Shown here piece by piece: positions 1 through 64,000 of a stretch of DNA of 64,000 nucleotides; the stretch's first letter is position 1; each line of letters begins with the position of its first letter. Origin of the DNA: Acarospora socialis (lineage: Eukaryota > Ascomycota > Lecanoromycetes > Acarosporales > Acarosporaceae); NCBI GenBank assembly GCA_025617375.2, contig JAMYGW020000012.1, positions 124,001-188,000 of the forward strand, given 5' to 3'. The position numbers were made by a program, and so were the translations under genes. The notes beneath the pieces are model-generated. The model worked only from the letters and a program-made list of their open reading frames with translations. It did no database searches and was not told the DNA's origin.

Positions 1-89
1 TTTTAAGAAAGGGCGAAGTTCCTGATGCAGTAGGGGTAAAGGCATGGTCGGGAGACCGAGTAGATTGCCCAGCTGGACGGGCTCCAGAC

Positions 90-1147
90 TTACCAGCCTC
101 TTTCCTCGCCGCCGTCCAGAAAGCTACAGTCTCCGTTCAGGACGCAGTCCCACCCGCCAGCCACTCCTTTTCCGCCTCTCCAGTCAATGTGGGTGGTAGG
201 ATCTCCGCTGCTGGAATCCGACAAACCAAGGCGCTTTTCCTTCTGTTTCGGTGGGATGGAGCGTCTGACGAACTTGGACAGACCGCAGGTGAATGGCTTG
301 AAGTCCTCCTCATTCGCATCCTCGGGCATATTCCCCGTCAGGATTCGGCCGATGGCGATCAAAGAGGCGGCGTGCGTGCAGAGAAGCACTGCCTTCGGTT
401 CCGGTTCTTCTTCGTCGAGTTTGGCTATGATCTGTGACATGGCGTATGCGCAACGATCGTGGAGTTGGTCGATTGTCTCACCGTTGCGTGACGGGATAAT
501 GGTAGGCGTGTAGGTCTGAGAGTAAGTGGGGAAGAACTTGCGGAGCACGTCCGGCGTGCCAGGAGACGGATGATCGAACCGGGCTGTGCCGTACCATTCT
601 CTATGCAAACAACTCAGTCAGCTCGGATGCTGCGGTGTACGGTGTAGTGGCAAGGAATGCGTACCCAATTCCATTGTCGCCCCTGATCTCACCTCCCCCC
701 AATCCTCGTTCTCCCAACTTCTCCACCGTTGGCGCGAGTGTTTCCAAACACCGGTAAAAAGGGCTTGAATAAACACGATCGACGGGAGGGCCTAGCTTGA
801 CGACATGTTCGGCCAGCTGCTTCGCTTGTTGTACGCCATGACCGGCGAGAGGGGGATCGCTGGGGATGCCGGTAGGAGACGGCACGTTGGTCTGATACGC
901 CCCTGTCTTCGGGTCCTGGACCCAATTGACCCGGAACTGTGAGGATGGGGTCAGGCTTGAGCGTTCGCAAGGACTGGGAAGACGGCAACGAAATCCTTTT
1001 GGCCTTTACGAGCTTTGTGGCTGCAGTCCGATGCTAGGAGAAAAACTTCCACCATTGCATGTAGGAGCTGTAAGTGGCGAGCAGAGAGTGCTACCTCTAA
1101 CAGTGACTTACACCATGCCTGGTTACATATATAACCTCGAGTACCAT
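90..1147 (-). CDS. Tfc7/tau55-like histidine-phosphatase-fold protein
   Basis: Exons read on the minus strand are 1147-1112, 936-665 and 600-94. The first exon is only 12 codons and ends MVLEVIYVTRHG, which carries the RHG phosphatase signature; exon 2 resumes FRVNW. A second conserved histidine lies in LLCTHAASLIAIGR, and the C-terminal part has GGWDCVLNGDCSFLDGGEERGW. This layout fits the phosphoglycerate-mutase-like protein related to the tau55 (Tfc7) subunit of TFIIIC, so a role in RNA polymerase III transcription is likely, although a free phosphatase cannot be excluded. Splice donors are GTGTAAGT-like at 1111, GTACGC at 664 and GTAAGT at 93. A stop follows GW directly at 92-90, but the consensus donor overlapping it suggests a last intron, with a candidate acceptor at 23-22 and stop at 5-3. 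The 3' end is therefore uncertain and may lie outside the window. Confidence 0.75.
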
Positions 1148-1576
1148 GTTTAGGACTTCTTTCGTCCTGCAGAGATCTGAGGCGGCAGAATATCTTAGGC
1201 GGTAAGCTTTCCACATCGGGATGACGAGCCTCGGCTATTCTACATAAGCTTAGGGCGAGCAAGGGATACTGTAAACTGGGATGCACTACTCCTCAGATGC
1301 TCACCAAGTCTATGTGTACTACATACTTCGCGTTTGGTGGAGGCTCACCCAGAGCATAGCACTGTTTAGTACCTTTTAGCAGGAAAAAGCGTTGTGAAAT
1401 ATCACAGATGCCACAGCCCTTTTGCAACCGAGGCCCTAAGCTATCTAGCAGAGTAGGTGATTGGTTGCGATTCCCTTTTGTGTGGATGTAGCAGCGAGCT
1501 CGTCACAGCTGACACTTCTCCCTCACTGCGTCGCAATTACTCTTATCGCCTTTCGGAGGCAAGGATATCAGTACAT
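1148..1576. other. intergenic, no gene seen
   Basis: This spacer lies between the start of the Tfc7-like gene and the stop of RPS22, both on the minus strand. It must contain the 3' end of the RPS22 transcript and the promoter of the Tfc7-like gene. I see no convincing further coding frame, RNA gene or repeat. Confidence 0.5.
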
Positions 1577-2226
1577 CTAGTAGAAGAATCCAATAATCTT
1601 TCCAGCCACGTGTTTCCGTCTCGCTTCCTCATGATCCATGATACCTGCAGAAGTCGTGAGGACTATGTATCCGAACTGTCGAGATGGCAGGAGCTTGACA
1701 ACCCATTTCTCGAGGTCGCCAAGGCGGACGTTGTATCGCGGGGAGATAACACCGGTCTTGTTCAGTCTGCAGTCCCGTTAGATACCTCCCCACACATGAC
1801 AGCAGCCTGTACAGACGTACCGGCCATTGAGCTGGATAACGATTTTGCCTGAGCGGTGATCGTCCACTTCCTCGAACTCCCCGATGTAGCCTTTGAGCAT
1901 ATATGGTCAGTAATGTTGCGATCGATTAAACGTGTAATATCAGATGAACGTCCAAAAACGTGTAAGATCTTCGCTGGGTCGATTTATCGGGCATTTAAAG
2001 GGTAAAGGTCGTGAAGTGTGTTTCCACATTGAGACCATTGCCCAGTTATCAGCCCGAAGGTGAAGCGTAGCTTGAGAGACACTCGGGACGTACCATGCTT
2101 TTGCATAACGCTCAGAAACTTGACGATGACCTTCGAGCTTGGTCGGATCAAGACTTGTCTCTTCCCGGCCTTTTCAGCGTTGTTGATGGCATTGAGCGCA
2201 TCGTTGAGTACGCTTGTTTTGACCAT
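1577..2226 (-). CDS. RPS22: 40S ribosomal protein uS8 (S22/S15a)
   Basis: Three exons on the minus strand, 2226-2094, 1890-1821 and 1766-1577, join in phase to give a 130-residue protein, the usual length of uS8. It starts [20 protein letters not shown], continues [15 protein letters not shown] across the first intron, and ends [11 protein letters not shown]. This is a core protein of the small ribosomal subunit that binds the central domain of 18S rRNA. Donors are GTACGT at 2093 and GTACGT at 1820; acceptors end at 1891 and 1767. Identity is certain from the near-invariant sequence. The gene is divergent from the LysM gene that starts at 3159 and shares its upstream region. Confidence 0.95.
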
Positions 2227-3158
2227 TGTGGCGGTTACGGATTGAGATTCTCAAATCGATTGGAGATGAGGTATCTGTTACGTCGGGACACGATCCATGT
2301 CAGCCCAGAGCCGTGAGCGTAAAGAGTGCCCTCTTGCAAGGGTTCTTCAGCCCATGGCCTCAAACAGCGAAGCGTCTCAACCGGGCTGTCCGGGGCAACA
2401 GTTTCGACGACCAGTTGAGTGGGGAAGCTGTCCGCGACTCTTGATGGGAAAGAAGCATCAGACGAAGAAGGTGCAATCACGTACCTCGAAGGATGCCGGC
2501 ACCGGTGTTATCTGTGAGTAGAAACTGAGAGGTTGAAACTTTCAATTGCCGAACAGACTGGGCGAGTGAGGAAGCGAAAGTGCGGTGTTCGCTTACGTAA
2601 GTGAAATATGCCCGAGGTGAGGGCTCTTACCCCCTGAATACCCTGAGATATCTATAAACCGTGTAAAAGTTTTTGAGCTACACACCTGTCACACCATGTC
2701 GAAAAGATCTTATATCAATTGGTCCATGAAGAAGACTTACTTTGTGCTTGAAGCAATCGAATTGAGTTATACAGGGTCGTTGACATGAATCGTACCTGGA
2801 TCAGGTGTGACCAGGGGATGTAGTTCCAGAGTTTGGGATCCGGAGACACATTTGAAGGAGCAATCAGCGGTCGAACATATCTGAGATCAAAAGTGCCTTA
2901 CTACAGTAGGTATGCAAAACCCACGGTCGATGAAAGCCTACATGTAAGGTACGAAGTGCTTCCCTACTCATGGTAAGATATTCTTATCGCCACGTGACAT
3001 TGATGATAGATCGAGAGCGTCATCTATTGATACGTGGTATCGACCTTCCTCAGAGTGAACTGTATTCTCTCCAAACATAACTCTGCAACCAACCACGATT
3101 CTTGCCTTCATCTCTAAATTCAGTACTTGACATCGCTGACAGCCTACTGTTACTGTTC
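2227..3158. promoter_or_regulatory. divergent promoter region of RPS22 and the LysM gene
   Basis: This 0.93-kb spacer separates two genes transcribed away from each other, so it should hold both promoters and the RPS22 leader, which may contain an intron. A palindromic CACGTG followed by AC is at 2991-2996, a Cbf1/bHLH-type site. I see no coding region I can support. Confidence 0.45.
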
Positions 3159-4189
3159 ATGGCGGATGAGGCGTGCTGCACTTGTGCGTCACTGCTGTCC
3201 ACGATTCCGCCACAGTACACAGAACAATCAGAGAAAGCAACCGGACAGGAGCGGAGATTAGAGTGTTGTGGTAGGGTGATATGTGCCACCTGTATTACTG
3301 TATGCGGCTGCGGTTGAATTCAGCTACGGACTGCATCACCATATGCTGATTGATGGTGAAGAAGAACCCACGATTCGCGACTTACTGTAAGCTGTTCACG
3401 CCACAGGATCGGTGTAGCAACAAGCTCATCTGATAGCAATCAGGTCCCTTCTGTCAGGTCAGCTCGACTCCTTCATCATTACCGCAGGGTCTCCGTGACC
3501 CGCCCGCATATTCGCCACCGCCATCACCACGGCCTGCCCACGCCACCCTTGCGCCCACCGATGACGATGCACCACCGTCATACTCATCACTGAGTTCGGG
3601 GCCGCAAGTGCCGACGAAAGCCGACTCGGGAGTGGATGATGCAGAAGATGTGCTTCACTTCCTTGATCCCGCACAGGATACAATCACTTCTCTGTCGCTA
3701 CGGTACGGGGTACCTCACGAGGCTCTCAGGAGGACGAACGGGCTGTTTGCGGATCACTTGCTTGCGGCACGGAGGACCGTGTTAATCCCTGGGGAGTATT
3801 ACAAAGGTGGTGTTAGTCTGAGCCCGCGACCGGTGGAAGGTGAAGAGGAAGAGATTCGTAAGGCAAAGGTTAGAAGATGGATGGTGGCGTGTAAGGTGGT
3901 GGAGTGAGTACGCGCATTTGTTTTGCAATGGACTTTTCGGGAGGAAGATGGTGAAGCCGCCATGAAATCGACGCTGAGCACCGCTGTCCAATATAGATAT
4001 GATGTCGCCCTTCTCTATCTCGAACAAGCCGACTACGATCTCGACGAAGCCGTCGAAGCTTATCAAGCGGACGAACGGTGGGAGAAGGAGCATCCCATGG
4101 GATCAGGTTCGGCCAAGGGTAAACTCAAACAGAGCTTCGGTAGAAAACGGTTCGGAATCGGAGGAGGTATCATCGGTCAGTTGTCTTGA
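3159..4189 (+). CDS. LysM domain protein with CxxC zinc-type motifs and UBA-like tail
   Basis: Exons 3159-3299, 3362-3386, 3444-3903 and 3997-4189 join to 272 residues. The N-terminus has paired cysteines (CCTC, then ECCGRVICATC, then YCPFCQ after a 25-nt exon), suggesting a small zinc-binding module. A proline/serine-rich linker follows, then a LysM motif (about residues 110-155: DTITSLSLRYGV, LRRTNGL, RTVLIPGEYY). The last exon gives YDVALLYLEQADYDLDEAVE, like a UBA helix bundle. There is no signal peptide, so this is not a secreted chitin-binding effector but probably an intracellular protein of unknown role. The acceptor of exon 2 could shift by one codon. An in-frame ATG at 3102 exists, but the one at 3159 places the Cys motif normally. 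Function is not established from sequence. Confidence 0.8.
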
Positions 4190-4521
4190 TATTTTCACCT
4201 TTAGGCGCAGCGTGCATCCATATATAACCAAATTCCAATCATTACGATGTATTTCACGTAAGGATATGACGGTGCAAGCCCGTCTCGGGCTCTGTGCAAC
4301 CATTGCAGCATTGTCTGATGCTAGGGAATAGATTTCATCAAACATAACAAACACGTAAAGGACTTAAAGAGAGCAAGCGTGGCGGTGACGATTGATGAAG
4401 TAGCGGCATGTACGCACCACGACGGGATGGGAATCGGCCGTTGTCACATTGGAGCGCCCGGCTCTGGCTCGCATGTTCGCTATTCGCATGCAGGCTGATA
4501 ATGTTGTAGATTCCTGCTAAC
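4190..4521. other. convergent 3' spacer, nothing seen
   Basis: Spacer between the ends of the LysM gene (+) and the choline kinase gene (-). It must hold both polyadenylation regions. I see no other feature. Confidence 0.45.
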
Positions 4522-7280
4522 TCAGTACTCAACGACTTTAATCTTCCGCAACAGGTCGGCAGAAAGCTCGTGCTTCTGAACAATTCCAAGCGAGATGAGA
4601 TCACCCCAGAAAAACATCGCTCGTTCCTGAGCATAGCCCAGGTAATCAAACTCTTCCTCGTCGTCTTCATGAGGCAAGTCAATTCCGTCCCTGAGAGCCT
4701 CGGCAACTAGCCCCTCGGGTCGTTTATCTCGTGCACCCTGTACGACGCGCGTTTTGTCTGGGCTCGATGGATCAGGTGAACTTCCTGCCGCTCCTGCTTG
4801 ATCTAGCCCTTCAGGGTTCTGACCTAGAGCGTCATCAAGGTCGACGTCAGCTGTCGTTTGTTGCGTGCATGCCTTGTCCATGCCTGGCACTTTGGCTTGC
4901 ACGACGCCCCATGCAACCCACTGCGCTGAATTGGCTACTCTCCAAATTCGAGCTTCATGCATCAGGCGTCGGATCTCGGCTTCTGTGGCCTCTGCCATCC
5001 GATGTTCTTCTTCGACCATCTGCGCAGGTGGAGCTCGACTATCGAGCATAAAGGACGAGATGGAGCTTGATGGCCCTGGACTAGCCGCTGTCGTAGGTGT
5101 CACCGATGCCCGCAAGTGATATTCCGGACGATGTTGGACGTATGCTTTGATGAATCTGCGTTGCTCCTCCGGTGTGGGATAATGCCCGGTATTCAACGCA
5201 TACGGCTTTTCCGGGTCATGGTAGTTGTAGCACCACTCCGTCTATACGGTCTAGAGTCAGGCTTAAACAGATAAGCGGTTTAGGTCACTTACAAAGTGAT
5301 TCGCAAATTCTAGCCCAGGCACATTGGCCGAGGCGTATTCAAAATCAATAACGACTAGTTGCTTGTGTTCGTTTGCTGGCAGCAACAGCGGGGACTCTCC
5401 ACTAGGATTCAAGCGCAGTAAATTGCCATACTGGGTCTTGTCGTGGTCAGATGATACTTGCTCCCCCGGATAGCCAAGTAGAACTTACATCGTTATGTGC
5501 AAAGACCAGATGCTGCCTAATGCCTGCTGTACCTCCATATTGCGCATTGAGCCACTGTCTATAACGCTCAACCATCTGCCGGAAGACAGACCACTGAACA
5601 CCGCAGATCAGGCCTCGTTGTTTCAAACCCTCAGTGCAAGATCCGTTTACTCTCTGTTGCTCGGGTAGTACTTGTCCGTCTATCCACGATATGACCTCTT
5701 CACATCTCTCCACCCACTTGTCCCAGTTTCTCCATACAAACGCTCCCGCCTCCCGCTCTTCTTCGAGGAGTTCAATACCGTCATGAAGTTCTCGCATGCG
5801 CTTGGCTATCTGCTTCGACGTTTCCGGGATTCGGAGATCACGGGCCGTCAGTGTCCGGGCGTAGAAGAACTCCTCGAACCTGCCGTTGAGGAAGGTACCA
5901 AGCAAACGAGGCCCAATCTTTTTGCGAGCAAGGCGCCGGAGGATTTGGAGTTCATTCTCTCTATCGATCAAGTGTTCAACCTGAGGCCCGTAAATCCGAA
6001 GCAACAATTTTCTAATCGCTGTCAGCAGGGAAGAGATTCATACTCAAGGCGTTGATGACATACTGTGGGGGCTTTTTGGACGAGACAGACGTCATACTAC
6101 CTCGATGATCAGAGGGTGTTTCTGGAAGATGCTTTGGCGGCGACACTACGTAGACAGCATTGGTGAGGGCTCCACTCAGTCTCTCGACTTCAATGTCTGC
6201 GCCACGGTTCAAAGGAATCCTTCGCCAGCCTTTGAGGCGTAACGTGTGAGCCACGCGTACAATCTCGTTCTTGAACTCTACCCAACCCTCTTTGTCCTTG
6301 GCAGAACCCTTGCCTTTGCCAGATAAATCAACCTCGGATTCGGCCGCGCCACCGGTGTAGGCTAAAGTCTTCGAGTTATCTAAGACGACCTCAGCTGTAG
6401 GGATCAGCGCGTCGCCATCTTGGTAATCTGAATCAGAGGAGACCGCATTGGACCCCTTCCTCAGCTTTCGCATCGACGAAGTACGTCGACGGGAGAAGTA
6501 GGACGTTGGCCGTTCGCGCGCAGGAGTCGATTTCTTGTCGGTTCCAAGCATCATGTGATCAGTAAGTATCCTTTCAAGCTTGTCCAAGGCTTGGGCTCCA
6601 TCCGACGCTTCGGAGGGGCTTTTCGATCTTGCACCGGTGCTTCCCAGTCCGTCAGTGCCCTGTGCGTCCTCGGAGGCTAGCAGTAGGTTCGTTGGTATTG
6701 AATATGGCGATCTTTTGGACTGGGACTTGTGCCGAGTTCTATGCAATCTCTCTGCTTGCAGCCACTCCAGAACCTTGGTAACGAGCCCACCACTTGAGTC
6801 ATGGTGAGCATGACTGAGGGCCGTGATTTCCTGCCTGGCAGCCATTGAATTCCCAGCCTGCGTTAAGTTTGATCCCAGGCTGCTTTGGCTCGTAGTCGGA
6901 TGTATTAAGGGTGTCGACTTCTGCACATTGGACCGACCTGATACTGTTCTGCCACTTCTCGCCCGGTGTTGTTTCGGAGTAGGCGAAGCAGCGAGGCTGG
7001 AGGATCCGCCAACGTCGGCCATGATCGGCGGAGGATTATTCGCACTTTCAACACCCGGTTCTGCGATGGTCACGGCTACACAGAACCGAACGTAAGCGGT
7101 GTGAACAACTCAGTATGAAGGAGAGTATCAAGGGTGCCAATGAACTGGACACAGCGGCCATTCATGAACAGGAGCCAAGATTGTCACCTGACTCGTAACG
7201 GTGAAGCTCTCACCTTTGGTACCGCCCGTCTTGGGCGACCATGCACCGTCCACCATTGCTGATTGCTCGAATGGAGCCAT
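4522..7280 (-). CDS. CKI1: choline kinase (choline/ethanolamine kinase family)
   Basis: Five exons on the minus strand: 7280-7214, 7075-6064, 6011-5489, 5436-5293 and 5241-4522, giving 821 residues. The kinase body starts around LLLRIYGPQVEHLIDRENEL. Exon 3 ends exactly at the catalytic Brenner motif (FAHND) and exon 4 resumes TQYGNLLRLNP, then the choline-kinase motif VVIDFEYASANVPGLEFANH. The enzyme phosphorylates choline with ATP, the first step of the CDP-choline route to phosphatidylcholine. About 350 N-terminal residues are low-complexity, Ser/Arg-rich and precede the kinase fold, as is common in filamentous fungi. The C-terminus also has a long variable insert (about residues 620-780) rich in Gln, Asp and Pro. 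The short first exon (MAPFEQSAMVDGAWSPK) is inferred from a good donor/acceptor pair; the start could instead be the internal ATG at 7022. Convergent with the LysM gene. Confidence 0.88.
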
Positions 7281-7978
7281 ACAGTGAGAGAAAAAAACCT
7301 CTTCAACAGTGACAACCTCGGCCGTCTCAGGACATCGATAAGTGGAACGACACAGTGGGCTTGTGCGCTCCAGAAGCCTACCAAGAGAGCTGTTGATGCC
7401 TCTACCTCTACAGTAAGCTCCCTACCAAGGGAAAGACATGAAAGGAAAGTGTACTCGCGGATACCTTACCGTTGTTTTGCACGTGGGGCAGGTTTTCGGC
7501 CAACACCTTACTCCATCCACTTTAGTACGACCGAACCATGTCATCGCTCTTCTTTTTTCCATGACATTAATATTGTCGGAAAATTCCTCCTATGTGAGCT
7601 TTCCACTGTCACTGACTTTGGTCGACCTCCGGCAATAGGGTATCGTACAATCCGTACATTCCAGCTTGAGGGTTAAGATACAAGGCGCTTTGAAAGGCGC
7701 AAGTCCCAACTGCATCCGATGCACGTGGCATTGCGCCAATTACCAATAACCCTGGTCCACTCCCATGCAGTAACGCATCAAAACTCCCATACCGTAGCTC
7801 CGTCTCCGTCAAGCCATCCTTGGCCGTTGGGACCATTCACCAAAACACCAAAGGCATACGGCGCTGCCAAGTAAAGATATAATTATGTACAAGTCTAAAG
7901 TGCGTGATAAGGACGATTCTCGTAGGATACCCAGTGATAGGTAGTGAAAAGAGGGGCATGGAAGTGGCATCCCCTCCC
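7281..7978. other. intergenic, no gene seen
   Basis: Roughly 0.7 kb between choline kinase and the PIN-like transporter, both on the minus strand. Short open frames here show no family resemblance, and I see no repeat or RNA gene. Confidence 0.45.
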
Positions 7979-9974
7979 TTATTCCACTGCCCACTCGAGA
8001 ACTTCCAAAGCACACATGACTAGAACAAGCGTAGAAGGCAAGATCCTGTGAGGAGTCAGCATCCACCCTAATAACAGTTTCGATGCAGAAGGCAATTATC
8101 AGCATACCAGACCACATAGCTTTGGAAAAGCAGTTTGGACATAGCGCCCATATACACGCCGTTGATCTGGCATATTTGAGCGAGCTGCAGCGCGGTGGGC
8201 GCTCCGGTAAGGAGGAAACAAACCACGACGAAGATAGGATCATCGAGAATGCTGACCGGAACATACTTGGCTGCCAGCGCTAGAAGCGGGCCCATGACAA
8301 TGATTGGGAGCAACATCCGACTAATCAAGGAGGCAGTCAGAAGTTTCCTTTCTTCTTTGTCCTCATCCAGCGGATGGTCCGCTTGCGTCGGGAGAGTATT
8401 CCTTGCTAGGTTCGCGCCCAGAACTACCAGGATGAGAGGAATAGCAACACCTCCACTCTGGCTCACCGCTCGAGTGACCGAATTGTTGATGAAAGTGCCT
8501 TCGGTGAAAAAAAGCCGCTGCAGCGAAGGAACGGACGCCACTATGATCGCTGCCAACATTGCCCACAGCGGTGGGTTCATGAAGCTCCAGACGCCCTGCA
8601 AAAAACGGCTAACGGCCGCGTAGCATCTGGCTAGGCCTTTCTGCACAGGGCCTGGAAAGGCTCGAAACGACCTCCCTAGGATATTGTGTACATGGTTCGA
8701 CCCTCTCAAGACGACCTGGTGGATGCCTATCTTGGCACGAATGGGCCAACCTCTCAGACCATCCGGTATCTCATCATCGGTAGGGTAACTCGATGACGCG
8801 ATGCTCGGAAAGGAGGTTATGCGGTTACTGTACCCATTTTCTGACATGGCGTTGCCATTGAGTGGCGCTACCAATAATGGATGGGCTGAGCTTGGCTTGG
8901 CCCGATCTGTCGACGACGCTTCGGAAGCTAGGGATGATGAATATCGCTGGTGCGTCACCGGTGTATGACCACCTGAGTCGAATTCCGATTCGGTCTGCGA
9001 ATTAGTCCCAGCCCCCCTGACCACCTCTCCATTGCCCGCCTCCTGATCTCTATGCTGCGTTTGCGATTCGTGGTGCTGGTCATCATCTTCGTCGATATCC
9101 GAATCGTCATGATAACTTCCCCGCCCTTGTTCGACCCTGGAGCTGGTATGCTCGTCCTCATCCTTCACCCTATCCGGAGGCGCGAGCAGAACGTTATAAC
9201 CCCAGCTCCATCGCAAGAGCTGCCCGAGTTGTTGAAAGATGAGAAGGTAAAGGATACCTCGCGCAGCAACTTCATCATCATTATCGCCAGGGATTCTGTC
9301 CCAATGAAGGCCCTTCAGCGTTTGTGATAAAGAAATCACCAGTGATATGGGCAAGGAGTTGGAGTTGCCAAAAACCTGCATAAGAACATGTCAGGTCCAC
9401 CCTGGCGCCGGCACAGGGGAACTCACCCCCATCGCGATAACGAAGTTACGCGGCCTTTTCTTGAACCTGAAGAGTTTGGCCATCGCCAGGGAACCGAGGT
9501 AGGACACCAAGGTCTGAACAGCGAAGATGAGTGGAATCACCGCGAGCTCGCCCAATTTGTCCGCTGTCAGTTGCGAGGCGAGCTTGGTGAAGACTACGAA
9601 GCATATTAGCACACCAAAGCCTCCGTCGGGCCTGCGAGGGACAACAAACTCAGGCAAGGAGTGAAGAGCGTGACATTCAGGTTGGCGACGAACTTCTGCA
9701 TCTCTGCGTCGAACATTCCCATCCGAGCGACGATATAGCCCGGCAAACTCACACATACTACCTCCAATACTGCTTCGAAAACGAGTAGGATGAGGTGGCC
9801 GATATCTGGGTGTGACGAGTGGCGACGTGTGTCGCTGCTCGCAAGAACATTGTAGATGGTTTGAGAGTGGGCCGAATGCGAGGTCGACGCTCCGAAGGTA
9901 GTTGCATTGCTGTTCGCCCAAGACATGGCCACGTTCGCACGCCAGTACGAGGTCGGAGTTGTGAAAAAGGCCAT
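7979..9974 (-). CDS. PIN-like (auxin efflux carrier family) membrane transporter
   Basis: Exons 9974-9650, 9593-9427, 9375-8108 and 8045-7979 on the minus strand join in phase to about 608 residues. The N-terminal block has hydrophobic segments (LILLVFEAVLEVVCVSLPGY, then NLNVTLFTPCLIFTKL across the first intron, whose donor is the rarer GTTTGT). A central hydrophilic loop rich in Asp, His and Ser (about residues 235-350) separates it from a C-terminal hydrophobic half ending VMCALEVLEWAVE. This two-bundle layout with a variable cytosolic loop is typical of the membrane transport protein family that includes plant PINs and yeast Ecm3. The substrate in fungi is unknown; location is probably an internal membrane. 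The ATG at 10067 in the same frame is an alternative start. Confidence 0.82.
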
Positions 9975-10633
9975 GATTGCGAGGACCGTCAGAAGGCTCT
10001 TCGAGCAATGATCAGAGTGTACTTGGTAGCAACAGGAACGATTGAGACTTTTTGAATAACATTCCAACGTATCTTCAAGGCTCCCGAAGAAGTGGGTGTT
10101 GAAGTTGTGATGTGGAGGGCGATCCGGTCAATGTCGTTTGGGTAAGTTTCTTGTAGTTACGAAGTACTCCGTACGCACTTTCCCGCTTCGTGTACTGTAC
10201 GGGTGATACCGGGCTTTGTGCCTTTACCTAAGGTACCTTATTTACGATGATGTACTTGTACCAGGTAAGTTAGGTAATCTTACCAAAATAAATCACTGAT
10301 ACGAGTACAGTAAGGTAGGTATCTGTAACTTATCTTCAATTAACATCGAGCGTTCCCATGTACAAAGTGGCTTTTTATTTTTTTGGCCGATTGCAACACC
10401 TTTCTTGTACGAGTACAGCATAGCCTGATCTATTGACATCTGCCACTAAAGACGATCGTTCTATTGCCTCTCTTCCTCGCCCTTCGCGACAGTATCAACT
10501 TCGTCTCTGCTAGAGGCACCTGTCAAAGCCGCGCGCCCACTGAGCATCCGGTGAAAATACCCTTCTCTAGTCCCCATCACTGAGCTTGAATCTCTCCTGC
10601 ACCCGAGATTGGCCATAGCTGGTAGACTGCCCT
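9975..10633. promoter_or_regulatory. divergent promoter of PIN-like gene and PBS2
   Basis: About 0.66 kb between two divergent genes. The stretch 10150-10330 is unusually dense in GTAC and TAGGTA/TACCTA-like words (for example GGTACC at 10232-10237). A T run with ttttttt lies near 10375-10384, and a pyrimidine-rich tract precedes PBS2. No coding region seen. Confidence 0.4.
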
Positions 10634-12878
10634 ATGCTGGACGAGAAGAGCTCAGCCCATTTGGGTGCTGCCGCAATGGCCGACATTACGGCAGATGATG
10701 ATGCGCGCCTGCGGAAGTCGTCTGATGCTACGATTAGAACTTCTTCCGCGTTAGAGTCGACCGACCTTCCGGCCCATACACAATCCGTAGATTTTGCCCT
10801 ACCACCGGCGACGACCTCGACTCCTCGAATCCCGTCTCTTCGCTCTACCTCAGATTCTCCTGCCACCGCAAACATGACGCCTTCATCGACTCCTCTCGGC
10901 ACTCTGAACGCTGCTCGACGCCCTGGAGTTCCGCCATCATCACTTTCTAGTATGCGAGCCGGAGGTCTCCCTGAAGACATGCAAGCGAAGATGAAGGCCT
11001 TCCACCTCTCGAGGCGAGGCGCGCCGCCCGCTCCGAACATGCGCATGCCCGGTATCCCACCGGTGCATTCCGTCTCCACCAACACCATCCCGACCGCTCC
11101 AGGCTTGACGCCGAGCGCGCCGGTAGCCAAAAGTATTGGGTCTCCGGCTCAGACGGTCCCTGGCCTTCCGGAAGCTCCGGCGTTGGAAATCCCCGGCGGC
11201 TTGAGATTACCGCCAAGTACACGGCCGCAGGTACAGAACTGGATCTCGGCGCCTGCAGTGCCGCACACAAAGGTGGGCTCGAAGCTGTCCTTGGCGGCAA
11301 AACGAGGTATGGGTCGGGGTTTGAAGTTGTCAGACGTGTCACAAGCAGCAGCCCCTTCAAGTGACGTTGGCGTACCCGCTAGCTTGTCCGGTGGCGTGGA
11401 GACAGCAGGAACAGAGTCTGCAAATGGAACAGCTGTTGGGACGAATTCGGAGAGTCATGCCGGAGGAGCGCCCTCGGACTCTCTTTTCAATAAGTTCTCG
11501 GACTTTGTCGACACTGCCGCGGGAACCCTCAAGTTCAAGGGTAAGGCTGTCATTCACAGGAAAGGCATCGACTTCTCGAGTGGAAGTAGCTTCAGCATCT
11601 CCCTCGATGAAGTGGACAGTCTGGAAGAGTTGGGGAAAGGGAATTATGGGACAGTCTACAAAGTCCGGCATAGTCGTCCACAAATGAGGAGGCCGGGGCT
11701 AGGCTTAAGTGGAAATCGTCCTTACCCGTCCATGTCAGCATCCTCAACAGCTACGTCTTCTCCAATCACCCCGGCCTCGGCAGATTCGAGTAACAGTGTA
11801 GCTCCGCAAAGTTCCACCTCCTGCACGCCGACAGGCAGTCAAAGCAACACCACCGGAATCGTAATGGCGATGAAGGAGATCAGGCTGGAACTGGACGAGG
11901 CCAAGTTTGCTGCCATCATCATGGAATTGGATGTCCTGCATCGCTGCGTGTCGCCTTTCATCATCGACTTCTACGGTGCTTTCTTCCAGGAAGGTGCAGT
12001 CTATATCTGCATGGAGTACATGGATGGCGGGTCCGTTGATAAACTCTACGGGGATGGCATACCAGAAGCTGTTCTGCGGAAGATCACGCTCTGCACTGTG
12101 ATGGGTCTCAAGGCGCTCAAGGATGATCATAACATAATTCATCGCGATGTGAAGCCGACGAATATCCTTGTCAACAGCCGGGGCCAAGTTAAGATTTGTG
12201 ACTTTGGCGTAAGCGGAAACTTAGTCGCAAGCATTGCGAAGACCAACATCGGTTGCCAAAGCTACATGGCTCCAGAGCGTATAGCAAGCGGTGGGATTGC
12301 TCAAGCTGGTGCGAATCCGGGTGGGGGCACCTACAGTGTGCAGAGTGATATCTGGAGCCTTGGACTGAGTATCATCGAATGCGCCATGGGCCGGTACCCC
12401 TATCCACCTGAGACCTACAACAACATTTTCAGTCAGCTTAGTGTAATCCTTCCATTATCATCCAACTATATACGGTCGAGACACTGACATTGTTGGGTAG
12501 GCTATCGTAGATGGCGAGCCGCCAGACCTGCCGGCGGAGGGCTTCTCAAACACCGCGCGTGATTTTGTACGGCGTTGTTTGAACAAGGTGCCGAAGCTCC
12601 GACCCACCTACGCCATGCTTCTACGTCACGCTTGGTTTTCTCCACTGATGAAGCCTCCCAGCATTTCGGAGGAGGACGAGGATGCCGAAACCTTCTCATC
12701 AAGTTCCGCTAGGGAAACGCCAATGACTGCCGACGATGAAGTCTCTGAGTGGGTTATTGGCGCGATGGAGAGGCGGAGAACGGGGACAGCGGGCAAAGGG
12801 CAGAAACCGGCCCTTCATGCTGCTCCGCTCGACGCAATGCCGAGTCCGTCGAATGAACAGGCGGATGGCTTGAGTTGA
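10634..12878 (+). CDS. PBS2: MAP kinase kinase of the HOG osmostress pathway (Pbs2/PbsB)
   Basis: Two exons, 10634-12442 and 12501-12878, give 728 residues. The first 330 residues are Ser/Pro/Ala-rich, with the conserved KAFHLSRRGAPP segment used by Pbs2-type kinases. The kinase domain has the glycine loop GKGNYGTVYKVRH (about residue 332), a Ser/Pro-rich insertion of some 60 residues, AMKEIRLELDE with the ATP-binding Lys, HRDVKPTNIL (about 502), DFGVSGNLV, and the MAPKK activation loop SIAKTNIG with the two phospho-acceptor positions, followed by YMAPERI. It phosphorylates the Hog1/SakA MAPK in response to osmotic and other stress. The intron (12443-12500, donor GTAATC) lies between IFSQLS and AIVDGEPPDLP. 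An ATG at 10676 is a possible alternative start. It is the last host gene before the transposon compartment. Confidence 0.93.
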
Positions 12879-13020
12879 GTCAAACATACTTGATCTTGAC
12901 TGTATGTCGCTATTCAAAGCCCTAAGTGTCACGTGGGACTGGGCTCACCGAACACCATCGTTTGGTGTCCTAGGCCATTCATAGCTGTCAGTCCTGGTTG
13001 GGTGAAACTGTCTGTCTTGT
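12879..13020. other. 3' flank of PBS2 and left edge of the AT-rich compartment
   Basis: CG and GG/CC dinucleotides are still normal up to about 12990; from about 13030 they nearly disappear. The transition is within roughly 150 bp of the PBS2 stop codon. Confidence 0.5.
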
Positions 13021-13974
13021 GATCTTACATAGAAGCAGCATATCTGCTGCAGCAATGTTATTCACAGAAGCAGGTACTCTATAATATCTGCACATTTGTA
13101 AGCTTTAATATTTATTCTTGCTAATAGATTATTAAAGTAAGAGTATGACAATCATCAACAAGTTGAAAGATAGCTTAGCTATTTTGACTTAGAAAAAACT
13201 GAAAAAACTCTTGAAGCTGCTATCAAAGTATTATGAACAATATATTTGGTGCAGTCACATATAGACTGTTAGTAAGCATAGTAAATTTTATTTATTTATT
13301 CTTCATTCTATGCATACAGCTATAAAAGCTATGACAGTTAATAAACATACAGTTATTATAAAGTAAGATGTCAGAACATTACAAACAATACTAACAGAAC
13401 ATTACAGACAATACTTTAGTGCAGTCATGACATTGATGATTAGTAAGCATAGTTAAGCAACAATTTATAAGTATGAAGCTTCTCTGCACATAAGACTCTT
13501 TAGTAGAGTGACTGTTGAGCTTTTTCAAAGTTGGTTTTTTGCTTATTTCACATGACTTGTTAGTCATGCTTTGCCATAGTGACAAATACATCTCAATTTC
13601 TTCAAAAATTTGAACAAATTTTTGATCATGTGCATTGAGCTTGAAAGCAATCTGTTTTTTGTGATTTTTTTTTTTTTTTTTTTGTTTTGTAGAGAATTGT
13701 GAGACCTTTCAAATAATGTAAAAATTACCAAAATTACCCTAGAAACAAAGAAGATTACCATAAATATAATCTGAGTTAGATCAGACCTGAATAGTTGTTT
13801 GATGAGCTAGGTCAAGTTCTAAAATCTGAGCTCAGTCAAACTCAATGATCACTTTGCTCTTCAGAGATTAGTTTTGATATCAATAAATATATATTGTATT
13901 GCTTTATCATTGAATAGTTTGTGCATTGTTATATTTCATACTGTTATAAATCTATTTTAGTAATTTATTCTTAA
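13020..13974. other. decayed repeat DNA, unclassified
   Basis: AT-rich sequence without a supported gene. It contains imperfect direct repeats with the shared word agtaagcatagt (13271-13282 and 13442-13453, both following a gtgcagtca element) and a T tract at 13668-13682. A fragment of LINE A lies inside at 13287-13351. Confidence 0.4.
13287..13351 (-). mobile_element. LINE A, 3'-terminal fragment
   Basis: The (TTTA)n tract followed by ttcattctatgcatacagc and ctataaaagctatgacagtt matches the reverse complement of the 3' end of the full-length LINE A copy (28010-28079). Only the last 65 bases are present, as expected of extreme 5' truncation on insertion. Confidence 0.7.
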
Positions 13975-13975
13975 C

Positions 13976-14988
13976 AATAAATATTATTATTATTATTATT
14001 CTTACACTGAACTAACTATGCTAAGCAGAACTTCTCTTCAGTTTATATCTTAGAAAATCTTACAAGAATGAAAATTTAAGCTCATAATGTTTCTTGTATG
14101 AAAGTAGATTAAATGCAAAAGTTGAGTGAATAAAATATAAGATGAATGATCTCACTTTTAATTATAGAGAACATTGATCATAAACTGAAACTGACTTAAA
14201 TGACTGTTACACACAATTCATTTAACAGTCTCATAAATCAGCTCTTTAATAAACAAAAATTGTATAAAATTTCTTTTTCTTTCTTTCTGAATAATAAGCA
14301 GCTGTAAGTTCTTTCTGATTTTACATATCAGCAATATATGTTGTGAAGTCTTTGCTCTCTTATTACATAAGTAGTTGATAGAGAAAATTTTGAAAATCTT
14401 GATTTTATGAAGAAAGTAATTGTAGTTAATACATTCTGTATGAAACTGAATTAATTTTGAACTTTCAGTTTTTCTCAGTTTCTGATGAAGTTAAAGAACT
14501 CTTTTAAAAAATAATTTAATAATTTAATTTCATCTTCTATTCTTCTTTTTCTGATTAGTGTCATATTATCTCTGAATTTATGCATTTTGTATAATCTTCT
14601 TCAAGCTGATTTTCTTCATTAGTTTTACTAAGAAATGAGTGACTGCTTTCATCATCATAAATCAACAGACTTTCTACTTAATTCTTTTTTTAATGAGACT
14701 GCAGATCTTGTTTTTCATTTCTGCAAAGACTGTATTTTTTATATAAGTGAGATAGACTTGTATTCTATCATCTAAATATAGATCAAGAAAAAAAATGTAG
14801 ATTTTAATTTTCAAAGTACTGATTGAAGTAGTCTGATAAGTGTCAGCAATTATACAAAGATATTTGAACTGAGTGATTTTAATTGCACTGATAATCTTCT
14901 TTATGTGATGATTCTTGATAGATGTGTGTCAAACATATACTTTATAAGTCATTGCTGATTAAATAACTGATGTGTAGATCTGTCAAGA
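13976..14988 (-). mobile_element. LINE B, 3' fragment (minus-strand copy)
   Basis: The (ATT)n run at 13982-14000 followed by cttacactgaactaactatg is the reverse complement of the 3' end of the LINE B copy at 40540-40585 (gtttagtgtaagaat then (TAA)n). The match continues colinearly to about 14988, corresponding to about 39590 in the other copy, so this holds the last 1 kb: the end of the RT-RNase region and the 3' untranslated part. It is strongly hypermutated. The 5' side abuts the tail of a LINE A fragment. Confidence 0.65.
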
Positions 14989-14991
14989 TTG

Positions 14992-15170
14992 TTTATTTAT
15001 TTATTTATTCTTCATACATCACATGCAACTATAGTAGTTATGGTGACTTAGTAGAACATTTGTTGAATATGCAGATTTATTCTGACAATTCATATGTATA
15101 ATATATGAATTACAGATTTATTCTAATAATTCTAATTGCTTATTGATCACTTCTGAACAGTCAATCTGAT
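14992..15170 (-). mobile_element. LINE A, decayed 3' fragment
   Basis: A (TTTA)n tract at 14993-15010 followed by ttcatacatcacatgcaact and ending in tgatcacttctgaacagtca matches the minus strand of the LINE A 3' untranslated region, with more divergence than the other copies. About 180 bp remain. Confidence 0.55.
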
Positions 15171-15430
15171 TGTGGGTCTCAGTGGTCAGTAGTTAAGGAA
15201 ATTTAGGGTTTGATGTCTAAATAATAGGTAAATGATTGTGTATATAGTGTCTTTTATAGACAACTAAGATCTGTAGAATTTTTCATCACTTGTTCCCCTT
15301 ATACAACTGAATGACTTGGTGATTGATTTGGTGGGTGGTGTGGGATTTGAACTCATGATCTTTGAAATTAAGCAATATACTAGTGGGGTCACTACTTCTC
15401 TAGTTTTTTGCTTAATTTCTTAGGTCATTC
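15171..15430 (-). repeat. short interspersed repeat with a tRNA-like B box (possible SINE or MITE remnant)
   Basis: This 260-bp stretch keeps many GG and CC dinucleotides (for example ggtgggtggtgtggg at 15329-15343) although its surroundings have almost none; CG is absent. On the minus strand GTTCAAATC at 15352-15344 matches the RNA polymerase III B box and lies downstream of an ACTAGTATATTG segment. The actagtgggg word resembles the ends of the MITE pair at 43.4-44.1 kb (actagtgggcc), so it may be a relative of those instead. A true tRNA cloverleaf is not evident. Confidence 0.35.
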
Positions 15431-16099
15431 AAGCAGTATACATCTAAACTGCTGTGTATACATGTCAGCAATTTAACTCAAATAGAAAGTTACAGTTTTG
15501 AGACAGATCAGATTAAATGATGACAATTGTAAAATTGCTTTGTGACAATTTAACTGTACATCATTCAAAAAGAATGGTGTAACTGATCTGATTGATGAAT
15601 TTAGTCATTATAGTCAACAAAATCTCAATATTCTGACAACTGCCAATAACAACTATCTTATGAGACAAATTCAGAGTGATATCTTCAGATACTAGTATGT
15701 TCATATTCACTAGTATTTTGATCTTGAGATCTTCAACAATGTGAACTTCATGCAACACAATCACAGTACAATCATCTTTTTCAGATAAATAGATATCTAT
15801 CTTGACATATTTGTCAAAATTGTGTATCATGACATCTAATTCTCATACTGATATAGACAACAGTATATGATGAGTTGTCATATTAAATGTCTGTTCTTTA
15901 AGAAACTGTCTGATGATAAGAATCATTGTGCAGTCAGTGTTAAGACAAATAAACTAATTGATAGTTGCATCAGAAGATAGTCTTGCTTTCATTATTATAT
16001 AGTGTTATTCTTAAAATTCATAGTTGTCTGAACTGAATCAGTTCATTATGATGAATTTAACATAGATAGATGCAGAGAATATCAACAGTGTCAACATCA

Positions 16100-16460
16100 T
16101 TTTTGTATAAAGTGATTGTTGAGTCAAATCAAATCAAGATCTTCTGATCTGATCTGATCTACAGATTAAGTCAGATCTAGAATTTTGATCTGATTTGACT
16201 CACAGACTGAGTCAAAGTTGAGTTGAGTCAGACTTGACAACTCATTCATACTAAATATAGTATATTTAACACTTATTTCTAATGAATCTAGCTCTAAATC
16301 AATATATTGAGACTCAAAATTTCTAATAATAGTATATATTCTGACTTTGATTGATCTGCAAATTGAGTCAGAACAATTAATTTGATTCTGATCTGATCTG
16401 TGAATTGAGTTAAAGTTAAGCTGAGTTAAGTTAAAATCAGACTGATCTGACAGTCACTCT
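16100..16460. repeat. low-complexity GATCT/CTGAT-rich stretch
   Basis: Overlapping short words such as tctgatctgatctgatct (16135-16152) and gatttgactcacagactgag recur here, giving a degenerate simple-sequence region within the decayed Gypsy-like element. No coding content seen. Confidence 0.45.
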
Positions 16461-16705
16461 ATTTTTGTATCTGTTTTCACAATAAATTTACTCTGACTAC
16501 ACTCAGCACAAAGATGCTTGTGTAACTGATTATTAAATCAAAATGACTAACAGCAGACTCAACATTCTAGTTTAGATAGTTTGATGATGTAATTTATATC
16601 AATGAAGTTCTCATTATCATGATTCTTGTTCAATAAAGAAATCTCATGTTTCTTCTTTTTCTCAGTAACATTCTTGTTACTGTTATCTGAATTATGTGTT
16701 TCATA

Positions 16706-17044
16706 CAGCTCAGAAACATCAATTTGCCATATACAGCAAAGATGCTGTTTACTATCAAGGAAGGAATCAAAGCTACTTTGCTGTTTTTGAAGAAAACCAA
16801 AGTAGCTACTAGAAAATGGTTATTAGAAGAAGTTGAGAGTGAAGATGAGATTTAGAAAAGAAAAAAGATATTGATTGACAATCAGCATCAGATTGACTGA
16901 ACAGAAGTGATCAAAAAGCATTCAGATTGATTATTCACATGTTTAAGATTTTGAGTTTTGTTTTGTGTCTACATCTTTCACTATATGTCTATTAACTGTC
17001 ATAGCTTTTATAGCTGCATGCATAGAATGAAGAATAAATAAAAA
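16706..17044 (+). mobile_element. LINE A, 5'-truncated copy with 13-bp target-site duplication
   Basis: Matches the last 0.34 kb of LINE A (end of ORF2 and 3' untranslated region, ending gaagaataaataaa). It is flanked by perfect direct repeats TATGTGTTTCATA at 16693-16705 and 17045-17057, the signature of target-primed reverse transcription. It keeps GG and CC words and is much less mutated than the DNA on either side, so it is a recent insertion. Confidence 0.88.
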
Positions 17045-17177
17045 TATGTGTTTCATAGTATGCATTCTTGTACACTTAATACTTTTCTTGCTTATTGAGC
17101 TGTTCATCATCAGTGTGATATGTTCATGATTTATCATACTGGTATGAAGAACAATAAGGTCAATATAACTGATATTG

Positions 17178-17489
17178 TTAGAAATATAACTCACAATAGC
17201 TGTAACTAAAGTGTAGTGCCTACTTTTGACAGATTATGAGCTCAGATTAATGCAGTGAAAAAATCTTGCAGAAATGCAGTTAATTTCATATGTCTGTTGA
17301 TCACTTAGAGTGTGAAAAGTAAGCTCAAAGATTGCAGATTTGACACATGTTGCACACACAAATTCTGTCTGCATGAAGCTGAATCTCAGCAATATAAGTG
17401 CATTGCTGATGATTGTGAGTTAGAAAAAGTGTTAGAAATATAACTCATGATAGCTGTGACTAAAGTGTGATACTCACTTTTGACAGATA
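17178..17489. repeat. pair of ~60-bp direct repeats
   Basis: The words gttagaaatataactca, atagctgt and acttttgacagat recur in the same order at 17178-17238 and 17430-17489, 252 bp apart, differing mainly by C/T and G/A. They could be the ends of a small element or two solo terminal-repeat fragments. The 190 bp between them show no coding content. Confidence 0.5.
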
Positions 17490-18816
17490 TGAAGAGCAGT
17501 TTGATTGATAGAGTTGTTTTGAGATGTTTGAATCATAATGAGATTGAATTGTATTTTGATACAGTTCAAACAACACACTTTTGTTTCTGAATGTTATTTG
17601 TAAAGACTGTTGAAATATCAATAATTGATGATTCAGAGAAGAATATCAACAAGATTTCTCTGCAGCATTATTGCAATTCTGATTCTACTGACAGTTATTT
17701 CATTGTCTGTAACTAGAATACTGATTTTTATAAGAAATATAAGAAAACTGATTGTTATAAGAAACTTGATCATAATAAATAGATCTAGATTGATTGAGTT
17801 CATCAAATTTGATGTTGAAAGACTGAAAAGAGTGATTTCTACTAAATGTCTGTGATTGTTGTGTTAGTCAGTTTGACAATATTAACTGATTTTGTGCATA
17901 GATATCAAATCAAATATTCTTCTGTGCATTCACTGTCTCAATGAGATTCTTAATAGTAAACTTGTCAGTTGATGACAGTAAATGCAGATGTAATTTACTG
18001 TTCATATGTTCATAGATCAGTAAAACTTGTGAATAATCATTGATAATGATATTGATGTTCTTTCTGTGTAAAACAACATTTTAAATATAGTTGATAGAGT
18101 CTTTGTGTTGATGAACATTATTAATGATATAATGTAGAGATTCAAGCATGAATAAGATACAGCTAAATGAATCATAAAATCTAGTTTCTAACATCTTACA
18201 TCATTCTTCAATATCTTTATTGTTGTTCTGAAGTCTCACTCTAATGAGATAACTAAGTTTTTCAGTATATCAGCAATCTGTCTTGTTTAAAGATATAACT
18301 TTAGATTTTCTGCAGAATGACTGTGTTCATGATAGTGATTTTAACTTGTACACAGTTCATAAAGAAGAAAATATTGTGATAAATCTGCTTGTCATCACTA
18401 ATCTCAGTGACATCAATGTTAAAATTAGAGTCAAAGTAGTTGATGTTTCTCATACAAAAGTGATTCTTTGTATCATAATCATCAAGTCTATTCTGCTCAT
18501 CATGATCAAACTATCTTAATAATCTTAATGAATTTAACAGATCTGATGAATCAGTCTGATGTGTCATTAAAACTCTGACTATAATCTGCTTAATTAGTTG
18601 ATCTAGCTGTTTCTGCATCATGTTGATGACATTGTTGTTGAATATGTTGAGCTTGCTGTCAGAAAACTGATTGATCAATAAACTTATTTCATGAAAATCT
18701 GTGAAATACTAAAACATCATTCATCAAAGTGAGTAACTTCTCAAAAGTTCTTCATAAGAGTTCAGAATCTCTTAACTGTACAATTATAATTGAACTGACT
18801 TAGAACAGTGTTGAAT

Positions 18817-18830
18817 ACTGAAAGAAAATT
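18817..18830. repeat. target-site duplication, left copy (LINE A copy 1)
   Basis: ACTGAAAGAAAATT, repeated exactly at 20821-20834, brackets the 2-kb LINE A copy. Fourteen identical bases in an otherwise mutated background indicate recent insertion. Confidence 0.88.
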
Positions 18831-20820
18831 TATTTATTTATTTATTTATTCTTCATTCTATGCATGCAGCTATAAAAGCTATGGCAGTTAATAGACATAT
18901 AGTGAAAGATGTAGACACAAAACAAAACTCAAAATCTTGAACATGTGAATAATCAATCTGAATGCTTTTTGATCACTTCTGTTCAGTCAATCTGATGCTG
19001 ATTGTCAATCAATATCTTTTTTCTTTTCTAAATCTCATCTTCACTCTCAACTTCTTCTAATAACCATTTTCTAGTAGCTACTTTGGTTTTCTTCAAAAAC
19101 AGCAAAGTAGCTTTGATTCCTTCCTTGATAGTAAACAGCACCTTTGCTGTATATGGCAAATTGATGTTTCTGAGCTGATTTTTCAGCTCAGTTTGCTCCT
19201 TTTTGTTATATTGACAGACTGTCAACAAATGCTCTGGGGTTTGATCTTTGTTGCATGCACCATTGCATTTCTTGCTGTTATAGTCTGGTAATCTATGCAG
19301 GTATGCTTTGAAATAGTCATGATCTAGTTTCATTTGTGTAAAAGTAGCAAATGAAAGTCTGTCTGCACTTTTCAGATCTTCTTTGATGTGAAAACTAGGT
19401 GTTTGATCAAACTGAGCATAGTATCTTTCTTGGGTTGTCTTTTCCCAGTGGGTGGTCCAGTTTTCCAGTGCTTTGGCCTTGATTTTGTGTTTGATATAGC
19501 TAATAGATGTAAATCTATCAGTATCTGGTGAAATTGACTGCTTTGCACCTGATTTTGCAGCTTTATCTGCTATTTCATTGTCTTTAATGTTCTCATGTTC
19601 AGAAATCCAATGAATATGAGGTGTAACTTCATAATCTATGAGTTTTTGAAGAGTTTCTTGACATTTAATAGCTAGATGCTGTTCAGATCCTTGATTTGTG
19701 GTTTGAATTCTTTGTATAGCTGCTTGATTGTCTGAAAAGATCCAAACATCTTTGATTCTTTGATATTTCATGATTTCTTTGAGACTTAACTTCAAAGACT
19801 GTGAGATTCCAAACAATTCAGCATCATAGACTTCCATGGTAGTTTCTAGATTTCAAGATTGTTGATGTATAATGTCTTTATACATGTAGCAAAGACCTGC
19901 ACCTAGATTTTCATCTAGTTTTGACCCATCTGTGTATAGAATAGCATTTCTTGCTCTAGTTTCTTTAGAAACAAGTGTTTCTAATTTCTTTAGATGTTTC
20001 AAAGTAGCTAGTTTCTTGTCAGATTTGCTGATTTGAATGTCTATGTTTGGTGAAACACTCCAAGATGCACAGCATAACTCATTTTGAGTTGAAACCTCCA
20101 AATTTAGTGTTTCTGGTAGATATTTGCAAATGCTATATAGCACTTTAATCAACTGAGTTGGGTGTTTCTTCTTAATGAGAGAGTTTGGATGTTGATTCCA
20201 GTCAAGATAATGATTTTCATCAATATCACATCCAGTTCCAAGTCCTGGTGAGTAGGTGTATGGAGTTCTTTGTCTAATTGAATGATTTTCTGACAAAGTA
20301 GCTATTCTTAAAGCATATAGCTCTGTTTTTTGATCAAGTCTAAATCTAGATGGTAATATAGCTGATTCTAGCTCCATAGCAGCTGATGGTGAAGACCTAA
20401 ATGCACCTAGAATTTTTCTAGTTGCTGAATTTTGAAGTTTTTGAAACAGCTTTTCAAAATTCTTTTGTTGTTTCCACCATACTGAGCTTCCATAGTCACT
20501 TATAGATGTGATGCAGGCTGTGTACAGCTGTTTTCCAGCTGATGTTGATAAACCCCATTCAGAATTCATCAGTCTATGCAGTAAATGCAATGTTCTAGTT
20601 GCAGAAGCTATTTTCTTTTGCACATGTGTCTTAAAAGACATTTTAGTGTCAAACCAAACACCTAGCCAGCGTACAACTTTAGAAGGATGTATAACAGTGT
20701 TATTTGGTAGTTTTACTGTTGATATAGCTTGATTTCCTTTCTGAAAATGAATGAGTTCTGACTTGCTGTCATCAAATATAACTGCATTTTCTTCAGCCCA
20801 TTGAAATGCAGTTTTTGTGA
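18831..20820 (-). mobile_element. LINE A copy 1, 5'-truncated, 2.0 kb
   Basis: Minus-strand copy carrying the C-terminal 40% of ORF2, 3' untranslated region and (AAAT)n tail. Reading frames at 20641-19853 and 19837-19028 cover the end of the reverse transcriptase, the RNase H region (YTDGSK, EVYDAELFGI, SDNQAAIQ, HENIKDNEIADKAAK) and a terminal CCHC motif (CNGACNKDQTPEHLLTVC). A single in-frame TGA at about 19850-19852 divides the frames. At five other Trp positions where the full-length copy has TGA this copy keeps TGG. Flanked by a 14-bp target-site duplication at 18817-18830 and 20821-20834. Confidence 0.92.
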
Positions 20821-20834
20821 ACTGAAAGAAAATT
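20821..20834. repeat. target-site duplication, right copy (LINE A copy 1)
   Basis: ACTGAAAGAAAATT, identical to 18817-18830. Confidence 0.88.
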
Positions 20835-21238
20835 AGATTTAAATAATAAAACTGTAGTTACAGCATCAATAAGATCTTAATTCAATGAATATAGCTTATC
20901 TGAATAGATAAGGTCTTGTTTAGTCAGTTCAGTGAGTTATTATGCAAGTATGATGACATTATGAGATAATGATGAATTCAGAATAAGATAGATGTTGATG
21001 ACTTGATGAATTGAGAACATCAATGAAAACTAGATAGATTTAACAGAATGAACAACTCAAGAAGATAGATTCTGTAAAACAGACAAATTGATGAGATAAA
21101 ACAGTTAATAAGACTGTCACTGATTTACTGATCTAGAATGATAAGATAGATATGAGTAGACAGAACAAATAAAATAAAATAAAAGCAACAGTATGACTAT
21201 GACTCAATTCAGAGATCTGATGAATTCAACAGTCAATG

Positions 21239-21254
21239 ATGCTGAATATTTAAT
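21239..21254. repeat. target-site duplication, left copy (full-length LINE A)
   Basis: ATGCTGAATATTTAAT, repeated exactly at 28080-28095 just after the (AAAT)n tail of the full-length element. Confidence 0.9.
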
Positions 21255-22381
21255 TTTGGACATCAACATCACCACAACCAACACATCTTCAAAAATTCTG
21301 AATCAACAGTTTTCTTCACCTTGATCTCTTCTAAAATTCATACTATTACTGCTTTTTGATATCTTTATTGCTCACAAAGTTGTTGGACTGTTTAGTTGTA
21401 CCCCTTAGTATCTAGTTTTTGAAGTTCGCAAATTTTTGCTTAATTTTCCTAGCTTGCTTGGCAGAATTTCTGCGCACCAAGCATCACCAGATACCTCAAC
21501 TAAGCCTCACTCACACCAAAACACCAAAAACACCAAAACAACCAAGAAAACACCAAAAACACCACTTTTACGCCAACTACACAGCAATTCCAGCCTATAC
21601 ACACCAAGCTACATCAATTCACGCATCATACAACATACCTACATAGCTCTACCATCAAAACAAGCTATTTGATCAACAAAATCGACTACTTTTCAGCTAT
21701 TTTCGCCCAAAAACCAGTGTTTCAGGTCGAATTTCTAAGCATTACAGACTGAATTACACCAAATCGCTCAATTCCAGCAACTGCACGCAGTTTCCGCAAA
21801 AACTAGCCGCAAAATAGCCATTTCTTGACGAATTTAGCTGGAATTTGAGCATTTCTTCTGTCAATTGATTAGCGTTGTGCATGCAGAAAGAACCTACCAG
21901 TGAAGACATACTCTACACTAGAAGCATCTCACAAAGACCTAGTGAAGAGTATAAGCAGGTAGCTACTTTCTAGCCCTATCTGCTGGTAAAAGCTCAGACT
22001 GGCAAACAATGTTGTCTGAGTAGTTGGGATATAAATACAAGGCTTCACGTGAAAATCTTGCCCTAGACGCATCTGCCCCAAGATCTAGTGGTTGAGTGAC
22101 TTATAGTATAGTCTTGCTTATAGTAGAGCTGGTAAAAGCCTATTGTAGAGTTTATCTACTCTAGGTGAATTGGAATATTAAGCAACATCTGAATTAGACA
22201 ATTGGGTACAACCTATTCTAGATGAAATAAGGATCCAAAGCTTCTATAATCTAGAACCTCAGGAAAATCTAGTTTTTACCTCCAAAAACTAGATAATTAC
22301 TGCTAGACATAGACCTTCTGGACCTGGATTTGGATAGGATTTTGGATTTGGACAGGATGGACCCCAAAAACACCTCATATC
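21255..22381 (+). promoter_or_regulatory. 5' leader (probable internal promoter) of LINE A
   Basis: About 1.1 kb of non-coding sequence before ORF1. The part 21425-22090 contains about twenty CG dinucleotides (cgcaccaag, cgccaac, cgcatcat, ttcgccc, agccgcaa), far more than the rest of the element. A CA-rich tract (caccaaaacaccaaaaacac) lies at 21514-21560. LINEs of this group carry an internal promoter in this position, but no specific element can be named. Confidence 0.55.
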
Positions 22382-23971
22382 ATGACTTTTGCACTGGATT
22401 CCAGCAACTTCATGCAAGATTTCAACCTAGAAAACCCAAAAACACCTACAAAACAACAAAAATCACCAAAAACAGCACTTCCACAACTCTTTATGAGTTC
22501 ACCAGACCTGTTGGGATCACAAATCACCATGAAACCTTCTCAAAAGACTATTCTAAAGTCTAAAAAGAGAAGAGTCATTGCCAGTCCAGTGCTAGAAGCT
22601 ATTTCTTCTGATGAAGAACCAAATCAGCATGAAACTCATCATGCAAACTGCACAAATCTACACCCAAAAAGTCAAAATGGTGACAAACTACTTCAACAAG
22701 CCAGAAATTACCTCAAGCAAGCTATTCAGCAATTCACAAACCCCATAGTTCAACAAGAACTAGAAACTAGCATCAAGACACTGGATCAAGCAAGACAAAA
22801 TGCAAATCTAGACTCACTCAAACAGTCAGATGAAGCATTTCATCAGAAACTAGATGTTCAACAACAACTAGACAGCTTCAAAGATGAAGTCAACATCAAA
22901 CTAGACAAAATTCTTCACACAATGTCTAAGACAAAGTCAGAAACCACAGAGAAACCAGCATTTGTCTTTCAGACAAACAAAACAAACCCTATCAACTTTG
23001 TACAGACAAACAAAACCAGCTTTGGACAGTCAACATCAACAAAAACAGTGAAATCAGCAACATATGCATCAATTGCAAGCAGCAAAGATCAAAATGCTCA
23101 AAACTCATGGACAACTGTTCAAAAAAAAGCACCAAAGTCAAAAGTAGTGGATAAACCCATTACTTTCAGAGAAAGACGTCTAGTTATAAAGTCAAAAACA
23201 CCCACAACTACTATCAATGCCATAGACATGCACAACAAAATCAACAACGCACTTAAAACAGCAAAAATAGACAATTTGCTGGTTTCCACAGTTGCTATTT
23301 CACAATTCAAAGCTAGTATAGTGCTCACAACCAGTGAAGACACAGCAGAAGACTTGCTAAAACATCAACAAATCTGAAATTCATCATCTGAATTCATAGA
23401 AATCAAAAAGGATGAAAAGTGGTACAAAATAGTAGCACATGGAATTCCCACAGCTATTTTCAACAGCAAAGAAGACATGCAACTAGTCAAAGATGAAGTA
23501 GAAACCTTCAACAAAGATATCAAACTAGCTATTTTACCACACTGACTTACTTCAGAAGAAGCCAGACAGGAAAAACAGCATGCATCTATTGTTTTGACAG
23601 TCAAATCAGAACAAGAAGCTCAAAAAGCACTCAGAAACAGACTGATAATTGCTGGAACATCAGTTAAAACTGCAGTCTACAACACTTGCAAACCAACAGA
23701 TCAATGCAGAAAGTGTCAAAAGTTTGGACATACTCAAAAAGTATGTAAAAATCAAGACACATGTCAATTCTGTGCGGGAAACCACAATACTAGAGAACAT
23801 GGCTGTTTTCTTTGTCCCACACAGTCAAAAGGAACCACTTGCGCACATATAGTCTATAAATGCAGCAATTGTGATGAGAAACATCAAGCAAATAGTGCAG
23901 AATGCAGTGTTTTCAAAGCACTACAGCCTATTTCTTCAACAGCAGATCCACTATCTATGAAAATGTCATGA
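22382..23971 (+). pseudogene. LINE A ORF1 (nucleic-acid-binding, zinc knuckle protein)
   Basis: Reading frame of 530 codons starting MTFALDSSNFMQDF, interrupted by TGA at 23375-23377 and 23543-23545. The N-terminal half is Gln/Lys-rich; the C-terminal part has zinc knuckles CRKCQKFGHTQKVC (CX2CX4HX4C) and CQFCAGNHNTREHGC, then a further Cys/His pair (CSNCDEKHQANSAEC). It corresponds to the RNA-binding ORF1 protein of Tad/I elements. The stop codon at 23969-23971 overlaps the ORF2 start. Confidence 0.85.
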
Positions 23972-26900
23972 ATAACACAACAAATTCATCACAAATCACC
24001 ATTCTACAACACAACTGCACAAGATCTATGAATGTCATGTACTCATGTCTGAATTCAGCTACAAAAACTGCAGACATAGTTCTTCTTCAAGAATCATGAG
24101 TTGCAAGAGACAACAAAACCACTATTTCACATTCATCTTTTACTAGTTTGATACCCACATCTAATCTAGATATTAGACCTAGAACTATGGCATTTGTGTC
24201 TAAAACTAAACAAGATTTAGTGTGTATACCAAGACCTGACTTGTCAAAAGACTCAGATTTGCAAATACTCAGTATTTCAGCAAATGAAATTTCTAGTATA
24301 CTGTTACTTAACATATACAATGAAAAGTCACAGCAAATCAACAATGATCAATGGACCATAGACAGATGTTTAACAGCAATTCAACTACCACAAAGAGCTA
24401 TTATCTGTGGGGATTTTAATGCACATCATGCATGGTGAAATTCATCAATAGAAAACTCTATAAGAGCTACTTCTTTGATAAACTGGCTGAAAATTCACAA
24501 CTGTGAGCTGTTAAACACACCAGACACAAACACCTATGCACATCACTCAGGCAATGCAACATCAGTGATTGATTTGACATTTGCAACATCTTTACTTTGC
24601 AATTTCACAAGAAACTGACAAGTAAAGCAAGATATGGAGTCTGAATCAGATCATGAAGTTATTCAGTTTGAATTAACTGCAAATGAGTCTGAATGGGTTG
24701 AAAGTCCACTGAGTGCATCATACAACATAGGCAAAGCAGACTGAGTTAAATTTGCAGAAACACTGCAAATAAACTCAACACAAGCTGGTACTCAAATTCA
24801 AAGCTTAATGCAAACACCATCAAACCAAAATCTAGAAGAAATAGCTATTTCTCTTAGAAATTTGATAGCAAATGCAGCAGATCTGCATATACCAAAGAGA
24901 AAACTCTGCTCAAAAGCTAAAGTATGGTGGTCTGAATCATTATCAGTACTTAGAACTGAAATGAGTGGTTTTAGAAGATACTGGAAACATCACAAATCAC
25001 AAGAAAACTGGAATCAATTCAGAAATGCAAGAAATAGATACTTTCATGCAATTCAAAAAGCTAAACATACTTCATGGACTACTTTTCTGCAAGGTGCAGC
25101 TGGAAAAGACATATTTACAGCATATCATTACACCAAATCGCGAAAAATAGAGAAAACACCACCTATAAAGCATGAAGACAAAGTAGGATTCACATTTAAA
25201 GACAAATGTGATCTATTTCTTGAAGCTATGTTTCCAAAACCACCACAAACTAGTTCAGTTGAGCTAGAATGCGATAATAGCTTGACAAAACCATGGTTTT
25301 CAGTCATTTCTAAGAAAATAAAGCAAGCTATTATGACTTCATCAACAAAGAAAGCACCTGGGCCAGATGGATTGTCTTTTCTGATAATTCAACATGCATA
25401 TCAAGCTATATCTGAGTTATTTCATACTGTGTATTCAGTTTTAATAAATCAAGACTATCACCCAGTATGTTGGCGTCAAGGAACTGGTGCAATTCTAAGA
25501 AAAGAAGGCAAATCAGACTATTCAGTACCCAAAGCATATAGACCAATCACACTACTAAACTGCTTGGGCAAAATATCTGAAAAGATAATGACAACAAGAC
25601 TTTCCTATTGGGCTGAAACCACAGACTTGCTATATCATGAGCAAATGAGTGGTAGAAAGTAAAGATCAGCTGTGGATGCAGCTATGTGTTTAACACATGA
25701 CATTCAACAAGCAATCAACAACAACAAAGTCTTGACAGCTTTATTCTTGGATGTTAAGGGTGCATTTAACTATGTGTCTTTAAATCAACTGCTAAAAGTC
25801 ATGAAAAGACTACATTTACCACAAACTGTACTAAAATGGGTGCAATGCTTTCTTACAAATAGAACAATTGCTCTAGCTTTTGATGATGAAAAAATTCACT
25901 CACAAAGTGTCAATTCTGGAATTTCACAAGGATCACCTATATCACCAATGCTATTTTTGATCTCTATGCAATTTCTATTCACAAAAATCAACAATAAACA
26001 CACTCAACTAAAGCTACCAAGCTATATTGATGATGTGACTATTATTGTGGAAGGAAAAACAGCTGCAGACAACAGCAAAACACTAGAATCAGTCACAAAA
26101 ACTGCATTTCAATGAGCTGAAGAAAATGCAGTTATATTTGATGACAGCAAGTCAGAACTCATCCATTTTCAGAAAGGAAATCAAGCTATATCAACAGTAA
26201 AACTACCAAATAACACTGTTATACATCCTTCTAAAGTTGTACGCTGACTAGGTGTTTGATTTGACACTAAAATGTCTTTTAAGACACATGTGCAAAAGAA
26301 AATAGCTTCTGCAACTAGAACATTGCATTTACTGCATAGACTGATGAATTCTGAATGGGGTTTATCAACATCAGCTGAAAAACAGCTGTACACAGCCTGC
26401 ATCACATCTATAAGTGACTATGGAAGCCCAGTATGGTGGAAACAACAAAAGAATTTTGAAAAGCTGTTTCAAAAACTTCAAAATTCAGCAACTAGAAAAA
26501 TTCTAGGTGCATTTAGATCTTCACCATCAGCTGCTATGGAGCTAGAATCAGCTATATTACCATCTAGATTTAGACTTGATCAAAAAACAGAGCTATATGC
26601 TTTAAGAATAGCTACTTTGTCAGAAAATCATTCAATCAGACAAAGAACTCCATACACCTACCCACCAGAACTTGGAACTGGATGTGATATTGATGAAAAT
26701 CATTATCTTGACTGAAATCAACATTCAAACTCTCTTATTAAGAAGAAACACCCAACTCAGTTGATTAAAGTGCTATATAGCATTTGCAAATATCTACCAA
26801 AAACACTAAATTTGGAGGTTTCAACTCAAAATGAGTTATGCTGTGCACCATGAAGTGTTTCACCAAACATAGACATTCAAATCAGCAAATCTGACAAGAA

Positions 26901-27885
26901 ACTGGCTACTTTGAAACATCTAAAGAGACTAGAAACACTTTTCTTGAAGGAAACCAAGTTTAAAAATGCTGTTTTGTACACAGATGGGTCAAAACTAGAT
27001 GAAAATCTAGGTGCAGGTCTTTGCTACATGTATAAAGATATTATACATCAACAATCTTGAAATCTAGAAACCACCATGGAAGTCTATGATGCTGAATTGT
27101 TTGGAATTTCACAGTCTTTGAAGTTAAGTCTCAAAGAAATCATGAAATATCAAAGAATCAAAGACATATGGATCTTTTCAGACAATCAAGCAGCCATACA
27201 AAGAATTCAAACCACAAATCAAGGATCTGGACAGCATCTAGCTATTAAATGTCAAGAAACTCTTCAAAAACTCATAGATTATGAAGTTACACCTCATATT
27301 CATTGGGTCCCTGAACATGAGAACATTAAAGGTAATGAAATAGCAGATAAAGCTGCAAAATCAGGTGCAAAGCAGTCAATTTCACCAGATATTGATAGAT
27401 TTACATCTATTAGCTATATCAAACACAAAATCAAGGTCAAAGCACTGGAAAACTGGACCACCCACTGGAAAAAGACAACCCAAGAAAGATACTATGCTCA
27501 GTTTGATCAAACACCTAGTTTTCACATCAAAGAAGATCTGAAAAGTGCAGACAGACTTTCATTTGCTACTTTTACACAAATGAAACTAGATCATGACTAT
27601 TTCAAAGCATATCTGCATAGATTACCAGACTATAATAGCAAGAAATGCAATGGTACATGCAACAAAGATCAAACCCCAGAGCATTTGTTGACAGCCTGTC
27701 AATATAACAAAAAGAAGCAAACTGAGCTGAAAAATCAGCTCAGAAACATCAATTTGCCATATACAGCAAAGGTGCTGTTTACTATCAAGAAAGGAATCAA
27801 AGCTACTTTGCTGTTTTTGAAGAAAACCAAAGTAGCTACTAGAAAATGGTTAGTAGAAGAAGTTGAGGGTGAAGATGAGATTTAG
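23968..27885 (+). pseudogene. LINE A ORF2 (endonuclease-reverse transcriptase-RNase H)
   Basis: Frame of 1306 codons. AP-type endonuclease 24000-24660 (QHNCTRS, IICGDFNAHH, SDHEVIQFEL), reverse transcriptase about 25340-26270 (KKAPGPDGLSF, YRPITLLNCLGKISEK, LFLDVKGAFNYV, GISQGSPISPMLF, YIDDVTI), RNase H about 26975-27350 (YTDGSK, YDAELFGI, SDNQAAI, NEIADKAAK) and a terminal CCHC (CNGTCNKDQTPEHLLTAC). In-frame TGA at 24097, 24436, 24616, 24742, 26113, 26245, 26257, 26713, 26851 and 27058, and TAA at 25660. The RT active site reads YIDD. The start ATG at 23968 overlaps the ORF1 TGA in ATGA. Confidence 0.9.
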
Positions 27886-28079
27886 AAAAGAAAAAAGATA
27901 TTGATTGACAATCAGCATCAGATTGACTGAACAGAAGTGATCAAAAAGCATTCAGATTGATTATTCACATGTTCAAGATTTTGAGTTTTGTTTTGTGTCT
28001 ACATCTTTCACTATATGTCTATTAACTGCCATAGCTTTTATAGCTGCATGCATAGAATGAAGAATAAATAAATAAATAA

Positions 28080-28095
28080 ATGCTGAATATTTAAT
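28080..28095. repeat. target-site duplication, right copy (full-length LINE A)
   Basis: ATGCTGAATATTTAAT, identical to 21239-21254. Confidence 0.9.
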
Positions 28096-29456
28096 GAAAT
28101 AAATGATAAATCAATGATCATTGTTGTCATGATGAAGTCATTGATGTTATTAAATTGTTATATGCACAATGTGTCAAGTGAAAGAAGAATGATATTTTCT
28201 AAGCTATGAAATTAGCTAGATATAGATGAGAAGTAAGTTTCATAGCAAGATGAGTCATAATGTAATGTCAGTGACAGTGAAATAAGAAAGACATGCTCAC
28301 TGAAAAGTACATTGAATAAACTTGTAACAGTTGTCATAATAAAGTCATTGATGCTATCAAATTGTTATATGCACAATGTGTGAAGTGAAAGAAGAATAAT
28401 ATTTTCTAAACTATGAAATCAACTAGATATATAGATAAAAGATAAGCTTCATAGTAAGATGAGTCATATATCATCAGCAATTTAATCAGTAACATCATCA
28501 GCAACTTCATCAGCAACTCTGTCAACAATCTTTAGTCACTAGTTATAACAAAAGAACTATGAGTAACAACAGACAAATCATTGAAGACTTCATTAATGAA
28601 AAGAAAAACATCATTCAATGTCATTAAAACAGATAAAACTCTAAGCTTTTTATTTTCTCTATTTCACTTGCTGTCTTATTAGTATCTTCAATTTAACAAG
28701 ATCATCAACATTTTTGAAAAAAAAAACAGATTGTTATAAATAGAACATAGTCTGTCTCACTATTTTGATCTTAATCTTTGAACATAATTCATCAAGTTAC
28801 TTGCAAATCTCACTGTCATCATGAATTTGATGAACTAATTACTAAATATGAAAGACATCTCTATAGATATATAACAAGAATTTTTCATAGATAGATTTTT
28901 AGCAATTACATCTTTCATTCACTCATATAATGATTTTAATACAAAATAACTAATTTTTTTTTGTAAATTGATTTGTTACATTTATTTTTGCTTTTTCTTT
29001 TAAATTTCTATGAATATCATTTGACTTTATTTTTACTGTTTATATATACACAACATATATCATTGTAACAAGCTGTTCAACTCAGACTGATATGCATTTC
29101 AGATATATCTTTTGCTTTTGTTTTAACTGTTATATTAGTGATATTTTTTTATTTATTTGAGATCTGTTACATTTTTAAATAAGATGTTCAGATTTTTTAT
29201 AGTTGTAATATATTTATATATTATTTTATAATGTCTTAAACTCATTAAATCACTCTGTCTAATGTTCAGACTCTGTATATTTAATTTTTATAACTTTTAA
29301 CAGTACTTTTTAATTATATTAAAATTCATAGAATCACTTCTTCAGTATGCTTGAATAGACTTTCTTTTTCATTTATATTTAGATGATATTTAATATTTTT
29401 TGTGCTTCATTTGATACTCTTATTAATGACTATCAATATTAATAATTAAATTAATC
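28096..29456. other. hypermutated AT-rich DNA with one direct repeat
   Basis: No gene seen. Contains a direct repeat of about 135 bp (28126-28260 and 28332-28467), then a low-complexity catcagcaa tract (28484-28530). The end of this stretch may be the leader of LINE B or a continuation of the older Gypsy-like element. Confidence 0.4.
28126..28467. repeat. two direct repeats of ~135 bp, 205-bp period
   Basis: Units 28126-28260 and 28332-28467 share aagtcattgatg, aaattgttatatgcacaatg, gaagaat, atattttcta and agatgagtcata in order; differences are mostly transitions. Possibly a duplicated leader or terminal repeat remnant of a transposable element. Confidence 0.6.
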
Positions 29457-32400
29457 ATGCTCTGTAGATTGTTTAATTGTTTTATTTTAATTATTTTGTT
29501 CAAAGATCAGCAACAGTTTTATTTATGTATTTCAATCAAAAAAAGTCAACATCAACAAGTTAATCACTTCAATAAGACTCACAAAAAAAATCATACAATA
29601 ATAAAAGATGATGAAGAACCAGAAGAAACATGTTATAGTGAAATCTCATTAAAGCAAAAAGTCTATCTTTTTCATCACTCTCAAAGTTTCTCAAAGACAA
29701 TCAACACTCTAAACTGTTTTATATGAATCAGTAACTGTTTAATTAAGATGAAAAAAATTTGAAAAATGATCAGAACTGTGATGCAAAAAAAAAAGAGTGA
29801 CATTTTGAACACTGATTTTCAGAAGATTAAGAAGCAAATTAAGAATTTTACAAACATTATACAAGATCTCATCAAAGTTCTCACATTTTCACAAACATAC
29901 TCAGCAGCAGCAATCAGTTTCAAGAATCTTGAAATAAAAGTTTTATCAGTGCTTCAGAAAAAATATCAAGAAATAATGATCAAAATAAAAGTAAAAACAA
30001 AAATACAAAAAACAAAAACAGAATAGAACATCATATAAAAGATACAAAAAGAGATAGAAATCTCAGAAATAATGATGACTGCAAGATGTCTGTTCAGTAA
30101 TGATGTGATTTTTATCTTTGAGAAAAAAAAGAACAAAATGATGTGAAAAAAGAAAGAAAAAGTTGTATAAATCTTTGAATTCAATATCAGAATCAAGCAG
30201 CAAGAGTATATTATTATGATTCATGAAATTCAAATCATCTTTATAAATAACAAAAATCAAGCTAAAACAATAGAGATTCTTTACATGCAAAATTTACAAC
30301 TTAAAAAATAAGTGAAGATTCTATGAGTAGAATGATTTAAGAAGACAATTGTATGAAAATATTGCTTTAAATCATTTCACATTAAGATAGTAAAAGCTGA
30401 ACAGACAAATTATTTTCTGCAAAATGATCTTCTTTTTAATTTTAAGTTTTATGATTGCAAAATCTTCTCTAAAAACTGCATTGTCATTTAATGCTTTAAA
30501 TGTCAGCAGTACAAGAATTACACAGTTAAGCACTACAAAAATCATACAATATGACTTCTGTGCAGTTCTGAGTTATATAATTGAGAATTACATTAAAAAA
30601 AGAATTCTCTGAAGATCTGATGTGCATTATGCAGAAAGAAAAGCAAAAATTATTTTGTATGAGTCAGATATTTTTCAGAAAGAGTGAAGAAAGTAAAAAA
30701 AGTAAAAAAAATTTATCTCATATGATTTACACACTTTCAGATTTCAATTAAAGATCTTTTTCTCAGAATTTCACTGAATACTTTATTCAAACATTCTCTC
30801 ATAAAGATATCAGTTTCACTTTTTAATTCTTAAGCTCAGTCACAATAATCAGTGACAATGATTTTCTTTCAGTTCTGAAAAGAAAAAGAAGAAAATTATT
30901 TAAAACACTGACAGTTAATTATACAAATTTTACAATTACAGAAATACTCTCTCAGTCATAAGTTAATGAATAAGCTGTTTATTCTGCAATATAATGTGTA
31001 GAAAAACAAGAATAAAATGATGATTTCTCTTTTAACTGACAAAACAATCTGATTATACAATATTTTGATAATTCAGAAACTTTGACAAAATTCTTTTACA
31101 TTAACATTTTACAGCTTTAAGATCACTTTTTTTATCTTACAATATAATTTAATTTCATGACAAAATTACTTTCTGATTAACAAAAGACTTAATTTCAGTA
31201 TTTGATTAGTGAATTTTTTTATTTTCAATTTATGTATATTTTGTCTTTGTATGAACAGCAAAACTCTTTAAATATACAATATTTACTTGCAGTCTTTAGA
31301 AAGTCACACAAATACTAATTATTTCTTTTTTATTTCTTTTCTGTCAACACTTGTACAAAGAAAGAATGAATACATAGTTTTAAAGAACTTCAATCTACAT
31401 TATTCACTGTGAAGTAAATTCTTCAATTTAAACATTTACAACATAAAAGAAATTCTTGATGAAACAGTCACATCATACAATCTTTTTTTATTGATTACAT
31501 CAAAAATTTCTACTTAACATATTCAGAAAATCTTTAACACAATAGATTTAATCTTTGTCAGTTGAATTTTTGCAGATTAGCTGAAAGAATGCTTTATTAA
31601 AAAGAATATAAATTATGATTCAGATCATCTTTCAATCTCAGTGATTTTTAATTTTAAGATTGTATAAATCACTTAAAGCAAGATGAAATGCTGAAAGAAG
31701 ATGAATTAAGAAATTATACTGACTGAAACTCAACATCTTCAGACAAATTAAAATTTGTTAACAAAAACTGAGATTGTACAATACACAGAGTATCTTGTCA
31801 ACTTCATTGAAATATTAATTAATAACTCAGTTTCTATGCACAAGTTCTTGAACTAAGAAGAAGTTTGATGAACAGATGCAATTAATGAGATAGTCAGACA
31901 AGAAAGAAGAATAAGATAATAAGTAAGAATGATTTATATAAAAAAAGCATGAAAATTAATCAAGATGAAAGACAAGATTAAAAGAAATTTATTGCAAAAA
32001 TAAAAATCATATACTTCTGCAATGTGATCAGTGAGATAACAGAGAAAAATGAATTTTTAATTTTAATTAAGATAAAAAAAGAAGATTTAAATTCTACAAT
32101 AACAATTTTCTTAATTTGTACAACACATGAAGAAATTCACATTCTGAATAAAAAAGCTGAGATCTTTAAGAGAAAATTTTATTTTAAGATGACAGTCAAT
32201 CTTCAGAATATTTTGAATATCAAAGTGCTTTGATTTTTACAGAAAAACAGATTTATTAATTTAAATATCTTTATTCAATATATATTCATCTTTGACTCAA
32301 TTAATGTTGATGAGATTTCTACAATTCTTTATACAAAAGTGTCTCACAATGCTTTAGAATCAGACAGTATCTCTTATTGCTTTCTTAAAGTAATGAAATT

Positions 32401-32857
32401 TAAGTTTACTCAAACAATAATCAATCTTATCAATGCAAACTAAAAGCTAAACTTTCTTTCTGAGAAATACAAGAGAGCTTGTACAATAATGTCATGTAAG
32501 TCAGAAAAGTAATTCTACAAAGAAGTTAAATTATAAAAATCAATTATTCTGTTGAATATGATGAGAAAGATTATGAAAACTCTGTTAATTATATGAATTA
32601 AGTAAATCACAAAAGACAACAATTTTCTTTTCAAAAGTTAAATGAAATACAGAATAGAATGATTTACAGAAACTGCACTGAATCTGTTGATAAGTCAGAT
32701 TTGTATAATTTGAAACAGTAAAAAACATGTTGTCACTTTTCTGTCAATAAACATAACAAAGATTTTTAACACAATAAATTCAACTCAGCTTCTGAACAAC
32801 TTGCAGAAGAAACAGATGTTTTTGTTATGATTATACTTAGAGAAATAAGATACAGAC
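29457..32857 (+). mobile_element. LINE B, left part (ORF1, endonuclease, start of RT)
   Basis: A second I/Tad-type LINE, heavily hypermutated. Frames at 29457-29726 and 29766-30300 resemble a LINE ORF1; the knuckle region is near 30540-30680. An AP-endonuclease-like stretch covers about 30960-31680, and reverse-transcriptase blocks follow at about 32290-32770 (including IILLNMMRKIMKT-like and FLSINITKIFNTIN-like segments, cognates of the RPIALLN and FLDIKGAFD blocks). There are dozens of stops and the reading frame is only traceable in short pieces. The element is cut at 32857 by a Gypsy insertion and resumes at 39012. Confidence 0.7.
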
Positions 32858-33159
32858 TGACTTATATGTGAAAAGAGCATTTGACAAATTGTCTGTCAAG
32901 TATAAATCACATGATGACTCAACAACTCAAAAAATCAAGCAGTTAACTTAATGAATCAATCAATCAAGCATTTAACTCAACACAGAAGAACATTGAGTTC
33001 ATATTATATAGAAAAATTGATTTTCTTATAAAATTAATTATATTTAACTTAAATAACAATTTAAAAATAAAGATCAGAATCATTTCAGATCAGTTTTTAT
33101 ATCAATAAGTATAAATTTTTAGTTTTTATACAAGAGAAATCTTTCATGAGAACATTACA
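32858..33159 (+). repeat. 5' LTR of the Gypsy fossil
   Basis: 302 bp, begins TGACTTATATGTG and ends GAACATTACA; partner of 38710-39011. No clear target-site duplication could be read at the outer edges. Confidence 0.8.
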
Positions 33160-36100
33160 CTTTAAACACTCTTACAATATAAGAAGTACAATGTCTGACA
33201 CTTAAAAAAATGTCTCAATCTTATTCTTAAATTAAGTTCAAGCAAATTCATCTTTATCATCTACTTCAGATAGAATGATGACACAATTAGTGATGATATC
33301 AGTTTAAACTATACAATTATCTTTGAGTGCATCTAAAATACAAATATCAGATATTTTTAATAAAGAATGAAAAAAACCATGAGTTTTTGTGATTAAGCTT
33401 GATCTGTATATTGAATTCAATTAATTAAAGCTTCAGACTGATCAAGAGAAAATATTATTTGCAGTAATTTATTTAATGAATACAGTTTTCAATTGAATTG
33501 ACTTCAAGCTGCATGAATTTCTAAAAAAGAAGTACAAAGAACACAATAATAATAAAAAATTTATGTTTAACAACTTCAGCAAGTTCAAAAATGAACTGAA
33601 ATGAATTTTCAAAATAATTGATGAAGAAAGAGCAACAAAGAAATAAGTTTACATTTTGTAACAGAGTGAATCAGTAACAATATATGTCACAGAGTTTTAG
33701 CAGTTAACAATACTTATTAAATAAAACAACAAAGCACTCATCTATCAGTACTATTGTGAATTAAAAAAGTTCATTAAAGACAAAATAGTTTAAACAAAAT
33801 GATCAGACAATCTTCAAGAGATAATTAATTTGAGTATTAACATTAATAGTCATCAATAAAAGTGTCAGATGAAGCACAAAAAATATTAAATGTTATTTAT
33901 GATAAAAGATCAAGAAGAAAGTTTCTGATCATGAATGAAAAGATATATTTTATTAATACAATATAGAAAGACAAATTCTATAAATCTCAATACAATTAAA
34001 AAGTGTTGTCAGAAGTCAAAAAAAACTAAATGAATAAAGTCTGAATGTTAAACAGAGCAATTTAATAAGTCTTAAATGACATCATGAAATGAAACACAAA
34101 TATATTATAACTGCAGAAAACTCAAACATCTTGTCTGAAAGTGCAACAAATCTCAAATGAATAGAAAAGATATTACAGCAATAATGATTAAAACAAAAGC
34201 AAAAAAACTAAACATAATGCATGACACTCTGAGCTGAATAGTCTGTTATGATGATTTGTGTTAAATACACATAAGTAACAAAAATAAAGCTGAATGATAT
34301 TCACAGAAGTCAAAGAAAAAAGATAAAGATGAATGCAACAAATCAATTTACAAAAAAAATTAAACTATTCTTATCAAGAAAGAAGATCTTAATACTGAGA
34401 TCAAAGAAATCAATATTTGAGAAATTCAGATAAAAAAAAACTATAGTAATAACATTTAACAAGTACTGAATTTGAATGCAGATTAAAAAGAAATCAATAA
34501 ATAAAAAGTCAATATAAAACTGAAGACAACATATCAACATTCAGAAAATCAACACAGAGTATTGAGAGAAAAAAAGCTTCAGTTTAAAAAGTTAGAACTT
34601 AAATAAAAGATATAAGTCAGAAAATAAAAAACACAATATAAGAACACAAAAAAACAGAAGACATATAATCAGCTAAAAGAACTGATGATAATTGTTAAAG
34701 ACAAATGTTTTAACAGTAACAATGCAATATTGTTCAGATCTCTTGTGTGAAAAATAAAAAGTTACAAAATTAAAATATACTTATTCAAAGAATATATCAT
34801 ACAGAATAGAGAAAGATGAATTTTCAGTGAAGAATATATGTCACTTGAATTCTTGCAAAAAGTAAGAGTTTTTGAGAGTCAGTTGCAAATAAAATACAAT
34901 TAATATAAATTTTAACTACACTCAGAAAAATGCATTGAGCAGTACAGTTTAAAATATATGAATTTTATGATCAAAAGAAAACTCAGATAATTTCAAGAAC
35001 TTTAAAGATGAGTTGAACAATTAAATAAATCAAAAAATAAAAAGCTCTCTCAACAAAACTAAAAAACAAAAAGTTAGCAGCAGTTCAAAAAAACAACAAT
35101 GATCATCAAATATAAACTCAAATTGAGATTAACAAATATCAGATTAATGCATTAATGAATTTTGAAGTGAATAGTAACATTATGAATTACAGAATCATTA
35201 AAATGCTGAAATTAGTGATACAGTGAGTGCACTGTTCATTCAACATACAAATGATCAATGAAGTCACAGAAAGAATTGAAGAGAAAGTTTATGTGAAAGT
35301 TTTAATTCTTGAAAATTCACAAAAAATAATGTTCAACATTATAGAATCAATTGAATACAACACAATATTAAAGATGTCTTGATTACACAAAAGAAATCTG
35401 AAGATTAACTGAATAACAAAAAAAATATGTGCAGTGAAGAATACATATGAATTCTTTAAACAATCAGAAATGAATTTATTAGAACATAAGTTATGAAATT
35501 ACAAGATACTGTTATTGAATGAAAAGCAATTTAAGTGAATATCACTATACTCAATGAGCAAAAATCAACTCAAGAAAGTTAAAACTTATCTTGATAAGAA
35601 TCTCAAGAAAGAATTCATAAAATCATTAAAATCATCAACAGAATATTCAATTCTGTTTGTACTCAAGAAGAATGACAAAAAATAATTATATGTCAACTAT
35701 AAATAACTCAACAAAATAATTCATCAAGACAGTTATTTTCTACTGTTAATAGAAGAGTTGCAAAATCAGTTAGAAAAGATTAAGTAATTTATGAGCTTAA
35801 ATCTAAGAAGATCTACTATTAAGTTAAAATGAAAGAAAATAAAAAATGAAAAACAGCATTCTGAATGCAATACAGATATTATAAATATATTATTATGCTG
35901 TTTAAACTGAAAAACACTTTTGTCATTTTTCAGAGATTGATTAACAATATATTGAGAGAATATCTCAATGATTTTGTAATCACATATCTGAATAATATTC
36001 TAATATATTCAGAGAATCTTGAAGAATATTAAGAGCATGTGCACAAAATATTGACAAAACTCAACAAAAGAGTCTTATATGTGAAAAAGTCAAAAAGCAA

Positions 36101-38709
36101 ATTCAAGATCAAGAAAATTGAGTTTTTAAACTATGTGATTTGATCTGAACAGATTGAAAAGAATTTAAAAAAGATAAAAGTAATCAGAAATTAATCAACA
36201 TCAAAACAGATTAAAAAAGTACAGATTTTTCTGAGATTAATAAATTATTACTGAAAGTTTGTATTTGAATATGCAAAAATTGTAAAATCATTAACACATT
36301 TAACATACAAAAGTAAAGAATGACATTGAAATCAAGAACAAGAAAATGCATTTCATACATTAAAGAAAAGTCTTAATGAAACAGTACATTTAAGAATATT
36401 CAATTCAGTATACAAAAAGATACTGAAGATCAATACTTCAGATTTTGTAGTAGAAGTATGTCTATATTAGATTGAAGATGAACAATGAAAATTCATAATA
36501 TATTAATTTAGAAAATTATCAGAACTCAAGAAAAGATATAAGATTTATGACAAGAAACTTCTTGTAATAGTGAAAGCACTACAAAACTGAAGATCTTATC
36601 TTATAAAAACAAATAAGTCAATTCAAATCTATATAGATCATAAGAATCTGAGAAACTTCACAACAATTAAATAACTTAATTAATGATAGATTCATTGAGC
36701 AGAACAGTTGACAGATTATGAATTTTAAATTCATTATAAGAAGAGTAATAAGAATAATAAAGTGAATGTTTTAAGTAGATAATCTGATCATGAAGATATG
36801 CAGACAATATACATTGAAATTCTTAACAAAGATAACAATAAAATTTTCACAAAGAGTTTAACAGCAATGCACAAGATAAAGTAAGCTTTTTTAACAAATA
36901 AAAAACTCATTAAAATATATCATCACAACAGAGTTGAAGAACATCTAGAAGTTAAGCACACTGAGAATTTAGTGCAAAGAAGACACAACATTAATAATTT
37001 TAGAAATTGAATCATCAGAATGATTGCTGTATGCAATTTATGCTAAAGAAATAAAATTAACTGAGATAAATAATATGATAAAGTAACACAACTAAATACA
37101 TTAAATGCATCATGAAAGTCAGTTATTATGAACTTCATTATAAAATTATCATCATTAAAAAATTCAGCATGAAAGATAAAATTCAACAGTATATTAATCA
37201 TAGTAAACAGATTAATTAAGTACACAATGTTCATTTTATTCAAAGAAATTACAACAGCATTAATATTGATGTACATTATACTACAAGAATTAATTAACAA
37301 TTATAAACTATTAAAAGAATTTATCATCAACAGAGACAAACTGTTTACAAACAAATTTTAAAAAACACTCACAGCAGAACTCAGAATAAAATATAAAATG
37401 TTGATAACATATTATTTATAAACAAATGAACAGAGTAAATAAATGAATCAGATAGTGAAAACATATTTAAAACATTATATTAACAAGAATCAGAATGACT
37501 GAATATAGCTGTTGTCAACAGTACAGTTTATATACAACAATACAAAGAACAAAATCACAAGAAAAATGTCTTTCTATACAAACTATGACTACAACTCAGA
37601 GATATGATGAGATTCACAAAGATATGAATTATAAAGTCAAAAAGTAATTTTGAATATTGCTCAGTTAAAAAAACTGCATCAAGATTTAACAAAACAGATC
37701 AGACAGCAGATAAAATAAATGATAAAGACAAAATTATTTGAAGAAAAAAAGAAAATATATTTGAAAATAAACAAAATAAAAACTAAAAAAAAAAGTAAGA
37801 AGCTGAAGAACAAGAGCATTGAATTATTCAAGATTATATGAAATATTAAGAAATTAAGTTATGAGTTAAATTTACTCAAAGAAATGAGAATACACTCAAT
37901 ATTTCATGTATTCATGCTACAGCACTGCAATCAGTTCATATTACTTTAAGTCATCAAAACATTTGTTAAACTTAACAAAAAATACAAAGTTAAAAACATT
38001 CTAGAAAAAAGAATGATTAAAGAAAAAGTTCACTATCTCTCAAAATAAAAAGAATATAATATTTCAGAAAACACATAAGAATTAAAGAAAAATCTTAAGA
38101 ACTGTGTAAGAACACTTTAATATTTTGAGAAGAGAAGATAAGAAAATTAAATTGTTAAAATTCATTTAACATAACATCAAAGTACTGAAACAGAATCTCA
38201 ATAAACAGATTCTTTATTATAATTTCATTATTAAACAATTTCTGCAGAAGACAGAAAGTCTTTTTTTTATATAATTTTGAGTTTGTCACAATGTTTTACA
38301 AAGACAAATGAGCTTAACAGCAACATAAGTCTGCTCAGTAAAAAGACAAGATTGTTTAAACTCTGCAGCAAGATATTTGATTTCAGTTTTTTTCAGATCT
38401 TATTGAGAATCTTTTACAATATATTGACACAGAAACAATCACAATGAGTGTATTCAGCACATTTTTTATAAAAATTCATCACAATACACAAACACTGATT
38501 ATACAAGCAGTAATGACAGAATATCATTATAGAATGACTGTGAACAGCAATTTTCTTTACAACACAAAGTTAGTTATCAGACAAATGATGAGACATGATT
38601 ACAGATGAAAAAAATTCTTATATACTCTTGCTTATATAAATCTAAAGAATTAGCATCTAAAAGAAAAAGAATGATGTTACAATTATATTCAGAAAAATAA
38701 AACATGAAT

Positions 38710-39011
38710 TGATTTATATGTGAAAAGAGCATTTAACAGATTGTCTATTAAGTATAAGTCACATAACAACTTAATGACTCAAGAAATCAAGCAGTCAACT
38801 CAATAAGTCAATCAGTTAAACATTCAACTCAACACAGAAGAGCATCAAGTTCATATTATATAGAAGAATTAATTTTCTTATGAAATTGATCATGTTCAAC
38901 TTAAATAACAATCTAAAAATAAAGATCAAAACTGTTTCAGATCAGCTTTTATATTAATAAGCACAAACTTTTAGTTCTTATATGAGAGAAATCTTCTGTG
39001 AAAACATTACA
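38710..39011 (+). repeat. 3' LTR of the Gypsy fossil
   Basis: 302 bp, begins TGATTTATATGTG and ends AAACATTACA; colinear with the 5' LTR along its whole length. Confidence 0.8.
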
Positions 39012-40585
39012 GTCTTATTGAATTGTATAATAGATTCAGAGCTTTCTTCACAATCAAATTATCTTACTGATTACATAAAAACAAAAGACAAGTTGCTTTT
39101 CTGTGAAGACTGAAGTTTCATAAAATATCTTTTTTTCATCTATTCTCTTTTTATTCTACAATGCAGATTTACTGAAGTGATGTAATTGATTAAAAGAGAG
39201 AATTTTGACAATTGACTTCACTGATGATATCAACATTCTTTTGTACAAACTATTTATTGAAATTAACTGCATTAAACTGAAAAGAATTCATAGAGAATGT
39301 GAAAACTGAATCACACAACATGAAGTTAAATTTATCTTTCATAAATATAAAATAATTCACTTCTTCAGAGTCAGAATTAGATTCAATATGCAGACAGTTA
39401 TATGAATTTAAAATAATGAATTAATTTCTTTCTCAAGTATGAGAATCTTAGAAATTTGATTTGACTCTAAGCTTAAATGAATTACTCATGTCAAGATTCT
39501 TCAAAACAAAATAATCAAACAGACAGAAGTGTTAATTAGAATAGTAGTATTTATCTGAAAAACTTCTTTCATATAATTTTAAAAGATCTACACAACAGTT
39601 ATTTAATTAACAATGACTTATGAAGTATATATCTGATATATATCTGTCAAAATCATTATATAAAGAGAATTGTCAGTGCAATTAAAATCACTCAATTCAA
39701 ATATCTTTGTATAATTGTCAGCACTTACTGAACTACTTTAATCAGCACTCTGAAAATTAAGATCTACATTTTTTCTCTTGATTTATATTTAAATAATAGA
39801 GTGCAAATTTATACTGTTCATACAAAGAGCACAGTTTTTACAGAAATGAAAAACAAAATCTGCAGTCTCATCAGAAAAAAAATCAAGCAGAAAGTCTGTC
39901 AATTTATGATAACTATAATAGTCATTCATTTCTCAGTGAAACTGATGAAGAAGATCAACTTAAAGAAGATTATATAAAATGTATAAATTTAAAAATAATA
40001 TAACATTAATCAGAAAGAGAAGATCAGAATATAAAATTAAGTTATTGAATTATTTTTCAAAAAAGTTCTTCAGCTTTATCAGAAACTAAGAAAGATCAAA
40101 AGTTCAGAATTGATTTAGTTTTGTATGAGATGTATTAATTATAATTACTTTTTTCACAAAATCAAAATTTCTGAAATTTTCTCTATCAACTATTTGTATA
40201 ACAAGAAAGCAGAAACTTCACAACATATATTGCTGACATGTGAAATCAGAAAAAACTTACAGCTGCTTATTATTCAGAAAGAAAGAAAAAGAGATTTTAT
40301 ATAATTTTTGTTTATTAAAGAGTTGACTCATGAAACTGTTAAATGAATTGTATATAACAGTCATTTAAGTCAGTTCTGATTTATGATCAGTGTTCTTTAT
40401 GATTAAAAGTGAGATTATTCATTTTATATCTTATTCACTCAACTTTTGCATCTAATTTACTTTCATACAAAGAACATTATGAGTTTAGATTTTCATTCTT
40501 ATAAGATTTTTTAAGATATGAACTGAAGAGAAGTTCTGCTTAGCATAGCTAGTTTAGTGTAAGAATAATAATAATAATAATAATT
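39012..40585 (+). mobile_element. LINE B, right part (rest of RT, 3' end)
   Basis: Continues LINE B after the Gypsy insertion. The block around 39150-39180 (ILFLFYNADLL) and 39222-39245 (TDDINIL, the FADD-box position) are reverse-transcriptase motifs that belong C-terminal to those left of the insertion. The 3' end is marked by (TAA)n at 40564-40585, preceded by gtttagtgtaag; the minus-strand copy at 13976-14988 has the same end. Strongly hypermutated. Confidence 0.72.
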
Positions 40586-40589
40586 ATTT

Positions 40590-41545
40590 TGTTTTTGATG
40601 ATTTTTCTCAAATTTCAATAGTACTGTGAAATGAGTAAATTGTCATTTCATCTAATGAGTATCATTAATTATTGAAACTTTGTAATGTAATTTGCTGCTG
40701 ATTCTCTCTGTTATAAAATATAAATTAATTTTTTTGTTGTTTTTTCTTTGTTGATTACTTTGAAGATTTATTTTAAATTCTTTTTGAACTTGTTGAAGTC
40801 ATTAAACATAAACTTTATATTATTGTTACATTTCTAATAACTTTTTTCTAGAAATCTGTGCAGTTTGAGATTAATTTAATTGAAGACTGCATTTATAAAA
40901 TATGTTGTTGCAAACAATGTTTTTTCTTAATTGATTGTAAACTTCACTTAATTGAATTTAACATATAAATTGAACTTAATCAAAAAACTTACAGCTTTTC
41001 TTATTCACTACTGAAGATATTTGATATCTATATTTTTAATTCACTCATAAATAGTTATATCATTTAAATTAACATCATTATCTATAATGTAATTATTCTT
41101 TCAGAAATTAATGATAGCAGTGAGTAATTTACTTGAGTCTGTTTTAAAAACAAGATAAAGATGTTTTTTTGTGTATCAGATATTGTTACATTATATTGTA
41201 AAAGTATATAAAATGTTATATTTTGATCTGAGATTTCTTGAATATTAGAATGAAGAATTTGTGCTTATTATTATAACAATATATATGATACAATAAACTC
41301 TGAATTTAACTTTTAAATGATAACTAAAGTTGAACACAATTGATTTTATAAGAAAATTAATTTTACTATATACTATAAGATCATCATGCACATTCTGTGC
41401 ATTATTACACTGTAGATTCAATAGATTTTTTAGTGAATTTATTGCTCATAAGATTTATTTTCAACTCAGTGCTCTCATTATGCTGTCACATGACTGCTGT
41501 TTAACAGTCTTTAGTGTGTGTATCTTTGATGAACTTTCAAGTTCA
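40590..41545 (-). mobile_element. second Gypsy fossil copy: LTR plus gag part, minus strand
   Basis: The reverse complement of about 40740-41050 aligns with the gag-like region of the element at 33370-33600, and about 41213-41545 aligns with the reverse complement of its LTR. This is a truncated copy in opposite orientation holding only the 5' LTR and part of gag. Broken and heavily mutated; old. Confidence 0.55.
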
Positions 41546-41593
41546 GACTTGTGAGTTTCTGTCTACTGAGATATGATTGTAACAGCAAGTAAT

Positions 41594-41744
41594 ATAATAG
41601 AATTGATTTTCTTCTGAAATCAATCATGTTCAACTTAAATAACAATTTAAGATCTAAGATCAGAATCATTTCAGATCAGCTTTTATATCAATAAGCACAA
41701 ATCTTAGTTTTAATATGAGAGAAATCTTCTGTGAGAACATTACA
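41594..41744 (+). repeat. solo LTR fragment of the Gypsy family
   Basis: Matches the right half of the 302-bp LTR (words aattgattttctt, catgttcaacttaaataac, catttcagatcagcttttat, gagaacattaca). The left half is missing. It is directly followed by a MITE half-copy. Confidence 0.7.
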
Positions 41745-41746
41745 GT

Positions 41747-41850
41747 TCTATTTATACTGCAGATATTTTGCAGTGTTTGGTTGCTATGTGTGAAAACATC
41801 ATGTTCTTTACTTATGGTTCACCCAATCACTAAAAAACAGCTTCATAGTA
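41747..41850. mobile_element. MITE family 2, half copy
   Basis: About 100 bp (tgcagatattttgcagtgtt through cactaaaaaacagc) match the reverse complement of the left half of the complete MITE at 43091-43358. Mutated relative to it, consistent with lying inside the hypermutated compartment. Confidence 0.65.
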
Positions 41851-42038
41851 CATGTGTGAGAGAATTTTAATGTCTATCTTGACAAAACTGTACTTGTTTT
41901 CACTTGTGTTATGATCTGTAATCAAAATCAGAGTAAGTGCATAAGATATCTAAACTAGTATTATACTTCTCATTGAAGCAATAGACTGTACAGCTAGCAC
42001 ATGTGAAGACTTGAGTATATACAAGTTAACTTGAAGTC
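41851..42038. other. right edge of the AT-rich compartment
   Basis: No gene seen. CG is still absent here, while GG and CC start to reappear after about 42065; CG becomes normal from about 42130. Confidence 0.45.
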
Positions 42039-42656
42039 TTATTGTCTCTTCTGTGTATCTTGACCTTCAAGGGTGCTTTTTGTCAGAGCCAAGGTCAGCT
42101 CATTTTGTGAAATTGGTGCATTACAAGCGTCTCCGTGAACTCGATCGCCATAGGTTGCAGGCTCAAGCCCGCCGTGTCCGCTCAGTGGCCTTGCGTTCTC
42201 CTTTGCCGTGAGTTGCCAAGCAAGTCCAACTGCATCCGGTCAGTGGAGAACACCGTTGCGCCGGCGCAAAATCAACATACCGTTGGCAACGTCGTCTTCC
42301 CCATCTGCGTTTTCCACAACCTGACCAACGTAACTTTGCTGCCTGCTCCTGGCCTCCGGGCTCCGCCCACTCAACATGCTTCCTCTCCGGCTGGGTAGTC
42401 TCGATCCCATCGGCGAGTATTGCGACTGATCACTCTTCCGACGAGCCCAAGCGCCGCCGAACGAGAATGCAGACAGCTTGTCCTGGTGGGATTGATTATA
42501 TGGACCCTTATACTTTGGTTTGGGCATCTCGCCAGGCTTGTAGATGTTATCCTGATCCTTTTTGGAGCTCTTGGAAGAGGTTTTGGCAAGGTCGGAGCCA
42601 TCGCTGGTTAAAGGGGAACGCCCGAAGGCTCTCTTCATCTTCTCACGGAAAGGCAT
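42039..42656 (-). CDS. conserved hypothetical basic Ser-rich protein
   Basis: Two exons on the minus strand, 42656-42281 and 42229-42039, give 188 residues. The N-terminus MPFREKMKRAFGR and the segments YKPGEMPKPKYK, KLSAFSFGGAWARRKS and QYSPMGSRLPSRRGS recall a short fungal protein family known to me only as hypothetical. The last exon ends ELTLALTKSTLEGQ and is a plausible continuation; donor GTATGT at 42280, acceptor TGCAG at 42230. The protein has no membrane segment and is probably disordered. Its terminal exon lies at the very edge of the hypermutated compartment: its last 25 codons contain no CG. An upstream ATG at 42779 is in frame but less likely. Confidence 0.6.
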
Positions 42657-43090
42657 TGCGGCATCATCCGAGTAGTCAAGACCACTGTAAGACGTCACTC
42701 CCACACATGTCCCATAGTCGTCTTGCACCTGGCAATGTGAGATAATTGGGGAGCAGAATATAAGCACGAGATACACCAATATGTGGTCGTGTACCTAGCC
42801 TTCAGGAGTTATTCCATCATCTTGGCGAATTTAGCGAAGGGATACCAGTTAATCCGGAAGCGCGATGTTGTGACTTCTCCGGTAAAGTACCTCTAGCGAG
42901 GGGCACAGGGCAAGGCCGTGCCGCTGCAGGATCAACATTTGATGATATGGCGGTCTGCTTTACCAAGGAACAACGGGTGAAAGAAAGAAAGACAAATCGC
43001 AAACCTCATGAGAACCTCTAGAGCATATGCCCTCGAATTGCACCCAGAGTCCTTTGTGCATCCAGCGGTAAAACATTCCACCGGTTTATG
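42657..43090. other. intergenic, no gene seen
   Basis: Upstream region of the small hypothetical gene with normal composition. No other feature recognised before the MITE that starts at 43091. Confidence 0.4.
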
Positions 43091-43358
43091 TACAAAGGGT
43101 GTGTTTTTTAGTGTCCGGGCGAACTATAAGCGAGGAACATGGTGTTTCCACACATCACAACCAAACACTGCAAAAATATCTGCAATATAGATAGAACAAA
43201 AGCTGAGATGCAGTCTTCAAAGCACAGATATATCTTTAATATGATCTATTCTACACTTAGTTTATATTGTTCTATGGTGAGATTATTGAGTTGTGCTGTG
43301 TAAACACCATGTTTGGTGCTTATAGTTTGCCCAGACACTAAAAAACACACTCTTTGTA
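43091..43358. mobile_element. complete MITE, family 2 (TA target, long inverted repeats)
   Basis: 268 bp flanked by TA. The ends are inverted repeats of about 40 bp: the left end reads CAAAGGGTGTGTTTTTTAG then TGTCCGGGCGAACTATAAGC, and the reverse complement of the right end reads CAAAGAGTGTGTTTTTTAG then TGTCTGGGCAAACTATAAGC. Inner arms are partly palindromic as well (aacaccatgtt on both sides). No coding capacity. TA duplication suggests a Tc1/mariner-type transposase acts in trans. Confidence 0.8.
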
Positions 43359-43428
43359 GATGAGTGGCACAATCCCTGTTACACAAGACTTGTGCAAGAG
43401 TAAATCACGTACTTGTACAGAATACATG

Positions 43429-43728
43429 TACGGAGGCACAGCCCACTAGTTATGCCGCACTCACTAATTCAATGACTAAGCAATCTAAGAACCTCATCAG
43501 GTGTAACATATTTGTTTTGAGCAATACAACTTTTGCAACTTTATAGCTGATTACTTTCTTTCATGTATTATATCTACTCAGCAACATTTTGTATAGATTA
43601 AAATTGAAAAGAAAAAATTTGGTTAACTGAAAGTCAATTTATATGATTGCACACAAACAAGTAGGGAAACCAACTAGTCTTAGTCAGCCATTAGCGCTGC
43701 AGCATAACTAGTGGGCCATGTCTCCATA
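43429..43728. mobile_element. MITE family 1, copy a
   Basis: 300 bp flanked by TA. Inverted ends: left CGGAGGCACAGCCCACTAGT followed by TATGC, right (reverse complement) TGGAGACATGGCCCACTAGT followed by TATGC. Internal words gactaagcaatct and gagcaatacaacttttg are shared with copy b. Non-coding; probably mobilised by a Tc1/mariner-type transposase. Confidence 0.82.
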
Positions 43729-43776
43729 CAGAACCAACATTACAGAGATGTACAAGGTACAGTTCAGAAGAAGAGT

Positions 43777-44073
43777 TATGGAGGTGTGGCCCACTAGTAA
43801 TGTCACACCCACCAGTTTCTGACTAAGCAATCTGAGAACTTCATCACCTGTAATGAATCTGATTTGAGTGATACAACTTTTGTGACTTTACAGCTAATAA
43901 TTCTCTTTAATGATATATATCAATTCTATGATATATCAAATAAGAAAAATTAAAAGGAAAATATTTGTCTAACTGGGAGTCAAGTTAAATGCTTGCCCAT
44001 GAACAGCAGAAAATTGAGGAATCTTAGTCAGCATTTTAGTGCTGCGGCAATACTAGTGGGCCACACCTCCGTA
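43777..44073. mobile_element. MITE family 1, copy b
   Basis: 297 bp flanked by TA, same orientation as copy a and only 48 bp away. Left end TGGAGGTGTGGCCCACTAGT, right end reverse complement CGGAGGTGTGGCCCACTAGT. Interior colinear with copy a but clearly diverged, so this is two independent insertions rather than a recent tandem duplication. Confidence 0.82.
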
Positions 44074-44616
44074 TTTCCATAACAATTGACGACCGAAGGG
44101 ATATCAAGTGAGTCACTTGGATATTCCAACCTCACCACAACCGTGCGGTCAGACATTATTAATCATTAATGCAAATCAACTACCTACATTTATGGGCCGA
44201 GATCCTGCTTTCGACAGACAAAATCCTTATTAGGCATGCCGAGCTATACCTGATGGCGGAATCTGACGACCCAAGCTTTGAGTCTGGCCCGGCGCCACAT
44301 GATCTCATCGTTCTTATTCCCACACCTGCAACCCACCTGCGCTTCAATAAGGTAGGTATGGCGAAAGGTAAGGTAAGCTGTGGAGGGGTACAAGTACCTC
44401 ATGGACGCCACGCTCATGCTTGACATTTACTTTCCCGTACAACTCTCACTTGCTTGATCGCTTTTCTTATACAGTTGAACAGACTCATAAGACTGAGCTC
44501 ATCCTTCATCCCAAATTGCCGACCGCTACTCGTCTCCTGACGTTGTTCTAGCCGTCTGCAAACAGCGCATCTCCACATCATTTATCATCTGTTGCCTACC
44601 TTAGACACCTGCAGTC
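44074..44616. promoter_or_regulatory. upstream region of the DPR-motif gene
   Basis: About 0.54 kb of normal composition before the ATG at 44617, with a ggtaggtat/ggtaaggtaagc patch (44351-44375). No coding region seen. The nearest MITE ends only 543 bp upstream of the start codon. Confidence 0.4.
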
Positions 44617-46783
44617 ATGGAGAAAATCAAGAACCTTCTGTAGGGCACACGTGTGGAATCAGTTGATCTCGCTCAGGCGACTAATCATCAATCGTCCTGT
44701 AGCAACCCTGGAGCGAAACATGATGAAGAAGTTATGTACGGCTCTGGGCAGTCTTCGGATCCCGTCCACTCTGGCACTACCGGAGGCGCTTCTGGTCAAG
44801 GCAGCCATCCTGGAAGCTCCCAGGCCGGACATAATCCGCTCTCCTCGGCCAGCAATCCGACCGCTGGTGGACAGCAGTCGAGCTTGACAGGTAATGCGAC
44901 CTCGCGCTCTGGCCCGTCAACTGCATATGATGATGGCGCAAGCACCGCGAGCATCAAATCTGGCATCCAGGGTCATTCGCAGTCTGGCTCAGGGCTGATT
45001 GGGTCGTCAGGTAGCAACTATCCTGTCGACACTAACAAGCCCCTACCGAGTACGCCCGCTTCTGGGCTGACCGGTGGCAATACTGCTGCTGGGCCTCACA
45101 CCTCTGCCCTTGCGAACAGAGCGGACCCGCGAGTTGATTCTGATCTGGACGGGTCGAGCGGCTTTGGACGAGGGACAACTGGGGCCGGCTTGACTGGTTC
45201 TGGCTTACCCGATCGTAGCATTGGAAGGTGAGTGTCAACCGTATTGTTAGATGTCACTGAGTCTCTGCTGAGTCAACACGCAAAGCCCTGGGAGCGGTTC
45301 TTCGCACCTGCGGCGTGACCCAGCTGCTGGAGTCGGTGCCCTAGGTGGTGCTGGCTTGGCGGAACATGAGCGAGATCCTGGCACAGGTCCAGACAACGAA
45401 CGCTTCGGCGCCGAGGTCGGATCAGCCGTGCGGGGCTACGGGCCGGCAGATTGGGAACACAACCACCAGCGCCACGGCCACCGTTACGAGGGTGATCCTT
45501 GTGCCCATGGGGACGTCGATCCGGTTGGCCCACACCTTACTTCAGGACCGCATGCGACCGACACTGCAAATCGTCTCGACCCTCACGTGGCTGGTAACAC
45601 CGGTCCTTTGGAAACTACCGCAGGGGAGGCTCTTGGTCAACAGCATGGACATCACGGTGCATCAACAACCGGAACCGGAACCGGAATTGGCGGGTCTGGA
45701 ACAGGGTACGACGGTCAAAGCCAGAATCGCCACCTTGGGCGTGAAGGTGCGTTGGCAGGTGGGATTGGGGCTACGGGAGTCGGAGCGTACGAAGCTGAGA
45801 AGCACCACCACGGTCAGGTCGACCCCGCCACAACATCAGCCACTCCGATGACGGTAGCACCAGCAACAGGCCACACAAACCCATACAGTAGCTCTGGTGT
45901 TGATCCTCGTGTGGATCCTACTTCTCATTCTGGCTTCACTGGCACTGGTAGTCTTGGCAGGGATGCTGTGATTACAGGTGCAGGTGGCCTGGCAGCGTAT
46001 GAGGCCGAGAAACATCACCACGCCCGAAATGAGGCAGGCCGAACATCAGGTCTATCAGGCACAACGGCTGGTACGACCGGGAGGGATTATGATAGCACGC
46101 GGGGCTCCTTCGTCCCGGGAACGGATAATCAAACCAGCGCTGGCCACCACTATGGACGAGATGCCGGGGTTGCGGGCGCTGGTGCGGTTGGAGGAGCGGA
46201 GTATTCTAAGCATGATGACGAGAAGCACAGGCATGAAGGAGACAGTCATGGCGGAAAGAAGCATGGTGGTATCCTCGGATTTCTTCACCACGACAAGGAC
46301 TCCACATCGGAGCGTTCCAAGAGCCATGGCGGACATGATCACGATTCTCATCATGACTCTCATCAAGGTGCCAAAACTGCTGCTGGTGCAGGCGCGGTTG
46401 GTGCTGGAACTGCGGCTTACGAACACGAAAAGCATGGCCATGAGCGCAACAGATTGCACAAGGATCCACCTGAAGGTTACGCATCGCAGGTCACCGGAGG
46501 GACCGGGACCACTACTCTTGCCGAGGGAGATTCCGTACAGCGTGGTTCTCATATAAGTGGCTTGGGTAATAAGCTTGATCCGAAGTAAGATCTGTGCGTA
46601 CGCGGTAGTATTAGGTTAGCTGCTAACATCTCGAGAAGCGTTTCTGGCCGTGGCGAGTCCCTCCCAGCAGGCGAAGTCATCGAGCCCCATACAGGCCTCC
46701 CGGTGAACATTGGCAAATATGGCACTGGCGCCGGGGGTACAGATGACACTCCAGTGCCAGGCTACCACCAACACAATAATTAG
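44617..46783 (+). CDS. dehydrin-like DPR-motif, Gly/His-rich repetitive protein
   Basis: Four exons, 44617-44639, 44703-45227, 45286-46584 and 46639-46783, give about 663 residues. The 23-nt first exon encodes MEKIKNL and splices to NPGAKHDEEVMYGSG. The protein is hydrophilic with repeats: ANRADPRVDSDLDGS, ANRLDPHVAG, DPRVDPTSHSG and GNKLDPK carry the DPR-type motif of Aspergillus dehydrin-like proteins, and AYEAEKHHH / AYEHEKHGHE units alternate with Gly/Ala runs (GAGAVGAG). A HGGILGFLHHDKD segment lies in the C-terminal third. Likely a disordered stress-protective protein; similar proteins are often labelled 'cell surface protein' although no signal peptide is visible. The last acceptor may be at 46635 or 46638. 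Confidence 0.78.
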
Positions 46784-49025
46784 CAAGACGCTTATTGGAG
46801 ACCTATGCGTCAGGCACCCTTAAGACATGTGAGCATCACGGACTACACACGCTGAGGATTATTGGTGAGCAAAGAACAGGCAGATGAAGAACCAGGCTGT
46901 TGCAGATCTTGTTTGGGCATATATGTACATAGCGGATTGCTCACAATGACCACGACGTTTTGGATATTGTTGCACGCTTCGAGCGCAATTCTCCGTACAA
47001 CATGATGTGGGTTCAGGTTTTGGTCGACAGCCACTATCATCTGTCCACGGTTGACATGAAGTTGTCAGAGTTCTTCCTGACTGGGATATGGCTTATGGTA
47101 ATAGTCTCGCCTTTGTAAGTCCTTTCGGCCTAGTCACCAACTATCCAGTGTCAATGATGGGTCGTTCGCGCTTCTTACTACGAATTCCAAGTTCCCAAAT
47201 TACTACACTTATAAGTCGTAAGAGTTATTCGCCACTGCCACCCAGCTCGTCACAACTCACATCACTTTACTCAGAAGTTACCTAATATCGACTCTGCTCA
47301 GGTAACGTTTGTCCTACTTCTCAATTTTATCATTGTGAACGGATAACAATCTCTAAGAAGGAATCGGTTGATGTAATCAAGACCGAGCTGGGCTAAGCTA
47401 GAACCTTTCAATTCATAGCTGAACGCTCTGGCATGCTATAAAAGAATTTGTGCTTATCTTTTACCCGTTCTACTCAAAATGCACTGAGTTTGACTGAACC
47501 TAGAAGCAGGCATGCTTGGGACTGCCGTCCAACCAAGCACTTACATCTCGCACAAATATCAATGTGAACAGCCCTATGATGGTTCTAGTGAGACTACAGG
47601 AGATATTTTAGATTTGTGGGTCTGAAAGATCCAATCACTCAATAACTACTCGCCCTCACGACCTACTAGAAGAATCAATTACCGTGTTGTTCTTCATACA
47701 TGCTAAACAAGGGCTTGGAGTTGCATGATCCGCACACATGATGACTGGACACCTTGTTATCTTTCTATCTTTGTGAGGAGCTCTGACAAGCTTGTAGCAA
47801 GGAGGGAATTTTACTCTCTGCATACATTATCTCTGGCTTCGGTCAGAACTGAGTGTCTATGCTGATTTTCCTGCTGACTTGTCTCAATTTACTCTCTATT
47901 GGAGGCGGTACAGACCGTCAAGTTCCCGGCATCTACATGCACATTCTCTGGAATACTACTGAAAATCTTTCGGGTCCGTTCTATCTGTATGTCGGGCAGA
48001 GCGAAACAGGGTCAATGACACTTGAGATCGAGCCCGACACCTGAGTTTGCACTATCACGTCTGGGGATGCACACCTTGATGTTGTCCATTCCTTGTGACA
48101 GAGTTTTGCAATAGTCAAGAAAGAGCATCATGAGCGAAGGAGAAGGTTTAATGCCATTCTCACTTCTGACCTCCGTGTGGCTGAATTATACTGCCCACTG
48201 GCTGGAGGATTCCATGAGTTGAATGACTCATCCAGTTCGGTGCTACCTTGAGCATACCGACTACCCCACATTGTAGATTTCAGGCTGGCTCAAGTGCTAT
48301 GAAAATTAAAGAGAATGTTGAGCCAAGTTCTGGGCAGTGTTGAGATTATTGTCACAGTGGATGAGGGAAGTCAACAAGCAGTCACCTTCTGGCTATGTCA
48401 AATTCAGAGTTCAAAGACGGGATCTATGCTCAACGATTTTGTACTGATGGGTCGACTTCAACGCCCCATAGACTTGATGCACTTCTTGTCGATCCAGCGA
48501 TACAATTTCAGTTTGAAGATCGGGAGGACTGATATCTCAACAAACCATTCTGCTGTTTCATCTCCTCAAGAGGAAACAATAATGGTCAAAGTTATAAACA
48601 TGCTTGTTAAACGTATTTGCGGGCTAAGTATAGCTGATATCGCTAAACGTCCAGGGACAAGCTTGAGCAGCGTGATAGTGTGCGTAGAGGGTTAGGGCTG
48701 AATGGGTTGGCTGCTAATGGTAGAGTGGAACATAAGGTACAAGGATGAGGATTCTGGACTAACCAGATTCCGCTAAGTGTGTGCCCCGCAGCTTACATAA
48801 GGCGCTACCTCGGGAGAATGATGATGTCGTCTTGTAGTGGGGATTCCCCATACCTGTTTCAGGGTGTAGCATCCATTAGGTTATAAATACCTATCATTGC
48901 CAATTCTCGTCGAACTCTTGGTACCTCCATCTCACTGCGCCCAGGAACTAGTACTAAACCAGGCCTAACTTTATTCTCTGAGTACGAATAGGACTGCCAG
49001 TGTCTATGTACAGCAACTTCTCAAA
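46784..49025. other. 2.2-kb gene-poor interval
   Basis: Between the DPR-motif gene and glutamate decarboxylase. Only a possible pseudogene at about 47850-48050 is noted. The frame at 48315-48695 (126 codons) shows no family resemblance and is probably fortuitous. The last 300 bp should contain the decarboxylase promoter. Confidence 0.4.
47850..48050 (+). pseudogene. possible remnant of a fungal GIY-YIG-like hypothetical gene
   Basis: The frame contains VPGIYMHILWNTTENLSGPF then YLYVGQSETGS, which recalls the N-terminus of large-family fungal hypothetical proteins with a GIY-YIG-like opening. It ends after some 63 codons and the DNA beyond has no matching frame that I can identify. Resemblance is from memory; confidence is low. 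Confidence 0.25.
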
Positions 49026-50737
49026 ATGGTTCATCTAGCTGCCGTCCCTAATGACAGCGATGTTCAGAAGCCTCTAGTCGAAGGTCTAGAGAAGGTTCAG
49101 ATTGACAAGCCCAATGAAGATGAGATCACCTCAAGTGTTTACGGCTCCCGTTTTGCGGCAGAAGAACTGCCCAGCCATGAAATGCCGGAGCGCGAGATGC
49201 CAAAGGAGATCGCATACCGTTCGATTCGGGATCATCTGAGTCTTGATGGAAACCCGATGCTGAACCTTGCCAGTTTCGTCACGACGTACATGGTCTGTCG
49301 GTGATGAAGCTTCCTGAACAGGGCGCATGCTGAGTATGTCTAGGAAGATGAAGCCGAGAAGCTCATGACCGAATCGCTGTCGAAGAATTTCATCGATTAC
49401 GAAGAATATCCCCAGTCCGCCGACATCCAAAACCGCTGCGTCTCCATGATTGCACGTTTGTTCAACGCACCAACCGACTCCGACGACTCCCAGGCGGTGG
49501 GCACATCAACGGTTGGATCCTCCGAAGCAATCATGCTCGGCACGCTCGCCCTGAAAAAGCGCTGGCAAAACATGCGCAAGGCGGCTGGTAAGGATCACTC
49601 GAAGCCCAACATCGTGATGAACGCTGCCGTTCAGGTCTGTTGGGAGAAGGCGGCCAGGTACTTTGATGTCGAAGAGAGATATGTATACTGTACGCAAGAC
49701 CGATATGTGATCGATCCCGAGGAGGCAGTGAACTTGGTAGACGAAAATACCATTGGCATCTGCGCCATCTTGGGCACGACCTACACCGGCGAGTACGAAG
49801 ACATCAAAGCGATCAATGATCTTCTAGTCAAGAAGAACCTCGACTGCCCCATCCATGTGGATGCGGCTAGCGGCGGCTTCGTCGCCCCTTTCGTCAACCC
49901 GAGCCTAGAATGGGACTTCCGCTTGGAAAAGGTGGTGTCCATTAACACGTCTGGACACAAATACGGCTTGGTAGGGTTCATCCTGTCACAGACTCTACCT
50001 GGTTATTGCTGATAGGAATGTCAGGTGTATCCTGGTGTTGGATGGGTGGTGTGGCGCTCTCACGAGTACCTCCCAACAGAACTGATATTCAATATCAATT
50101 ACCTCGGAGCTGACCAAGCTTCTTTCACACTAAATTTTTCTAAGGGTGCTTCTCATATCATTGGCCAGTACTATCAAATGATTCGCCTGGGCAAACAAGG
50201 ATACCGCAGCATCATGATGAACTTGACACGCACGGCGGACTATCTGGCAGCATGCTTGAAACAGCTGGGGTTCACCATTCTCTCCCAAGGCGGTGGTCAA
50301 GGGTTGCCATTGGTCGCTTTCAGGTTAAATCCGAAGCACCACCACCGCTTTGATGAATTTACCGTGGCGCATCAGCTGCGTGAACGTGGCTGGATCGTGC
50401 CGGCTTACACCATGGCGCCGCATAGTGAGAAGTTAAAACTGATGAGAGTTGTTGTAAGAGAAGACTTTAGCAGGAGCAGATGCAATCAACTTGTCGCCGA
50501 CATCAAGCTGGCCGTGCAGACACTCGATGGCATGGATGACAAGAGGCTCAAGGAACACGTTGAGTAAGTCGACAGAACCACTCCGGTTTTTGAATATAGG
50601 CCAAGCTGACACGGTGCTGTAGTCACCTCAAGAAGCACGCGTCACCGGCCCGCAAGGCGACGCACAACCACCACCGCTTCCGGAACGAGAAGCACTCGCT
50701 GCAGGGCAAGTCGGGCAAGACGCACGCCATCTGCTGA
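49026..50737 (+). CDS. GAD1: glutamate decarboxylase
   Basis: Four exons, 49026-49292, 49344-49970, 50025-50563 and 50623-50737, give 515 residues, the normal length. It is a PLP-dependent group II decarboxylase that turns glutamate into GABA and CO2, feeding the GABA shunt in the cytosol. Visible signatures: [14 protein letters not shown], the cofactor region [15 protein letters not shown], the PLP-lysine motif NTSGHKYGL (Lys about 295) joined across an intron to VYPGVGWV, and the C-terminus KSGKTHAIC. Donors are GTCTGT at 49293, GTAGGG at 49971 and GTAAGT at 50564. All junctions are in phase. The C-terminal His/Lys/Arg-rich stretch ([12 protein letters not shown]) sits where plant enzymes bind calmodulin, but no such function can be claimed here. 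Confidence 0.94.
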
Positions 50738-51904
50738 AGGTCTCATCCCACTCGTTTCAGCCCAGCGAGTACATGGTGTTTCCTTCTGCATTATCAGATG
50801 ACCTTTCTCTAGTGCATATGAGCATGTGAAAGCAAAAGCATATCGGATAGAAAAACCATACGAAGAACATCTTACATACTCTTTCAACTTACAGTACACG
50901 ATGCGAATTAACGAAGCTAAATCGATCATATCACATGCACGCCTTGCTGACCTACTAGCCCTGCATCGAACCCCATGTTGACATGTTGTTGGGGCGATCT
51001 TGCTAAAAGCCAGGCAATGAAGGAATGTCTACCATAAAATGCTGGTAGCCTTGTGCGGCAAAATGTTGCTGCGGTAAGTGGTTGAAGTTGGCACGCGGAC
51101 TATGGCATTCTACATTCTGTGACATACATCTCTAATCCTATCCGGACGGAGGTCCACTCTCTCTGCTTCTACAAGTTGTTCCTCTACAATGGTACAGTGT
51201 GGATCTTACGTGCCAGCTCACGGGAACATGTGGTGGAACCCAATGTACAGGAAGGATGTTGACTCGGCCACTGAAGGCAGTAGCGCGTCGCAAGCCCTTC
51301 ACAGCATGAATATAAAACGTCGTTTGACGGTTGAGCCTCCCGACGCGCATACTCAATGGTCCTGACTATGGGTATCTCTTCTAAATGTATCTCATAGCTC
51401 TGTTCCCGCTTCACTTTCTGGGCTTGACATAAAGTCTAAGCCGAGGATGATACCAGTTAACCCGTGCTGAGTAGCTTCTCGTAATTGCGGCTAGATCTTA
51501 ACTGCCACGTTCGGCGAATTGCTCGAAAGTGTCGGTTCTTGCAAACTCTCAGAGCAACCTGATGTGGCTCATTGAAAGCGTACCCAACCCTCATCCCTGG
51601 ACATCTTGAAAAAGCCATAAATTCAGAGTTTCGTAATCCTTCTAGCTTAGCCACAGGAGCCGATGGACACCGAGCTGAAGGTTTAAGGGAACATCTGTAA
51701 TCACTCAATGTATGGTTCACCAAGGGGGCAGCAAACTCCAGGCTTATTCATTGGCGAGGCCAATTATGCAACAGAGACGGTGTTCTTGCAGAGCGGTTGC
51801 GGTTGCGGAGTGGGCTGTGTAGCGCTATTCTCGATGGGACGCTTTGCCTGTATCGAAAGAGAGGTGCACTCAGAACATGCGGTAGTAGCTCGCGATGACG
51901 AGCC
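50738..51904. other. convergent 3' spacer, 1.2 kb, nothing recognised
   Basis: Lies between the ends of the glutamate decarboxylase (+) and adenine deaminase (-) genes. Short frames on both strands show no family features. No repeat or RNA gene recognised. Confidence 0.4.
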
Positions 51905-52963
51905 TTATTTGCTGTTGTGCTGCTTCAAAACGCGGTCGAATCGTTCCATCAACTCGGCCTTTCTCTCCTCCCCACACCAGCTTCCTTCTATTCCTGCTCT
52001 TAGGATTCCAACCCAATCCTCCACTGTGAGGCCAAAAGCCTCCTGTACCGAGCAATAATTATCCATGATATAACCACCGAAGTACGCCGGATCATCGCTG
52101 TTGATCGAGAAGCTGACTCCCGCATCCAGGAACTTACGGACCGGGAGCTGTTCCACATTCCTGACACATTGCAACCGCACGTTGGACAAAGGGCACAGAG
52201 TCACCAGCATTTTCTTCCTCGCCACCTCTGCCATCAAAGCCTGATCTTCTGCCAGTCGAATGCCGTGGTCAATACGCTGGATATCAAGCGAAGAGATGGC
52301 ACCGCGGACATAGGATGCTGGACCTTCTTCCCCCGCGTGGGCGGTCCTCCTGATTCCCGCCTCCTTTGCTGACGCATAGACGGTTTGGAACAGTTCAGGA
52401 GGAAAATCGTTCTCCCTCGAGTCCAGCCCGATTCCGGCCAGTGCGCCGTTCTTCAGGTCCTCCGCAGCAGTATCGAACATCGCTACGGCGGACGCGACAG
52501 GCAGGTGGCGGAGGAAGCATAGGATCAGCAGCGTCGAGATGCCGAGTTCATGTTCCGCCCTTCGACATGCAGCCTTCAACCCTCCCAGAACGGTCTCGTA
52601 CGCGACACCTCTTCCGGTGTGGGCTTGCGGATCGAAAAACACTTCGGCATGCATCACCCCATCAGCCTTCGCCCGTAGGAAATACTCCCAAGCCAATGCT
52701 TCAAAGTCTGCGGGCTTGAGTAGAACGGACATGCCGATAAAGTAATAGTGGAGGAAGTCATCGAGAGAGGTGAAACGCTTGTAGCGGTCTAGCAGGGACT
52801 CTGGCGACGCGAAGGAGGCATCGACTGCAGGTGAGGGAAGGGTGATGGCGTTCTGGGCCGCAAGACGAAAGAGAAGCGAGGGCGACAGTGAACCCTCAAG
52901 GTGCATGTGATGCTCGCATTTTGGCACCGCGGCGAGGAAGGGGTGAAGCGGAGAATGACACAT
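51905..52963 (-). CDS. AAH1: adenine deaminase
   Basis: Intronless frame of 352 residues, the usual length for yeast and fungal Aah1. It converts adenine to hypoxanthine with release of ammonia, in purine salvage and in use of adenine as nitrogen source. Metal and substrate motifs are all present: PKCEHHMHLEGSLSP (zinc histidines), TAHAGEEGP (catalytic His-Ala-Gly-Glu), RIDHGIRL and SINSDDPAYFGGY (metal-binding Asp pair). Conserved HAEVFFDPQAHTGRG and CPLSNVRLQ fit adenine rather than adenosine deaminases, which is the main alternative. The start MCHSPLHPFLAAVPKCEHH leaves the normal short leader before the first motif. Confidence 0.93.
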   Translation of the reverse strand: MCHSPLHPFLAAVPKCEHHMHLEGSLSPSLLFRLAAQNAITLPSPAVDASFASPESLLDRYKRFTSLDDFLHYYFIGMSVLLKPADFEALAWEYFLRAKADGVMHAEVFFDPQAHTGRGVAYETVLGGLKAACRRAEHELGISTLLILCFLRHLPVASAVAMFDTAAEDLKNGALAGIGLDSRENDFPPELFQTVYASAKEAGIRRTAHAGEEGPASYVRGAISSLDIQRIDHGIRLAEDQALMAEVARKKMLVTLCPLSNVRLQCVRNVEQLPVRKFLDAGVSFSINSDDPAYFGGYIMDNYCSVQEAFGLTVEDWVGILRAGIEGSWCGEERKAELMERFDRVLKQHNSK

Positions 52964-53169
52964 TGGGGCTAACTTGGCCTATCTAGAGCACGACGGCCAC
53001 GTCAGACAGCTTTTCAAGACTTTCTTATGGCTAAAATAACTGACCTACCTACCTCAATAGAAGCAAGGTCGTCTGTTACTTGGGCGATTGATGTGAGACA
53101 TACTTCTAGGTCGTAAATGAATGCCGAGACCGCCAAATACATAACATTTGCACTTCTCTTATTAATAAC
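52964..53169. promoter_or_regulatory. promoter side of AAH1
   Basis: Normal-composition DNA immediately upstream of the adenine deaminase start. No specific site recognised. Confidence 0.35.
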
Positions 53170-53171
53170 TT

Positions 53172-53500
53172 CAGAACGCAACATCACCAGCTTCTATAAA
53201 TCTGTTGTCTGAATGAATACATATCTGAGAATAAGTAGTGAAATTCTCAACATCATGTAGAAGCACAAAGTTGTTGAAAGTATAATCTAACACTCTTACT
53301 GTGACACTGTTGTTGCTTGTGTTGTCAGACTGAAATCTCAGTTGTTTTATCATACTATATACACATCATAGTCACAGAAAGAAGCTGAAAAAAAAACTTC
53401 AGTAGATAGAAGTCAGTAGATTGATTCTGAAAGATGATGTGATCTCAGATTTTGAGAGTTGTTGTGAAACAATACACATTGATTTGTGTGATTTCGTCAA
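53172..53500. repeat. small hypermutated repeat island
   Basis: About 330 bp with the same CG-, CC- and GG-poor composition as the 13-42 kb compartment (for example 53200-53490), bounded by normal DNA. No coding content identified; likely a short decayed transposon fragment. Confidence 0.5.
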
Positions 53501-56500
53501 ACTCATGGGGTGGCATTTATTTACATACGACCTGGAACTTGTAGTTACATCAGGTACCCGGTATATACCAAACTGCACGTGAGACACTGACCTACACGAG
53601 TGTCTTACTGTACAAGCCGAATACACAACTAACGACAGTATTCGAACACTATCGAGTTCTGCTATAAAGTACCTACTAGGTACCTTAAACGGCAAAACAG
53701 CAATACCACTCTTAGGCCGAATGCCATACGGAGCCCTATCGCTCGAGCACCACCGTACGGGGCTTAGTGTGAGCGTTGTGTTTACCTGGCCGTACTCATA
53801 CATAAAGCTGATGGGCTGGGCGTATGACTATCACCGCACAGACTTTTAGTCATGCAGGTGGGTCGTTTGAAAGCCGAGATCAGCGGTGGGGGGTGTGATT
53901 GCCGGGCCATGGAAGATACCTTACAGCACCGTGCTCGGTCAAGGAGGATGATGAATGGATGACGTGCTCTACGCGTGCTGATGATCCTTTTAATGATATT
54001 ATGGCCACATCCACAGAAAGCTTCTACCCAATGCTCTATATGATAAATGGGTTGTAAAAGTTGTGACAGACACATCTGCTTTCTCTCAAGGCGCTTGCTG
54101 ATACAATCATATCCCCTCGCTTTGTAGTCGAGCTATAACGGGCATCATAAGGGACTACCTGAAGGTATTCGTAGAATGAAAGAACTTGGTCTGTGCTGGT
54201 CCAAGGATAAAGTCTCTTGGTTTGTAGCTGACCTACGATCGACATACGGGTACAAATACCTTACAAACATCAAAAGTCTGATTATCTAAGGCGTCGGTGC
54301 TCGGTGATCAGGGATGTGTCCGTGAGCAACTTACACTTTCTTGGTCGAGTGGTATGGCGTTTCCGTGTTACTTTTGTCCCCCTACAGGATTCCCATTTTT
54401 CTTACCGAATTCACCCACATGCAGGTTCCCCGGAAGCTGACATGGTCGACAAGGAAGGCCCGGGCAGGGCTGCCAATCCGACTGGCAGCCATCGAAGGCC
54501 CCAACCACCCTCGTCATACAGTCGATCACTTCAACCCCAGTTCCTAGCCAGCGGCTTGCCGGTTTGGCGAGCGGGCGAGCATTATCCGGGCCGAGGCGTC
54601 AGCAGAGTTCTGGTTGTGATCTCGACTTGGCTCGTAGTTACTTTGTCTGGACCTACTGCACTTGGCGTCCTGCTAGCCGCGATGGACATGAGGCACCGCA
54701 AGCGGAGCGATCGGATGTGTCGTTTGTGCATGGCTCTCAGCAAGCAGCCCGATCCGGCTAGGTAGTACGCAAGTGGTGACATCCCCTGTCGCGAATGGGC
54801 GGGCTTGTAGGATCAGAACAGAAGCATGCATCTCATATAAAGGACTTGTACGAGGTTTCAACCCAGCATCATTGGCCGGATAGACCAAGATCGGCTTGAT
54901 CCGAAATGTCGGCCAACGTCAATGACTCGATTCCACGATCAGTAAACAAGTAAGTTCCTTCACCACCTGCCAGGGGTTGGCGGGACGTCCCGGTTCACTC
55001 GAGGTTCCTACCATACTATGTACATACTCGACGAAGCAAAGGCATGGAGTTGACAATTGCACCAAGACTGTCCGCATCGTCAATCATAGTTCATTCAATG
55101 CATCCAGAAACTTCCCGCCTCTTTTCGCTAGGGGTGTCTCCTGATCCATCACAGGTTAGCGGGTGGATAAGGTAGTTGTCCATTAGAATATCACTACTTT
55201 AGTTCATGTTCAGGGTGACACTGACAGATCTTGTATGAGAGTGGAGTTTTGACAGGACTACCTAGGTAATTTAGAGGATTTTCCGTATGCAACTATCCAC
55301 CTGCAATGTCCTGACCATGTACGAGCTTCTGTCCTTTCTGTCCCCACCGATCATGTGTTCAGTGGATCACTGATCAATGTGCGAACAGGACAAGAGACAA
55401 AACCTCCAAGTCTGCATGCCTCACCTACGAAGGAAGCCCACCCCTACCGGGTCTTTTACGCGCCGTCAGGGTGACCAGCGAAGAGGGTGGGCATGCCATC
55501 TATCCTCAGCCGGAATAGAACGGGCCATAGGATAACAGAGGAGAGGAGGACGAATGACGAGTGCAGATATGAGGAGATTTTGCAGGAAAACCGGGTCATC
55601 CATATCACGACTTTGAGTACCAAGGTATGATATATTAATATTACTTCCAAAGCGACATATAGGCATCCCGCAAGTTCACCCCCACATCATTGACACTTGG
55701 CCGACCTTATATACCTATCTTACTGATCAATGCAAGCTATGTGCGTCACTTACCACTCACAAAGTGTCTAAGCTCAAGTGGAACGAAAAAATCTTTCGAT
55801 CTTCGCTGTAAAACACTCGGAAAGCGCTATAGCTTCACTTACCCTCACCCCATGGCCAGGGCACCTTACGGACCATTCTTACTAGATTGCCCGGTTTCGT
55901 TGAGGTACCCTTGATGAGCGGAGGCTCGGTACCATATCCAAGGTCCCTTAGTCGTAAAGATCGGGCTGGAAGTTACCCTCGAAGAAGTCAAGCAGACCCT
56001 GTAAGCTTGGTCAATGCTTTCGCTCCAAAGGGTTCCCCAACTTGCTTTTTCTCCCGGTCCTGTGGAACTGGGACTTTAGACTCCCTCAAATGCACGCCAC
56101 ATCAAAACCGAGAGGAAGCACCCGTGATGACACTCGAAATGTGTTCAGTATCCGTTCCTTAAGCTTTCTTTCCCGGCAGGGAGGAAAATAACGATCCAAT
56201 GCCGAGAGGGAAAACCTCCGCTGCCAAACTTTTATGCCGGTTCAGCTCACCTACCTACACATATGCGCACATAACGTATGTGTGCATACTCGACATCTAC
56301 CAGCCGCGGAAGAGAGAGCGAGAATGTACCGTGTCCTTGTAACCACCCAAGCCTCCCCCAAACCCCGGTTTTTTTTATTCAAGGATCCCCTTTCATCGTA
56401 GCGATTCTGACTCCAAGTGCCGCCCCGTAAAGGATCGACTCTACAGCGACTAAACTACCGTACCGCCACTATTCGCATCCCATCCCATCCATCCTTGCCT

Positions 56501-57178
56501 CGATCACGGAGAGTTTGCCTACTTAAGAGGGAGCAAGGTACTCGTACCCTAGCCATCCACTTAGTTGCCGAATCTCACTTTACTGCCTACGGCATACTAA
56601 CGACTTGACTATCTTCTGGAGTTACGTGTTATGGCTGAGATTGATGATGCGAGGGGCCAAGTTTTTAGACCGTCGATCCTCACATCCCTTGCAGTCGCGT
56701 TTGTGTAAATCGCCCATCGCAGAGGAAAGGAGAAATCTCAAGATGCGCTCCCCGATTCGAGCGAAAAAGATCTGCCGGTTCTTTGACGAATGTCGACAGA
56801 AATGGCGTTGGCTCCGAACATGGAGCGTTCCGGGGGGATGTCAAGTAAGGTTATCAACGTGCCCTTGATTATTCTCCCGAGTGCGGTTGCACGAGCAAGG
56901 AACCTCCTTGTTTCTGCCCTATCTGACCTGACGGGCTCTCGCGGCCTCTTCAATAAGCTCGTGTCCCTCTCTTGGCCATCTTTGACCATCCATCCATTTT
57001 CCTTTCCGCTTTGCCTCTGACCCTTGATAACGCTGGGAAAATCCACGTTCGGAGACAGTCGTCCGCGACGAGGTCATTCTCCAGCACTGTTGTTGATCAT
57101 GCTTTGCAAGGGTCTAGAATTCTTCTAGCCAAATTGGGCCGCGTTCAACTTGCTGTCGAGTGTTCCGGTAGGACAGGA
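53501..57178. other. 3.7-kb gene-poor interval upstream of the Zn2Cys6 gene
   Basis: Normal composition, rich in GTAC/GGTACC words around 53550-53760. No frame here shows a recognisable family, codon bias or domain. It may contain a long leader or upstream short frames of the Zn2Cys6 gene, whose start is uncertain; pyrimidine-rich tracts lie near 56940-57010. Confidence 0.35.
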
Positions 57179-59780
57179 ATGATCCCTTGTTCGTTCCGGC
57201 AGTTCCCACCAGAACATTCCGTCCCCCCCGTCTACTTTTTGACTGCTCCGTCGGCGGCATTGCACTCGGCACCGGCCCCTTCCAGCGCAGAGATACGTTA
57301 CACCAGGACATCGGTTGGTCCACCCGTGGGCTCGAACGGCCCTCGGCCAAACCTGATGGCCATGCCACCAGGCCCTAATCTTGGCACTGGTGCTTACAAT
57401 CTCTCGTACGATTCGGCCTCCGCCTCTCCGGCCACTAGCCAGTTGGGCGAACAGCTTCCCGGTGTCAGGAATTCTCCCATCCCTGGAACACCGGGACCAT
57501 CTCAGGCTCAGCTCTCTTCGGCAGGTCTTCAGGCGCAGAAGAGAGCGTACCGCCAACGTCGGAAGGACCCCAGCTGCGATGCGTGCAGGGAGCGTAAAGT
57601 CAAGGTGAACCGTCTTGAAGCCCCGGTTCGGACCGCAGTCGCCTGCTCATTGTTGTTCTAGTGCGATGCCACAGATACCTCGAGCTGTTCGGAATGTATG
57701 AGCCGAAATGTCAAATGTCAGTTCACAAAAGAAACAAACAGGAGGATGTCATCGATCAAGTACTTTGTCCGCCCGTGCCTCTTACAGCACCGGATGTGTT
57801 CTGATCAACCTACAGACAAGTCCAGGACCTCGAAAGGCAACTGGAACAAGCTCGGCAACAGTTGAGTCATCTCAGAAGTATCATGAAAGAGAACAGCTCG
57901 GTGGACGTGAATGATCACCCCTCCCGACTACCGGTACTAGAGTTCCCCAGAATGGAGTCGAGATCTCGGAAGCCTCCGGAGCCGCTGGGGGTGCCGGATA
58001 TCCAAAGCGTCCGCACCAATCTGCGTCAGCAGGGCCGCGGCGTTATCATGCCGCCTCCAGATCGGACGCCTGCGAACCAGTCTCGACCCCTGACCCACCT
58101 GCCTAGCCTCCCTCCGAAGCATGTCGCGGACCTGCTATTGAGGCAGTATCATTCTTCGGTGCACCAGATCACGCCGGTACTTCACTGGCCCTCATTTTTC
58201 CAGGAGTACGAAGCGCTCTACCGGAACGGTACGCTGCAGGCAGTGGCCCCAGCTTGGGGCTCGTTGCTTTTCAGCGTCTTTGCCTGTGGTGTGTTGCACA
58301 CAGCCGAAGCATCTGATATGCAGTTAGACCAAGGAAAGATGTATCTTGAAGCATCGCGAATGTTTATCAACCTCTGGACGGATGAGTTTACGCTCGATCA
58401 TGCTCGTGCCGCCCTGCTGACAAGTATCTTCCTTATGGAGATGAACATGAAATCGGCAGCGTGGATCTGGTTGGGATCCGCTCTGAGAATCGCCCAGGAC
58501 ATCGGATTGCACCATGAAGTTGGCACGTGGTCTGTGATCGAGGCTGAGACGCGCAGACGGGTATGGTGGGCAGTCTACGTTTGGGATAGGTGAGAGCTTC
58601 GTAGAAGTCTACTGGGCATACAGGGCTGATTGTATCAAGGTTACTTGCTTTGGAGCTCGGTCGACCGGTCATGATCGACGAGCGTGACTGTGCCGTTGAT
58701 CTTCCAAGCCCCTTGGATGATCGCTTCATTCAGGCGTCTGGAGTGTTTGCACCAAATGACGCCCCCGAATCTGCCAGTCCTCTTCTGGCGACAGTCTACG
58801 TTATGCAGCCTGTCTCACAGTTGACCAAGATTCTTATGCGTCCCTTCATTGCCCCATCCACAATTCGGGATTTCGACTCACATTTCGACAAGTGCATTGG
58901 TGCCTTCCCGCCGCACCTCCGTCTCACCGCCAGTCAACATCTTGATCCTCGATCGCTCGCGCCCATGATATATCTACAAAACGCCCGCATAATGCTCCAC
59001 CGACACAACCTCTCACCCACATGTGCTCGCGACGCCAGATCACGGGCAATCGACGAGTGTGTGTCGATTGCGAAGGACACTTCTCGGCTCCTCTCCCGGA
59101 CCATTCAAACTCCCGCCGCATCGCCACGAAGCACGCCGGCAGACTTGCCCAACACGTGGCAATCCCGTCTTGCTACAGCAGCCTTCTCGATGCTTTGCAC
59201 TCACATCTGGCGCTGTGTGTTATTCTTGTGCTTTCGAGGAGAGTATAGAGCAGCGCTGCTCTGTGTCCGCGCCAGTGCGGTCATCGGCGATGTACGTCCA
59301 GTCAATGCGGCCTGTGGCCAACACCTTACATTATTCTTGGATTGTCTGGGTGCGAAGCTCAAAGGTGGCAAGGGTGCCGACCTGGAAGAAGACGAAGAAT
59401 TAGTCATCTACCTATCTGGAGATATGCAAGGCAGCTGCAAGAACAGCTGGGTCTGGCAGGAGAACGACCAAGATGCGAAGCGCAATCGAAGAGAAAGCCA
59501 GGGTCGTGATATGCCTGACAGGACCCAGGCGAGGAAGGCGACTTCTTCGCTAACGCCGACAGTGATAAAAAGCGACACCGAAGAGTGGAGCGGTTGGGAG
59601 AGGGTGGAGTGGATTCTACAGCAGTTGGTGAGCGAGCAGCAGCAGCAGGGGGCTGCAGTCAACAAGTCAACGCCACAGAATCAGGGTGAGACTGGATCCC
59701 TTGAGCCCAGAGGAAAAGCAACACTTCCACAAGTGAGGCCTGGGAGCTCAAGTAGAATCAGCATTGCAAACATTATCTGA
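57179..59780 (+). CDS. Zn2Cys6 fungal-specific transcription factor
   Basis: Exons 57179-57604, 57662-57759, 57816-58589 and 58640-59780 give about 812 residues. The binuclear zinc cluster is CDACRERKVK-CDATDTSSCSECMSRNVKC with all six Cys (CX2CX6CX7CX2CX6C; about residues 133-161), split by the first intron. A coiled-coil dimerisation segment follows (QVQDLERQLEQARQQLSHLR). The fungal-specific middle homology region starts near PPKHVADLLLRQYH and contains ALRIAQDIGLHHEVGTW and ETRRRVWWAVYVWDRLLALELGRP. A nuclear activator or repressor is expected; target genes cannot be inferred. The start is uncertain: the frame is open to an ATG at 56972, and the ATG at 57344 (MAMPPGPN) is also possible. 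Confidence 0.85.
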
Positions 59781-60869
59781 AATAGGTGGAAGCTCATAGA
59801 GTCGAACGACGCTCTACCGCACAACACCTGGGATTTAGTCGGCGTTGTCGAGCAAGCGCAGGCTGCCCCGGAACTCCTCTCATCGGCTCGATACGGGGGT
59901 ACGCTCGACTTCGAAGTAGCGGAAATGTTCGGAGCGGAAAATATGAGGGTCTATTGAGTACGTACACGCATGGATGGGCTAGAACTAAAAGTTGTCCCCA
60001 CCCCAAAGGGCACTAAGCTGCAATTATTGACCGTCACACATTCTGTACAGATCGAGTGGCTTCTGGCGGTTCAGTCATCCTTTTTTTTGTCCCAAATTTG
60101 AATGTACCATGAAGAAGAAGAGACAATGTACACGCGAACTTCCAAAAGAAGTGCTATACTTGTCAAAATTGATTTTTCCGAGTCGAGTGAAGGTGATGAT
60201 GCTCTTGTGGTGCGCTTCTGCTCAGGGTGACCATCACCTCTTGTAGCACGAGGTGTAACTTGCGCTGACTCGATGTCTGAGTCTGGGCAAGGCTCACTTT
60301 GACCTCCACAAGTGAACTACCGGGATATAAGTAGTTAACCGGGTAAGTGCTCAATATTTCGGTCCTTATCGAGCCATCATGCCATTAAGACTTGCCTTCA
60401 CACCCAACTCTCGAGTGCCGCAGAAGATCAGTCTGGGTGTTGCCCTACTGATGAATTGCAAAGTAAGACCTGCCAAGATCCAACGGAGGGTTCTAGAGTC
60501 TAAGTATGAACGAGACATTGTTTACGTGGGCCGTGGCTTGATGTTGCCACCATCTTTATTGAAGTTGAGATATCGTAGAATTTGATCTCGAAACCCCCCT
60601 TTTTAGGTTTCGGTCTCTGTCATAAGACTTTAAAAGAGATATGTAGTATGCGGCTTTGGCACCTGACAGAGCTTTGGCAACCTATATCTCCAGTCATGAC
60701 AAAGATGCGCAAAACCCAAGGCTACCTGAAACAGAATGGTATCTCCAGGGAAAATTAGCTATGCACTCCATCTTCCCCAATCCAGATCGAACTTGAGAAA
60801 CAATAATCGCTCATAGCTACGCTCACGAAACGAGATAGTTATCACGCCCAAAACTTCCTTTCCGACAGC
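59781..60869. other. convergent 3' spacer, nothing recognised
   Basis: Between the ends of the Zn2Cys6 gene (+) and the nitrogen-regulator-like gene (-). It holds both 3' ends; no further gene, RNA or repeat recognised. Confidence 0.4.
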
Positions 60870-62708
60870 TCATATCACTTCCGGTAGCTCCTCCAATGCT
60901 GGAATCTCGGCCTCGGATTCAGCCTCGTCAAGTTCCGTGCTGAAACTTGCCATGTGCTCGTCCAAACCTGTCGTCTTCGCCGGAGGGGCGGAAGAGGATA
61001 TAATGGCACTAGATAACCACTCCGTCGCGCTCGCGATGGCTGGTGTTTGCGCTACATTTCCCAGTGTTGGAGCTACCGCGTGTGTAGGGATCGGCCTATT
61101 TGCGAAGAAAACAACCAGCAAGGTAAGGAGGAAGATCGCAATATTGCGTCGATCGCGCGCGAGAAGCATCAAATAATTCTGAACCAGGGTCAACAGTGGC
61201 AAACCGGGTCCTTGACCGGCTGCACTTTGTGGAACGGCTCGTGCTTTCCTTGCTGGCGCCTCATCGTATAAGCCATCAACGTACGCCTGCGCGTCGTCTC
61301 CGTATATTTCTCTCCTTCTTTGTTCGTCCAGGCCCCTTTCTCCACGTCCCTCACCTGCCTTCTCCCTCGAGACGTCTTCAACCCCTTCATCCGCTTCTTC
61401 GCTCCTCCCGCCTCCGGCGTTCTCGTCCTGTAGCCGGTCTTCCTCTTCCTGTCTTATCTCAAGCTCTCGCCTCATCTTCTCATCCATCCACGGGAGGATC
61501 TCTACGTCGACCCTCTCCATCTCCCGCCACGCCGCGCCCCACGCCCCTGCTCGCATCAGTCCGTTCGCAGCGAAGATCTTGATATCCCATCTTCTCTTAC
61601 CGGCCCCGTTGCTACCGAAGCGGCCATCACGAATATGACGCCCGCAATCCGCGCACACATCTGCGTCGTCCATGTCACTGTCATCGTTCTCAATGTCGGA
61701 CTCTTCCCCTCCGTCGTCGGGTTCTATGTGTAGATGGCCACATTTCAGGATCCGCGGCAGCTTGAGTTCGAGGCTCTCCAGTAGTCGCTCCTCGAGGAGA
61801 TCGTAATCTTCCCTTGGATGTGGGATCAGGATACCCCGTTCCAGGACCGTGTCCGTCAGAGCCTCTCGAAGCAGTTTCCAATTTTCGAGGATGTAGCCGG
61901 GCAGCACGCTTTCCATTACGTCCGTCGAGTACGCAACGTTTGCTGGCAGAAGCGTTACATGGAGCAGGACAAGTGGGTATTCCTTCTTCACCTTTTTACC
62001 CGGACTTAGCCTCGACGACGTGCGTATGTCGCCGTATTGCGAGTGCGTGCTCCGCGGCGTCGCACCGCGAGATGGTACCGGTCGTTTGTGTTGCAATGAA
62101 GACCGGGGAGAGGGAATATATGGAGGCGGTGTCGTGTCCATCTGCATCGCGCGGACGGAAGAAGGGTTGCGGAATGGAGAGCGGTGTTTCGAAGGAGTGT
62201 ATGGCGACAAGGGCTTCGGGTCGGGTTTATAAGATGCTGTCCGTGATTCAGGTAGTAGCTCGGACATGCAGTCGTCCGAATGGTGAGATGTCTGTGGGGA
62301 AGAGTGACCGGATGATTTGTCGAAGAACACCTCGTCCGCTCCGCTGGATTGGCGCGCTGACCCGGATAGTGAGTCATTGTGATCGTGATCATCGGCATAG
62401 CCTTCGACACTATCTATTGGAAGGTCTTGGTGATGGAGAAACGGTCGTCCGTTCTTTCGGTTTTCAGCTGCGAGTGGGTCCGTATTGTGGAGCATAGAAG
62501 CTGGGGTCGGTATTGCTGCTGGATCATGATAAATCTGAAAATCTTCCATTGAAACACGTTCCATTATTAATCTCTCCTTTGAGATGGAGGCTGGCACTAT
62601 GGACGGATTTGTCGATTGTTGTAGACAACGATTCTGTTGTGGGAAACAAGAACCAGATCTGATCACATGATCTGGGATGTTGTTGCTATAGCAACGCCGC
62701 TTTGACAC
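60870..62708 (-). CDS. membrane-anchored protein of the 'pathway-specific nitrogen regulator' family
   Basis: Intronless frame of 612 residues. The N-terminal 230 residues are Ser/Pro-rich and disordered. A conserved core follows: PLVLLHVTLLPAN, VLPGYILENWKLLREALTDT, LERGILIPHPREDYDLLEER and LLESLELKLPRILKCGHLH, then CADCGRHIRDG. This matches a fungal family commonly annotated as pathway-specific nitrogen regulator, a label I recall but cannot verify; no DNA-binding domain is visible. A long charged helix (EMERVDVEILPWMDEKMRRE onward) leads to one transmembrane segment near residues 520-540 (IAIFLLTLLVVFFA), so the protein is probably tail-anchored in an internal membrane. Likely true start is the internal Met at 62549 (MEDFQIYHDP) rather than 62708. 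Confidence 0.75.
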   Translation of the reverse strand: MSKRRCYSNNIPDHVIRSGSCFPQQNRCLQQSTNPSIVPASISKERLIMERVSMEDFQIYHDPAAIPTPASMLHNTDPLAAENRKNGRPFLHHQDLPIDSVEGYADDHDHNDSLSGSARQSSGADEVFFDKSSGHSSPQTSHHSDDCMSELLPESRTASYKPDPKPLSPYTPSKHRSPFRNPSSVRAMQMDTTPPPYIPSPRSSLQHKRPVPSRGATPRSTHSQYGDIRTSSRLSPGKKVKKEYPLVLLHVTLLPANVAYSTDVMESVLPGYILENWKLLREALTDTVLERGILIPHPREDYDLLEERLLESLELKLPRILKCGHLHIEPDDGGEESDIENDDSDMDDADVCADCGRHIRDGRFGSNGAGKRRWDIKIFAANGLMRAGAWGAAWREMERVDVEILPWMDEKMRRELEIRQEEEDRLQDENAGGGRSEEADEGVEDVSREKAGEGRGERGLDEQRRREIYGDDAQAYVDGLYDEAPARKARAVPQSAAGQGPGLPLLTLVQNYLMLLARDRRNIAIFLLTLLVVFFANRPIPTHAVAPTLGNVAQTPAIASATEWLSSAIISSSAPPAKTTGLDEHMASFSTELDEAESEAEIPALEELPEVI

Positions 62709-63182
62709 GTGTAGAAGACTACTCGAGTAAATTTAACAGTCACCAGGACGGAATGATTACCATTCTTCGTATGTAACACCACTCGCCTGAACCTACCCAG
62801 GCAGTTTTGTATAAATGTAACTGTCTGCGAGTCATCTGTGTGGTAGAGGGAGGTCCATTCATGAGTTAGATACACCGTCGTGGACTCGATGAGAGTTCCT
62901 CTGTTACTCTAAGTCTAAGTCTATGCTCTATTAGGTCTATTGCACAGAAAGAAAGATCCCAAGTCAATGACCTGTATGCGTGGAAAAGAAACTGCATAGG
63001 CAAGAGATGAGCAACATAGGGTAAACAAAGATTCACATGCCAGCAAGGGAAAACATAGCAAGGCCGTCTATCATGTATAAGACCGTTCTTCCAAAGTCGC
63101 ACATCTGTGAGAAATCCAGTTCAGGTCGCCGACTTAGTCTGCTCAAGACGTTCTTGCTGATGTCAGGAAGCTCATCTGGGGC
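62709..63182. other. intergenic, no gene seen
   Basis: Between the phosphate carrier stop and the start of the nitrogen-regulator-like gene, both on the minus strand. Contains the promoter of the latter; no other feature recognised. Confidence 0.4.
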
Positions 63183-64000
63183 CTATTTCGCAATCTCCAC
63201 GCCGCCGGTAGCACCCAACGCCTTTTGCAGCTGTTAGCGTCTTCACTCCAATTGCATCCCAGGCCTGGAGGATATTTTACCTTCTTGATATCGCCATAGA
63301 TCGCAAATTGGAGACTAGTAAGAGAGCCAATCATAAACAACCGTGCGCCAATGCCAGTGTAACTACCTCGGAATCCAAGCTCTCTCGCGATCTTGATCAG
63401 TCTGCTGGTTGTTCCCTCACCCGGCAGGCCTTTAGTCTTATTGATCTTGCTCAACATGGTGTCGGCGGGTTGTGAGACAATGGCAGCAGCAAGACCTGCA
63501 ATCAGACCTGACCCAAGGTTGATCCCAGTCTGCATAGGACCCGATGTTGTGGACTTGTCGACACGCTTGTAGATAGCTTCAACGACCTTCTCGTAAACAA
63601 CGAATTTTGCCATGGTGTACGGGACTCTACACAGACATTAGGCCATACCATTCTCTTTGAGGGTGTTGCCGTACTCACTGCTTGAATAGGATAGGTCCGA
63701 AACCGGAGTAAAAAGCGCCTAGACCTTCGGTCTTGGCTATCTTTCCAAACCCACTTACGAGACCTGATGCAAAGGTGGGTTCTGAGACGAGACGGATTCG
63801 CGTTGCTTCAAGCGGACACAGTGCAATATCAGCGAAGAACTCGGCTGTGGCGGCAGAAGCGAGATAAACGGCCGTTCTGTTGTCAGAGGCCGTTTCGTAT
63901 CCGAGGTAGTTGATGAATTGCTGTTTGAAGAGCTCGTAGCCACCAAATTTGAATGCGCCTTGAAGGAAATATCCTGCTGCAGTAGGGCCAAAGCCTGTCA
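63183..64000 (-). CDS. MIR1: mitochondrial phosphate carrier (partial, 5' end outside window)
   Basis: Minus-strand exons inside the window: beyond 64000 to 63679, 63626-63281 and 63221-63183. The sequence reads [20 protein letters not shown], then [14 protein letters not shown] (second carrier repeat with the PX(D/E)XX(K/R)X(K/R)-type signature), [20 protein letters not shown] across an intron, and [13 protein letters not shown] (third repeat). The C-terminus is [12 protein letters not shown]. It is an inner-membrane carrier importing inorganic phosphate with protons for ATP synthesis. Introns have GTGAGT (63678) and GTAAAA (63280) donors. The N-terminal third, with the first repeat, lies past the right edge. 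Other SLC25 carriers are less likely given the GFGPTAAGY and PTFASGL segments. Confidence 0.92.

Follow-up and report, generated by a model that had tools for sequence, protein, structure and literature searches.

The window analysed in the present study (the whole stretch of 64,000 nucleotides from Acarospora socialis) contains an AT-rich repeat compartment at 13,030-42,060, with a GC content of 28.5%, between gene flanks of approximately 50-55% GC. The flanks carry ordinary fungal genes, and no methyltransferase match was observed in the 10 of 13 flank ORFs of at least 200 aa that were checked. Across neighbouring 250-bp windows at 13,000, the left edge, GC drops from 0.56 to 0.31. In the listed stretches, the CG, CC and GG dinucleotides of the left flank stop at 13,001, with three further occurrences at 13,073, 13,248 and 13,533; at the right edge, the final occurrence inside lies at 41,823 and the following one at 42,064. 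Several mobile elements and repeat copies were observed. First, LINE A is present as a near full-length element at 21,400-28,081 (plus strand, start approximate) encoding ORF1, endonuclease, reverse transcriptase and RNase H, as a 5'-truncated copy at 18,832-20,825 (minus strand, 97% identity to 26,089-28,081) and as a short 3' copy at 16,706-17,042 (plus strand, 98-99% identity to both other copies). Scans of viral contigs with the LINE segment 24,745-25,659, an adenosine deaminase and a 22-base repeat end returned no confirmed relative. Second, an LTR retrotransposon remnant lies at 32,823-39,011 on the plus strand, with LTRs at 32,823-33,159 and 38,675-39,011, five-base flanks GTTTT/GTCTT and a purine tract immediately 5' of the right LTR. 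Third, an old repeat copy at 13,976-14,990 (plus) has its partner at 39,575-40,588 on the opposite, minus strand (85% identity), and older plus-strand copies at 33,001-33,790 and 28,955-29,499 have opposite-strand partners at 40,582-41,376 (72%) and 33,780-34,359 (71%), respectively. In the right flank, two short repeat copies are adjacent at 43,420-43,760 and 43,770-44,085, and a short element at 43,085-43,200 (minus) has its other copy at 41,735-41,850, at the compartment edge.

The compartment includes a fully saturated block at 28,090-41,770, in which 0 CG, 2 CC, 0 GG and 204 GC were counted in 13,681 bases, compared with means of 197, 196, 197 and 198, respectively, in 300 mononucleotide shuffles. 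An earlier count for 33,361-33,960 (1 CC, 0 GG, 0 CG and 10 GC) was reproduced exactly. Repeats within the window cover 4,859 of the 13,971 bases of 28,090-42,060, and the part that is single-copy within the window is stripped equally (1 CC in 8,891 bases). Of 13 short open frames listed in the block, 8 were scanned against Pfam; matches were either absent or below the curated cut-offs, and the element families of the block are therefore left unnamed. Over the whole compartment, the observed counts (shuffle means in parentheses) were CG 25 (590), CC 237 (614), GG 194 (568) and GC 688 (590), and in the 2-kb windows between 18 and 28 kb, which are mostly LINE A, CC and GG each still stood at 0.38-0.87 of expectation. 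The initial annotation had described a near-loss of CG, CC and GG over 29 kb with GC still common; the loss of CG extends over the whole interval and GC is indeed retained, whereas CC and GG are nearly lost in the older parts only. In the flanks, observed/expected ratios are near normal (CG 0.87-0.93, CC 0.93-0.96, GG 0.92-0.97), and after correction for composition CC and GG are far lower in the compartment. Low GC content, drift or an artefact of assembly could also be invoked for a block of merely 24% GC, no special mutation context being needed; however, shuffles matched in composition average approximately 590 CG, CC and GG together against the 2 observed, with GC normal, a uniform C-to-T model still leaves 27 CC/GG and 13 CG per kb, and the flanks are near normal. 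Such an explanation can practically be dismissed.

The copies were then compared by alignment. Seventeen repeat pairs were listed, of which 10 were tabulated for substitutions and 8 for context, the remainder being short, overlapping or third comparisons. The C-to-T-type changes fall on both strands and in both copies. The LTR pair differs by 59 transitions, with 0 transversions and 0 gaps, and the 85% pair by 145 transitions, 8 transversions and 1 gap; the older 72% pairs are richer in transversions (transitions:transversions of 157:59 and 98:29). No strand clustering of changes was detected in seven copy pairs (0.27-0.99 of shuffles had no more strand runs than observed), and therefore there is no sign of a single-round strand bias. 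In the young LINE copies, 26 of 92 CC sites differ, compared with 13 of 379 CA and 10 of 321 CT sites, giving a CC rate ratio of 10.7 (resampling interval 5.9-19.9), and the effects of the 5' base look weak beside that of the 3' base. CpA thus does not dominate the changes in aligned copies, and together with the composition these copies support the unusual context suggested earlier, in which C is converted before C or G. In isolated CC before A or T, the first C was changed 15 times and the second 5 times, with 44 unchanged, so that the first C is the main target within CC. All five stops private to one LINE copy in the shared part of ORF2 are TGG-to-TGA, a CC-type change. Enzymes of the AID/APOBEC kind choose their target by the 5' base, and within CC it is the second C that APOBEC3G changes. 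The action of such a cytidine deaminase on retroelement DNA would match C-to-T-type change on both strands of retroelements, but here the 3' base, not the 5' base, decides, the first C of CC is mainly changed, and the tryptophan codons became TGA, not TAG (5/5). We consider this origin highly improbable.

For ancestral CG, a minimal-ancestor adjacency test gave 8 sites in the LTR pair against a null of 7.7, with the other four pairs below the null. This test is uninformative for CG because convergent changes mask ancestral CG and CC, and the contrast between CA/TG and AC/GT sites was therefore relied on instead. Between the LTRs, 8 CA-vs-TG sites and 0 control AC/GT sites were found, and the former are read as CG mutated on opposite strands. 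Elsewhere, the same contrast was 19 vs 1 in the old 85% group, 21 vs 6 in the old 72% group and 10 vs 2 in the flank repeat pair.

The proposed order of preference, CG first, then CC, then the rest, is supported by copies of different age, the CC target base, synonymous positions and simulation. The two adjacent right-flank repeats are the least mutated repeats seen, with no CG shared by the two copies and CC retained in part; in this pair, the CG step is clear and the CC contrast weak (CC differs at 5 of 13 sites, CA at 7 of 32 and CT at 9 of 34, with 23 transversions). A less mutated stretch at 15,160-15,440 has 0 CG and 75 CC/GG per kb, mostly GG, and the counts at 15,171-15,430 (CG 0, CC 3, GG 18) agree with its earlier description as lacking CG and keeping GG. 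CG is nearly absent from the LINE A coding part, and 11 CG remain upstream, at 21,501-22,000. At synonymous third codon positions of LINE A, C was found in 100 of 152 cases before A (66%), 46 of 88 before T (52%), 13 of 86 before C (15%) and 3 of 95 before G (3%), compared with 123/188 (65%), 82/140 (59%), 103/191 (54%) and 122/250 (49%), respectively, in nine host ORFs, in which third-position C is slightly rarer before G or C than before A or T (225/441 vs 205/328, p 0.0016). The arginine codons in the counted LINE segments were 48 AGA, 0 AGG and 4 CGN. Tentatively, and with somewhat more doubt than confidence, we suggest that this LINE lineage may have kept recognisable coding by purging synonymous CG and GG beside a RIP-type enzyme with a near-inverted code, as an element adapted to the host mutator.

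In simulations starting from a flank-like ancestor, with models setting relative CG:CC:CA:CT rates and fit measured as a sum of squares, the models favouring both CG and CC approximated the block (20:20:1:1, 994; 20:8:1:1, 1192; 60:8:1:1, 1374; 20:4:1:1, 1490), whereas the CG-only (20:1:1:1, 4658), uniform (4802) and Neurospora-like (25536) models fitted worse. The CG-only model retained 31 CC/GG per kb. As a residual misfit, AA/TT was underestimated (approximately 280 vs 310 per kb) and TA and AT were overestimated. The two remaining CC of the block are consistent with a CC rate of approximately 14-20, and CA and CT are mutated too, slowly and equally, once CG and CC are exhausted. Two mutators or stages might also be envisaged, namely a CG-specific activity, as predicted for Uncinocarpus, and a later CC-preferring enzyme on the same DNA, in keeping with flank repeats that have lost most CG with CC merely partly changed and with the near-zero CG and moderate CC loss of LINE A. 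However, a single enzyme with graded rates explains the same series, and no stretch keeping CG yet losing CC was noticed in the compositional scan, which makes a second activity rather improbable.

Classical RIP replaces C by T in both strands of mobile elements and yields AT-rich blocks, and in these respects the present compartment resembles that of Neurospora crassa. The N. crassa ranking, given as CpA>CpT>CpG>CpC in the available part of PMC5496416, differs from CpG>CpC>>CpT~CpA here, where CA/TG remains high. In 28,090-42,060, TpA/ApT is 0.77, (CpA+TpG)/(ApC+GpT) 1.50 and the composite index -0.74, against cut-offs for RIP of >1.15, <=0.75 and >0, respectively, in the accessible text of an Ascomycota survey. 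CpA-based RIP indices score the block as RIP-free. The primary paper on CG-directed RIP in Uncinocarpus reesii is reportedly Zemach 2010. The excerpted text of PMC4165359 reports CG-directed RIP in this ascomycete, and the loss of CG with raised CA and TG is shared; that excerpt, which we read as describing CG as the sole strong target, makes no mention of a CC target, whereas here CC is a strong target (CC plus GG 2 vs approximately 393 expected in the saturated block). In the portions available for other systems, Trichoderma reesei RIP likewise has CG among its top contexts, but with CpA ~ CpG and CpC least preferred, and the CpG-type hypermutation of Microbotryum transposons shares the CG preference but concerns the TCG trinucleotide, with a CC arm unmentioned. 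The partial account of Rhizoctonia solani AG8, a basidiomycete, includes many CpC changes (mean spacing 214 bp, vs CpG 370 bp, CpA 422 bp and CpT 491 bp), for which the authors report a CpG bias; these are heterozygous SNPs that distinguish nuclei and occur in genes as well as in repeats. In the lichen fungus Cladonia rangiformis, extreme RIP shows similarly sharp edges and GC far under gene GC, but the available description (PMC12542154) gives no dinucleotide context. As CG-directed RIP in an ascomycete has already been reported, any undescribed feature would be limited to the CC arm and the near-reversed ranking. No paper pairing "CpG and CpC" or "CpC to TpC" with RIP in fungi was found, a search that could not settle novelty.

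At the level of sequence, the changes display an excess of transitions, a 3' context and an order, and they are confined to the compartment and nearby repeats; the C-to-T direction is strongly implied because no other direction reproduces the spectrum. C-to-T transitions on both strands with few other changes correspond to RIP in the broad sense. The best explanation, which we hold to be probable, is a RIP-like, methyltransferase-type mutator of C to T that prefers C before G or C and would act on repeats. Such a genome-defence mutator would act repeatedly on mobile-element DNA, turning C into T in both strands according to the 3' base, with CpG preferred over CpC, a CpC preference of approximately 10- to 20-fold relative to CpA or CpT, and CpA ~ CpT. 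Successive rounds would strip CG first, then CC/GG, followed by slow erosion of CA and CT, and would lower GC from approximately 50% to 24%. A candidate agent is a protein of the C5-methyltransferase type with a preference for G or C at +1, namely RID/Masc1, DIM-2 or another relative of Dnmt1; it would presumably be directed to repeats and probably act in the sexual cycle. Passive decay would instead require heterochromatin that carries methylation at CG and, to a lesser degree, at CC, with 5-methylcytosine deaminating spontaneously over long times and no active mutator. This explanation is unlikely but deserves consideration: CG-first loss suits the decay of methylated DNA, the graded series suits slow decay, strand runs are absent, and the part of the block that is single-copy within the window is stripped as well. 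Nevertheless, CA and CT erode at the same pace in this DNA, in contrast to the methylation ranking of Z. tritici Dim2 (CG, CA, CC, with almost no CT, in the available part of the source). Moreover, the LTR pair carries 59 transitions and no transversions, with changes at CA and CT sites too (21 and 19 columns), which leaves little time for ordinary substitution to have acted.

According to the partial texts available, CpC ranks last in both Neurospora and Trichoderma reesei. A species with CpC second and CpA among the last would be a natural contrast to these rankings, and enzyme comparison or swap would therefore make the basis of specificity testable. Surveys using CpA indices can score a fungus as RIP-free despite saturated repeats, as the composite index illustrates here. 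The pattern is close to the reverse of textbook fungal repeat mutation, and standard tests would miss it. On this reading, A. socialis may possess a RIP-type enzyme with a near-inverted code that edits C before G or C, which are the two lowest-ranked contexts in Neurospora.

The AT-rich repeat block extends from about 13,030 to 42,060, with edges sharp to within about 250 bases, and the flanks have dinucleotide ratios near normal and a GC content of mostly 49-55%; only the repeats at 43.0-44.0 kb are lower, at about 0.33-0.41. ORFs in the flanks match a choline kinase, a membrane transporter, a protein kinase, an adenosine deaminase, a fungal transcription factor domain and a pyridoxal-dependent decarboxylase. 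Protein features suggest that the DNA comes from a filamentous ascomycete (Pezizomycotina). An H/ACA snoRNA, snR44, was also matched in Rfam at 1911-2059 (-) (39.5 bits, gathering score 33), and a 438-aa ORF at 45272-46588 is His/Gly-rich with repeated YEAEKHHH-like motifs; a Pfam search of this ORF at E 0.01 gave no match. In the saturated part of the block (28,090-41,770; 13,681 bases), CG 0, CC 2, GG 0 and GC 204 were counted, and the means of 300 composition shuffles were 197, 196, 197 and 198, respectively. In 2-kb windows over 28-42 kb, CA and TG rise to about 1.3-1.6 and TC and GA to about 1.2-1.5, with no rise in TA (0.61-0.76), confirming the initial annotation that CA/TG remain common; its counts in 33361-33960 were reproduced exactly. 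The loss it described over 29 kb holds for CG (observed/expected 0.04) and only partly for CC (0.39) and GG (0.34), because LINE A, a non-LTR element at 21400-28081 (+), and a few other stretches still carry CC/GG. The depletion is real and strong. The saturated DNA also contains a direct repeat of about 139 bp (28123-28468; 88% identical, 207 bp start to start).

Different stretches retain different amounts of these dinucleotides. Per kb, CG and CC/GG numbered 58-65 and 124-129 in the flank genes, 8 and 60 in the flank repeats (43,420-44,085), 2 and 41 in LINE A, 0 and 75 in 15,160-15,440, 0 and 2-6 in three other stretches within 13-19 kb, and 0 and about 0 in 28-42 kb. Within 15330-15360, GGGATTTGAACTC resembles a tRNA B box whose CG has become TG, possibly from a tRNA-derived SINE. 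Between the two flank repeats (43420-43760 and 43770-44085), CG was kept in one copy at 5 sites and in both at 0, with 10 discordant, and differing sites were 5/13 for CC, 7/32 for CA and 9/34 for CT; here the early loss of CG is clear and the CC contrast weak. A short element with a flank copy (43085-43200) and a compartment-edge copy (41735-41850) gave small counts, with 2 changed and 0 kept for CG, 2 and 3 for CC, 1 and 15 for CA, and 3 and 5 for CT.

To resolve direction and context, 8 of the 17 copy pairs listed for the window were aligned with a transition-tolerant scheme and dinucleotide columns were counted on both strands, with a second count restricted to sites having the same 3' neighbour in both copies. 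First, in the young LINE A copies (two pairs with one copy in common), differing sites were 26/92 for CC, 13/379 for CA, 10/321 for CT and 0/2 for CG. The main pair alone had 24 CC differing and 61 kept, and the young copies imply a CC rate 10.7 times that of CA/CT (interval 5.9-19.9). In CC preceded by non-C and followed by A/T, the first C was changed 15 times, the second 5 times and neither 44 times; therefore, the 3' base matters. Second, the aligned columns of the older groups (about 85% and 72% identical) contained no CG or CC kept in both copies and none differing as CC-to-TC or CG-to-TG; a single CC/CT column occurred in the 72% group. Unambiguous differences were equal on CA and CT (87/225 and 89/231 in the 85% group, 96/168 and 83/138 in the 72% group), indicating that CA and CT are also targets, at a slower rate. 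Third, a former CG mutated on one strand in one copy and on the other strand in its partner leaves a TG-versus-CA column, counted against AC-versus-GT columns as control with palindromic columns halved. Such sites numbered 19 in the 85% group (control 1), 8 of them in its LTR pair (control 0), 21 in the 72% group (control 6) and 10 in the flank repeat pair (control 2).

The LTR element at 32,823-39,011 has 337-bp direct repeats that start with TG and end with CA, a purine tract preceding the right LTR, and flanking bases GTTTT/GTCTT. The usual mechanism of insertion gives an element two identical LTRs; these now differ by 59 transitions, 0 transversions and 0 gaps. The pair 13976-14990/39575-40588 shows 145 transitions and 8 transversions, and the two 72% pairs show 157:59 and 98:29. 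Such an excess of transitions is easier to reconcile with a fast mutator than with slow decay. No strand clustering of changes was seen in the copy pairs, which is compatible with numerous rounds on top of one another, or with a process that is mitotic or passive.

Relative rates were simulated by starting from an ancestor generated by a Markov model of the flank composition, using C-to-T changes only, run down to a GC content of 24.3%. For CA/TG, CT/AG, GC, AC/GT and TC/GA per kb, the CG:CC:CA:CT model of 20:20:1:1 gave 136, 107, 14, 88 and 127, that of 20:8:1:1 gave 131, 109, 15, 87 and 124, and 131, 108, 15, 86 and 123 were observed; both models fitted TA, AT and AA/TT more poorly. The sum of squares was 994 for 20:20:1:1, 1192 for 20:8:1:1, 1374 for 60:8:1:1 and 1490 for 20:4:1:1, and the fit was worse for 20:1:1:1 (4658), uniform (4802) and Neurospora-like (25536) rates. 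For two CC to survive, CC must mutate about 14-20 times as fast as CA/CT, a range that overlaps the young-copy interval.

AID/APOBEC-type deaminases respond to bases on the 5' side of their target. The dependence on the 3' neighbour, seen on both strands, points to a C5-methyltransferase-type enzyme, and a RIP-like mutator is thus favoured as the probable agent. The earlier proposal that C is converted before G or C is supported and sharpened, and the most economical reading would be a form of RIP-like hypermutation in which C is preferred when G or C follows. In the published passages drawn on here, RIP in N. crassa ranks CpA>CpT>CpG>CpC and that in T. reesei has CpA about equal to CpG with CpC last (PMC5496416), ten fungal genomes carry CpA, CpT and CpG signatures (PMC4352252), RIP in U. 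reesii is predicted at CG (PMC4165359), and Z. tritici Dim2 methylates CG, CA and CC with mutation at CA (PMC8016269). In R. solani AG8, CpC changes are described every 214 bp and CpG changes every 370 bp (PMC4014442), which speaks against calling CpC change unprecedented. The extreme RIP with sharp edges described in C. rangiformis comes without a dinucleotide context in the cited passage (PMC12542154). The CpA-type indices that an Ascomycota survey describes using (PMC7882544) score the 28-42 kb block as negative.

The coding DNA of LINE A carries the same imprint. Its endonuclease, reverse transcriptase and RNase H are recognisable, two further copies are 97-99% identical, and the 21400-28081 copy has ten in-frame stops ahead of the end of ORF2. 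In Y-ending codons, the third position is C in 100/152 when A follows, 46/88 when T follows, 13/86 when C follows and 3/95 when G follows (p about 4e-30). Nine host ORFs, used as control, gave 123/188, 82/140, 103/191 and 122/250 before A, T, C and G, a slight trend in the same direction (p 0.0016) that is nothing like that of LINE A in size. Among A/G-ending pairs, G-ending codons were 84/382 for AAG/GAG/CAG and 3/73 for AGG/GGG in LINE A (p about 1e-4), and 267/469 and 83/177 in host ORFs (p 0.03). Arginine codons were AGA 48, AGG 0 and CGN 4 in LINE A, and AGA 39, AGG 41 and CGN 149 in host ORFs. In the common part of ORF2, all stops present in one LINE copy and absent in the other (5/5) were TGG-to-TGA, a CC-type change; a CpA mutator at TGG would yield TAG instead.

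Two further features concern the ends of the element. Upstream of ORF1, 21420-21900 retains CG (11 in 21501-22000), the highest seen within the compartment, together with CACCAAAA runs, and is perhaps the 5' untranslated region. At 13287-13353 and 14996-15062, a 67-bp 3' end of LINE A and a match of 63% both begin with TTTATTTATTTATTCTTCAT, perhaps reflecting another, related element that shares this tail. Across 22370-27882, the synonymous sites of LINE A are nearly without CG and AGG and the frames are still recognisable. Only two CG sites were detectable in the 2-kb young LINE pair; therefore, the LINE lineage lost most CG before the copies spread. LINE A is possibly a mobile element adapted to the mutator of its host.
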